In this document: one piece after another, positions 1-35,693 of the stretch
Position numbering within the stretch: position 1 is the first letter of the stretch
Layout of the letters: each line of letters opens with the position of its first letter
IMG/VR virus record: IMGVR_UViG_3300020190_002979
Location: 1 to 35,693 of that record
Source of the DNA: a virus
DNA: 35,693 bases
Direction: 5' to 3' (one strand)
The notes under the pieces: generated by a model
Databases searched by the model: none
Told to the model about the DNA's origin: nothing
What the model saw: the letters and a program-made list of their open reading frames with translations, nothing else
Position numbers and translations under genes: made by a program

Positions 1-105
1 AAGAAAATAATTATAAAAATCTTTAGCAAAGTTTAATTTTTTATCATCGCTTTCAACTAAAAACTCTCTTATCTTGGTTTTAATAAATTTTCTCAAATCT
101 TTCAT
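1..105 (-). CDS. Partial leader-motif protein, N-terminus only
   Basis: The minus strand opens with ATG at 105 and stays open to the window edge, giving 35 residues. They begin MKDLRKFIKTKIREFLVESD. The basic/hydrophobic start ending in L-V-E matches the leader on many other proteins here. ATATTTATA lies 13 nt upstream. The remainder is outside the window, so no function can be given. Confidence 0.6.
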   Translation of the reverse strand, partial: MKDLRKFIKTKIREFLVESDDKKLNFAKDFYNYFL

Positions 106-118
106 CTTTTCTTTTATA

Positions 119-127
119 TATAAATAT
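119..127 (-). promoter_or_regulatory. ATATTTATA upstream element
   Basis: Exact ATATTTATA on the coding strand, 13 nt before the ATG at 105. Confidence 0.4.
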
Positions 128-182
128 TAAGAATTAAAACTTCCACCCTTTTTATTTCTTCTTGTAAATTTTTCATATCGTA

Positions 183-590
183 TTAACCATTATACTCAAC
201 ATCATTATCATCATAATACTCCTCCCAATATTCGTCTCCATCATGACCATAGGTTTTAACATTATTACCATTATCATTTCGAACTCCTACTTGCCAAGCA
301 TTTTCATTTTCATAATAAAACCAGTAATGTTTTCCGTTTATTGGATTAACATCCACCAAAAATACATCACTACCGTTTTTAATTTTTTGTGATATATTTT
401 TTTCAGGTTTAATTTTTTGCATAAATAAAGTTTCTAAAATAAACATTATTTTTTCATCATCAGTAATATTAAAATTATAATAAATGTCTTTTAGATATGG
501 GGGCGAAATTAAAAATGCAACTTTTTTAAGTTGGTTTATATTATCGACCTCTTCCTTTATGATATAATTAATTTTTTTTCTATTAATCAT
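183..590 (-). CDS. Leader-motif protein, acidic C-terminus
   Basis: The product is 135 aa and begins MINRKKINYIIKEEVD, with an I-K-E site near residue 12. The following part (I-x-P-P-Y-L near residues 29-33) resembles the start of the plus-strand protein at 29331-29831, which has I-K-E-E-V-D followed by I-E-P-P-Y. The two are probably paralogues in their N-terminal half. The C-terminus is rich in Asp, Glu, Tyr and Trp. It contains no catalytic motif I recognise. It lies 3 nt downstream of the next leader-motif gene, so the two are probably cotranscribed. Capsid packaging is inferred from the leader only. Confidence 0.7.
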   Translation of the reverse strand: MINRKKINYIIKEEVDNINQLKKVAFLISPPYLKDIYYNFNITDDEKIMFILETLFMQKIKPEKNISQKIKNGSDVFLVDVNPINGKHYWFYYENENAWQVGVRNDNGNNVKTYGHDGDEYWEEYYDDNDVEYNG

Positions 591-593
591 TTT

Positions 594-1235
594 TTATTTA
601 CATTGACCCCATTCGAAACTTCTTACTCTACATCTTTTTTTACTAGTCACACTTATGTTAAACGCACATAGTATTGCATTTACCAACCATAAACCTATTA
701 AAGTTACTAATACTACACTAGCAATAGTTAATACTAAAGCTGGCATAGTAAAACTACCAAATAGTGTAACAAGTGCCATAGAAGTTCCAAAAAATTCTTT
801 TAAAACTTCTTCATCACCTGATTCAGTTTTTTCTGCTTCAGATTTTTTAGCTTTTAAATTTTTAAATAACTTTTTTAAATCTTTAACTGTTAAAGTATTT
901 AAAAAGTCCACAAACTTATTTATATATTCTTTTATAATATTTAATATTTCTGTTGCCTTATCTTTAAATTTTTCTTTAACAACTTGACCGAATTTCTTTT
1001 CAACATATGAATCCATATCAGACATTTGACAAATTTCTGTATTGTCTAATGAATTAATTACGTCTTCTTGGTTGGTTAGGGATATACCTATTTCATTCAT
1101 TATTTCTTCACCACCATCTGATTTTAATTCATCCATAAATGACATTTTATTGTCATCATCTATATCATATTCTTTAAGTAATTTTTTATTCGCCTCTAAT
1201 ATTAACTCTCGTTTTATTTTACTAATTCTTCCCAT
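594..1235 (-). CDS. Leader-motif protein with C-terminal membrane segments
   Basis: The 213-aa product starts MGRISKIKRELILEANKKLL, with L-I-L-E and L-K-E sites in the first 22 residues. Residues of about 25-145 are charged and helical. Two hydrophobic stretches at about 150-190 could span a membrane, and a short Arg/Cys-rich tail follows. I do not recognise the family. A soluble, Lys/Glu-rich N-terminal half plus membrane helices would suit a capsid-internal protein that inserts in the host membrane after injection, but that is speculation. Confidence 0.65.
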   Translation of the reverse strand: MGRISKIKRELILEANKKLLKEYDIDDDNKMSFMDELKSDGGEEIMNEIGISLTNQEDVINSLDNTEICQMSDMDSYVEKKFGQVVKEKFKDKATEILNIIKEYINKFVDFLNTLTVKDLKKLFKNLKAKKSEAEKTESGDEEVLKEFFGTSMALVTLFGSFTMPALVLTIASVVLVTLIGLWLVNAILCAFNISVTSKKRCRVRSFEWGQCK

Positions 1236-1255
1236 AACAATTTTTTTTCTTTTTT

Positions 1256-1483
1256 TTATTTACATATTGTACTTTGTATTGCTGACCACCAAGTATCTGA
1301 TTCATCTACTTCTGAATTACCTGTCATACCATACTCATCCAATTCCTTTCTTATTTCAATAGTCGATTCTTTCCACATTCTTAAAGGTTTTTTTATTTTA
1401 TCCCACATCTTAGGATTTTCTTTCATTGTCCCTATATGGTTTTCTAATAATTCTATACCTTCTTCATATGTATCTACACTCAT
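1256..1483 (-). CDS. Small hypothetical protein
   Basis: This 75-aa protein begins MSVDTYEEGIELLENHIG and is mostly amphipathic helix with several Trp. It matches no family I know. The reading frame continues upstream without a break to the TAA of the 13-codon frame at 1514-1555, so the gene may once have carried that leader. Confidence 0.55.
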   Translation of the reverse strand: MSVDTYEEGIELLENHIGTMKENPKMWDKIKKPLRMWKESTIEIRKELDEYGMTGNSEVDESDTWWSAIQSTICK

Positions 1484-1513
1484 AATATTACAAATGTCTT
1501 TCTTTTTAGAAGT

Positions 1514-1555
1514 TTATTCTTTTAATACTTTTCTAATTATATTTTCTATATTCAT
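1514..1555 (-). other. 13-codon frame encoding only a leader motif
   Basis: ATG at 1555 opens a frame encoding MNIENIIRKVLKE followed directly by TAA. This is the same type of leader seen on full proteins here (compare MKNTIRKILKEE at 2762). ATATTTATA lies 3 nt upstream. The frame is in phase with the 75-aa gene starting at 1483. It may be a leader cut off by a stop mutation, or a free peptide. Confidence 0.45.
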
Positions 1556-1558
1556 ATC

Positions 1559-1567
1559 TATAAATAT
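1559..1567 (-). promoter_or_regulatory. ATATTTATA upstream element
   Basis: Exact match on the coding strand, 3 nt before the ATG at 1555. Confidence 0.4.
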
Positions 1568-1569
1568 TA

Positions 1570-2223
1570 TTAAAGTTTAGAATCTATGTCTGCACCAATT
1601 AATTTATAAACGGGTCTATCCCCATGTGGTTCAATTCCACCAATTGGTGGTTCAATTAGTGTCGCCCCAAGTGCTTGATATTTTTTATAATAATTTCTTA
1701 CAGAAGATTCGTTATATTTTGTCAATCCTCCCCATCCCCACGATCCTTGCACTGCAAATATTTTAGCATTAGGAAATGTTTTTTTAACTGCAGAAAATAA
1801 TCCATCAATATCGTTTTCAAAATTAGAATAACCACCATTAGTTCCCGTACAAAGAATTACATTTTGAACTTCAGGACTTACTGGGTATTTTTTTACAGAA
1901 TCTCTTAACCAATTTACAGTTGTACTTCCTTTTTGTAAAGTTGATTCCCCTTCAGAACCTGATATCATTTGTGCTTTACTTGTCCTTTTTGCGACGTATT
2001 TTGTTTGTGAGTCCCCTATAATTATATTTTTTGGTGTTTTACCTTCTTCAGTGTTTTGTTCTTTTGAATTATCCTTTTTTATACCCTTCCATAATTCACT
2101 ACCAATATAATCAGTTTTGTCTCCAGAACCACCTTCATCCGCACCCATTTTGGTAAATAAAACTCCACTACTGTATTCAATAAGATGTTTAATTTTATTT
2201 ATTTCCTCATTTAAATTCCTCAT
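1570..2223 (-). CDS. Probable SGNH/GDSL hydrolase with leader motif
   Basis: The product has 217 aa. Residues 1-16 (MRNLNEEINKIKHLIE) carry the leader with L-N-E. After a Gly/Ser/Thr linker, IIIGDSQTKYVAK gives an SGNH block I with GDSQ at 70-73, where Ser72 would be the nucleophile. ILCTGTNGGYSN at about 123-134 fits block III, with G-x-N near 127-129. A late G-I-E-P-H-G-D (about 196-202) could supply the catalytic His of block V. SGNH enzymes are esterases or deacylases acting on lipids, peptidoglycan or polysaccharide acyl groups. With the leader, a virion-carried esterase is a reasonable inference. The substrate is unknown and block II is weak. Confidence 0.6.
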   Translation of the reverse strand: MRNLNEEINKIKHLIEYSSGVLFTKMGADEGGSGDKTDYIGSELWKGIKKDNSKEQNTEEGKTPKNIIIGDSQTKYVAKRTSKAQMISGSEGESTLQKGSTTVNWLRDSVKKYPVSPEVQNVILCTGTNGGYSNFENDIDGLFSAVKKTFPNAKIFAVQGSWGWGGLTKYNESSVRNYYKKYQALGATLIEPPIGGIEPHGDRPVYKLIGADIDSKL

Positions 2224-2231
2224 CAGTAAAA

Positions 2232-2762
2232 TTACTTACCATATATTATTTCTTCAAGTTTTCTTTTAGATACTTTAATTATTTCCCCTTGATTATAAGG
2301 TCTTAATTGACTCATTTGTTTTGCGGTAGACACTGAATATCTATTTTCATTTTCAAACCATTGACCATCTTTATTAACAAATATTGGGTACCAATTATAA
2401 GAATAAACTACATACACACCTTTCACATAGTTTGCGTGTGTGTTACTACCTTTAAAAGGTATTTTTGCGGTAACTAAATCTCTTCCTGTTGAATTACTAG
2501 TAGATAACTTTTTTTTAGTAACATCAGTTCTAATTAATTCATCGTATTCATCTTTAAAATAATTATCTTTGAATAATTGAAATAATTCAAACGCATCTAA
2601 CCCAGAAAACCCAAAGTTTTTATCAATAAACTGAATAATTTTACTATATGGAGTTTTAAGGTCAAAACCCTCATCTTTTAATGTTTTGATAACATATTTC
2701 TCTAATTTTTCTTTTCTGTCATCAACTTCCTCTTTTAATATTTTTCTGATAGTATTTTTCAT
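2232..2762 (-). CDS. Leader-motif protein with shared helical domain
   Basis: The 176-aa product starts MKNTIRKILKEEVDDRKEKL. After the leader, residues of about 22-70 contain a helical pattern ending F-G-F-S-G-L-D-A-x-E-L-F-x-L-F. The same pattern is seen in the proteins at 12630, 15415, 19687 and 25918, so this is probably a common small domain. The C-terminal half is Tyr- and Asn-rich and unrecognised. The gene is followed after 8 nt by the SGNH hydrolase gene. Confidence 0.65.
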   Translation of the reverse strand: MKNTIRKILKEEVDDRKEKLEKYVIKTLKDEGFDLKTPYSKIIQFIDKNFGFSGLDAFELFQLFKDNYFKDEYDELIRTDVTKKKLSTSNSTGRDLVTAKIPFKGSNTHANYVKGVYVVYSYNWYPIFVNKDGQWFENENRYSVSTAKQMSQLRPYNQGEIIKVSKRKLEEIIYGK

Positions 2763-2765
2763 ATA

Positions 2766-2774
2766 TATAAATAT
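2766..2774 (-). promoter_or_regulatory. ATATTTATA upstream element
   Basis: Exact match on the coding strand, 3 nt before the ATG at 2762. Confidence 0.4.
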
Positions 2775-2800
2775 AATAAATTTTTAAAATAATTGCATAA

Positions 2801-2827
2801 AAAAATCCACACTAAGTATGGATTTTT
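2801..2827 (-). terminator. Rho-independent terminator
   Basis: A perfect 9-bp stem (AAAAATCCA / TGGATTTTT) encloses a 9-nt loop and ends in T residues. It lies between the holin-like gene and the next minus-strand gene, so it should end the holin transcript. The A/T arms would make it work in both directions. Confidence 0.7.
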
Positions 2828-2846
2828 ATTTGTAATAGTAAAATTA

Positions 2847-3017
2847 CTAAGATTTTTTAATTTTGTCAATAAATGACCAAACAAAACCAATAGCCGTCAT
2901 TAAACCACCAGTAACTTCGGTTACTAATGTTTCATCAAAATATCCTAACATAACCACTGCACCACCTACACTTGTAAGTATGTGTCTAATTAAGCCTAAA
3001 ATTTGTTCTTTACTCAT
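2847..3017 (-). CDS. Holin-like small membrane protein
   Basis: This 56-aa protein begins MSKEQILGLIRHILTSVGG. Two hydrophobic segments (about residues 8-25 and 33-50) are separated by a short charged turn, and the protein ends in a Lys-rich tail. The layout fits small phage holin-like proteins, which form membrane lesions at the end of infection. No endolysin is adjacent, so the role is inferred from topology and general likeness. The gene ends in TAG and is followed by a terminator at 2801-2827. Confidence 0.6.
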   Translation of the reverse strand: MSKEQILGLIRHILTSVGGAVVMLGYFDETLVTEVTGGLMTAIGFVWSFIDKIKKS

Positions 3018-3048
3018 TTTTTTTATTTTAGTTATTTGTTATTATACC

Positions 3049-3057
3049 TATAAATAT
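3049..3057 (-). promoter_or_regulatory. ATATTTATA upstream element
   Basis: Exact match on the coding strand, 31 nt before the holin-like ATG at 3017. Confidence 0.4.
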
Positions 3058-3075
3058 GTTTAATCAAATCAAAAA

Positions 3076-3726
3076 TTACATTTTTTGCCAATTATTTTTT
3101 AAAAAATCTTTTTTAACATTTTCATGTTCGTAGTTGGGTAATTCAATTGCCCTATCTTTCAGTATTGATTTTAACTCATCGTGTAGATTAATGGTGTTGG
3201 TATATTTACCTAATTGTTCTTTCCAAAACTTTTTAGAGAACCAAGATTCTATATCACTACCACTAGATTCTATTTTTTTTAGTAATCCCTTAGTTAACCA
3301 AGGATCTATCAGTCCAACAAAATCGTAATCATTTAAAACATTTTGTATTTTTAAAGATCCTGTGGAAAAACCATTTACAGAAGTTATATCTAAATTATTT
3401 GTATTATATAAAATAGAATTTTTTTGTTGTGTTAATTTTTGAACGTCTTTAATTAAATCATTAAAACCCTTATCAAATCTAGATAAAATAACTATTTTAC
3501 TTTTTAATAATTCTTCTGGTATATCTTTCAGTAATTCTTCTGGTGTGTCTAATAAACCGCCATATATAACTGTTGCCTGATTGGTGTCGTTATTTGGTTT
3601 ACTAACAATGTATTTTTTAGATTTTTCTAATTGATGATCACCCATATCCTCAATAGAATTATCATCTAATTCTAATCCCATCATTGATTTGATTTTCTCT
3701 ACCTCTTCGTTTAAAATATTTTTCAT
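3076..3726 (-). CDS. Leader-motif protein, possible alpha/beta-hydrolase fold
   Basis: I chose the ATG at 3726, giving MKNILNEEVEKIKSMMG. It restores the leader (L-N-E) and overlaps the stop of the upstream microgene as ATGA. The 217-aa protein has alternating strands and helices. N-G-F-S-T-G-S-L near the middle resembles the nucleophile elbow (G-x-S-x-G) of alpha/beta hydrolases, and L-I-D-P-W follows about 20 residues later. The acid and histidine cannot be placed with confidence, so the enzyme call is weak. It lies next to the SGNH hydrolase block and shares its leader type. Confidence 0.6.
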   Translation of the reverse strand: MKNILNEEVEKIKSMMGLELDDNSIEDMGDHQLEKSKKYIVSKPNNDTNQATVIYGGLLDTPEELLKDIPEELLKSKIVILSRFDKGFNDLIKDVQKLTQQKNSILYNTNNLDITSVNGFSTGSLKIQNVLNDYDFVGLIDPWLTKGLLKKIESSGSDIESWFSKKFWKEQLGKYTNTINLHDELKSILKDRAIELPNYEHENVKKDFLKNNWQKM

Positions 3727-3809
3727 ACTACAAATCCATAAGCAGTGATTAAAAGTGCCATCATTATACACATAAAAATGTACCATAATTTTTCTTCTAA
3801 TTCTTCCAT
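3723..3809 (-). CDS. 28-aa single-span membrane protein
   Basis: It begins MEELEEKLWYIFMCIMMALL and continues as one hydrophobic helix to a TGA stop. That stop overlaps the next gene's ATG by 4 nt, which argues for translational coupling. ATATTTATA lies 9 nt upstream. No family is recognised. Confidence 0.55.
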   Translation of the reverse strand: MEELEEKLWYIFMCIMMALLITAYGFVV

Positions 3810-3818
3810 GTTATATAA

Positions 3819-3827
3819 TATAAATAT
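3819..3827 (-). promoter_or_regulatory. ATATTTATA upstream element
   Basis: Exact match on the coding strand, 9 nt before the ATG at 3809. Confidence 0.4.
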
Positions 3828-3835
3828 ATTATTTT

Positions 3836-4075
3836 TTATAAATCATCTAAACACCATATAGGTGTTTTTTCACCTACATAACTACCCATAACATTGAAGT
3901 GGAAATACTCTAAAGCCTCTTCTTCTGTCATTTCAATAGATAAAATATCTATACACTTACTTACGGAATAGATTAATCTCATTGAGTGTTGATCAATACC
4001 TATTATTGCATCATCAAAACCATCCGCTTTAAGTATCTCATCTTCGGGAAACCATTCTAAAATTTTGTCTAACAT
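3836..4075 (-). CDS. Small conserved-looking protein, unknown function
   Basis: The 79-aa acidic protein starts MLDKILEWFPEDEILKADGF. G-F-D-D-A-I-I-G and the ending G-x-x-T-P-I-W-C look like a compact conserved phage family, but I can assign no function. There are no membrane segments and no leader motif. It lies 4 nt downstream of the lipoprotein gene, probably in the sigma-factor operon. Confidence 0.65.
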   Translation of the reverse strand: MLDKILEWFPEDEILKADGFDDAIIGIDQHSMRLIYSVSKCIDILSIEMTEEEALEYFHFNVMGSYVGEKTPIWCLDDL

Positions 4076-4079
4076 ATTT

Positions 4080-4214
4080 TTATTTTTTAGAAACTTTTTC
4101 TATTTTTTTATGCTGAATTTTACCATAAGCATCACAATCAGCCTTTTTGGTAGTCTTGCAACTAATTATAATCATTGATATTGCGATTATTAAATAAATT
4201 ACTTTACGATTCAT
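4080..4214 (-). CDS. Small lipoprotein
   Basis: A 44-aa frame from ATG at 4214 encodes MNRKVIYLIIAISMIIISCK, then a short Lys/Asp tail containing D-C-D-A-Y-G. The basic start, hydrophobic core and I-S-C at residues 17-19 form a lipoprotein signal of the Bacteroidetes S-C type. Lipidation at Cys19 would leave about 26 residues outside the inner membrane. The start overlaps the sigma-factor stop by 11 nt. Phage lipoproteins often block superinfection, which is a possible role here. Confidence 0.6.
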   Translation of the reverse strand: MNRKVIYLIIAISMIIISCKTTKKADCDAYGKIQHKKIEKVSKK

Positions 4215-4731
4215 AAACTTTATTTTTTAATTCTTTCATCATTTTTTGTTTTGCCCTATGTAAATGGGACTTAGAAGTTCCTTCATTAATTTTTAATATT
4301 TTAGCAATTTCTTTATGTTGTAAATTTTCATAATAATACATAGTCATTACTGTCTTATATGATTTTGGTAACGATTCCAATACAAATTCAATATCATTAA
4401 ATTTTTCTTCTCTAAAATCTTTATCTTCATCGATAACGAAATCTATATTATCACAGAACTCAACAGAATATTTTTTTTTCCTTAAAAAATCGATAGACAA
4501 ATTTTTAAAAATTCTATATACCCATCCTTCAAAATTACCCTTACCGTTATATTGATCAATACATTTGTATAGTTTTAAGAAACCATTTTGTAATATATCT
4601 TCACTATCCATATCATTTTTAATAATTGACTGTATAGTGTTATAGGCTAACTTTTGGTAGCATCGGTATAATTCAGATTGAGAAATTTTATCTCCTTTTT
4701 TACAACCTTCAATTACTTCATTTATTTCCAT
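4204..4731 (-). CDS. ECF-type RNA polymerase sigma factor
   Basis: The protein has a sigma-70 region 2 (S-E-L-Y-R-C-Y-Q, then D-M-D-S-E-D-I-L-Q-N-G-F and F-E-G-W-V-Y-R-I) and a region 4 (S-L-P-K-S-Y-K-T-V-M, then H-K-E-I-A-K-I-L and E-G-T-S-K-S-H-L-H-R-A-K). The region 4 wording is typical of Bacteroidetes ECF factors. It should redirect host RNA polymerase, possibly to ATATTTATA promoters. I prefer the ATG at 4731 (MEINEVIEG) to the one at 4740, because a host-type promoter at 4751-4781 would leave almost no leader for the latter. No anti-sigma factor is adjacent. Confidence 0.9.
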   Translation of the reverse strand: MEINEVIEGCKKGDKISQSELYRCYQKLAYNTIQSIIKNDMDSEDILQNGFLKLYKCIDQYNGKGNFEGWVYRIFKNLSIDFLRKKKYSVEFCDNIDFVIDEDKDFREEKFNDIEFVLESLPKSYKTVMTMYYYENLQHKEIAKILKINEGTSKSHLHRAKQKMMKELKNKVYES

Positions 4732-4750
4732 ATAAAACATAATTAGGTTT

Positions 4751-4781
4751 CAAAGATAATTAAAAAAATAATTAAAACAAA
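4751..4781 (-). promoter_or_regulatory. Bacteroidetes-type promoter for the sigma gene
   Basis: On the minus strand TTTG (4781-4778), a 19-nt spacer and TATCTTTG (4758-4751) match the -33/-7 pattern TTTG-N19-TAnnTTTG. Transcription would start near 4745. Confidence 0.7.
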
Positions 4782-4785
4782 ATTT

Positions 4786-4956
4786 TTAATTAATTATTTT
4801 TCTGATTGTGCCGTCATCATATACTTCTATAAGTAATCCTTGAGTTGTCAATGTACTACTAAAACTTTCGTATATTAAGTATTGATTGCATTGTGACAAA
4901 ACATCCACATTCAGTAAAAAGATAAACCCAAATAAAAGTGACAATAATTTTTTCAT
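4786..4956 (-). CDS. Small secreted protein
   Basis: The ATG at 4956 gives 56 aa starting MKKLLSLLFGFIFLLNVDVL. This is a clear signal peptide with probable cleavage before Q-C-N. About 33 mature residues follow, ending in E-V-Y-D-D-G-T-I-R-K-I-I. An earlier ATG at 4998 would only add a hydrophobic extension. The signal style is common in Flavobacteriia. Function unknown. Confidence 0.55.
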   Translation of the reverse strand: MKKLLSLLFGFIFLLNVDVLSQCNQYLIYESFSSTLTTQGLLIEVYDDGTIRKIIN

Positions 4957-4998
4957 ATTTATATTTAAAAAAATGTAAAGACACAAATAAATGAGCAT

Positions 4999-5394
4999 TT
5001 AATGATTATATTTTATCTTTACCTTTTCTGATATAGGGATTGGGTCACCATTCTCATCAATCCTAACAAATTTTATATTTGTACTTAGGACTACATTTTG
5101 TGTGCCAGAATACACGTTATGTGATCTAGCTTCTAAATGTAAAGTTAAAGAAGTATCCCCAATACCCAATACCTTACCATATATTTTTATTAACTGACCT
5201 TCTTTGGCTGGTTTTTTAAATATACATTCATCTATTTTAACTGTAACCATTCTAGGTGTATCAGATACTTCCATTGCATAGGCAGCACCTGCAGCGTCTA
5301 ACCAAGCCAATAATTTACCACCAAATAAATTACCATGAAATCCTAAATCCGATTTTTTAATCGGGTGTGTCGAGATTAAATTAAAATCATTCAT
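4999..5394 (-). CDS. Acyl-CoA thioesterase, hotdog fold
   Basis: The 131-aa length is normal for a single hotdog domain. The H-G-N-L-F-G-G-K-L-L-A-W-L-D-A-A segment at about residues 20-35 holds the long helix and catalytic Asp of the YciA/BACH acyl-CoA hydrolases. The strand segments R-M-V-T-V-K-I-D and K-I-Y-G-K-V also fit. Family members hydrolyse acyl-CoA to free acid and CoA in the cytoplasm. The start overlaps the thymidine kinase stop by 8 nt, so the two genes are cotranscribed. A phage copy would be an auxiliary lipid-metabolism gene. Confidence 0.85.
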   Translation of the reverse strand: MNDFNLISTHPIKKSDLGFHGNLFGGKLLAWLDAAGAAYAMEVSDTPRMVTVKIDECIFKKPAKEGQLIKIYGKVLGIGDTSLTLHLEARSHNVYSGTQNVVLSTNIKFVRIDENGDPIPISEKVKIKYNH

Positions 5395-5962
5395 ATTCTT
5401 TTTTCATTTTTTTATAATACTTTCTACCGACAGGTTCATAAGAATCATTACCACCTATCATAACTTTGTTACCAGAAAAAACAGGTATACCATCATTCAT
5501 TCTCATATTCATAGATGTTTTATCATCGTACCGACAAACTGTTTTTAATTCTTCTATTTCATCTGCCAAAGTCATAAGATAAATGGATCCCTCAAAAGGT
5601 TCTCCTTTAAAATCTGATCTTAACCCATATACAATCACATCACAGTCTAATTCATCGACTATATCAGTAAGTTGCCAAACCTGACTTTTAGTTAGGAACT
5701 GTGATTCATCGATAAAAACACAATCACATCCGAAACAATTTTCGGAAACAAATTCAAATAAATTAGTAGATTCGTCAAAACAATATGCTTCCCTACTAAT
5801 ACCTATTCTGGAGGCAATTTTATTTTTACCGTACCTATCGTCCAAACATGAAGTGAAAAGTATAATATTTCTTTCCCTTTCTTCATAGTTGTAAGCCGTT
5901 TTCAATAGATCTAATGATTTTCCTGCACCCATAGTTGAGTATCTAAAATGTAACTTTGCCAT
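5387..5962 (-). CDS. tdk: Thymidine kinase, type II
   Basis: The 191-aa product carries the P-loop M-G-A-G-K-S (residues 11-16) and F-I-D-E-S-Q-F (83-89), with the Walker B Asp85 and the catalytic Glu86. It phosphorylates thymidine to dTMP and feeds phage DNA synthesis. The C-terminal lasso region keeps the R-M-N-D-G-I-P-V and G-G-N-D-S-Y-E-P shape. It lacks the paired cysteines of the usual zinc site: only V-C-R-Y-D remains, and the last C-x-x-C/H is replaced by V-G-R-K-Y. The length is normal. Confidence 0.92.
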   Translation of the reverse strand: MAKLHFRYSTMGAGKSLDLLKTAYNYEERERNIILFTSCLDDRYGKNKIASRIGISREAYCFDESTNLFEFVSENCFGCDCVFIDESQFLTKSQVWQLTDIVDELDCDVIVYGLRSDFKGEPFEGSIYLMTLADEIEELKTVCRYDDKTSMNMRMNDGIPVFSGNKVMIGGNDSYEPVGRKYYKKMKKEYE

Positions 5963-6014
5963 AATTTTTTTTATAAGTATAAGTATTTATTATTATAAAA
6001 TAAAGTGATAAGAT

Positions 6015-6440
6015 ATGAAATATAAGTTAAGTAAAGAAGAAATTGGTAGATTATTATCTGATTATGAATATATGGGTTATGATGAAGAATCGGCAATAGA
6101 TGATTTAGTAGATTTAGTTTCATATCTTAATAATTTAAAATCACCACTAACTTTATATAGAATAATTTGTTCAGATAATAAAGAGGGGATTAACCTATCA
6201 AAAGTCGGATCCCATTTTTCACTTAATAAAGAAAATCTTACAACCAATCACTATAGAAGAGGTAGTATTGCAGGTGATTGTAGAGGTGAAAAGGTATTTC
6301 TTTTAACTGTATCTGCAGATAAATCATTAATACATGTAATGGAAACGCTATCGAACAACATTTTATATCCACACGAAGAAGAAATAACTCTTAAAAATTA
6401 TGGTATCGGTGCAGTTGTTTTAGGCACTAAAGAGTTATAA
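6015..6440 (+). CDS. Possible mono-ADP-ribosyltransferase
   Basis: This 141-aa plus-strand protein begins MKYKLSKEEIGRLLSDYE. It has L-T-L-Y-R-I (Arg49), G-S-H-F-S-L (about 65-70) and Y-P-H-E-E-E-I-T-L (118-126) in that order. This resembles the R / S-x-S / E-x-E triad of arginine-type ADP-ribosyltransferases such as phage T4 Alt and Mod. These transfer ADP-ribose from NAD to host RNA polymerase and translation proteins. It is short but near the size of ModA/ModB. The start L-S-K-E could be a leader variant. The 3' end overlaps the convergent neighbour by 6 nt. The assignment rests on motif order alone. Confidence 0.5.
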   Translation: MKYKLSKEEIGRLLSDYEYMGYDEESAIDDLVDLVSYLNNLKSPLTLYRIICSDNKEGINLSKVGSHFSLNKENLTTNHYRRGSIAGDCRGEKVFLLTVSADKSLIHVMETLSNNILYPHEEEITLKNYGIGAVVLGTKEL

Positions 6441-6824
6441 TTTATCCCAAGTACCGTTATTTAATAAGATATAGGAATTTACATATTTTTTATCCCACTC
6501 TTTAGGTGAAATAATACTCAAAAAATGTGTACCGTTATCCCTCTCATATAAATGATACACCTCACCAACTATTGGTTGGAAGTTATAGTCAGAATCATAA
6601 ATTAATTTAGTATTGACGTATTTAGATACTAATTCTTCATATTCTTTTTTGATTTCACTTAACCTACTGTTAAAAAATTTATCCGCCTTTAAACCTTCAC
6701 TTTTATCAACAACTATGGGGTTAAACTTTTGTGTTCCCACAGTTGTTGGGTATTGTTTTAAACTAGCATCAAACTTACCAGTTTCATCGTTATATACTAT
6801 GTTGTCAGGATATTTTTTTATCAC
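6435..6824 (-). CDS. DUF2452-like protein
   Basis: The 129-aa protein starts MIKKYPDNIVYNDETGKFDA. Its later segment F-Q-P-I-V-G-E-V-Y-H-L-Y-E and L-S-I-I-S-P-K-E-W resemble DUF2452, an uncharacterised family I associate with Bacteroidetes. There are no catalytic residues to name. Its ATG overlaps the stop of the upstream IMPDH/GMPR gene (ATGA), so they are coexpressed. Confidence 0.6.
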   Translation of the reverse strand: MIKKYPDNIVYNDETGKFDASLKQYPTTVGTQKFNPIVVDKSEGLKADKFFNSRLSEIKKEYEELVSKYVNTKLIYDSDYNFQPIVGEVYHLYERDNGTHFLSIISPKEWDKKYVNSYILLNNGTWDKL

Positions 6825-7915
6825 AATAAATGTGGTTTTGATTCTACCATTCCTGAATTAGTTATCTCAACAAAAGTAGCCTTTTCGTTAAATTCTGATA
6901 TAGTTCTACAACCACTATAAGATAGTGCAGATCTAACCCCATCACTCAAACTTTCAATTATATATTTAACCCCACCTTTGAAGGGTATAAGTGTTGATTC
7001 ACCCTCAATGTTTCTTTGAACTTGCCCATGACTAGATTTAGTTTCTAGACTAGCAGAACCTCTATATCTTTTATATAGTGACCCATTACCCTTCTCAACT
7101 ATTTTCCCTGGAGATTCAGTTGTACCCGCCAACAATGATCCTAACATCACACAAGATGCGCCAATACCTAAAGCCTTTGCGATATCACCACTATTTCTTA
7201 TACCACCATCCGCCATAACTGGTATGTCTGGACTAACATCACAATCCATTATTGACGTAATGTTGGGTATTCCGTGTCCAGTTTTAATTCTTGTCGTACA
7301 AAGACTGCCCCCACCGATACCAACTCTTAAACCATCCGCACCCCATTCGATTAAATCTAATGCGGACACCGTAGTTGATATGTTACCCGCGATAATGTCT
7401 ACGTGATTAGGTAGAATATTTTTAAGTTCAGAAATCATATTCTTAACATTGGCATGGTGACCATGTGCGACATCTATAATTAATATGTTTACACCTGATT
7501 CAACCAACTTAATTGCTCTATCAATATCGGAAGACATTACCCCAATCGCTGCCATAATAGGAATATCCTGAATTTCTGTATGCCAATTATCATACATAAC
7601 ACCCCAACTTTCGTATAGTGAGATATTATTAAAATGTTTTTTAACCTTTCTAACTTCTTCACATTGTTCCTCTATAGTCATAAACCTATGAATGCAACCT
7701 ACACCACCTAATTCTGCCATTTTAATTGCCATTTCAGATTCACAAACTGTATCCATACAAGATGCAACATAAGGACTTAATATACCATATCTTCTACTAA
7801 CTTTAGTACTTAAACTAATATGTGATCTACTACCAATATCCGAATATTTAGGTTCTAATAACACATCATCGTATGTTAAACTACTTTTTTTTATTTTATT
7901 CCCCATCTTCTTCAT
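6821..7915 (-). CDS. IMP dehydrogenase / GMP reductase family enzyme
   Basis: The 364-aa TIM barrel starts T-Y-D-D-V-L-L-E-P and includes S-C-M-D-T-V, D-V-A-H-G-H, A-G-N-I-S-T, the catalytic loop G-G-G-S-L-C-T-T-R-I, M-A-D-G-G-I-R and P-F-K-G-G-V. There is no CBS (Bateman) insertion, as in GMP reductases and some small IMP dehydrogenases. The I-P-F-K-G and D-G-V-R-S-A-L-S-Y-S-G-C segments look GMPR-like, while the ending S-G-M-V-E-S-K-P-H looks IMPDH-like. It therefore interconverts IMP and a guanylate precursor using NAD(P), but the direction cannot be fixed by eye. The first glycine of the loop replaces the usual G-P-G. ATG at 7906 is an alternative start. Confidence 0.88.
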   Translation of the reverse strand: MKKMGNKIKKSSLTYDDVLLEPKYSDIGSRSHISLSTKVSRRYGILSPYVASCMDTVCESEMAIKMAELGGVGCIHRFMTIEEQCEEVRKVKKHFNNISLYESWGVMYDNWHTEIQDIPIMAAIGVMSSDIDRAIKLVESGVNILIIDVAHGHHANVKNMISELKNILPNHVDIIAGNISTTVSALDLIEWGADGLRVGIGGGSLCTTRIKTGHGIPNITSIMDCDVSPDIPVMADGGIRNSGDIAKALGIGASCVMLGSLLAGTTESPGKIVEKGNGSLYKRYRGSASLETKSSHGQVQRNIEGESTLIPFKGGVKYIIESLSDGVRSALSYSGCRTISEFNEKATFVEITNSGMVESKPHLL

Positions 7916-8066
7916 TTATTTTCTGTCTTAATGATTTTTTTTCTATTCTCTCTTCTAGTTCTTCAGATAATACGTGAAATATTATACCTGGTAAACATAA
8001 AATTATAGGTATTACTAAAAATAGTATAGATATTATTTTTAATACCCAATATAGGAACTTACTCAT
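7896..8066 (-). CDS. Small membrane protein
   Basis: The 56-aa frame begins MSKFLYWVLKIISILFLVIP. One long hydrophobic segment (about residues 4-33) is followed by a charged tail E-E-L-E-E-R-I-E-K-K. The tail overlaps the IMPDH/GMPR start by 20 nt, and the start overlaps the upstream small gene by 8 nt. Unknown function. Confidence 0.5.
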   Translation of the reverse strand: MSKFLYWVLKIISILFLVIPIILCLPGIIFHVLSEELEERIEKKSLRQKINEEDGE

Positions 8067-8223
8067 CTTTTTTATTTTTTCTTTTACGTTTTACTTCTTT
8101 ATTATTATTTACGTCTCCTTCCACATCATCATTATCCGTTGGGATGGTGACTTCTACGTAATCAGGGAAAAACATATTTAACCCGATACCTGTGCATACT
8201 TTAATTGTTTTTTCTTTACTCAT
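8059..8223 (-). CDS. Small basic-tailed protein
   Basis: The 54-aa product starts MSKEKTIKVCTGIGLNMFFP and ends in a Lys/Arg-rich tail (K-R-K-R-K-N-K-K). It overlaps its neighbours on both sides. The basic tail could bind nucleic acid. No family is recognised. Confidence 0.5.
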   Translation of the reverse strand: MSKEKTIKVCTGIGLNMFFPDYVEVTIPTDNDDVEGDVNNNKEVKRKRKNKKDE

Positions 8224-8392
8224 ACTTTTTTTTTATCATTCTTATTAACTCATTATACCCTAAAAAATCTTCAAACTTATCATAATAAAGTTTTACATAA
8301 TTACAGGCAAGTTTTAATTGTTCCCTATTAATACAACTATCTATAACTGAAACACATTTTTGTTTAGCCTCAATTTGTTTAAGAAGTTCCAC
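8216..8392 (-). CDS. Small helical protein, GTG start
   Basis: A 58-aa frame read from GTG at 8392 encodes a helical protein ending L-I-R-M-I-K-K-K-Y-E. It overlaps the upstream gene's stop by 14 nt and the downstream ATG by 8 nt, fitting a tightly packed operon. The GTG start is chosen because no in-frame ATG gives a useful length. Confidence 0.45.
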   Translation of the reverse strand: MELLKQIEAKQKCVSVIDSCINREQLKLACNYVKLYYDKFEDFLGYNELIRMIKKKYE

Positions 8393-8681
8393 CTTTAATA
8401 ATTTTTAATAATTTTATTATTTTATCACACATCTCATATTCTTCAATAGATTCATAATACTCCAAAGATTTACCCAAACTTTCCCCCCAATCTTTTTTAT
8501 ATAATTCTGTTGTTAATATGAAATCGTCTAATGGGTTAATGATTCTAAAAATAACCAAAGAATCTAAACCTTCATCTATGCATTTTCTCACACACTCAAC
8601 AATTAGTGAGTGTATTAACCATTTATTTTCTAAAAAGAAATTTTTTTTATCGTCTTCATTACTAAAATAAAAATCTTTCAT
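8379..8681 (-). CDS. Hypothetical protein
   Basis: The 100-aa soluble protein begins MKDFYFSNEDDKKNFFLENK. It looks helical, with two Cys in V-E-C-V-R-K-C. No known domain. Its ATG overlaps the previous gene's stop (ATGA). It is the second gene of the run transcribed from the promoter at 8978-9009. Confidence 0.55.
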   Translation of the reverse strand: MKDFYFSNEDDKKNFFLENKWLIHSLIVECVRKCIDEGLDSLVIFRIINPLDDFILTTELYKKDWGESLGKSLEYYESIEEYEMCDKIIKLLKIIKGGTS

Positions 8682-8962
8682 AAAGATAATACTGCCTTTT
8701 TATAGTCATCATATAATTTTGATACGTACATCTCACATATAGTTTTAGATGAGATAGGGTCAACCCCTAAAGAACACAAATCACTAGAAATACTTCTATG
8801 TAAAATATTTCTACTATATTGAGTGGTTAAATCATATACTTTACCATCTAATGAAGTTTTTATTTTTGAGGGTAATCCTTTGTTATCGTATACTGGTTCA
8901 TAACCATTACCCAAAAATTTAGACATTTTATCAAATAAATTTTTTGTGTTCAAGATATCCAT
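8678..8962 (-). CDS. Hypothetical protein, first gene of small operon
   Basis: The chosen ATG at 8962 gives MDILNTKNLFDKMSKFLGNG (94 aa). The longer frame from 8980 would start inside the promoter's -7 box, so it is unlikely. The protein is mixed alpha/beta with D-G-K-V-Y-D-L-T. No family is recognised. It heads a run of overlapping genes continuing to the IMPDH/GMPR gene. Confidence 0.55.
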   Translation of the reverse strand: MDILNTKNLFDKMSKFLGNGYEPVYDNKGLPSKIKTSLDGKVYDLTTQYSRNILHRSISSDLCSLGVDPISSKTICEMYVSKLYDDYKKAVLSL

Positions 8963-8977
8963 AACATATATTTTAAA

Positions 8978-9009
8978 CAAATATAGAAATATTATTTTAA
9001 TTATCCAAA
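8978..9009 (-). promoter_or_regulatory. Bacteroidetes-type promoter
   Basis: Minus-strand TTTG (9009-9006), a 20-nt spacer and TATATTTG (8985-8978). It would start transcription near 8972, just ahead of the ATG at 8962. It overlaps the end of the upstream gene. Confidence 0.65.
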
Positions 9010-9416
9010 TTAATTTCGTTAATTAATTTATGTAATCTATGATCATTTAATCCTAATCTTTCTTTACAATCTAAAAGTTCTGATGCGTTTAACTCATAGT
9101 TTTGGTAATACTTTTCATATTCTACTAATAGGTTATTTAAACTATCAACAAAATCATAAAATACTGATCTATCTCTGGTATTATTTAATATAGTTAAAGA
9201 AGCCTCTTTATCACCTTTATGTATTTTTTCTAATAATAGATGTGAACTACTTTTAATAATAGATATTTTTAATTCATCTAATAACCTATCTATATTATCT
9301 CTTTGAATTTTAATATCATTGACTTTATCCCTAACAGTATTCAAAAAATTCTCATTTAAATTGTTATCTTTACTAAGATGTTTTACTAAGGCATTGATTA
9401 GATTTGTATTTTCCAT
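8997..9416 (-). CDS. Helical protein, unknown function
   Basis: From ATG at 9416 (MENTNLINALVKHLSKDNNL) the product is 139 aa, almost entirely Lys/Glu/Leu-rich helix with coiled-coil character. No membrane span and no catalytic motif. Function unknown. Confidence 0.6.
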   Translation of the reverse strand: MENTNLINALVKHLSKDNNLNENFLNTVRDKVNDIKIQRDNIDRLLDELKISIIKSSSHLLLEKIHKGDKEASLTILNNTRDRSVFYDFVDSLNNLLVEYEKYYQNYELNASELLDCKERLGLNDHRLHKLINEINLDN

Positions 9417-9517
9417 ACACAATAATATTAATTTTATTTAAAAAAATCAACTTTTATTATTTAATGTATGATACACATAATGTTAAAATGTTTTTAGAGA
9501 CTTTTATAAAGTTCTTC

Positions 9518-9526
9518 ATATTTATA
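9518..9526 (+). promoter_or_regulatory. ATATTTATA upstream element
   Basis: Exact match on the coding strand, 11 nt before the ATG at 9538. It runs into AATA, so the T4-like TATAAATA is also present here. Confidence 0.4.
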
Positions 9527-9537
9527 AATAAAAAGAT

Positions 9538-10506
9538 ATGGAAACTTGTAAAATTTGTAAAGAAACTTTTAACAACCTAAAAGGGTTAAGTAATCATGTT
9601 AATGCTAAACATAATATTAGTAGTAAAAAATACTATGATAAATATCTGAAAAAAGAAGATGAAGGGCAATGTACTGTTTGTGGTAACCAAACTACTTACC
9701 GAAATTTTGGTGTTGGTTATTTAAAAAATTGTTCACTAGAGTGTAGAGATAAAAATAAAACAATCAAACGTGATTATTGGAAAGGTAAACGTCAATCAAA
9801 AGAAACTATAACTAAAAGGGTTCAAAATACAAACCAAAAAACTAAACAGTTGAATTGGGAGTTATCTAATATGAAAAAGTATGGTGTAACCAATCCAACT
9901 AAATTAGATTCAATTAAAATTAAAATTAGTAAATCACTTAAAGGTGTTGGTAAACCTAGAACCAATAAATGGCAAAATAAAATTATTAAATCAAAAAGAA
10001 AAAATGGGACTTTAAATCACTCCGAAGAAACTAAAAATAAAATTAGGGATGGCATCAATAAGTATTATTTGTCAAATTTAGATAGAGAAAAATATATTTC
10101 TAAGTCAAATAATAATAAACATTTTTGTGGTTGGTATAATGGGTTATATTTTAGAAGTTCATTAGAATTATCTTTTTTAGTTTTAAATAGTCATACAACA
10201 TTTATTAGTTGTGAAAGAAATCAATATAAAATAATATATGATAAAGATGGTAAACAAAAAGTTTATTATCCAGATTATACTGATGGTGATAATATTTATG
10301 AAATTAAACCAACTAAATTACTTAAATACAAAGATAATGAATTAAAAATTAATAAGGGTTTAGAATTATATGGTGGTAAATATAAAATTATCACTGAAAA
10401 AGAAGTACCCTATATAGAAAAAACTAAAATATTAGATTTAATCGAATCTGGAATTGTTAAAGTTAATGAAAAAACATTAAAAATAATAGAAAGATATAAT
10501 CATTAA
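9538..10506 (+). CDS. Homing endonuclease, zinc finger plus PD-(D/E)xK
   Basis: The 322-aa protein opens with a C2H2 finger (C-K-I-C ... H-V-N-A-K-H, residues 4-25). A C-x-x-C zinc element follows (C-T-V-C ... C-S-L-E-C, about 45-73), then NUMOD-like K-x-S-E-E-T-K-N-K-I-R repeats. The C-terminal domain has R-S-S-L-E-L, V-Y-Y-P-D-Y and I-Y-E-I-K-P, the layout of a PD-(D/E)xK nuclease. Free-standing phage homing endonucleases often combine such DNA-binding and nuclease modules. It cuts cognate alleles to spread itself. It sits between unrelated genes and is plus-strand among minus genes. It could be mistaken for an HNH enzyme, but no HNH motif is visible. Confidence 0.75.
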   Translation: METCKICKETFNNLKGLSNHVNAKHNISSKKYYDKYLKKEDEGQCTVCGNQTTYRNFGVGYLKNCSLECRDKNKTIKRDYWKGKRQSKETITKRVQNTNQKTKQLNWELSNMKKYGVTNPTKLDSIKIKISKSLKGVGKPRTNKWQNKIIKSKRKNGTLNHSEETKNKIRDGINKYYLSNLDREKYISKSNNNKHFCGWYNGLYFRSSLELSFLVLNSHTTFISCERNQYKIIYDKDGKQKVYYPDYTDGDNIYEIKPTKLLKYKDNELKINKGLELYGGKYKIITEKEVPYIEKTKILDLIESGIVKVNEKTLKIIERYNH

Positions 10507-10538
10507 TTTGTTTTATCGAAATCTTATGTTTACATTTG
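10507..10538 (+). promoter_or_regulatory. Bacteroidetes-type promoter
   Basis: TTTG (10507-10510), a 20-nt spacer and TACATTTG (10531-10538) lie 24 nt before the ATG at 10563. Confidence 0.65.
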
Positions 10539-10562
10539 TACAAACAAAATAAATAACTATAT

Positions 10563-11084
10563 ATGAATATATTTGTATTAGATTTAGACACTAAAAAATG
10601 TGCGGAATATCATGTAAATTGTCATGTTGTAAAAATGTGTGTGGAGTACGCGCAACTACTATGTGGTTCTCATTGGATGTTGGGTAGTAATCATGTTGCA
10701 CCATATAAACTGTCCCATAAAAATCATCCCTGTTCTATATGGGTTAGAGAATGTTTAGAAAATTATATTTGGTTGTGTGATTTAGGGATGGAATTATGTA
10801 AAGAATATACTCACAGATATGGTAAAAGACATAAATCACAAGATATAATCGAATGGTGTATGATACATAAACCAAATATTAAAGAGTTAGGTGATATCAC
10901 ACCATTTCCTTTGGCAATGCCTGATGAATGTAAGATTACTGGTGAAGCGGTAGAATCTTATAGAAAATACTATATTATGTATAAAAAAGATTTTAGTAAG
11001 TGGACTAATAGGGAAATACCTTTTTGGTTTACCCCTTTAAATGATTCATCAGTACACCACCAAGAGAAGATACTTGCACCATAA
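10563..11084 (+). CDS. Conserved phage/bacterial orphan family
   Basis: The 173-aa product begins MNIFVLDLDTKKCAEYHVNC. It shows H-V-V-K-M, H-P-C-S-I-W-V-R-E, Y-T-H-R-Y-G-K, P-L-A-M-P-D-E and Y-R-K-Y-Y. These dispersed His, Trp, Tyr and Arg motifs mark a family I have seen in many phages and bacteria without an assigned activity. The conserved polar residues suggest an enzyme. The last 19 codons overlap the convergent gene's 3' end by 56 nt. Confidence 0.75.
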   Translation: MNIFVLDLDTKKCAEYHVNCHVVKMCVEYAQLLCGSHWMLGSNHVAPYKLSHKNHPCSIWVRECLENYIWLCDLGMELCKEYTHRYGKRHKSQDIIEWCMIHKPNIKELGDITPFPLAMPDECKITGEAVESYRKYYIMYKKDFSKWTNREIPFWFTPLNDSSVHHQEKILAP

Positions 11085-11631
11085 TGTTATTTATAACATC
11101 GTCATCCAGTTTAACTAATTCTTTTGTGTAGTCAATACCTAATACACCAATAAATTTATCGTCAATAGTTTTTATTGCAAATATATAACCTGATTTACAT
11201 CCGTTAGTTTCCGCAATATCTTTTAAACCAAAGGTAGCAATAGTTTCATCTTTATAATTATAAATCTCAATTACATCATTTGTAACTAATCTATTTAATG
11301 CCCTAGAAAATATATTTACAGGTATATTCTGTAAACTGTGTTGTATTGAATTAACATTTATTGATACACTTTCATAAATAATAGAAAATTTGGTAATGGA
11401 TTTACCAGTTGGGTAAAAGTGTCCTCCATTATGGAATTGGGTTATCCAAACCCTATCCGATTTAACACCCTCTCTAATTTCATCTATTTTATGTGTAACT
11501 TGTTCACCTAATAAAAGTGTTTCTGTGATTGGGTCTTTTTTATTTTTCTTTTTATCTAACCAGTTCTTAACTAATAATAATGCAATTGGACTTATTACTC
11601 CAGTTATGAATGCGATTGTAATTTCAGCCAT
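11029..11631 (-). CDS. Membrane-anchored GAF-like protein
   Basis: Residues 1-22 form a hydrophobic N-terminal anchor followed by K-K-K-N-K-K. The remaining 170 residues look like a GAF/PAS-type sensor fold (Q-F-H-N-G-G-H-F, then Y-I-F-A-I-K-T-I-D and I-G-V-L-G-I-D-Y). This would place a ligand-binding domain in the cytoplasm under the inner membrane. No effector domain is attached. ATATTTATA lies 15 nt upstream. Confidence 0.55.
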   Translation of the reverse strand: MAEITIAFITGVISPIALLLVKNWLDKKKNKKDPITETLLLGEQVTHKIDEIREGVKSDRVWITQFHNGGHFYPTGKSITKFSIIYESVSINVNSIQHSLQNIPVNIFSRALNRLVTNDVIEIYNYKDETIATFGLKDIAETNGCKSGYIFAIKTIDDKFIGVLGIDYTKELVKLDDDVINNIMVQVSSLGGVLMNHLKG

Positions 11632-11646
11632 ATTAAACGTTTATAT

Positions 11647-11655
11647 TATAAATAT
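11647..11655 (-). promoter_or_regulatory. ATATTTATA upstream element
   Basis: Exact match on the coding strand, 15 nt before the ATG at 11631. Confidence 0.4.
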
Positions 11656-11685
11656 AATCTCTAAGTAAAAAGTATTATATTGGGC

Positions 11686-11719
11686 AAAAAAAATGGGAGT
11701 CAATAACCCCCACTTTTTT
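11686..11719 (-). terminator. Bidirectional terminator after DUF932 gene
   Basis: The 7-bp stem TGGGAGT / ACCCCCA (one G-T pair) encloses a 5-nt loop. It has eight A on the left and six T on the right, so it has a T tract in either direction. It ends the DUF932 transcript on the minus strand. Confidence 0.75.
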
Positions 11720-11734
11720 ATTTATATATGATTA

Positions 11735-12529
11735 TCAGAGAATTAATTCTGAAGCCGTCCACAACATTTTATTTACTTCTAAATTTTGTTCAATGGAACG
11801 AATTAATCTACTTCTAGATCTCCTAACACTACCGTTGTCTTTTGGTGTCACAATCAGAGTCCCACCTTGTAACATATTTTCTTGAACTCTGTTGAATACA
11901 CTCCATAAATCGTTACCAGAATCTTCTTGTCTACGGATAGATAACATCTGATTAAGATCTACCATTTTGTTCTCACCCCAACGATTATCCGCAATCATTT
12001 TTGCGAAATCATACTGTTGTGTTTGAGTAAGTTCTTTAGACATCATTCTTTGAACTTGACCAACAACTTGTGGGATTTTTTCAGTAGACATATTGATGAC
12101 ATTAAGAATGTCTTCTTTTTGGAATCCTTTATGCATCACTCTGAATTCATCAAAAGTTTTATCTGCGATAACTAATCCGTTAGAACATACTAATCTGAAA
12201 AGTCCTACATGAAATTTAAATGATGAAGAACCATCGTGAGAATTAGTCAAAAGAATTTCGGGATGTGTATCACCTATTTCTCTGGCGATTTGGGTATTAC
12301 TTTCATTTCTGAATCGTAACATATGTTTCTTAAATGGACTCTTAGCCTCCTTACCTTTTCTACTTCCCGATTGCATAGCCTTTGTAGGTAACCAACCTTG
12401 TTCATTTAAGATGTCAATCACTTCCGTAGTAGGAATAAAACGATAAACATGTGACAAATGATTTGATGGGGCTTGCGTTAAAGCCGATGGACAAATCGAA
12501 CCAATCTCATTTAAACTTAGATAATTCAT
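11735..12529 (-). CDS. DUF932 family protein
   Basis: The 264-aa protein shows the DUF932 signature: H-V-Y-R-F-I-P-T-T-E, then H-M-L-R-F-R, H-P-E-I-L-L-T-N-S-H-D-G-S-S and G-L-F-R-L-V-C-S-N-G-L-V. The family is common in phages and plasmids and has no settled function. The product is probably cytoplasmic and abundant, as it has its own strong-looking promoter (12553-12584) and terminator. Codon composition is slightly less AT-rich than its neighbours by eye. Confidence 0.85.
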   Translation of the reverse strand: MNYLSLNEIGSICPSALTQAPSNHLSHVYRFIPTTEVIDILNEQGWLPTKAMQSGSRKGKEAKSPFKKHMLRFRNESNTQIAREIGDTHPEILLTNSHDGSSSFKFHVGLFRLVCSNGLVIADKTFDEFRVMHKGFQKEDILNVINMSTEKIPQVVGQVQRMMSKELTQTQQYDFAKMIADNRWGENKMVDLNQMLSIRRQEDSGNDLWSVFNRVQENMLQGGTLIVTPKDNGSVRRSRSRLIRSIEQNLEVNKMLWTASELIL

Positions 12530-12552
12530 AATTATTATTTTTTAGTTATATA

Positions 12553-12584
12553 CAAATCTAATCATTATTTTTTAATCCACCAAA
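12553..12584 (-). promoter_or_regulatory. Bacteroidetes-type promoter for DUF932
   Basis: Minus-strand TTTG (12584-12581), a 20-nt spacer and TAGATTTG (12560-12553). The predicted start is near 12546, ahead of the ATG at 12529. Confidence 0.7.
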
Positions 12585-12629
12585 CATTTTAACCTTTTTT
12601 TTTAATATTTATTTTATATTATTGTATCT

Positions 12630-14447
12630 ATGAGAAAATTAAACAGAGCGGAGATAAGATTTCTAACATATTTAGATCAACATTTAGATGATGTATTTGA
12701 CAAAACAGAAGCCTTTAGAATATTAAAAAATGATTTAGGTTTAGATTCTAAAGAGGCTGCACACCTATATAGTGTTTGGTATCATAGTAAAGGTGATAAA
12801 GATTATAGTGAGGTGGAATATGATGATGAAAATGCTTTAGTTTCTTTTATTAGAAAAATGAGTTCATTTAGTCGTAATTCTGAAAGAGAAGAGTATTTAG
12901 ATTTATTATATGATGATGAATATGAGAAATTAGAAAAAATATATGGTGAATGGATTAATATCCGTTGCGGTGGTTGGAGAAGTTCTACACCCTGTATTGT
13001 ATGGAATGATGATTACATAACATTAGAACTAGAGTATAACGAATGGAAAGAACATTTTTCTGGTTTATATGAACAAGATTTATATATTTATGATAGTATT
13101 TTTAGTGATTACGGAAGTGATTATGAAGAGGTAAGTGATGAAGAATTCGATTATGTTTATACTAATGAAGAAACTGAAGAATTATTTAAAACATTGGCAC
13201 TAATCGGTGGTAAAAATACTTGGCCTGGTAAAGATAATAAAAATATAGAACAAGGTGAAGTTTCAGAATTTTTAGAAGGTATTTTACCAACAGATAAATA
13301 TGAAGATATAAAAAATGATTATTTAACCGAAGTTGGTTATGCGGTTACTAGATCTAGAGAAACTGCCGCAAAAGAAGAATATAAAAGTGAAATAAAATAT
13401 AATACAGATGATGCATCATGTAATTCAGGTTCTTATTGTATTGAGATACCTTATGATGATTTAATTGATATTATAACAGAAAAAGGTTTAATTAATTTAT
13501 CTGAATTAAAAGATGCGGAAATACAACCATATGTTAATTTAGAAGGTGTTTATTATGAGTCGTGGGTAGACGATGAACAAATAGAAACTATTAAAACTGA
13601 ATTTAATAGAACTTTAAGTAGAATTATTGATAGTATTATTGAAAATGATGATATTGATCTTACTGAATTAATGGAAAAAAGACAAAATTTTTATAAATAT
13701 ATTAAAGATTTAGGTTTTGTTTTAGTATCTCAGACAAATGAAAAGGGTGACTGGTACAAAAGTAAGGATGATAAGATTCATTTTTACATGTTGGATGTGG
13801 ATTTTGAAAATGATAAAATTAAATTTACATATGAAGGTAAATCACATTTAGTTCCAATAGAAAATTTAAGTGATTGGGTACAAGGAAGTGTTTTAGATTT
13901 AAATGAAAGTGTTAGATACAATAAAACTAAATTACTAAAAGAAAATAAAAATATCGTAAATAAAATATCAATATTTGATTTTGATGGTACACTTATGTCT
14001 ACACCTCACCCAGAAGAAGGTAAAGTAATATGGGAAGAAAAGACAGGTACAAAATACCCACACATCGGATGGTGGAGTAAACCAGAATCTTTAGATACTG
14101 AAATATTCGATATTAAAACTATACCACCTACAGTTAATGCGTATGAAAGAGAAAAAGAAAATCCTAATACATTGTTAGTGATGTTAACGGGTAGATTACC
14201 TCAACAACATAAACAAGTAGAAGGTTTATTATCATCAAACGGAATTTATTTCGATGAATATCATTATAAAGGGAATGGAGATACTTTAGGTAGTAAGTTA
14301 AATACTATTAGAACCTTACTTATTAAATATCCTACGGTGGAATCTATTGAGATGTGGGAAGATAGAGAACCTCACGCAATAGAATTTAGAAAATGGGGTA
14401 AAGAAAATGGTATCCCTTTAAAAGTTAATTTAGTAGTAAAAAGATAA
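12630..14447 (+). CDS. Leader-domain protein fused to a HAD-type phosphatase
   Basis: The 605-aa protein has three parts. Residues 1-50 carry the helical domain shared with several leader-motif proteins (L-G-L-D-S-K-E-A-A-H-L-Y). Residues of about 55-430 are acidic and helical. Residues 445-605 are a HAD domain with D450-F-D452-G-T-L, P-H-I-G-W-W, a motif II M-L-T-G-R and M-W-E-D-R-E-P-H. The HAD part resembles the Swiss-Army-Knife RNA-repair HAD group, so a nucleic-acid end phosphatase is likely. L436-K-E438 just before it is a possible protease site. Plus-strand, after an AATATTTATT variant of the upstream element. Confidence 0.75.
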   Translation: MRKLNRAEIRFLTYLDQHLDDVFDKTEAFRILKNDLGLDSKEAAHLYSVWYHSKGDKDYSEVEYDDENALVSFIRKMSSFSRNSEREEYLDLLYDDEYEKLEKIYGEWINIRCGGWRSSTPCIVWNDDYITLELEYNEWKEHFSGLYEQDLYIYDSIFSDYGSDYEEVSDEEFDYVYTNEETEELFKTLALIGGKNTWPGKDNKNIEQGEVSEFLEGILPTDKYEDIKNDYLTEVGYAVTRSRETAAKEEYKSEIKYNTDDASCNSGSYCIEIPYDDLIDIITEKGLINLSELKDAEIQPYVNLEGVYYESWVDDEQIETIKTEFNRTLSRIIDSIIENDDIDLTELMEKRQNFYKYIKDLGFVLVSQTNEKGDWYKSKDDKIHFYMLDVDFENDKIKFTYEGKSHLVPIENLSDWVQGSVLDLNESVRYNKTKLLKENKNIVNKISIFDFDGTLMSTPHPEEGKVIWEEKTGTKYPHIGWWSKPESLDTEIFDIKTIPPTVNAYEREKENPNTLLVMLTGRLPQQHKQVEGLLSSNGIYFDEYHYKGNGDTLGSKLNTIRTLLIKYPTVESIEMWEDREPHAIEFRKWGKENGIPLKVNLVVKR

Positions 14448-14451
14448 ATAT

Positions 14452-14772
14452 TTATTCATCTGTTTTAGGTGAGGGTAAATCTTTAAAATCACTGTAATTG
14501 TCATAAAGATAATCCATAATCATATCTTCATTACAGTAATACATATTCCATTTATCATAACCAAAATAATCAGGTATAAGTTCTTCTTCATCATTGTAGT
14601 CTAAATTATCCTGTCCTTCGGTTATGTAATGTTCATAACACCAGTTGTAGTAATCACTATCCACTAATTCTCTGTAATAGTCATCACCATCACCTTCCAC
14701 TTTAAAAATTAACGTAAGGATATTATCTGAGTCACAAATAATATCATAAATCTCTTGTATTGTGTAATTCAT
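14452..14772 (-). CDS. Very acidic hypothetical protein
   Basis: The 106-aa product (start MNYTIQEIYDIICDSDNILT) is dominated by Asp, Glu, Tyr and Trp. Such proteins sometimes mimic DNA to block restriction or other DNA-binding enzymes. That is only a possibility. Convergent with the HAD gene, with 4 nt between the stops. Confidence 0.5.
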   Translation of the reverse strand: MNYTIQEIYDIICDSDNILTLIFKVEGDGDDYYRELVDSDYYNWCYEHYITEGQDNLDYNDEEELIPDYFGYDKWNMYYCNEDMIMDYLYDNYSDFKDLPSPKTDE

Positions 14773-14795
14773 AACATATTTTGGAAATAAATATG

Positions 14796-15143
14796 CTAAA
14801 ATTTAACAACACGCAATTTTAATTTAAATTTTTTACAAAGATCTATCATATGTTTAGTACCCTTACTTTCTCCATCCCAAAAAATAATTGCACCATCAGC
14901 CACTTTAGCCATCTCTTCATTTCTCATATAACCTGCCCTTTTGCCGTATAAATCCCACATTGCAGGGTATTCTTCGACTTTATGATGGTTTTGGTGTGCA
15001 TAATCTTCACCTAATGAATCTGCACCTCTGGCTTTTCCAGATATAATAGTTATGTCTTTTTGATTTTGTAGAAAGTAATCTAATTTCTTTTTTAAAAGTT
15101 CATAGTCATTAAATGTTCTACTACCTGCAACTATGACTTTCAT
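14796..15143 (-). CDS. SLOG-domain protein, DUF2493/YspA-like
   Basis: The 115-aa Rossmann-like domain has V-A-G-S-R-T-F at the N-terminus, I-I-S-G-K-A-R-G-A-D-S in the middle, P-A-M-W-D-L-Y-G-K-R-A-G-Y-M-R-N, then A-I-I-F-W-D-G-E-S-K-G-T. This is the SLOG fold of the DUF2493 type, which binds nucleotides or nucleotide-derived signals. Its ATG overlap with the DUF3310 stop (ATGA) suggests they act together. Confidence 0.8.
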   Translation of the reverse strand: MKVIVAGSRTFNDYELLKKKLDYFLQNQKDITIISGKARGADSLGEDYAHQNHHKVEEYPAMWDLYGKRAGYMRNEEMAKVADGAIIFWDGESKGTKHMIDLCKKFKLKLRVVKF

Positions 15144-15364
15144 TGGTTATTTCTACTCTCTAATTCGATTAATTTATCTAAATATTGTTTTGCCTTCTTA
15201 AGATCTTCTATACCATTTTTATGTTTCCATCTGGTAACATATTTAACAATATTTCCCTCAAAAAAATCTAAATTATGTGAATGGGCATAATCCCACATTT
15301 CGATACCCTTATTATAATGTAATGGGTGAACAACTCTTTCGTTTGTACTAATAGGTTTATCCAT
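15140..15364 (-). CDS. DUF3310 protein
   Basis: The 74-aa protein contains V-V-H-P-L-H-Y-N-K-G-I-E, then F-E-G-N-I-V-K-Y-V-T-R-W and L-K-K-A-K-Q-Y-L-D-K-L. This is the phage DUF3310 family, sometimes annotated as nucleotide-kinase-like. The function is not established. The gene precedes and overlaps the SLOG gene. Confidence 0.8.
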   Translation of the reverse strand: MDKPISTNERVVHPLHYNKGIEMWDYAHSHNLDFFEGNIVKYVTRWKHKNGIEDLKKAKQYLDKLIELESRNNQ

Positions 15365-15414
15365 ATTTTTTTGTTTTAATAATATGGATTTTTTACTTAA
15401 ATGTCAATATATTT

Positions 15415-16539
15415 TTAAAATATATGGTGGAAATTATTTACTACAAAATAACTTTGGTTGTCTATATCGACTGTCATTAAGTGATCAGTGTTTAACGCAT
15501 TACCAATCATCTCTTTTATCATACCCATCTCATCAAATTCAATAACATTTTCTTCTATTGCCTCTTCTATTGTTAATTCCGACCCTCTAATATAGTCATA
15601 AGGATTGCCCATATAATCTTCATATATTTCTTCATATCTATAATGGGTATACATTTTAATGATATCTTCTTTCGATGGGGTTTTTTCTTTCAGATCTTCT
15701 ATCTCATCCTCTAAACTTGAGATATACATTAATAAATTATTATATTCCTCACTTAATTCATTTATTTTAGTTTCTATGATATCTAAATATTTAGTGTACT
15801 CATCGGAATCATCTTCATCATCTATTTGTTGTAGTATAATTAATTTTTCAGATTCCAACTTATCTATTTTTTTAAGTATTGAATTTTTATTTTTATTACT
15901 AATTTTTAATTCAACTTCATTTTCCTCTACCATTTCTTTATTATATTCAATATCTTCAATAGTATTCCCATCACCGATATAATTTAACATTTTATATGGT
16001 GACATATTAGTTATCTCCTCCTCAATTATTTCAGTTATATTGTAATCTAATATTTCCTCATTTAATTTCATGTATTTTTCTAATATCCAAACACTATAAC
16101 CATCAAATTCAGTTTGAACCATTTTTTCTCTAATACTTCTAACTAAATCGTCATATGTACCAACTTCATATAAATTATTATTTGGTATATAGTTATATAT
16201 TTCTAAATCATAGGTAATTCCCCTAAAAACAAATAATTCTGGATCAACATTTAGTGATTGGGCAATCGCTCTAACTTCATCACTATAATCATTTTCTGAT
16301 GGTACAACCCAATTAATAGTTTCGTCATACATTTCATCATCCCCAACTGAATTATTTTTATATAACTTTATGACTCTACTAATAATATCTTTATCATCAA
16401 TATGTAATTCTTTATTTAAAGTTTTATATATATCTGTTGAATTTTTCGATATAGAATTTTTATGTAGATAATTAAGTAATTTTAATTCTACTTTATTAAC
16501 ATTATTAATGTCTTCTTTTATTAATCCTCGCAATTTCAT
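15415..16539 (-). CDS. Leader-motif, coiled-coil virion-type protein
   Basis: The 374-aa product begins MKLRGLIKEDINNVNKVELK (I-K-E at 7-9). The shared helical domain follows (about residues 18-65; E-L-H-I-D-D-K-D-I). A central region then contains F-D-G-Y-S-V-W-I-L-E-K-Y, and there is a long charged coiled coil at about 200-295. It is similar in layout to the protein at 19687-20787, as a paralogue would be. There are no catalytic motifs. Its ATG is overlapped by the stop of the upstream zinc protein. Confidence 0.7.
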   Translation of the reverse strand: MKLRGLIKEDINNVNKVELKLLNYLHKNSISKNSTDIYKTLNKELHIDDKDIISRVIKLYKNNSVGDDEMYDETINWVVPSENDYSDEVRAIAQSLNVDPELFVFRGITYDLEIYNYIPNNNLYEVGTYDDLVRSIREKMVQTEFDGYSVWILEKYMKLNEEILDYNITEIIEEEITNMSPYKMLNYIGDGNTIEDIEYNKEMVEENEVELKISNKNKNSILKKIDKLESEKLIILQQIDDEDDSDEYTKYLDIIETKINELSEEYNNLLMYISSLEDEIEDLKEKTPSKEDIIKMYTHYRYEEIYEDYMGNPYDYIRGSELTIEEAIEENVIEFDEMGMIKEMIGNALNTDHLMTVDIDNQSYFVVNNFHHIF

Positions 16540-17420
16540 ATACCTGGCCCAAATACTGATGTTACACTAAAATGTGTAATATAGTTATTGTAACTCTCAA
16601 TATCAGTAACTTCATTAGAACCATGAGGTAAATCATTTTCATATACCTCATCAAAAGTTTGTGTATAATCTTTTCTAATGATCATATATATGTTGTCTTT
16701 ATTAATTTCGAAAAAATCTGTAACATCTCCATTACCAGGATCTTTTAATTTACCTATATTCAGTACAGTATACTGTATCTCTTCTAATAAATAATAATGT
16801 TCTCTATCGTACCATTCACCAGATCCATCACAATAACTACAAGTTATTTTTCCATGTCCATCACAATCATTACAAGTTTCGTTACTCGCACCTCTACATT
16901 CACTACATTCTATTTCTTGTTCTTCACCCTCATCATCTGTTTCCATTTCCACACCACTACCACCGCAATAACCACATTCTAAACTACCCTCTCCATCACA
17001 AGTAGTACATTCTACTTCACCTTGACCATCACAATCATCACATCTTTCAGTTAAATCCCTATAATCTTCTTTAATCTCATCGGTAGTAGTTATGTACGTT
17101 AAAGTGTATTCCTCACCAGTGGAGAGTCTATCAGTTAAAAAATTGTCTACATTTAAATTAATGATAAATAAAAAAATTAAATCATTAGTTTGTTTCACAC
17201 TTAAATGTAATTCATCTTGAAAAAAATTCCTTAATTCTCTAAATTCTGATGTAAGGACTAGTGAATGATCTTCATAACAATCAGAACAATTTATTTTTGT
17301 TAAAAAATAATTTTTTAATTTTGGGTGGTTATTAGAAAACAAATTTAAACATTTTCGATAAAAGGTATTATCTAAATTAAAAGTATCAGTATTTTCATTG
17401 ATTATATTAATAAACTTCAT
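16536..17420 (-). CDS. Leader-motif protein with six C-x-x-C zinc motifs
   Basis: The product has 294 aa and begins MKFINIINENTDTF (I-N-E at 7-9). Residues 127-197 hold six C-x-x-C pairs, at 127/130, 138/141, 149/152, 172/175, 183/186 and 194/197. They form two triplets with an exact 11-residue spacing, each followed by G-x-G-like turns as in the DnaJ cysteine-rich domain (C-x-x-C-x-G-x-G). DnaJ has four such pairs and binds two zinc ions. Here there is no J-domain. An unfolded-protein binding or RNA-binding role is possible. Confidence 0.7.
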   Translation of the reverse strand: MKFINIINENTDTFNLDNTFYRKCLNLFSNNHPKLKNYFLTKINCSDCYEDHSLVLTSEFRELRNFFQDELHLSVKQTNDLIFLFIINLNVDNFLTDRLSTGEEYTLTYITTTDEIKEDYRDLTERCDDCDGQGEVECTTCDGEGSLECGYCGGSGVEMETDDEGEEQEIECSECRGASNETCNDCDGHGKITCSYCDGSGEWYDREHYYLLEEIQYTVLNIGKLKDPGNGDVTDFFEINKDNIYMIIRKDYTQTFDEVYENDLPHGSNEVTDIESYNNYITHFSVTSVFGPGI

Positions 17421-17680
17421 AATAATTTTTTTACTTTTACAGTTAAATCACCACTACCTTTAATAACCCTATGATATACACCTTTAGGGATTAATGTCCT
17501 TTCAGTTAATGGTATTGGTAATTCATTGTCGATTTGTATCATCCAATCAGTATCTCCCACACTCTCAACAATTCTATCTTCCTTGTCTCTATGCCATACT
17601 AATTCACTATTATCTACACCTTCAGAAAATTTTCTAATGTGATAACCATCTACAACATTTTCATCAAAAGGAAAATTCAT
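17417..17680 (-). CDS. Small protein with possible cupin-like fold
   Basis: I take the ATG at 17680 (MNFPFDENVVDGYHIRKFSE), one base past the stop of the upstream gene. A longer frame would overlap that gene by 120 nt. The 88-aa protein has Y-H-I-R-K-F, L-V-W-H-R-D-K-E-D-R and Y-H-R-V-I-K-G-S-G-D-L. The spaced His and Gly residues look like a small cupin barrel, perhaps metal-binding. No substrate can be named. Confidence 0.6.
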   Translation of the reverse strand: MNFPFDENVVDGYHIRKFSEGVDNSELVWHRDKEDRIVESVGDTDWMIQIDNELPIPLTERTLIPKGVYHRVIKGSGDLTVKVKKLL

Positions 17681-17681
17681 A

Positions 17682-18068
17682 TTATTTCTTTTTACGTCCT
17701 TGACAATGTGCCCTTTGTGAAAAACCTTTTGGGTTATTACAATCAATAGATTTCTTATACTTCTGAGACCATTTTTCTTCCAACATATCAGAAGACATCT
17801 TTTCACCTTTTAATTTATTCATAAAGAAATCAAATACTTGATCGATATTAACCTTAGCCTCAGTTATGTGATCATCTGCCCAATCATGTCCATCATTTAA
17901 AATGTCATTTACTTTATTAGGATCAAATTCTTTAATCATAATATCTAATTGTCTTCTCATTTGAGTTAGGTTACTAAAAAACATATAGTTTTCACCTTTA
18001 GATTCTTCATTTAAAGTCTCTATAACTATTCTATAAAGATCTTTTTCTGTTAATGTTACTTTTTTCAT
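17682..18068 (-). CDS. Leader-motif protein, basic C-terminus
   Basis: The 128-aa protein starts MKKVTLTEKDLYRIVIETLN, with L-T-E at 6-8 and L-N-E at 19-21. The middle is helical. The tail D-C-N-N-P-K-G-F-S-Q-R-A-H-C-Q-G-R-K-K-K is Cys- and Lys-rich and resembles motifs in other phage virion proteins. Its stop lies next to the ATG of the 88-aa cupin-like gene. Function unknown. Confidence 0.65.
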   Translation of the reverse strand: MKKVTLTEKDLYRIVIETLNEESKGENYMFFSNLTQMRRQLDIMIKEFDPNKVNDILNDGHDWADDHITEAKVNIDQVFDFFMNKLKGEKMSSDMLEEKWSQKYKKSIDCNNPKGFSQRAHCQGRKKK

Positions 18069-18079
18069 ATCTTATTTTT

Positions 18080-19657
18080 TTACCACCAAGTTCCTCCACC
18101 TGATAATCCTAATTGTTTTGCGTATCTAGGTAGTCTACAACTCCAATAACCTGCACTACATTTATCATTCTTTTGGGGGCAATTATGTCTATCAGAAAAC
18201 GCCTTCCTAGCCTTAGGATCTCTAAGTTTAACTGCCAAATTACCTCCACCAGATTTTGCACCAAAGGATACTTTTTTAACTTTACCGTTACACATTACAT
18301 AAACATAAAATTTCTTAGAACCACCTCTTTTAGGTTTACTAAGTTCTACTTTTTTACCTTTATATTCTGCCTCATTTAAATCATAATATTCGTTAGGTAT
18401 GTCTAACCATACTAATTTACCTTCATATAAACCTTGTTTACCTATGTCGGTTTTAATCATTTCTAAATCATTTTGAGATAAATCTACTTTACCCTTTAAA
18501 TATAAATCCCTAACTTCATTTATTAAATTGAAAAAGGATTTACTTCCGTATCTATAAACTGTTTCCGTTAAAGGTATTTGATTGTCTACGTGATATTTTA
18601 AACCTTCACTAATGATAGTTCTACTTTCAGTTAGTAACATTCTATCATAGTTTAAAGATTCATTCTTTTTAGATTTATATCCTTTAATTTTAATCGGACT
18701 AGGAGATTGTCCTTTACCTGATTTACCGTCATTCTTTTCTTTTTCTCTCTTACGTCTACAAGCCGAATCTTTTGCAGATTGACTCATATTAGCTGCCACA
18801 CTCTTTGCTCTACAAACTGGGTAACCTCCTTTATCGGAATCACCTCTACCACATTCAGGATGACCACCACCTTCTTTTTTTCTACATATGTTTACCCAAG
18901 GTCCTTGTGGTTGTTTACTACCTTTACCTTTTTTCTTAGTACCAAACCATACCGCCAAATCTTCGTGAATTTTTATATCGTGAAATGAATCTAAATCTTG
19001 TGCCATTTCAGGTGACCAAGATTCGTTTTTACTACCCGAACAATAATTTCCACTACATCTTTTTTTACCATCTAATCCTTTAATTTTACCTTTACATACT
19101 TGAACCGCATATCCATTAGCGTAGGCAGATGGATAAACATCGAACTTACTTTTGGCGGCACTAACACCTCTAGCACATAGTTTATTAGATTTTTTCTTTT
19201 TACCTTCATCTAAATTTTCTACACCTTCTTCATCTTCTTCTTTATGACTATTCGGCATAATAGTTATACCATACCTATTCAATATCTTTTCTAATGCGAT
19301 AGGAATTGCCATAGACACCGCACCCATACTCATAACTGCAACAATCTTTGCAATATCTTTAGATTGTGATTTTAAAAATTTTATATCTCTTTCAGAAACT
19401 TCTTTGTTTGAAAGTAAGTTACCTAATATCTTTACTGCCTCAACAGTTTCAGACTTTTCTCTTTTTGCGATATTAACAAAATTTTTCCATGAGTTAATCA
19501 TGTCTTCTTTTTTGTTATTAAAAAGGGATTTCATTTTATCACCAAATTCATTAACTACTTTAGGTTCTTCTTCTGAAAATAAACCAGTTGACTTACCATC
19601 AAACCTCATTTCATTAAATAACCTCTTGTATTGTTCTATACCTAATTTTATCTTCAT
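18080..19657 (-). CDS. Large leader-motif protein, multi-domain
   Basis: The 525-aa protein starts MKIKLGIEQYKRLFNEMRFD. A hydrophobic segment occupies about residues 108-130. A Lys/Gly/Cys-rich part with A-R-G-V-S-A-A-K-S-K-F-D-V-Y-P-S-A-Y-A follows; similar stretches occur in many phage proteins, including DUF5872-like ones. The C-terminal part has F-Y-V-Y-V-M-C-N-G-K-V and ends S-G-G-G-T-W-W. Internal L-T-E (342-344) and I-S-E (349-351) sites lie between the two parts and look like cleavage points in a polyprotein. A virion or scaffold role is inferred. Confidence 0.7.
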   Translation of the reverse strand: MKIKLGIEQYKRLFNEMRFDGKSTGLFSEEEPKVVNEFGDKMKSLFNNKKEDMINSWKNFVNIAKREKSETVEAVKILGNLLSNKEVSERDIKFLKSQSKDIAKIVAVMSMGAVSMAIPIALEKILNRYGITIMPNSHKEEDEEGVENLDEGKKKKSNKLCARGVSAAKSKFDVYPSAYANGYAVQVCKGKIKGLDGKKRCSGNYCSGSKNESWSPEMAQDLDSFHDIKIHEDLAVWFGTKKKGKGSKQPQGPWVNICRKKEGGGHPECGRGDSDKGGYPVCRAKSVAANMSQSAKDSACRRKREKEKNDGKSGKGQSPSPIKIKGYKSKKNESLNYDRMLLTESRTIISEGLKYHVDNQIPLTETVYRYGSKSFFNLINEVRDLYLKGKVDLSQNDLEMIKTDIGKQGLYEGKLVWLDIPNEYYDLNEAEYKGKKVELSKPKRGGSKKFYVYVMCNGKVKKVSFGAKSGGGNLAVKLRDPKARKAFSDRHNCPQKNDKCSAGYWSCRLPRYAKQLGLSGGGTWW

Positions 19658-19686
19658 AATACTTAATTTATTCTATTCTTAATTTA

Positions 19687-20787
19687 TTATATTCTATAAA
19701 TATAATATGTTTCACCATTATACGTTTCGTCCTCTTTTAAAATGATAATAACTTCACGTCCATCATAACCAGCTAGTGATGAACCTCTATCTTCTGTTTC
19801 TGCTAAATTCGCTTCAAATCCTGATTGATCAAAATTGAAAAATCTATTTATTGCGTCTGTTCTAGTGTAGCCCATTTCATCCGTAAAATAATCTAAACCT
19901 TCACTTTCAATTCTTTCCTTATATTTTTCTTCCAATTCCTCCATTAATTCTTCTTTAGCGACATCCAATAACTCTTCTAATTCATTTTGTTTATACTCTA
20001 ATTGGGATTCTAAATCACTTAGTTCATCACTCAATTCTCTCATTCTAATACTTATTTTTTCTATATCAGAATCAAGATTCCCATCTTCATTTTCATCTTC
20101 CAGATCACTCATCTCATCATCTAATGAAGATATTTCTTCAGAAATTTCCTCTATTTTTGCCTCAATTTCTTCTATATTATTTTTAATTTCATCTTCATCG
20201 TAACCAGCTTTACTAATTATTTGTTCATCACTCATATCTTCTATTTCTCGATTTGCCTCATCGTATGCCAAATCATTCAATACGTAGTAATCAATTTCAA
20301 GATAATCTTCCAAATCCCAACTATTTATATTATCTAAACCAAGTTCATCAACCCACCCGTCAAAACGTTGTTCCATTGCACGTGTTGCGTCATCATCATC
20401 ACCAACTGCATAATATCTATCAGATTCCAAATCCTTATAAACATTTAAACCATAATGATTATAAGATTCTTTTATTATCAATACTGGTGGTAAATCTAAA
20501 AATTCTGATAATGCCAAATGTTCATTATCATAATAAGAAATATCATCCATATCTTCTAAATCTGAATCAGTTAAATTTTCATAATTACCATCTTCATTAA
20601 AATGATTTAAAAATAAATGAAGTAGTTCATTTTTAAGATCCATATCAGAGATATTTAAAACTTTAGTTAAAAATGACCATGTTACGGAAACATCATCAGT
20701 TTCCCCCAAAGAAAGTGTCATTGCCCTAAGAACTCTTTTATGTATTGGTTGGATGGTATTTTCTGTTATAAGTTTACTTAATTTCAT
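19687..20787 (-). CDS. Leader-motif, coiled-coil virion-type protein
   Basis: The 366-aa product starts MKLSKLITENTIQPIHKRVL (I-T-E at 7-9). The shared helical domain covers about residues 17-65. The middle contains Y-A-V-G-D-D-D-D-A-T-R-A-M and L-A-Y-D-E-A-N-R-E-I-E-D-M-S-D-E-Q-I. A long Glu-rich coiled coil occupies about 200-285. It is a paralogue of the protein at 15415-16539. The protein is strongly acidic, and the C-terminus is more globular. Confidence 0.7.
   Translation of the reverse strand: MKLSKLITENTIQPIHKRVLRAMTLSLGETDDVSVTWSFLTKVLNISDMDLKNELLHLFLNHFNEDGNYENLTDSDLEDMDDISYYDNEHLALSEFLDLPPVLIIKESYNHYGLNVYKDLESDRYYAVGDDDDATRAMEQRFDGWVDELGLDNINSWDLEDYLEIDYYVLNDLAYDEANREIEDMSDEQIISKAGYDEDEIKNNIEEIEAKIEEISEEISSLDDEMSDLEDENEDGNLDSDIEKISIRMRELSDELSDLESQLEYKQNELEELLDVAKEELMEELEEKYKERIESEGLDYFTDEMGYTRTDAINRFFNFDQSGFEANLAETEDRGSSLAGYDGREVIIILKEDETYNGETYYIYRI
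19695..19703 (-). promoter_or_regulatory. ATATTTATA upstream element
   Basis: Exact match on the coding strand, 37 nt before the ATG at 19657. It overlaps the final codons of the upstream gene. Confidence 0.3.
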
Positions 20788-20821
20788 ATTTATTAATATT
20801 TACAATTATAATAATAAATAT

Positions 20822-20829
20822 TACTTTTG
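20822..20829 (+). promoter_or_regulatory. Possible Bacteroidetes -7 box for bS21/ferritin
   Basis: TACTTTTG matches TAnnTTTG. The -33 position has only TTTA (20799-20802), so the promoter is weaker by eye than others here. It lies 34 nt before the bS21 ATG. Confidence 0.45.
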
Positions 20830-20863
20830 TAAGTAAAATGAACAATATTAAATTATTTTAATT

Positions 20864-21052
20864 ATGTTAATAGTAAATGTTAAAAAAAGCAATATAGAAA
20901 GGGCACTTAAAGAACTTAAAGGTAAGTTTATAAAAACCAATATTGCTAAAGAATGTGCAAATAGAAAAGAGTTTGTAAAAAAATCAGTTAAAAAAAGATC
21001 TCAATTACAAAAGGCACAATACATTCAAAATAAAAAAATAAATAACGATTAA
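20864..21052 (+). CDS. rpsU: Ribosomal protein bS21 homologue
   Basis: The 62-aa protein begins MLIVNVKKSNIERALKELKG, followed by K-F-I-K-T, R-K-E-F, K-S-V-K-K-R-S-Q-L-Q-K-A and Y-I-Q-N. This follows bS21 from end to end (M-L-I-x-x-V-K ... A-L-K-x-x-K-x-K-F ... K-P-S-V-K-R-R ... K-A-x-Y). The Q-L-Q-K-A-Q-Y-I-Q-N ending looks like Bacteroidetes bS21. It is highly basic and sits on the 30S platform near the 16S 3' end, affecting start-site choice. A phage copy may replace the host protein and favour phage mRNA. No Shine-Dalgarno sequence precedes it. It is the first gene of a two-gene plus-strand unit. Confidence 0.85.
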   Translation: MLIVNVKKSNIERALKELKGKFIKTNIAKECANRKEFVKKSVKKRSQLQKAQYIQNKKINND

Positions 21053-21547
21053 ATGGAAGAAAGAGTTTTAAATTTATTAAACGAACAGATATGGTTCGAA
21101 AACAGAGCATCTCATTATTATTTAAACCTATCAGTTTTATGTGAGTCAAAAGGTTTTAAAGGTATATCTAAATTTTTTAGAGAACAATCAAATGAAGAAA
21201 GAGAACACATGTTAAAAATATGTGATTACATTTTAGAACAAGATAGATTACCAATAATTCCGTCAACTACATTTTTAAATGATAATGATTTGGATTTTGA
21301 TAATCTATTAAAGATATTTGAGGATAGTCTTTTTAATGAAAAAGAAATCACCAACTCATTCCATAAAATTATTTATGCTTGTAGAGAATTAGGTGATTTC
21401 ACTACCGAAAGTTTCATTCAATGGTTTATAGAAGAACAAAGAGAAGAGGAATCTAAATTTAAGTCCTTAATTGATGAATTAAAGATTATCGGAGGTAATA
21501 CCACAGGAGGTTTATCTTTATACCTTTTTGATAAGAATATTTCTTAG
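21053..21547 (+). CDS. Ferritin, non-haem
   Basis: The 164-aa length matches bacterial ferritin. Ferroxidase residues are in place: E16 in F-E-N-R-A-S, E49/H52 in N-E-E-R-E-H-M, a helix C Glu (about 95), and E-E-Q-R-E-E-E late in the protein. P-S-T-T-F and Y-L-F-D-K fit the family ends. Ferritin oxidises Fe(II) and stores Fe(III) in a 24-mer shell. The ATG directly follows the bS21 stop (TAAATG), so the two are coupled. A phage ferritin could hold iron for virion assembly or limit oxidative damage. The role is inferred. Confidence 0.9.
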   Translation: MEERVLNLLNEQIWFENRASHYYLNLSVLCESKGFKGISKFFREQSNEEREHMLKICDYILEQDRLPIIPSTTFLNDNDLDFDNLLKIFEDSLFNEKEITNSFHKIIYACRELGDFTTESFIQWFIEEQREEESKFKSLIDELKIIGGNTTGGLSLYLFDKNIS

Positions 21548-21732
21548 TTTATTTTTGCGTAAATATAAATACAGTCTAAAGACTCAACAAATTTTATATC
21601 ACCACCTAAACCTTTTTTTTGTGCCTTAGTTTTATAACCATCATAAATCTTATCAAAATTTTCCTGCAATTCTTCGGGTTTTATTTTACCTAAATAAAAT
21701 AATGCCTTATCATTTTGTTCACTATTTTCCAT
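21544..21732 (-). CDS. Small hypothetical protein
   Basis: The 62-aa product starts MENSEQNDKALFYLGKIKPE. It contains a charged helix and a short final strand (I-Y-I-Y-A-K-I-N). It overlaps the ferritin stop by 4 nt, convergently. ATATTTATA lies 16 nt upstream. Confidence 0.5.
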   Translation of the reverse strand: MENSEQNDKALFYLGKIKPEELQENFDKIYDGYKTKAQKKGLGGDIKFVESLDCIYIYAKIN

Positions 21733-21748
21733 TTCACACCCATTTCCA

Positions 21749-21757
21749 TATAAATAT
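21749..21757 (-). promoter_or_regulatory. ATATTTATA upstream element
   Basis: Exact match on the coding strand, 16 nt before the ATG at 21732. Confidence 0.4.
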
Positions 21758-21766
21758 CTGAAAGGG

Positions 21767-23770
21767 TTAAAATGCTCTTCTATTTAAATTTCTAAACATA
21801 TCTGTAATTTGATTATCTATCCTCATATGTATCGCTCTACCTGCTTCTACCACATCTGCATTGAGTTCAACTGGCATTGGGATTTCTTCTTCATTTTCTA
21901 CTTCTTCTTCCATAATAGGATACACATCACGTTCAATTGGTATTTCCATCGCAAGACCAAAATTGGTTGTATTGTTTTTAGTGTCTTCATCTTTCAACGA
22001 TATTAAAAATCCTCTATTTAAAAGCTCAATATCTGCAAAAGACTTTAATTTTTTCTCATAATTTTCAACAAACAATAAATGATTCAATCTGTTAACAAGT
22101 AAATTACCTATACTTTTATGATATTCACTTGTCACTTTATTACAATAAGAAAGTATCTGAATTATTTTATATGACATTTCATTTTCCAATACCTCTATTT
22201 CGATTGCAGACATATTATTAGGTGTAATTATAACAAATATTTTTGTTTTACCAGACTTAATTTTAAGTTTATAATTTTGTCCAGAATTGTTAATACAGTT
22301 GTTAAGTTTATTACCCGCCCACTTCAAATCTAATTCAGAAGTCAATTCTTTAATTTTAATATCGTAAGGTAAATTTAAATCACCAAAATTAATAGGTTTA
22401 ATTATATCTGCACTATATTTTTTCTTTTCCCTATTAAGTTCATTCAACATATTTTCATATGTCGGTTTAAATAAAATATTTCTACTTAAAAGTGATTTTT
22501 GTAAAAGTGGTGATACCCATTCACCATCCGTTTTAAATAACTTATTTATATTTTTTACTAAAACATGTGTTTCTTGAACATTCATTTTAAATTTAAAGAT
22601 TACAAATATTAACCATCTTTCTGCATCTATATTTTTTTCAATATAATCTATATGTGATTTATCAAAATCGCAATTATGAAATTCTTTGTTTATCAAAGAA
22701 ATCATTTTACAGAAATAACCATTTTTTAAAATAATTTCCGCCTTAGCCTTTTGTTTTTTATTAACATTCCCCCCAACCAATTTATAGGCAGACATAAACG
22801 TTAGTGGGTTGAATGATAATCTCTCTAATATTGCAAATATTTCAGTATTAGGTTTGCAATACTTTTTAGGTGTCAATGTCCAAATAACTTCATTAAAATT
22901 TGCCCATTTTTCTAAAACTTGTTGCGGTATACTATAATTGGGTGCCAACCAATTAACATTTTCATTAGTATCTAAATCAGTATTAATAAGTGTATTTTTT
23001 ATCTTCCATAAATGTTTTTTATGATCGAAAAATCTAGATATTGTAAAGTACTTTTTGATATTAGATCGGTATTTCATATACATTTCTTTATATTTTAATC
23101 CGAAATAAATACCAAAACTTTTTCTAGTCATCTTAATAATACTTTCAGGTATTAAGGGCTGACTTAATAATTCCATACATTTCTCAACATCACAATAACA
23201 ATCTAACTCATCTATTTTTTTAAATAATCTGATTGCAGTGTGTGAAGGAGTATATATCGCAGTAACTTCTAATTGTTTAGTATACAAAAAATTCTTAAAT
23301 TCTTCTGTATAAAGAATTTTATTTATACTTAAATCTATACCTACCTGACAACAATTAAAATCAAAGCCACTTAAAACATAATAGTAATCTGTTTTAGGAT
23401 TATCAGCAAGATAAGTTTTTTTAATATATATCGTATTTAAAAACCCTTCTCTTTCTACTTTATCTATTTGATAACTAGTATATGCGTCATAACCTATTTT
23501 AGTAACCATGTATCCATCTCCTTCTATGTGCAAAGAATCTGATCTAACTGGTGTGTTTGCGTTTGTAGTTTTATAATTTTTATCCTCAATAAAAATATCT
23601 ATATCATTTATTGGGTAATCTCCACCCCAAACCATTTTTAAAATAGTATTTGCGACTGCACCCCCAGCCAAAAAACCTGAGCTTGGTATGGTGTCATACT
23701 TACTTAACTCAGTTAGTATATCATTTACTAACGATTCTTTTTCTAAAACATTATTCGTCATCTTTATCAT
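21767..23770 (-). CDS. Nucleotidyltransferase-fold protein with PcfJ-like region
   Basis: The 667-aa protein begins with a polymerase-beta type nucleotidyltransferase core: G-F-L-A-G-G-A-V-A (G36-G37), then I-N-D-I-D-I-F (D56, D58). About residues 480-530 (G-N-K-L-N-N-C-I-N-N, then I-K-S-G-K-T-K-I-F-V-I) resemble the plasmid/phage PcfJ-like family. A long helical region lies between, and the tail is acidic (E-E-E-V-E-N-E-E-E). It may add nucleotides to RNA, tRNA or another target; the substrate is not deducible. ATG at 23761 is an alternative start. Confidence 0.7.
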   Translation of the reverse strand: MIKMTNNVLEKESLVNDILTELSKYDTIPSSGFLAGGAVANTILKMVWGGDYPINDIDIFIEDKNYKTTNANTPVRSDSLHIEGDGYMVTKIGYDAYTSYQIDKVEREGFLNTIYIKKTYLADNPKTDYYYVLSGFDFNCCQVGIDLSINKILYTEEFKNFLYTKQLEVTAIYTPSHTAIRLFKKIDELDCYCDVEKCMELLSQPLIPESIIKMTRKSFGIYFGLKYKEMYMKYRSNIKKYFTISRFFDHKKHLWKIKNTLINTDLDTNENVNWLAPNYSIPQQVLEKWANFNEVIWTLTPKKYCKPNTEIFAILERLSFNPLTFMSAYKLVGGNVNKKQKAKAEIILKNGYFCKMISLINKEFHNCDFDKSHIDYIEKNIDAERWLIFVIFKFKMNVQETHVLVKNINKLFKTDGEWVSPLLQKSLLSRNILFKPTYENMLNELNREKKKYSADIIKPINFGDLNLPYDIKIKELTSELDLKWAGNKLNNCINNSGQNYKLKIKSGKTKIFVIITPNNMSAIEIEVLENEMSYKIIQILSYCNKVTSEYHKSIGNLLVNRLNHLLFVENYEKKLKSFADIELLNRGFLISLKDEDTKNNTTNFGLAMEIPIERDVYPIMEEEVENEEEIPMPVELNADVVEAGRAIHMRIDNQITDMFRNLNRRAF

Positions 23771-23942
23771 TTTTATAGTTTTTATACAAAAAATAAGAAG
23801 GTATTGTTATACCCAAAAATAAAATCACATATAGAATTATAGGGAAAATGGTTATCAACGTTAAAAATGAAAAAAAGCATATTACCACAATCAAAATATA
23901 TTGCCTAATTTTACCCCTATTTAAATCATCAAAATTAAACAT
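23751..23942 (-). CDS. Small two-helix membrane protein
   Basis: The ATG at 23942 gives 63 aa beginning MFNFDDLNRGKIRQYILIVV. It has two hydrophobic helices (about residues 14-34 and 36-54) and a charged tail K-N-D-K-D-D-E. It overlaps the peptidase stop by a few bases upstream and the nucleotidyltransferase start downstream. Function unknown. Confidence 0.5.
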   Translation of the reverse strand: MFNFDDLNRGKIRQYILIVVICFFSFLTLITIFPIILYVILFLGITIPSYFLYKNYKNDKDDE

Positions 23943-23943
23943 A

Positions 23944-24915
23944 CTAAATAATATCATCTAAATATTTTGCCACTTCTTTTACTATATCTTTTTTAGAGAC
24001 ACCTGACTTAACAAGGTCACTTACTATATCAACTATTTCGTAAGAAATATAATCTACATAATCACCGTCAAAATCCTCATCGGCATCATCATCTTTAAAT
24101 GGTGAATAGTTATAACTATAAGATTCTTTAATTACTTTTTTATTGTGAACGTACTTAACCAAACCTAAATGAGAGATTAATTTTTCACCTGCGTTTAAAG
24201 AAGATTCTACTTCACTGATAACCACATATTCTTGATTAGTATGTTGTTTATAATACCCACAACCTAAGTTAAGGCAATTAAAATCATATTTGGATGCCAA
24301 CTGATTTACATCGGTAAATGGATCATAAGAAAACTTAGTATACCCAGATTCATTTAAATTATCTTTTATCTTTTCTTTAAATTCAGAATCAAAAAGATTA
24401 ACACCCCAACAAACTTCAGTTATCCAATTACTTGATGGTGCATCAAATTGGATTGCGTATCCTACATTATCGAAAAATGAATCATCAGATTCTTTAGATC
24501 CCTTCATACCGATTTCTTCCTCAACGAAAAACGCCCCTTTTAATTTGTCTACCTTATTGAAGAGTTCTAAACAAACAAACACACCGCACTTATCATCACC
24601 ACCAATACCTGTTTGAATTTCAGTTGTAGGGTGAAAGGCAGTTAAGTTTCCATCATTTTCTTTGATGATTAATCGTTCTTTGTTTTCTATTAAGGAAACA
24701 TGTGTCCTATGAACTGTATCCATATGTGAAACTACACAAGGAAAATATTCTCCTTCAGATAATTCACCTTTAGTTACATAAAGGTTACCTTTTTGATCTG
24801 TGTAGTAATCAAAGTTATTAGTTTTCGCAAACTCTATTATGAAGTCTCTAACCATACTTTCATCACCTGAAATAGATGGTAACGATAAAACCTCTTTTAA
24901 AAAATCTAAATTCAT
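23944..24915 (-). CDS. M20/M28-type zinc peptidase
   Basis: The 323-aa protein has L-P-S-I-S-G-D-E, V-S-H-M-D-T-V-H (H64, D66), G-I-G-G-D-D-K-C-G-V (D107/D108), E-E-E-I-G-M-K-G-S and F-D-A-P. It also has L-G-C-G-Y-Y-K-Q-H-T-N-Q-E-Y for the last metal ligand. This is the layout of PepT/M20-like dizinc aminopeptidases, which release N-terminal residues from small peptides. The core is short because the lid/dimerisation domain is reduced. A C-terminal extension of about 70 acidic residues includes V-I-K-E and D-D-D-A-D-E-D. Confidence 0.82.
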   Translation of the reverse strand: MNLDFLKEVLSLPSISGDESMVRDFIIEFAKTNNFDYYTDQKGNLYVTKGELSEGEYFPCVVSHMDTVHRTHVSLIENKERLIIKENDGNLTAFHPTTEIQTGIGGDDKCGVFVCLELFNKVDKLKGAFFVEEEIGMKGSKESDDSFFDNVGYAIQFDAPSSNWITEVCWGVNLFDSEFKEKIKDNLNESGYTKFSYDPFTDVNQLASKYDFNCLNLGCGYYKQHTNQEYVVISEVESSLNAGEKLISHLGLVKYVHNKKVIKESYSYNYSPFKDDDADEDFDGDYVDYISYEIVDIVSDLVKSGVSKKDIVKEVAKYLDDII

Positions 24916-24929
24916 ATCTTATTTTTATA

Positions 24930-24961
24930 CAAATTTAGTAAATAGATTTCGAAAAAACAAA
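24930..24961 (-). promoter_or_regulatory. Bacteroidetes-type promoter for the peptidase
   Basis: Minus-strand TTTG (24961-24958), a 20-nt spacer and TAAATTTG (24937-24930), 14 nt before the ATG at 24915. Confidence 0.65.
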
Positions 24962-25001
24962 TTTTTATTGGTATATTATTTACAAAATACGTTTTTTAAC
25001 G

Positions 25002-25010
25002 ATATTTATA
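25002..25010 (+). promoter_or_regulatory. ATATTTATA upstream element
   Basis: Exact match on the coding strand, 30 nt before the ATG at 25041. Confidence 0.4.
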
Positions 25011-25040
25011 TATAATAACAATTATTAAAAACTTACTAAA

Positions 25041-25139
25041 ATGGGTTGCGGTTGTAAAAAGAAAAAACCAGTTGCTACAAAACCAGTTAATGAAACTAGT
25101 ACAAATCAAGGTAGTACTCAAACAAACGGTGGCAATTAA
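25041..25139 (+). CDS. Cys/Lys microprotein
   Basis: The 32-aa frame starts MGCGCKKKKPVATKPVNETS and ends in a Thr/Asn/Gln-rich tail. An ATATTTATA element lies 30 nt upstream and the TAA abuts the convergent gene, supporting a real gene. G-C-G-C-K-K-K-K suggests a lipid or metal-binding tip with a basic patch. I have seen similar short starts in other large phages, but I cannot assign a function. Confidence 0.55.
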   Translation: MGCGCKKKKPVATKPVNETSTNQGSTQTNGGN

Positions 25140-25568
25140 TTAAGTTAGTTGATTTGCGGGTCCTCTAGCTGGTTCTACCGCCCAAGGTGAATTATCTATT
25201 GGATTCGCAACTCCTCTATTCACATCTTTAAGAGGCCAAACAGTTGCGGGTGCACCTGCTGGGGCACTACTAGATTCTTCCTCATCTAACAATTCTTCAT
25301 CAAATTGTTTAGTGTAATCATCTACACCTATACCATATTCGGTTACTACTAAACCATATCCACCTTCCTTATCGTAATACCCCAAATATATTCCTTTATC
25401 GTCATATACTACAGTTTCATAAGAATTACTTTCAAAGTTAAGTTTTTTAGGTTCATTATTAACCCATTTAAGTATTTTTTTATACCAACTTTTAGGATTT
25501 TTGATTGTCTCACCAAATTCTCTAATTAGTATTTTCTTATATTGACTTTCTGTAATTATTATTTTCAT
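25140..25568 (-). CDS. Leader-motif protein, Ala/Pro-rich tail
   Basis: The ATG at 25568 gives MKIIITESQYKKILIREFGE (I-T-E at 5-7) and shares its A with the upstream TGA. A further possible start is upstream and non-ATG. The 142-aa protein has a basic helix, a small strand-rich middle (Y-D-D-K-G-I-Y-L-G-Y-Y) and a disordered tail rich in Ala, Pro and Ser. It belongs to a three-gene block of leader proteins. Function unknown. Confidence 0.65.
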   Translation of the reverse strand: MKIIITESQYKKILIREFGETIKNPKSWYKKILKWVNNEPKKLNFESNSYETVVYDDKGIYLGYYDKEGGYGLVVTEYGIGVDDYTKQFDEELLDEEESSSAPAGAPATVWPLKDVNRGVANPIDNSPWAVEPARGPANQLT

Positions 25569-25921
25569 CACCAATTTCTTTGTCTATTATTAATAACATT
25601 TAAAAGTTTAACTTTTATATTTCCTTTACCTGTTGTTTCTTTTATTTGTTTTTCTAAATCATAAAAAAACATACCTACATCTGCGGTATCAAAAATAGTG
25701 TCAATATAAACTATTAATCCTATTTCATTATCAAACGCAGTTACAACCTCAACATTTTCTACCGTATCTAAAATTGTTTCACAATCCAAATCTTCATCAG
25801 AGTAATCCCAATTATCATCCTCTGTGGAATTCTCACAAATTTCCTTTAAATCATTAAACGCGATATCAACTATTTTTTGATAGACAGTTATAAGTTGATT
25901 TTCGGTTATTAAAACTTTCAT
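25568..25921 (-). CDS. Leader-motif protein, acidic
   Basis: The 117-aa product starts MKVLITENQLITVYQKIVDI (I-T-E at 5-7). It is Asp/Glu-rich with a strand-helix pattern. Its start overlaps the previous gene's stop (ATGA), as is usual in this block. No catalytic motif. Confidence 0.65.
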   Translation of the reverse strand: MKVLITENQLITVYQKIVDIAFNDLKEICENSTEDDNWDYSDEDLDCETILDTVENVEVVTAFDNEIGLIVYIDTIFDTADVGMFFYDLEKQIKETTGKGNIKVKLLNVINNRQRNW

Positions 25922-26496
25922 TCTTTTAAATCAATATACTGTTCTAATTGTTTTGGTGACCATTCATTATAAAAATCATGTAAAATATCGGCTGACATAT
26001 CTCTCTCAAGTTTCGCTTCATAAAGTTCCCAATCTAATTCAACTGATGAATTATAAACTGAATCAATTATATCGACTTTAAAACTAGGGTTATCGATTAA
26101 TTGGGAGGCGTTGTATAATGCCTCTTCTCTCGATCCAGCCCTTATGGTTATTTGATAATCAAAAAATGTTCTGGCTTCAACTATCGCAGGTAATGCAACA
26201 TTAATTATATAAGTTCCCTGAAATTCTAATGGTTCACCCAAAAAAGATTCATATTCACTTTCGGGTGTGTTTTCAAAACTTTTTTCATAATTATTAATTA
26301 TTGTTGTCGCATCTAGATCACTTAAACCCCAATTTTTTTTTAAATCCTCAGTAGTTTCATTTGTGTCAGTATAAACTTTTTTTAGATATCTCATAATCTT
26401 TATTATCTTTGGGGTAATAGTATTACCTATAGATAATGATTCACTATCATCCTCAAATAATTTTTTATATTGACTTTCAGTTAATCTAATTTTCAT
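25918..26496 (-). CDS. Leader-motif protein with shared helical domain
   Basis: The 192-aa protein starts MKIRLTESQYKKLFEDDSES (L-T-E at 5-7, nearly the same opening as the 25140 gene). About residues 27-75 match the shared helical domain (W-G-L-S-D-L-D-A-T-T-I-I). The rest has mixed alpha/beta features with a Glu-rich C-terminus. Its start overlaps the membrane-protein gene by 11 nt. Confidence 0.65.
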   Translation of the reverse strand: MKIRLTESQYKKLFEDDSESLSIGNTITPKIIKIMRYLKKVYTDTNETTEDLKKNWGLSDLDATTIINNYEKSFENTPESEYESFLGEPLEFQGTYIINVALPAIVEARTFFDYQITIRAGSREEALYNASQLIDNPSFKVDIIDSVYNSSVELDWELYEAKLERDMSADILHDFYNEWSPKQLEQYIDLKE

Positions 26497-26800
26497 TGGT
26501 TTCTGATTCTTCTTTTTTATTTCTAGATTCGGTAACAGTTTTTATAACATTTAAAAATTTACCACCAAAAGTATAACCAGCAAATAATACCATAGAATAT
26601 TCTAATGCATCTATAATAATTTCAAATCTATTTAAATCTATCACACTATCTTTAGAGACACCTTTAAACATTAAAACCCCTAATGTTATATAATGTGCAA
26701 TTACTGCCCATAACAAATAAACTCTACTTTGGGAATATTGTCCCTTTTCTGTTAACATGTCTTTAAAAATATTCATAATATGTTTAATTTTTTTACTCAT
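26486..26800 (-). CDS. Two-helix membrane protein, possibly leader-bearing
   Basis: The 104-aa product has two hydrophobic helices at about residues 27-45 and 65-90, joined by an acidic loop and followed by a charged tail. If translation begins at the second Met (26776), the start would be MNIFKDMLTEKGQYSQSRV, a good leader with L-T-E. The longer start at 26800 is kept because ATATTTATA lies 26 nt upstream. Holin or virion-membrane roles are both possible. Confidence 0.6.
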   Translation of the reverse strand: MSKKIKHIMNIFKDMLTEKGQYSQSRVYLLWAVIAHYITLGVLMFKGVSKDSVIDLNRFEIIIDALEYSMVLFAGYTFGGKFLNVIKTVTESRNKKEESETNEN

Positions 26801-26826
26801 AAATAAAACATTAGGTTTGTTATTAT

Positions 26827-26835
26827 TATAAATAT
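26827..26835 (-). promoter_or_regulatory. ATATTTATA upstream element
   Basis: Exact match on the coding strand, 26 nt before the ATG at 26800. Confidence 0.4.
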
Positions 26836-26848
26836 CTTTAAAAATAAA

Positions 26849-26870
26849 AAACCCAACTAATGTTGGGTTT
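26849..26870 (-). terminator. Terminator after thioredoxin
   Basis: A perfect 9-bp stem AAACCCAAC / GTTGGGTTT encloses a TAAT loop, 5 nt past the thioredoxin stop. It is followed on the minus strand by further T residues. Confidence 0.8.
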
Positions 26871-26874
26871 AATA

Positions 26875-27165
26875 TTATAAAATCTCTTTTATTTTAGTTG
26901 TTAAGACGGATTCACTTACTACACCACTATTCCTCCAGATTTGTTTACCTTCCTTAACCATTACTAAAGTTGGTATACTTCTTATTTGAAACTGTGCCGC
27001 CATATTCCTATCTTTATCGATATTAATTTTGACTACTTCAATATCACTATTATTTTTTTTAAAACTTTCAATAATAGGATTCATCATTCTACACGGACCA
27101 CACCACTCTGCCCAAAAATCTATTAAAACTGGTTTTTCTGATTGTAATAAAGTTTCTAATTCCAT
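26875..27165 (-). CDS. trxA: Thioredoxin
   Basis: The 96-aa product has the active site F-W-A-E-W-C-G-P-C (C22, C25), the K-I-N-I-D strand and the cis-proline segment S-I-P-T-L near residue 74. It reduces disulfides in the cytoplasm and can support ribonucleotide reductase. It is slightly shorter than the E. coli enzyme at the N-terminus. It has its own upstream element and terminator, and lies next to the SlyD-type isomerase. Confidence 0.93.
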   Translation of the reverse strand: MELETLLQSEKPVLIDFWAEWCGPCRMMNPIIESFKKNNSDIEVVKINIDKDRNMAAQFQIRSIPTLVMVKEGKQIWRNSGVVSESVLTTKIKEIL

Positions 27166-27193
27166 TGTTTTGTTTTTGTTAATTATTATTTAT

Positions 27194-27202
27194 TATAAAT
27201 AT
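27194..27202 (-). promoter_or_regulatory. ATATTTATA upstream element
   Basis: Exact match on the coding strand, 28 nt before the thioredoxin ATG. Confidence 0.4.
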
Positions 27203-27208
27203 AAAAAA

Positions 27209-27225
27209 GGGGGAATAAATCCCCC
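27209..27225 (-). terminator. Terminator after the FKBP-type gene
   Basis: The stem GGGGG/CCCCC with a 7-nt loop is followed by six T on the minus strand. It lies 23 nt past the isomerase stop. Confidence 0.75.
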
Positions 27226-27248
27226 CACTGAAACACTATTATTTTTTT

Positions 27249-27671
27249 TTATTTTACTTCTAATACCTCAACATCGAAGATTAGTTTCTTACCTGCCATA
27301 GGATGATTGGCATCTAATTTAACACCTTCTTCATTAATTTCAGTCACAATAACATTAATTGTACCTCTATCACTATGAGATTCTAAAAAATCACCAACCT
27401 TAACACCTTCTGGTACTCTATCTGAAGGAACTACTGTAACTAAACCATCTAAGTATTCACCATACCCTTCCTCTGGATTAATCTCAATAGTTTTTTTATC
27501 ACCTTGATTTAAACCTAATAAACCTTTTTCAAAACCAGTAATTAAAGAACCCTGACCTAAAACAACATTTAAAGGTTCTCTACCTTCTGTTAAAGAAGTG
27601 TCAAATACTGTTCCGTCCTCAAATCTTCCTGTGTAGTGGACAACTACACCCTTACCATTTTCTACTGCCAT
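27249..27671 (-). CDS. slyD: SlyD-type FKBP peptidyl-prolyl isomerase
   Basis: The 140-aa protein shows V-V-V-H-Y-T-G-R-F-E-D-G-T-V-F-D-T-S, then L-G-Q-G-S-L-I-T-G-F-E-K-G-L and I-N-P-E-E-G-Y-G-E. It ends L-D-A-N-H-P-M-A-G-K-K-L. The insert after Y-G-E is the chaperone flap of SlyD-type FKBPs. The His-rich metal-binding tail of E. coli SlyD is absent. It speeds X-Pro isomerisation and holds folding proteins. It has its own terminator and no operon partner. Confidence 0.9.
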   Translation of the reverse strand: MAVENGKGVVVHYTGRFEDGTVFDTSLTEGREPLNVVLGQGSLITGFEKGLLGLNQGDKKTIEINPEEGYGEYLDGLVTVVPSDRVPEGVKVGDFLESHSDRGTINVIVTEINEEGVKLDANHPMAGKKLIFDVEVLEVK

Positions 27672-27721
27672 TTTTTAATTTTTTTAAATAATAGTGATAA
27701 AAAAAATAATAGTCAATACTA

Positions 27722-28114
27722 TTATAATTTTATATCAAATCTATCTTTCATTATTTGGATTTTATCTTCAGGTACTTCATGTTGATTTACACCATCGTGT
27801 CTATTTTCAACAACAATACTGAAAACTTTATATCCATATTTTTTCGCCAATTCATAATATGTATCCATTTCCCATGTTTGAGTAAATGTATTAGATACCG
27901 AAATTTTTTCCTGTTCAGATTCCATCCACTCCTCAACAATGGTTTGACACCATCTATGTGCATCTTTTATTTTGGTGATATCAAAAACATAATTACTTGT
28001 GTCATCTAAAAAATACATATCTGCCTCCACATGATTCTCAGTTAATGTTTTAGCGAAAGTAGATTTACCTGAACCTGGTATTCCTCTTACTATATATAAA
28101 ATTTTATCTTTCAT
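27722..28114 (-). CDS. P-loop kinase, polynucleotide-kinase-like
   Basis: The 130-aa protein starts with I-V-R-G-I-P-G-S-G-K-S-T-F (Walker A, residues 8-20). Later it has V-E-A-D-M-Y-F and a late conserved R-H-D-G-V-N-Q-H-E-V-P. This fits the AAA_33/zeta-like group that includes the kinase half of T4 polynucleotide kinase. It could phosphorylate 5'-OH RNA ends before the RNA ligase at 29943 seals them, but other small-molecule kinases share the fold. Confidence 0.75.
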   Translation of the reverse strand: MKDKILYIVRGIPGSGKSTFAKTLTENHVEADMYFLDDTSNYVFDITKIKDAHRWCQTIVEEWMESEQEKISVSNTFTQTWEMDTYYELAKKYGYKVFSIVVENRHDGVNQHEVPEDKIQIMKDRFDIKL

Positions 28115-28140
28115 GTTTATTCTGATTTAGGTAGTTTTTA

Positions 28141-28224
28141 TTAAGATACGGATATCGCTATAATAGTGATAAAAGTAAACCATATAGCAATTATGATTAT
28201 TGTTACTAAATTTGAATTTTTCAT
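28141..28224 (-). CDS. 27-aa membrane peptide
   Basis: MKNSNLVTIIIIAIWFTFIT, then a few more hydrophobic residues to TAA. One transmembrane helix. It lies between two other small minus-strand genes. Confidence 0.4.
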   Translation of the reverse strand: MKNSNLVTIIIIAIWFTFITIIAISVS

Positions 28225-28234
28225 CTTTTAAAGA

Positions 28235-28396
28235 TTATATATCCATTAAAAATATTAAAATCAATATTGGTATCCATAGTGGTGCAGTTACCCACCACCA
28301 ACTCCAATCAATATTATCAGTTAACTTTAAAACCATAAAAATAAGGAAGAGTATCACACCCAATCCTAAACCACTAGATGAACTTTTTTCACTCAT
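28235..28396 (-). CDS. Small membrane protein, Trp-rich turn
   Basis: The 53-aa product begins MSEKSSSSGLGLGVILFLIF. Two hydrophobic helices flank D-W-S-W-W-W-V-T-A-P-L-W-I-P. The tryptophan-rich turn and length recall a small phage membrane family of unknown function. Confidence 0.6.
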   Translation of the reverse strand: MSEKSSSSGLGLGVILFLIFMVLKLTDNIDWSWWWVTAPLWIPILILIFLMDI

Positions 28397-28406
28397 AATT
28401 TATTAT

Positions 28407-29063
28407 TTATATTCTTTTTTCGTGATGATCTTTTGGTAAACACAATTTTTTGATTGGTTGGTTTTTAACAATAGTTAAAATTTCATCCATAGATATTGGA
28501 TATAAGTTATTACCATCTACACCCACATCTAATGATTTACCATCCCCTAATCGTAAATTAGGTGGTAAATGTACGTGTCCATGTAAGTGAATGACACCAT
28601 CATTCATACTGTCCCAAGACGCAATCGGATAATGCATACATACGAATGAATATTTATCCATTTGATTTTTACCCACTATCGATGGTCTACGAATATCTAA
28701 GAACAAATAATCGTGTGTTGATGAAAATATTTTCTGTATATCTTCTTTATCTTTACGGATATGGTGATCGTGATTACCATAAGTTAAATGAATGTTCTTA
28801 CAGATTATTCTATTACGAAATTCCTCAATTTTTTCAAACCCACCAAAACTCCAATCACCTAAATGAATTAGTATATCATCTTCACCAACAATTTCATTAA
28901 TGTTATTCACTAATGTATCGTTCATATGATTAAGTGAATTAAATTTACGGGTTAGATTTTCCGCACCTACCCATTTAGTAGTTGCAGAACAAATATTTGC
29001 GTGATTGTAGTGTGTATCACTCGTAAAAAATAAACGTTGTCCCTTTTCTAAAACTAATTTCAT
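28407..29063 (-). CDS. Metallophosphoesterase, calcineurin-like
   Basis: The 218-aa product has F-F-T-S-D-T-H-Y-N-H (residues 12-21), I-H-L-G-D-W-S-F-G-G, L-T-Y-G-N-H-D-H-H and H-L-H-G-H-V-H. These are the metal ligands of a dinuclear calcineurin-like phosphoesterase. The substrate (nucleotide, cyclic nucleotide or nucleic acid end) cannot be read from sequence. It has its own Bacteroidetes-type promoter at 29068-29099. Confidence 0.85.
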   Translation of the reverse strand: MKLVLEKGQRLFFTSDTHYNHANICSATTKWVGAENLTRKFNSLNHMNDTLVNNINEIVGEDDILIHLGDWSFGGFEKIEEFRNRIICKNIHLTYGNHDHHIRKDKEDIQKIFSSTHDYLFLDIRRPSIVGKNQMDKYSFVCMHYPIASWDSMNDGVIHLHGHVHLPPNLRLGDGKSLDVGVDGNNLYPISMDEILTIVKNQPIKKLCLPKDHHEKRI

Positions 29064-29067
29064 AAGA

Positions 29068-29099
29068 CAAATATAAGTATAATTTTTTATATAATCAAA
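29068..29099 (-). promoter_or_regulatory. Bacteroidetes-type promoter
   Basis: Minus-strand TTTG (29099-29096), a 20-nt spacer and TATATTTG (29075-29068). The -7 box is 5 nt from the ATG at 29063, so the leader is extremely short or the start is slightly downstream. Confidence 0.6.
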
Positions 29100-29296
29100 T
29101 TATTTCTCTCAAAAAAAAAAATATTACAGGTTTTTGTTCTACCTTTATTAACCCATAATCTTTTGCCAATCTATAATTAGGTGTATCTCTTTGTAACCTA
29201 TCAATAGATGACTCAACAATATTTCGAAACATTTCTAATGAATAAGTGGATTTCCATTTATTACATCTAGGACATGAAGGTAATAAATTATCAAAA
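29095..29296 (-). pseudogene. C-terminal remnant of an HNH endonuclease
   Basis: An in-frame stretch without a start codon encodes F-D-N-L-L-P-S-C-P-R-C-N-K-W-K-S-T-Y-S, then about 40 residues to TGA at 29095. N-L-L-P-S-C-P-R-C-N-K-W-K-S is typical of the second half of phage HNH nucleases, after the catalytic His. The first half is missing and the frame runs into stops beyond 29296. The break coincides with the start region of the plus-strand gene at 29331. Confidence 0.55.
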
Positions 29297-29304
29297 AAAT
29301 TATT

Positions 29305-29313
29305 ATATTTATA
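29305..29313 (+). promoter_or_regulatory. ATATTTATA upstream element
   Basis: Exact match on the coding strand, 17 nt before the ATG at 29331. Confidence 0.4.
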
Positions 29314-29330
29314 AAATAAAAACTAAAATT

Positions 29331-29831
29331 ATGAAAATTAAAAAAGACAGAAAAACAATTACTTTATCTCGTATCGTTAACAGAGTGATTAAAGAAGAAG
29401 TAGATAAAGAAGAAAGGTTTATCAATAAAATAGTCAAGTTTATTGAACCACCATATTTTTTTAATTTAGATTCGTTAGGTGTACCTTACCATTTATATGA
29501 AAAAATATTATCAATAAAATTTGGTGAGGAGGTAGATTATGAAGAAGATAAAGATGGGTTTGATTATCTAAATGTATATGATTCAAGAGGTAATAGAATA
29601 TATTCTGAAAATATATTTGAACGTACTTGGTCAAAAGAAGAATATGATTCAAGAGGTAATAGAATATATTCTGAAAATTCAACTGGAAATTGGCGGAAAA
29701 TGAAATATGATTCAAGTGATAATCTGATATATTCTGAAGATGAGAATGGGAAATGGAGGAAATATACATATGTTGGTAATATGGTATATTCTGAAAATGC
29801 TGATGGGAGTATTTTTAGTTGGGAGAGATGA
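29331..29831 (+). CDS. Leader-motif protein with Y-D-S-x-G-N repeats
   Basis: The ATG at 29331 gives 166 aa beginning MKIKKDRKTITLSRIVNRVI, followed by K-E-E-V-D. The earlier in-frame Met only adds a poorly coding leader. After I-E-P-P-Y-F, which matches the 183-590 protein, four repeats of about 22 residues run from about residue 83 to 160 (Y-D-S-R-G-N-R-I-Y-S-E-N, then variable). They resemble RHS/YD-type beta repeats. Two adjacent repeats share 36 identical bases, so copy number may change. The gene lies between two truncated genes on the other strand. Confidence 0.65.
   Translation: MKIKKDRKTITLSRIVNRVIKEEVDKEERFINKIVKFIEPPYFFNLDSLGVPYHLYEKILSIKFGEEVDYEEDKDGFDYLNVYDSRGNRIYSENIFERTWSKEEYDSRGNRIYSENSTGNWRKMKYDSSDNLIYSEDENGKWRKYTYVGNMVYSENADGSIFSWER
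29577..29678 (+). repeat. Direct repeat inside the repeat-protein gene
   Basis: A 36-base sequence at 29577-29612 recurs exactly at 29643-29678, a 66-base period equal to one 22-residue protein repeat. Confidence 0.85.
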
Positions 29832-29832
29832 C

Positions 29833-29946
29833 TTATTGGTAGAAGTCTGGTTGGTCTTTCTTACGTTTAAATACGTACAACATATAAAAATCCCCTTCAT
29901 CGGAAAAATTCAATAACGGTTTAATTAATTCTATATTATCTATCAT
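29833..29946 (-). pseudogene. Truncated N-terminal fragment of a phage protein
   Basis: ATG at 29946 (overlapping the RNA ligase stop as ATGA) opens 37 codons, M-I-D-N-I-E-L-I-K-P-L-L-N-F, then G-D-F-Y-M-L-Y-V-F-K-R-K-K-D, before TAA. From memory this resembles the first quarter of a longer phage family of about 150 residues, so the rest has probably been lost. The break point is next to the end of the plus-strand repeat gene. It may also be a real short gene. Confidence 0.5.
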
Positions 29947-30998
29947 AATTTTCTAAATTTTGGTTTTAATGCACTCCATATAATTTTATCATAATCTTTA
30001 CCATCCCACATCGCAAACATAATCGCCTTTGCGATAGGTTGTTTATCTTTTATGAATTCCGCAAATTCTTTTTTAGTGGGTTCAGGATCCTTATCCCCAT
30101 ATTTACCATATCTAAAATAATCATAAGTTTTACCTAATTGATTATAATATTGGTACCATTGATATCCTAATTCACTAGAGTATAATTTAATTTTATTATA
30201 AAATTCATCAGGTACATCTTTAAGTAAGTCTTCTATCTTTCCACCAGTAGACAAAATTTCCCATACAGTAGTTGTTGATATGTTTGTCATTATCTTATGT
30301 AATCTAAGATACTCCTCACCCTTAATCTTCATTCTGTCACCATTAGAAAATTTAACTACATAACCTTCTTCATCATCTTTTATTATATTTTTCAGAGTAG
30401 TATAATCAATTATACCATCATATTTTTTCACTACCCTAAATCCTATATTATGTATTAAATTTTTTAATCTGATATCATCACCATCACTATATAGGTCAAC
30501 TTCATACCCACTTTTGGTGTTTATCATTCCTAATAATACAATGTCTTCAAAATCGTAATTCACTACTATCCTATTATCATCGTATATTATTTCAAACAAG
30601 TAAGTATAATATTTATGTAATTTATCGTAGTTATATTTTTCTAACATCTCAAAACCCTTTATGGATTGATCGGAATTAAAAGAACCTCTGGTTGCGAACA
30701 CCCATTCATCTTTATAGTAGAAAAGAATACCTAATGATCCATCCATTTTATAGTAAACATCGAATTCAGACGTTGGGGTGTGTTTACCTTCTTCCATATT
30801 AAAGAATTTCTTAAAAGGTCTGGCAACAATATCTCCATTAGAATTTGTCACTAATCCTCTACACATAAGAGTTATATCATCCCATAAAGATTCGTATTGT
30901 ACTTTTTCAGTATAATTCCATATAGTTAAATCTAAAGTAGAATGTACCTGTTTATACAATAAACCTTTATCAAAGTATTCATTTAATATTTTATTCAT
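29943..30998 (-). CDS. rnlA: T4-type RNA ligase 1
   Basis: The 351-aa protein has the nucleotidyltransferase motif I Y-K-M-D-G-S (K84 as AMP acceptor), followed by A-T-R-G-S-F. Motif IIIa is F-E-I-I-Y, motif IV E-G-Y-V-V-K-F and motif V M-K-I-K-G-E-E-Y. The size and the helical C-terminal domain fit T4 Rnl1 (374 aa). It seals 5'-PO4 to 3'-OH RNA ends and repairs tRNAs cut by host anticodon nucleases such as PrrC. Its ATG overlaps the stop of the upstream A1-like gene. Confidence 0.9.
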   Translation of the reverse strand: MNKILNEYFDKGLLYKQVHSTLDLTIWNYTEKVQYESLWDDITLMCRGLVTNSNGDIVARPFKKFFNMEEGKHTPTSEFDVYYKMDGSLGILFYYKDEWVFATRGSFNSDQSIKGFEMLEKYNYDKLHKYYTYLFEIIYDDNRIVVNYDFEDIVLLGMINTKSGYEVDLYSDGDDIRLKNLIHNIGFRVVKKYDGIIDYTTLKNIIKDDEEGYVVKFSNGDRMKIKGEEYLRLHKIMTNISTTTVWEILSTGGKIEDLLKDVPDEFYNKIKLYSSELGYQWYQYYNQLGKTYDYFRYGKYGDKDPEPTKKEFAEFIKDKQPIAKAIMFAMWDGKDYDKIIWSALKPKFRKL

Positions 30999-32593
30999 TT
31001 TAAAGTAGTAAAACCAATCTCTTTATTTTTATCTCTACTAAAGATGATATGTTGTGCCCTACCATCATTGTGAATGATAACATGTGACTGTAACCACCCA
31101 CTAGGTCCGTTATTGTAACCAACTCTTAATTTAGTACTGGTACCTACTGCCAATGCCCCATCTTTACGTCCTGGTGAATGATAATGTCCCACAACAATTT
31201 TAGTATTCAATTTACGGAACTGAGGTAAAGATCCTCTACTACCATTTGAACCTACGTCTCCATGTTGACCTAACTCCCAATTCTTAACTTTATAAGAATC
31301 GTTTCTACCTAATGTGATGTATTTAGGGAATTTTTCGTTGATGATGTCAGGTATAACCCCTTTAACATCACTAGGGTTTTTACCATATTGTTTTAAAAGT
31401 CTAGAACTTAAATCCATATATAATGGTGCATTTTTAAATGTAGGTTGTTTTTTCCAATCCTCATTCTTTAACCATCTATCAACAAAATCATCGTGATTTG
31501 ATCTAACAATGACAACATTATCAAAACCACTAAATTTATCAAGTTGTTCCATCATTACATTTATCTCTTTACCCAAATCATTTGTACCATTCATTTCTTT
31601 ACCGTATTGAACAAATGGATCTTTTATTTGGTGGTGACTTATAGAATCCCCATCAAATACATCATGTAAAATAACATGTTTAGGTTTTAAATCACCCATC
31701 AAACCAAATGTAGAATTCAATACATCTTCATCGTGATGTCCATAGTGAACATCACCCAAAACTATTGCAGATACAGATGAATTTTTAGTAATTACACCTT
31801 TTTCTACCCTATGATATAAATCAGAAAAATTACCATTCTTATCATCGGCAGTGACTTGTCTAACAAAGAAAGTATCTTCATCTTTAATTTCAACGATAAC
31901 AAAACCAAAAGTATGGTGGAATTCACCTTTCTTACCTGATTTAGAATCTGTATAATTCTTCTTAGTTATGGATCCCGTAGTTAACATCATTTTAGGTTTT
32001 TGATTAACTAAAACTGGAATTGTCTCTAAATGAACTTTTGGTGAACCAAATATACAAGAATTAATACCACTCAAACCTTGTAATCCTGTCATAGGATCAA
32101 CTGCGGTTGGTTGTATCTTTACATCAGATAAAATAGAGACATATTTATGTATGTCGTGTCTATTCGCATCTAAATATTTTACCACCTTATCATCCCAAAA
32201 CTCATTATTTTCTTGATTACTAGTCCATACGGATGTTGGGTTCTTATATCTACCAGCAATAACGTGTATATCTGCCCCCAAATGTTCTGCGTATGCCTCC
32301 ATATTTGTAAGGAGTCCATTGTGGACAGGTGTATTGTTTTGTGCCCAAGTAATTAAAAATATTTTTTTATCTTTATTATACTTTCTTAATTTGGCAGATT
32401 CAAATTGTTCGGACTCTTTATCCACTTTCTCTTTGAAATTGAACTTTTCTGAGCACCATTTTCTAATAGTTCTTTCCGATCTATCGAAATACTCAATTAG
32501 GATAGACATTCTTTCATCCCACTTTAAATTTTTGTCGGTGTAGATAGAATAAGCATATTCTTTGTCTTTTTCTGTTACGTCTTTAAACTTCAT
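30995..32593 (-). CDS. A1-like metallophosphoesterase with helix-turn-helix
   Basis: The 532-aa product has a possible HTH near residues 27-45 (L-I-E-Y-F-D-R-S-E-R-T-I-R-K-W). A Rossmann-like part with I-T-W-A-Q-N-N-T-P-V-H-N follows. The C-terminal phosphoesterase has V-L-G-D-V-H-Y-G-H-H, L-H-D-V-F-D-G, V-R-S-N-H-D-D, Q-H-G-D-V-G-S-N-G and V-G-H-Y-H-S-P. It matches a large-phage family annotated as A1-like after phage T5 A1, which is linked to host DNA breakdown. Metal-dependent nuclease or phosphatase activity is likely, but the target is unproven. Its stop overlaps the RNA ligase start. Confidence 0.78.
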   Translation of the reverse strand: MKFKDVTEKDKEYAYSIYTDKNLKWDERMSILIEYFDRSERTIRKWCSEKFNFKEKVDKESEQFESAKLRKYNKDKKIFLITWAQNNTPVHNGLLTNMEAYAEHLGADIHVIAGRYKNPTSVWTSNQENNEFWDDKVVKYLDANRHDIHKYVSILSDVKIQPTAVDPMTGLQGLSGINSCIFGSPKVHLETIPVLVNQKPKMMLTTGSITKKNYTDSKSGKKGEFHHTFGFVIVEIKDEDTFFVRQVTADDKNGNFSDLYHRVEKGVITKNSSVSAIVLGDVHYGHHDEDVLNSTFGLMGDLKPKHVILHDVFDGDSISHHQIKDPFVQYGKEMNGTNDLGKEINVMMEQLDKFSGFDNVVIVRSNHDDFVDRWLKNEDWKKQPTFKNAPLYMDLSSRLLKQYGKNPSDVKGVIPDIINEKFPKYITLGRNDSYKVKNWELGQHGDVGSNGSRGSLPQFRKLNTKIVVGHYHSPGRKDGALAVGTSTKLRVGYNNGPSGWLQSHVIIHNDGRAQHIIFSRDKNKEIGFTTLK

Positions 32594-32641
32594 ATATTAT
32601 TTTTTTTAAGTTTAATTAAAATTTTGATAAAAATCAATAGG

Positions 32642-33376
32642 TTATAATTCAAAGGTAGGTTTTAACCATAATCCTTTACTGAATATTAATTTGGTAAAAC
32701 CAGGTATTCTTTTTTCCACCATACCAAATAAAGTTAATGATGCGACAGTATCATGTTTCATCATTTTTAAAACTTCCTCTCTAATTCTTTCGGCAGAAAC
32801 TACCTTCTCTAATTTTTCCATTATGTCAGGTTGTTCCATCGATCTAAAGATTGACTCATGAATGAAGAATCCCTTTGTTATAGAAAATCTTAACGCCCTT
32901 AAAAATCTGAGAGGATCATCCAACATTGTTTGTTCGGCAGGTAAAGGAGTTTTTAGGAGTCTTGCCTCTAAATGTCCTTTACCCCCAAATAAATCTATTA
33001 GATTACCATCGTAGTCAACTGCCATAGCATTAAGAGTGAAATCTCTTCTGATAAGATCATCTTCTAGTGTACCTAATTCTAAAATAGGTTGTCTAGTACC
33101 TTCTTTATACCCTACTTCTTTTCTAGCCAACACAAAGTCCGCAACCAATCCTTCATTCATATCACCTTTAGGGAATTTAGCTCTAATTGTAAACATTTCT
33201 GGTGTAGATAGGAATATTGTAAACTCCTTATGTGTTAACCAATCTGTCATTATTTGGAATCCTTCTTCCACCGTTCTATCTATATTATCTAGAACAAATG
33301 TGAAGTCGATATCCTTAGATTCAATACCTAACATACCATCTCTAACACAACCACCTACTTTATATATCTGTGGCAT
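32642..33376 (-). CDS. cca: tRNA CCA-adding enzyme, shortened
   Basis: The 244-aa protein begins Y-K-V-G-G-C-V-R-D (residues 5-13) and K-D-I-D-F (D22, D24), the class II nucleotidyltransferase head. R-R-D-F-T-L-N-A-M-A and D-D-P-L-R-F-L-R-A-L-R-F are the hallmark motifs of CCA/poly(A) enzymes. It stops soon after the body domain, whereas most bacterial enzymes exceed 370 aa, so the tail is absent. It adds or repairs the 3' CCA. The nearby tRNA genes encode no CCA, so it probably matures them. Confidence 0.88.
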   Translation of the reverse strand: MPQIYKVGGCVRDGMLGIESKDIDFTFVLDNIDRTVEEGFQIMTDWLTHKEFTIFLSTPEMFTIRAKFPKGDMNEGLVADFVLARKEVGYKEGTRQPILELGTLEDDLIRRDFTLNAMAVDYDGNLIDLFGGKGHLEARLLKTPLPAEQTMLDDPLRFLRALRFSITKGFFIHESIFRSMEQPDIMEKLEKVVSAERIREEVLKMMKHDTVASLTLFGMVEKRIPGFTKLIFSKGLWLKPTFEL

Positions 33377-33378
33377 AA

Positions 33379-33609
33379 CTATTCAGGTAATAATCCGACT
33401 CTTTCAATAAGATTCCAAACTCGTTCTTTATATTGATCAACTGTTTCGTCACCAATTTCTGTGATACCACGAACTGTTAATTCGGATAGATAATCCAAAA
33501 GTTCTCTAGTAATAGTATCAATTTCATCAATAGTGAATTGATTTTTTTTAACACCTTCTTTTAAGATTTGGTACTTTACCACAATCATTCTTCCTAAGCT
33601 TGTTCCCAT
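33379..33609 (-). CDS. Small hypothetical protein
   Basis: The 76-aa product begins MGTSLGRMIVVKYQILKEGV and is helical, ending E-R-V-G-L-L-P-E. A -7 type box (33630-33637) supports the ATG at 33609, though MIVVKYQ (33588) is possible. It is followed after 2 nt by the CCA enzyme gene, so they are probably cotranscribed. Unrecognised. Confidence 0.55.
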   Translation of the reverse strand: MGTSLGRMIVVKYQILKEGVKKNQFTIDEIDTITRELLDYLSELTVRGITEIGDETVDQYKERVWNLIERVGLLPE

Positions 33610-33629
33610 AGTTATTTGATTTAATGAAA

Positions 33630-33637
33630 CAAAGATA
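33630..33637 (-). promoter_or_regulatory. Possible Bacteroidetes -7 box
   Basis: Minus-strand TATCTTTG, but no TTTG at the usual 19-20 nt distance. It lies 20 nt before the ATG at 33609. Confidence 0.4.
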
Positions 33638-33765
33638 ATAAAAATAATGATACTAAAAAATTTTTTAACAAATTTTTAGATAATCTATATTGGTTATAAA
33701 TAAGGTGGTAGTGATGAGGTACCCGTCTCGCCTCAAAGACTGTTTATAAACTAGCTTAATTAGAG

Positions 33766-33853
33766 TAGTCAGGACAGGATTCGAACCCATTTCGTCCTTC
33801 CAGTTCTTTTAAACCTGATAATGAAGGGTGTTACCAATATACACCACCTGACT
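33766..33853 (-). tRNA. tRNA with enlarged anticodon loop, identity unclear
   Basis: The minus strand has a 7-bp acceptor stem (AGTCAGG / CCTGACT), D-stem GTGT / ACAC, anticodon stem CCTTC / GAAGG, a 5-nt variable loop and T-arm ATGGG-TTCGAAT-CCTGT. The anticodon loop is 22 nt instead of 7, so the gene is 88 nt where 73 would be normal. The extra 15 nt could be a small insertion or intron; within the loop CAG and CTG can pair. If the first seven loop bases are used the anticodon would be UAU. No CCA is encoded. Confidence 0.6.
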
Positions 33854-33976
33854 ATAATGACACACTCTTAGGCATTCTACTCCCAGCACCGAGAAATCAT
33901 ATATGGAAAAGCGGTACGCTACATTAGGTTTCTGTACGTTTCCTAAGTTATTTAAAGATAATTGGCACAGACATAT

Positions 33977-34534
33977 CTACGTACTTATTCCTTTTTTTCT
34001 CGATAAAGATATTTTTATTTTAGTTTCTTCAGAAATATGAATACCCTTATTCCAAGGGATTTGTCCTTTTTTGGATAAAGATTGATTTAACTTGTGTTCT
34101 TCAGATTGAACCCTATTTTTCATTTTATCTGAAATCTTTTTTTTAGTTTCTTCTGAATGTGTTATACCTTTACGAAAGTTCGATATTTTTTCTTTAACCT
34201 CATCACTACGTTTTACACCTTTTTTTAACAATGCCATTTCATTTTTTATTCTATCATATTGAGAAGAAGATACAATATACTTCCTATTATGATTTTTACT
34301 TTTTAAACAAGTCATAGCCCATCTAGCACTTTTAAGTGTATTTTCATTAGGGTATATTTCACACAAAAGTAAATGACAAATAAAATGTTCTTTAGCAGTT
34401 AATTCTACTAAATTTGTGTCATCATCACTACCTCCCATACATTTCGGAATAATATGATGTTTTTCCTTATAGGTATTTAGTTTTCTGTTTTTACCTCTAT
34501 GGATAATCGATTCATATATTTTTTTATAGTCCAT
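33977..34534 (-). CDS. HNH homing endonuclease with NUMOD3 repeats
   Basis: The 185-aa protein starts at ATG 34534 (MDYKKIYESIIHRGKNRKLN). The HNH core is K-H-H-I-I-P-K-C-M-G-G-S-D-D-D-T-N-L-V-E-L-T-A-K-E-H-F-I-C-H. The C-terminal half has three or four NUMOD3-type DNA-binding repeats (H-S-E-E-T-K-K-K-I-S and like units). It nicks or cuts a recognition site in tRNA-cluster DNA lacking it and spreads by repair. It is located between two tRNA genes, a common site for such genes. Confidence 0.88.
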   Translation of the reverse strand: MDYKKIYESIIHRGKNRKLNTYKEKHHIIPKCMGGSDDDTNLVELTAKEHFICHLLLCEIYPNENTLKSARWAMTCLKSKNHNRKYIVSSSQYDRIKNEMALLKKGVKRSDEVKEKISNFRKGITHSEETKKKISDKMKNRVQSEEHKLNQSLSKKGQIPWNKGIHISEETKIKISLSRKKGIST

Positions 34535-34627
34535 AACCAATACTTTATTATAAGTATATGGAAATTCAAAAAATATATAACTTAGCCCATCTCATAGCTG
34601 TACGGGTACCTAAGTTTATGTGTCAAA

Positions 34628-34705
34628 TGGGTAAGGTGGGATTCGAACCCACAATGAACAACCTTTTTACGGGACTCGGCACCGTGCCTCATTACGCTCT
34701 TACCC
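34628..34705 (-). tRNA. tRNA-like gene with aberrant core
   Basis: The acceptor stem GGGTAAG / CTTACCC and T-arm GTGGG-TTCGAAT-CCCAC are perfect and the length (78 nt) is normal. The 46 nt between them do not form standard D and anticodon arms by eye. They contain GAGGCACGGTGCCGAG, which can fold on itself, and ACGG / CCGT with a 9-nt loop. The anticodon cannot be assigned. No CCA is encoded. Confidence 0.5.
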
Positions 34706-34712
34706 ACTTTAG

Positions 34713-34784
34713 TAGCCCCACCTAGAATCGAACTAGGAACTAATCTTTAGAAGAGATTCGTTATATCCATTTAACTATGGAGCC
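34713..34784 (-). tRNA. tRNA-Arg (UCU)
   Basis: A complete cloverleaf: acceptor GGCTCCA / TGGGGCT, D-stem GTTA / TAAC, anticodon stem AATCT / AGATT with loop CTTCTAA (anticodon TCT), and T-arm CCTAG-TTCGATT-CTAGG. No CCA is encoded. It reads AGA, a codon favoured in AT-rich genomes. Confidence 0.92.
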
Positions 34785-34819
34785 ATGTCCGTTGATCTAT
34801 TCAACTGATCTACGGGCGC
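34785..34819 (-). pseudogene. 5' half of a tRNA-Arg-like gene
   Basis: GCGCCCGTAGATCAGTTGAA and the following GATCAACGGAC form an acceptor 5' strand and a complete D-arm (GATC / GATC), as in bacterial tRNA-Arg. The sequence then runs straight into tRNA-Arg(UCU). The matching 3' acceptor strand is absent from the window. Confidence 0.6.
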
Positions 34820-34989
34820 AATTAAAAGATGATAAATGACTTTATCAGGAATCCCGTCTTTCGACTTCACACACCATTAGAGAGTTGGGTCTTATATCAA
34901 TACAATTAAGATTGAACGCCTATCCTTAGTGTATACCCTTTCGACACGTCTCTCCACGTCTGTCATTCTACGGTTTGTAACATCTTTTG
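34820..34989. other. Spacer inside the tRNA cluster
   Basis: About 170 bp with no open frame and no complete tRNA. It has several short stems and, on the minus strand, AATCTTAATTGTAT, also found on the plus strand near 35557. Confidence 0.5.
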
Positions 34990-35072
34990 TACCTCAGGCG
35001 GGACTTGAACCCGCACGTCCAATGGACACTCGATCTTAAGCCGAGCGTGACTACCAATTCCACCACCGAGGC
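34990..35072 (-). tRNA. tRNA-Leu (UAA)
   Basis: A full class II tRNA: acceptor GCCTCGG / CTGAGGT, anticodon stem CTCGG / TCGAG (one mismatch or wobble) with loop CTTAAGA (anticodon TAA), a long variable arm (GTCC / GGAC) and T-arm GCGGG-TTCAAGT-CCCGC. No CCA is encoded. It reads UUA, the commonest Leu codon in such AT-rich genes. Confidence 0.93.
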
Positions 35073-35099
35073 TTATGAGGATGAGAAGTCCTCTGTTTT

Positions 35100-35447
35100 T
35101 TACCCGACCACCTCATATCTATCAGCATACATATAATGTAATTGAAGAACATCACCAATTATAGGTTTATATCCTGCTTTTTTAGACATTTTAACAACAT
35201 CTTGGTTAATAGTATCCTCCGAATGTGCCGCATAATCGTTTAATGTCTTCAATAACATCATATTACCTCTCATACCAACAAATTCCACCATTCCCCTACC
35301 GTCTTTTATAAGGTTGTCATTATCATCAACTCTCCATATTTGTTTTAGTTTATCACCCACATTAAATGGTGGATTTTGTTTATTATTACCACCATATAAC
35401 AAAAGTGCTTCTGTTTCTAATTCCTTTTTTGTTTTTATATTTTTCAT
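35100..35447 (-). CDS. Hypothetical protein downstream of spacer
   Basis: The ATG at 35447 gives MKNIKTKKELETEALLLYGG (115 aa). An earlier in-frame Met would only add hydrophobic residues read from spacer sequence. The protein has Q-I-W-R-V-D-D-N-D and V-E-F-V-G-M-R-G-N, a pattern of beta strands. No family is recognised. It ends 27 nt upstream of tRNA-Leu in the same orientation. Confidence 0.6.
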   Translation of the reverse strand: MKNIKTKKELETEALLLYGGNNKQNPPFNVGDKLKQIWRVDDNDNLIKDGRGMVEFVGMRGNMMLLKTLNDYAAHSEDTINQDVVKMSKKAGYKPIIGDVLQLHYMYADRYEVVG

Positions 35448-35504
35448 ATCTTTATATATATTTGCACTTAAAATAACTGTTATGACCACACTCTCCTTTC
35501 TCAA

Positions 35505-35681
35505 TGCAACAACACATGTTACCCCTCTGCACTCAGTTGTAACACTTAAGAGTTAATCTTAATTGTATCACTACAAAACGTCTACCTAAACTCGCCTTTC
35601 TAAGTCAAAGAGTTTGCTGTTTTTGGTCTATCTTGTTGTTACAACTGCCTGACTTATGTCAGTTAAGTGCATTAGGATTAG
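35505..35681. other. Spacer before partial tRNA
   Basis: About 180 bp without an open frame. It has a short hairpin CTGAC-TTAT-GTCAG near 35651. No full tRNA fold is seen. Confidence 0.4.
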
Positions 35682-35693
35682 TAGTCAGGACAG
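35682..35693 (-). tRNA. Partial tRNA at the window edge (3' end)
   Basis: The last bases repeat exactly the 3' end of the tRNA at 33766-33853 (acceptor CCTGACT and the start of the T-stem). A related tRNA probably continues beyond the window. Confidence 0.5.

Follow-up and report, generated by a model that had tools for sequence, protein, structure and literature searches.

A group of large T4-like phages carries the same short, probably cut-off leader on dozens of unrelated proteins, and the most likely purpose of this leader is to load proteins into the head for delivery to the next bacterium. The window analyzed here (35,693 nucleotides, the whole stretch taken from IMG/VR record IMGVR_UViG_3300020190_002979) is a fragment of a large T4-like phage, and head genes are absent from it. 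In our view the leaders are likely to be propeptides that target proteins to the capsid, as in the T4 internal proteins, but placed on a much larger set of proteins.

An earlier note on this DNA had described a recurrent I/L-x-E leader, and re-translation places [IL]xE inside the first 30 residues at 15 of the 16 listed starts (Table 1). The exception, 19657, had been flagged as a looser match, and its leader is indeed degenerate, with no [IL]xE. The description of 1555 as "leader only" was also borne out, as an in-frame stop cuts the leader from its body ORF. The 12630 gene product, proposed as a similar but weaker start, was rejected as a leader gene, having neither a site nor a profile score; 4 of its 19 homologs have a site. 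Two further occurrences of [IL]xE, at 21053 and 23944, were put aside as what we take to be ordinary family N-termini, and 21767 was left off the list, though 16 of its 17 homologs have the tripeptide. Gene starts came from a simple in-house caller, in which 17682 was lost to an overlapping frame.

Table 1. Leader-bearing and associated features of the window.
Coordinates	Strand	Feature	Evidence
1..105	-	Protein truncated by window edge, leader MKDLRKFIKTKIREFLVE	IRE and LVE sites, core IREFLVE; low profile score
183..590	-	Leader MINRKKINYIIKE on 135-aa protein	Core INYIIKE; profile D 7.1, narrowly sub-threshold
594..1235	-	Leader MGRISKIKRELILEANKKLLKE on 213-aa protein, hydrophobic stretches C-terminal	Two sites; no profile match
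1256..1483	-	Body split by stop from the 1555 leader	Leader and body in one frame in G004 and G002 homologs
1514..1555	-	Leader MNIENIIRKVLKE, then immediate in-frame stop	Sequence; profile D 13.9
1570..2223	-	Class C leader MRNLNEEINKIKHLIE, SGNH/GDSL-like protein (body judged by eye)	Profile C 25.7
2232..2762	-	Class D leader MKNTIRKILKE, 176-aa protein	Profile D 24.3; leader in 3/3 homologs
3076..3726	-	Class C leader MKNILNEEVEKIKSMMG	Profile C 27.5; frame opens at 3786, Met at 3726 internal
15415..16539	-	T4-like short leader MKLRGLIKE, 374-aa protein	Core LRGLIKE; [IL]xE in only 5/15 homologs
16536..17420	-	T4-like short leader MKFINIINE, DnaJ-type zinc-motif protein	[IL]xE in 16/16 homologs
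17682..18068	-	Class A leader MKKVTLTEKDLYRIVIETLNE, 128-aa protein	Profile A 29.0
18080..19657	-	Degenerate class B leader MKIKLGIEQYKRLFNE, 525-aa protein	Profile A 9.4; [IL]xE in 73/83 similar proteins, many similar over C-terminal part only
19687..20787	-	T4-like short leader MKLSKLITE, coiled-coil-like protein	[IL]xE in 18/18 homologs
25140..25568	-	Class B leader MKIIITESQYKKILIRE	Profile A 35.7; 14/14 homologs
25568..25921	-	Class B leader MKVLITENQ	Profile A 17.6; 5/5 homologs
25918..26496	-	Class B leader MKIRLTESQYKKLFE	Profile A 27.4; 14/14 homologs
26486..26800	-	Possible additional member MSKKIKHIMNIFKDMLTE, small membrane-like protein	Core FKDMLTE, no profile match; [IL]xE kept in 14/14 homologs
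29331..29831	+	Class A leader MKIKKDRKTITLSRIVNRVIKE, protein with C-terminal YDSRGNxIYSE-type repeats	Profile A 11.6

The profile search of relatives that the note had proposed was positive. With leader profiles trained on other phages, 10 of the 16 listed starts scored above threshold (1555, 2223, 2762, 3726, 18068, 19657, 25568, 25921, 26496, and 29331), 590 fell narrowly below (7.1 vs. 7.8), and 105 and 1235 fell far below; no profile was made for the shorter T4-like class, to which 16539, 17420, and 20787 belong. Thresholds were set with shuffled decoys (10 of 13,470 shuffled per class). The training genomes were G004, G002, and G011, while the window, G037, and G022 were held out; leader counts in the first three are circular because the profiles were trained on them. 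A tblastn search of phage records with a 24-residue leader returned no match, a result that says little with so short a query.

The leaders are shared, exchangeable N-terminal units with a Glu-ended boundary, carried on unrelated bodies. A motif-free search for proteins alike in their first 24 residues alone retrieved 46 of 202 proteins in G004 (42 with [ILV]xE, 8 with [ILV]xD), 38 of 283 in G002 (33 and 10), 14 of 109 in G011 (11 and 2), and 40 of 348 in G022 (36 and 3), and the same search at an internal control position (residues 46-69) retrieved zero. In the 63 kb of T4 that was analyzed it picked out a single pair, IPII/IPIII, and within the window alone it gave no leader pair. In line with the earlier claim of unrelated bodies, the bodies behind the 51 profile-matched leaders of G004 (a circular count) fall into 51 clusters (blastp, E≤1e-4), with no similarity detected among them. 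In one leader pair, 68 of 69 bases of DNA are identical and identity beyond is at chance level; DNA identity of leaders ends about one codon past the Glu. The class A leaders compared (90 distinct 26-mers) come from the 80 highest-scoring of at least 500 loci and are thus biased toward query-like ones. In all 90, position 22 is E and position 20 is I, L, or V, whereas positions 21 and 23 (P2 and P1') are variable, unlike the fixed 20 and 22 (P3 and P1). Positions 18-19 are conserved as well, and conservation therefore extends beyond the site. Many leaders have two sites, and E, S, and N are frequent at P1'; in T4 the usual P1' is A.

For individual window proteins, the sole homolog of the 183..590 product (in G004) begins MNRILIKNIVKKILKED, and the G002 homolog of the 594..1235 product resembles it in the body but carries another leader (MKNIELELRKMKHLFEY). 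No homolog was found among the relatives examined for the products of 1570..2223, which also had no Pfam match at E≤1, or 3076..3726. The 16536..17420 protein matched DnaJ_CXXCXGXG at E=5e-5, short of Pfam's cut-off, and the 29331..29831 protein had no Pfam match at E≤0.001. Because the C-terminal domain of the 18080..19657 protein had no PDB fold match at E≤0.001 (model mean pLDDT 77.5, pTM 0.47), no function was drawn from structure.

A gp21-type protease, which the note's reading implied, was found in relatives, whereas neither the window nor its 99.98%-identical neighbor contig G037, which also lacks gp23, has one of this type (S77); the protease is therefore placed via relatives only. Window and G037 together amount to about 157 kb, and judging from gene order in G002, the S77 gene of this phage would be expected in a region matching G002 201-253 kb or 1-38 kb. 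Of 20 large contigs fetched by the leader alone, 17 have a gp23 gene, and the same 17 have an S77 protease; these are counted as contigs rather than independent phages, as several overlap or are near-identical (identical 6-kb stretches are common to G024/G034 and to G035/G036). S77 proteases occur in 13 of 18 records of relatives. Among relatives' gp21 sequences, the His is present in 18 of 18 and Ser-Ser-Arg-Gly in all 17 that reach that region. At the T4 gp23 cleavage position, the relatives' capsid protein has [LIV]xE in 12 of 12 examined and [LI]xE in 8 of 12. An A1-like gene set (19 records, G037, G054, and phi17:2 among them) was intended as the S77 base rate, but S77 was present in 10 of the 19, which blunts co-occurrence with S77 at large as a statistic; co-occurrence with gp23 was used instead. 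None of these 10 S77-positive records has a class A leader at E≤0.001, although one of them, G052, has leaders of its own; S77 is not tied to the class A dialect. As to the scaffold, a search of four relatives with T4 gp22, gp67, and gp68 gave no match at E≤0.01; by position, an acidic gene between gp21 and gp23 is a candidate scaffold gene, with no phmmer match to T4 gp22.

On a chance account, I/L-x-E near the start would be expected because I, L, K, and E are abundant in low-GC phages. Of the 43 window proteins, 21 have [IL]xE in their first 22 residues, compared with 12.0 predicted from internal segments (p=0.003), so about 12 occurrences are anticipated without any leader; phi17:2, a T4 stretch, and a Melnitz stretch show no significant excess; and the core hydrophobic-x-x-hydrophobic-[IL]-x-E falls within 45 residues in 18 window frames, of which 9 were on the earlier list, one is 26800, and about 8 are chance-like (RNA ligase and IMPDH included). 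The bare tripeptide is a weak signal, but its leader context is not. The ratio of [IL]xE to [IL]xD is 34:10 in residues 3-30 compared with 118:106 from residue 60 onward (odds ratio 3.05, p=0.0018), with Glu-over-Asp enrichment at N-termini seen in the window and in relatives, and this contrast, the profile decoys, and the empty control position of the motif-free search make chance a very improbable account. For classes A-D, the decoys and the motif-free search largely refute it; the short class has fewer lines of support. Least credible of all is that the leaders are functionless and spread as gene starts recombine, selfishly or neutrally: neighboring genes do carry near-identical leader DNA, but P3 and P1 are kept in diverged leaders, [IL]xE is kept in orthologs of several window proteins, and leaders of this form occur elsewhere among phages in dialects of their own.

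Two further alternatives grant the leader a function. It might be a different localization or regulatory tag (for membrane or phage compartment, a degron, or a translation aid), its Glu being part of a helix rather than a cleavage site, and mild similarity in the 45 nt upstream (0.44-0.48), the conservation of positions 18-19 alongside P3 and P1, and the existence of S77 phages without class A leaders would suit such a tag; however, the end of DNA identity just past the Glu, the protease-like pattern of fixed P3 and P1 with variable P2 and P1', and the same tripeptide class at the capsid cleavage position render it quite improbable. Alternatively, the leaders may target the prohead and be trimmed, the proteins being head-core or inner-body parts that are left behind, with little injected. 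The capsid protein does have the same site class, IPIII has been proposed to take part in T4 head morphogenesis (PMC9026906, in excerpt), and Pfam recognized no effector family in 179 leader proteins scanned, yet this too seems unlikely to us, as the bodies of one genome are too diverse for structural parts and several are enzymes.

The reading we favor, that of capsid-targeting propeptides, draws on the relatives' protease, the capsid site, and the exchangeable leaders; this part of the earlier T4-like interpretation is supported, while for the suggested host takeover no known takeover family was recognized by Pfam. For the leader proteins we infer docking, packaging, cleavage, ejection, and a cargo or effector function. 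Each protein would dock onto the prohead scaffold through a short, basic N-terminal stretch that is probably an amphipathic helix and contains the core hydrophobic-x-x-hydrophobic-[I/L/V]-x-Glu; the gp21-type (S77) protease would cut behind the leader-terminal Glu at the same time as it cuts the capsid propeptide; and the mature proteins so freed would stay alongside the DNA inside the head until their ejection into the next host. More tentatively, the leader could be a mobile targeting cassette, such that some 20 codons joined to any gene would yield a head-packed, injected protein, with perhaps 10-23% of the genes of these large phages forming a fast-evolving payload delivered before phage gene expression and with the dialect of each lineage matched to its scaffold.

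To call this an undescribed system, as the note suggested it could be, is too strong because leaders that send unrelated injected proteins to the capsid are already known from T4 (excerpts of PMC9026906, PMC3012670, and PMC12373910), the IPIII leader being a proven targeting sequence that is left uncut when Asp replaces the Glu (PMC9026906, in excerpt); our literature searches nevertheless turned up no account of these leader sets. The gp21-cut T4 proteins IPI-IPIII and Alt resemble them in their short propeptide ending I/L-x-E, unrelated bodies, gp21-family protease, and capsid site, and the spacing of T4's MKTYQEFIAE recurs in the short class (MKFINIINE, MKLSKLITE). T4, however, has about four members, compared with tens of predicted members per genome by leader profile here, and here there are several leader classes and many two-site leaders. 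The ejection proteins of phiKZ and SPN3US (gp175/gp245 prohead protease) are also many per phage and are trimmed after Glu, as proposed here (excerpts of PMC9026906; SPN3US abstracts), but the phiKZ motif is S/A-x-E (PMC9026906, in excerpt), whereas I/L/V-x-E and a clear S77 profile match are found here; P3 is I, L, or V in every one of the 90 class A leaders compared (best 80 of at least 500 loci). Accessory proteins are also associated with heads in P1 Dar/Hdf (PMC12810830, in part) and predicted to be injected among polyvalent proteins (PMC5512222, in part). A polyvalent protein unites several disparate enzymatic domains in a single large chain. In contrast to the P1 and polyvalent proteins, most leader proteins here are small. 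To our knowledge, neither of those systems has a shared short leader cassette.

Three internal proteins of T4 act as blockers of three different restriction enzymes, one each (excerpt of PMC12373910), and the leader set is therefore a plausible store of unknown anti-defense and host-acting proteins. If the favored reading holds, phage genes that could not be annotated would become a defined, sequence-readable set of proteins that a large phage brings into the cell; the cultured Flavobacterium phage immuto carries such leaders, on genes starting at 1803, 25061, 102294, 103806, 111675, 113188, 117631, and 118632, and offers a place where the idea is testable.

Few leader proteins match any Pfam family, and none of the 179 scanned matched a known takeover or anti-defense family. 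These comprised 125 (59+66) of a first set of 129 proteins (60+47+22), after removal of two spanning piece ends and two weak ones, and 54 of a second set of 56, in which two span piece ends. Recognizable bodies are often cell-wall enzymes, hydrolases included. In a PHROGs scan covering only the 59-protein set, some leader proteins matched tape-measure or tail families (25 of 32 families among the matches listed). Leader proteins of the cell-wall hydrolase or tail-family kind could act in tails or in lysis.

Re-translation of the 16 starts that the earlier note had listed as carrying an (I/L)-x-E leader placed [IL]xE within the first 30 residues in 15; the start at 19657, already called a looser match, proved degenerate, and at 12630, where a similar but weaker start had been described, the leader is absent. 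The bare motif is no rarity, falling in the first 22 residues of 21 of 43 window proteins where internal segments predict 12.0 (binomial p=0.003). With aspartate as the control, [IL]xE:[IL]xD was 34:10 at residues 3-30 of window proteins and 118:106 from residue 60 onward (OR 3.05, p=0.0018). The same N-terminal excess was found in the related contigs G004 (162:64 vs 580:519, p=8.5e-8), G002 (189:90 vs 846:805, p=1.7e-7), G011 (p=6.7e-5) and G014 (p=0.006), in the cultured Flavobacterium phage immuto (p=0.004), and in contigs fetched later (G037, p=0.007; G022, p=2.9e-6; G052, p=0.0009); it did not reach significance in the examined stretches of T4 and Melnitz, nor in the whole of phi17:2 (OR 1.16, p=0.28), which has no match to S77, the Pfam family of gp21-type prohead proteases. 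For a stricter core, hydrophobic-x-x-hydrophobic-[IL]-x-E, the window held 12 E to 2 D at residues 2-35 and 17 to 19 beyond (p=0.013), and the E excess was significant also in G037, G004, G002, G011, G022 and immuto, and not significant in the G014, Melnitz, T4 and phi17:2 stretches.

The window, 35,693 bases long, is the complete extent of a virus record, and its close relatives among IMG/VR contigs were reached from two of its proteins, the 525-aa and A1-like proteins (see the feature table). Because G037 overlaps the right end of the window by 4,697 bases at 99.98% identity, the two make up ∼157 kb of one phage population. The relatives G004 (166 kb), G002 (254 kb) and G011 (127 kb) all encode T4-like gp21 and gp23, as does G014 (166 kb), which is more distant; a gp20 match is also present in G004, G011 and G014. 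Immuto is the sole Bacteroidota isolate among phage records similar to the 525-aa protein, which Methylophilales phages match about equally well; we infer a Bacteroidota host for the window phage.

By eye, the N-termini of G004 sort into recurrent classes: A (MKKIIRLTESDLxRIVKRVIKE), B (MKIIITESQYKRLLxE, modelled together with A), C (MNLQEEIxRIREMMGxxxE), D (MKNLIKRILKEE), as well as a short class (MKFSDILKE). For A, C and D, profiles were used at thresholds that let through 10 of 13,470 shuffled N-termini in each class. They matched 51 of the 219 G004 proteins, 40 of the 308 of G002 and 20 of the 114 of G011, these three being the training genomes; window proteins matched in 7 of 53 cases and immuto proteins in 1 of 216. 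Of 4,142 internal segments used as a control, 13 matched; there were no matches in G014 or in the T4, phi17:2 and Melnitz stretches. The HMM search of relatives that the earlier note had proposed, run with these profiles, also succeeded outside the training genomes, in G037 (13/127) and G022 (43/364). In these two, 44, 7 and 15 N-termini matched A, C and D, vs 0, 0 and 7 of 4,910 shuffled sequences and 2, 5 and 4 of 1,627 internal segments, which makes class A cleaner than C or D. Among the leader proteins of G004, G002, G011 and the window, 116 of 118 have [ILV]xE within 45 residues, and 86 have at least two such sites.

A search of IMG/VR with the leader only gave at least 500 confirmed stretches, of which the best 80 loci were used; in 79 of these, the leader start coincides with an ATG or has one no more than 8 residues away. 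These loci yielded 90 distinct class A 26-mers, whose positions 17-26 lay outside the search pattern but within the ranking by similarity. All 90 have Glu at position 22, and position 20 holds I (80), L (5) or V (5). K, N, R and S predominate at position 21, and a wide range of residues occurs at position 23; conservation extends to positions 18 (R in 87) and 19 (V in 77). A fixed P3 and P1 combined with a free P2 and P1' would suit gp21, which requires L/I-x-E according to an excerpt of PMC9026906. The narrower pattern LTESDLTRIV had just two exact DNA matches in a bacterial and archaeal genome collection, one within a 209-aa protein and the other in no called protein with the peptide.

Judged from their sequences, the leaders are cassettes on unrelated bodies. 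Two G004 genes are identical in 68 of their first 69 bases; the identity begins at the ATG, ends one codon beyond the I-R-E Glu and gives way to chance-level similarity. Averaged over same-genome class A pairs fitting a strict pattern (7 leaders and 21 pairs in G004, 6 and 15 in G022), DNA identity was 0.74 and 0.82 inside the leader; it dropped to 0.29 and 0.30 over the 45 bases 3' of it and to 0.48 and 0.44 over the 45 bases 5' of it. The leader thus has a sharp right edge and a less sharp left one. By blastp (E<=1e-4), the 51 profile-matched bodies of G004 form 51 clusters, the 43 of G022 form 32, and 173 from six sets together form 114; one G022 cluster has nine members. The best 80 leader-fetched loci gave 79 bodies in 48 clusters.

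A motif-free test, which takes within-genome protein pairs whose first 24 residues align well and whose remainder does not, gave the positives tabulated below, none of 49 in the window alone, and zero at residues 46-69 (the control) in every genome or stretch tested. The sole pair from the T4 stretch was IPII/IPIII, whose leader is an experimentally proven capsid targeting sequence (PMC9026906, excerpt). The lists for immuto and G052 also include signal-peptide-like starts; a further leader dialect (MENFDLKKFLVENKL) is common to immuto and G014, and G052 carries one of its own (MKNLIKQLLREN).

Proteins positive in the motif-free test, and those with [ILV]xE or [ILV]xD
Genome or stretch	Positives	[ILV]xE	[ILV]xD
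G004	46/202	42	8
G002	38/283	33	10
G011	14/109	11	2
G022	40/348	36	3
G052	20/353	16	8
immuto	13/196	8	1
G014	8/203	4	0
G037	4/115	2	1
T4 stretch	2/82	2	0
phi17:2	3/158	0	3

A gp21-like protease, which the earlier note had suggested looking for, is present in relatives. Of 18 records surveyed around the initial relatives and the cultured phages, 13 have S77 and the other five are contigs of 45-71 kb. The contigs behind the best 80 loci include, G004 apart, 20 of at least ∼95 kb, not all independent phages, and 17 of these have S77. Exactly these 17 also have gp23. Two of the three large S77-free contigs carry 6-kb stretches 100% identical to S77-positive contigs and are thus likely fragments; for the third, the partner is similar in part only. 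Of the catalytic residues of gp21, the His is conserved in all 18 sequences from relatives and Ser-Ser-Arg-Gly in all 17 reaching that far. In 12 of 12 relatives' gp23 examined, [LIV]xE (LNE 4, LTE 2, INE 1, LSE 1, VIE 2, VSE 1, VTE 1) aligns with LTE65, the T4 cleavage site.

Few leader proteins in the Pfam scans (sets of 59, 66 and 54; E<=0.001) match any family, whereas eight of nine window enzymes taken as leaderless were above Pfam's own cut-off and one just below; the LNE at the start of one of the nine, an RNA ligase, is a chance occurrence. Peptidoglycan-active domains recur on leader proteins (PG_binding_1, LysM, Phage_lysozyme2, M23, NlpC/P60, CHAP), and other matches include GDSL lipase, DUF192, Pterin_4a, the DnaJ zinc motif and M78. 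For the 59-protein set, PHROGs returned mainly unknowns and families named as endolysins, plus single matches to tape-measure and to tail families, so some leader proteins may instead have tail or lysis roles. Because Pfam recognised so few families, among them neither an ADP-ribosyltransferase nor any known anti-defence family, the "host-takeover effectors" of the earlier note are for most leader proteins a guess.

In T4, injected proteins with unrelated bodies are known to bear capsid-targeting leaders (PMC9026906, PMC3012670, PMC12373910). T-even phages are reported to have at least 10 internal proteins, Ip1-Ip3 each blocking a distinct GmrSD enzyme (PMC12373910, excerpt), and in phiKZ the motif at which many head proteins are trimmed is S/A-x-E (PMC9026906, excerpt). 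The present leader sets make a strong sequence case for a greatly enlarged form of an already known type; a literature search, reaching neither most subscription papers nor bioRxiv's own preprints, did not find them described. Most likely, we infer, the leader would dock the attached protein on the core of the scaffold, the protease would cleave after the leader Glu during maturation, and the mature protein would be packaged and then exit with the DNA upon infection. In T4 IPIII, targeting is mainly by residues 4 and 7 and processing by 8 and 10 (PMC9026906, excerpt); the short class (FINIINE, LSKLITE) has the same spacing as YQEFIAE of T4.

Features of the window and of compared contigs
Record	Position	Feature	Observation
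Window	594-1235	Leader protein	Different leader in front of the G002 counterpart of its body
Window	1484-1555	Leader of a small gene	In-frame stop (either natural loss or a sequencing difference) parts leader from body; homologs in two relatives are one frame
Window	9538-10506	Homing-endonuclease-like gene (by eye)	No homologs among relatives examined
Window	12630-14447	605-aa protein	C-terminal weak polynucleotide-kinase match (phrog_415, E=8e-4)
Window	18080-19657	525-aa protein	Two small uncharacterised domains, residues 158-205 and 428-508 (phrog_27331, phrog_7595); 158-205 also matches Prochlorococcus phage P-SCSP2, and among the features under that match is one with the annotation "capsid assembly scaffolding protein"
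Window	26486-26800	Small membrane-like protein, absent from the earlier note	T4-like start FKDMLTE; [IL]xE in 14/14 homologs
Window	29331-29831	Leader protein	C-terminal YDSRGNxIYSE-type repeats, YD/RHS-repeat-like by eye
Window	30995-32593	A1-like "DNA transfer protein"	Match in 1,123 phage records, 1,103 covering >=80% of the query
Window	33977-34540	Homing-endonuclease-like gene (by eye)	
G004	105022, 105691	Genes with near-identical starts	
G022	78977, 116814, 166712, 239222, 283644	Examples from a group of alike short leader proteins	MKIIITENQYKLIKENISLKEKLLGLIKKVGF...
G044 (L272 record)	183695-185221	S77 match split in two, ∼1.1 kb apart	Both inside open frames of 603 aa; possibly the protease carries an insertion, for instance an intein
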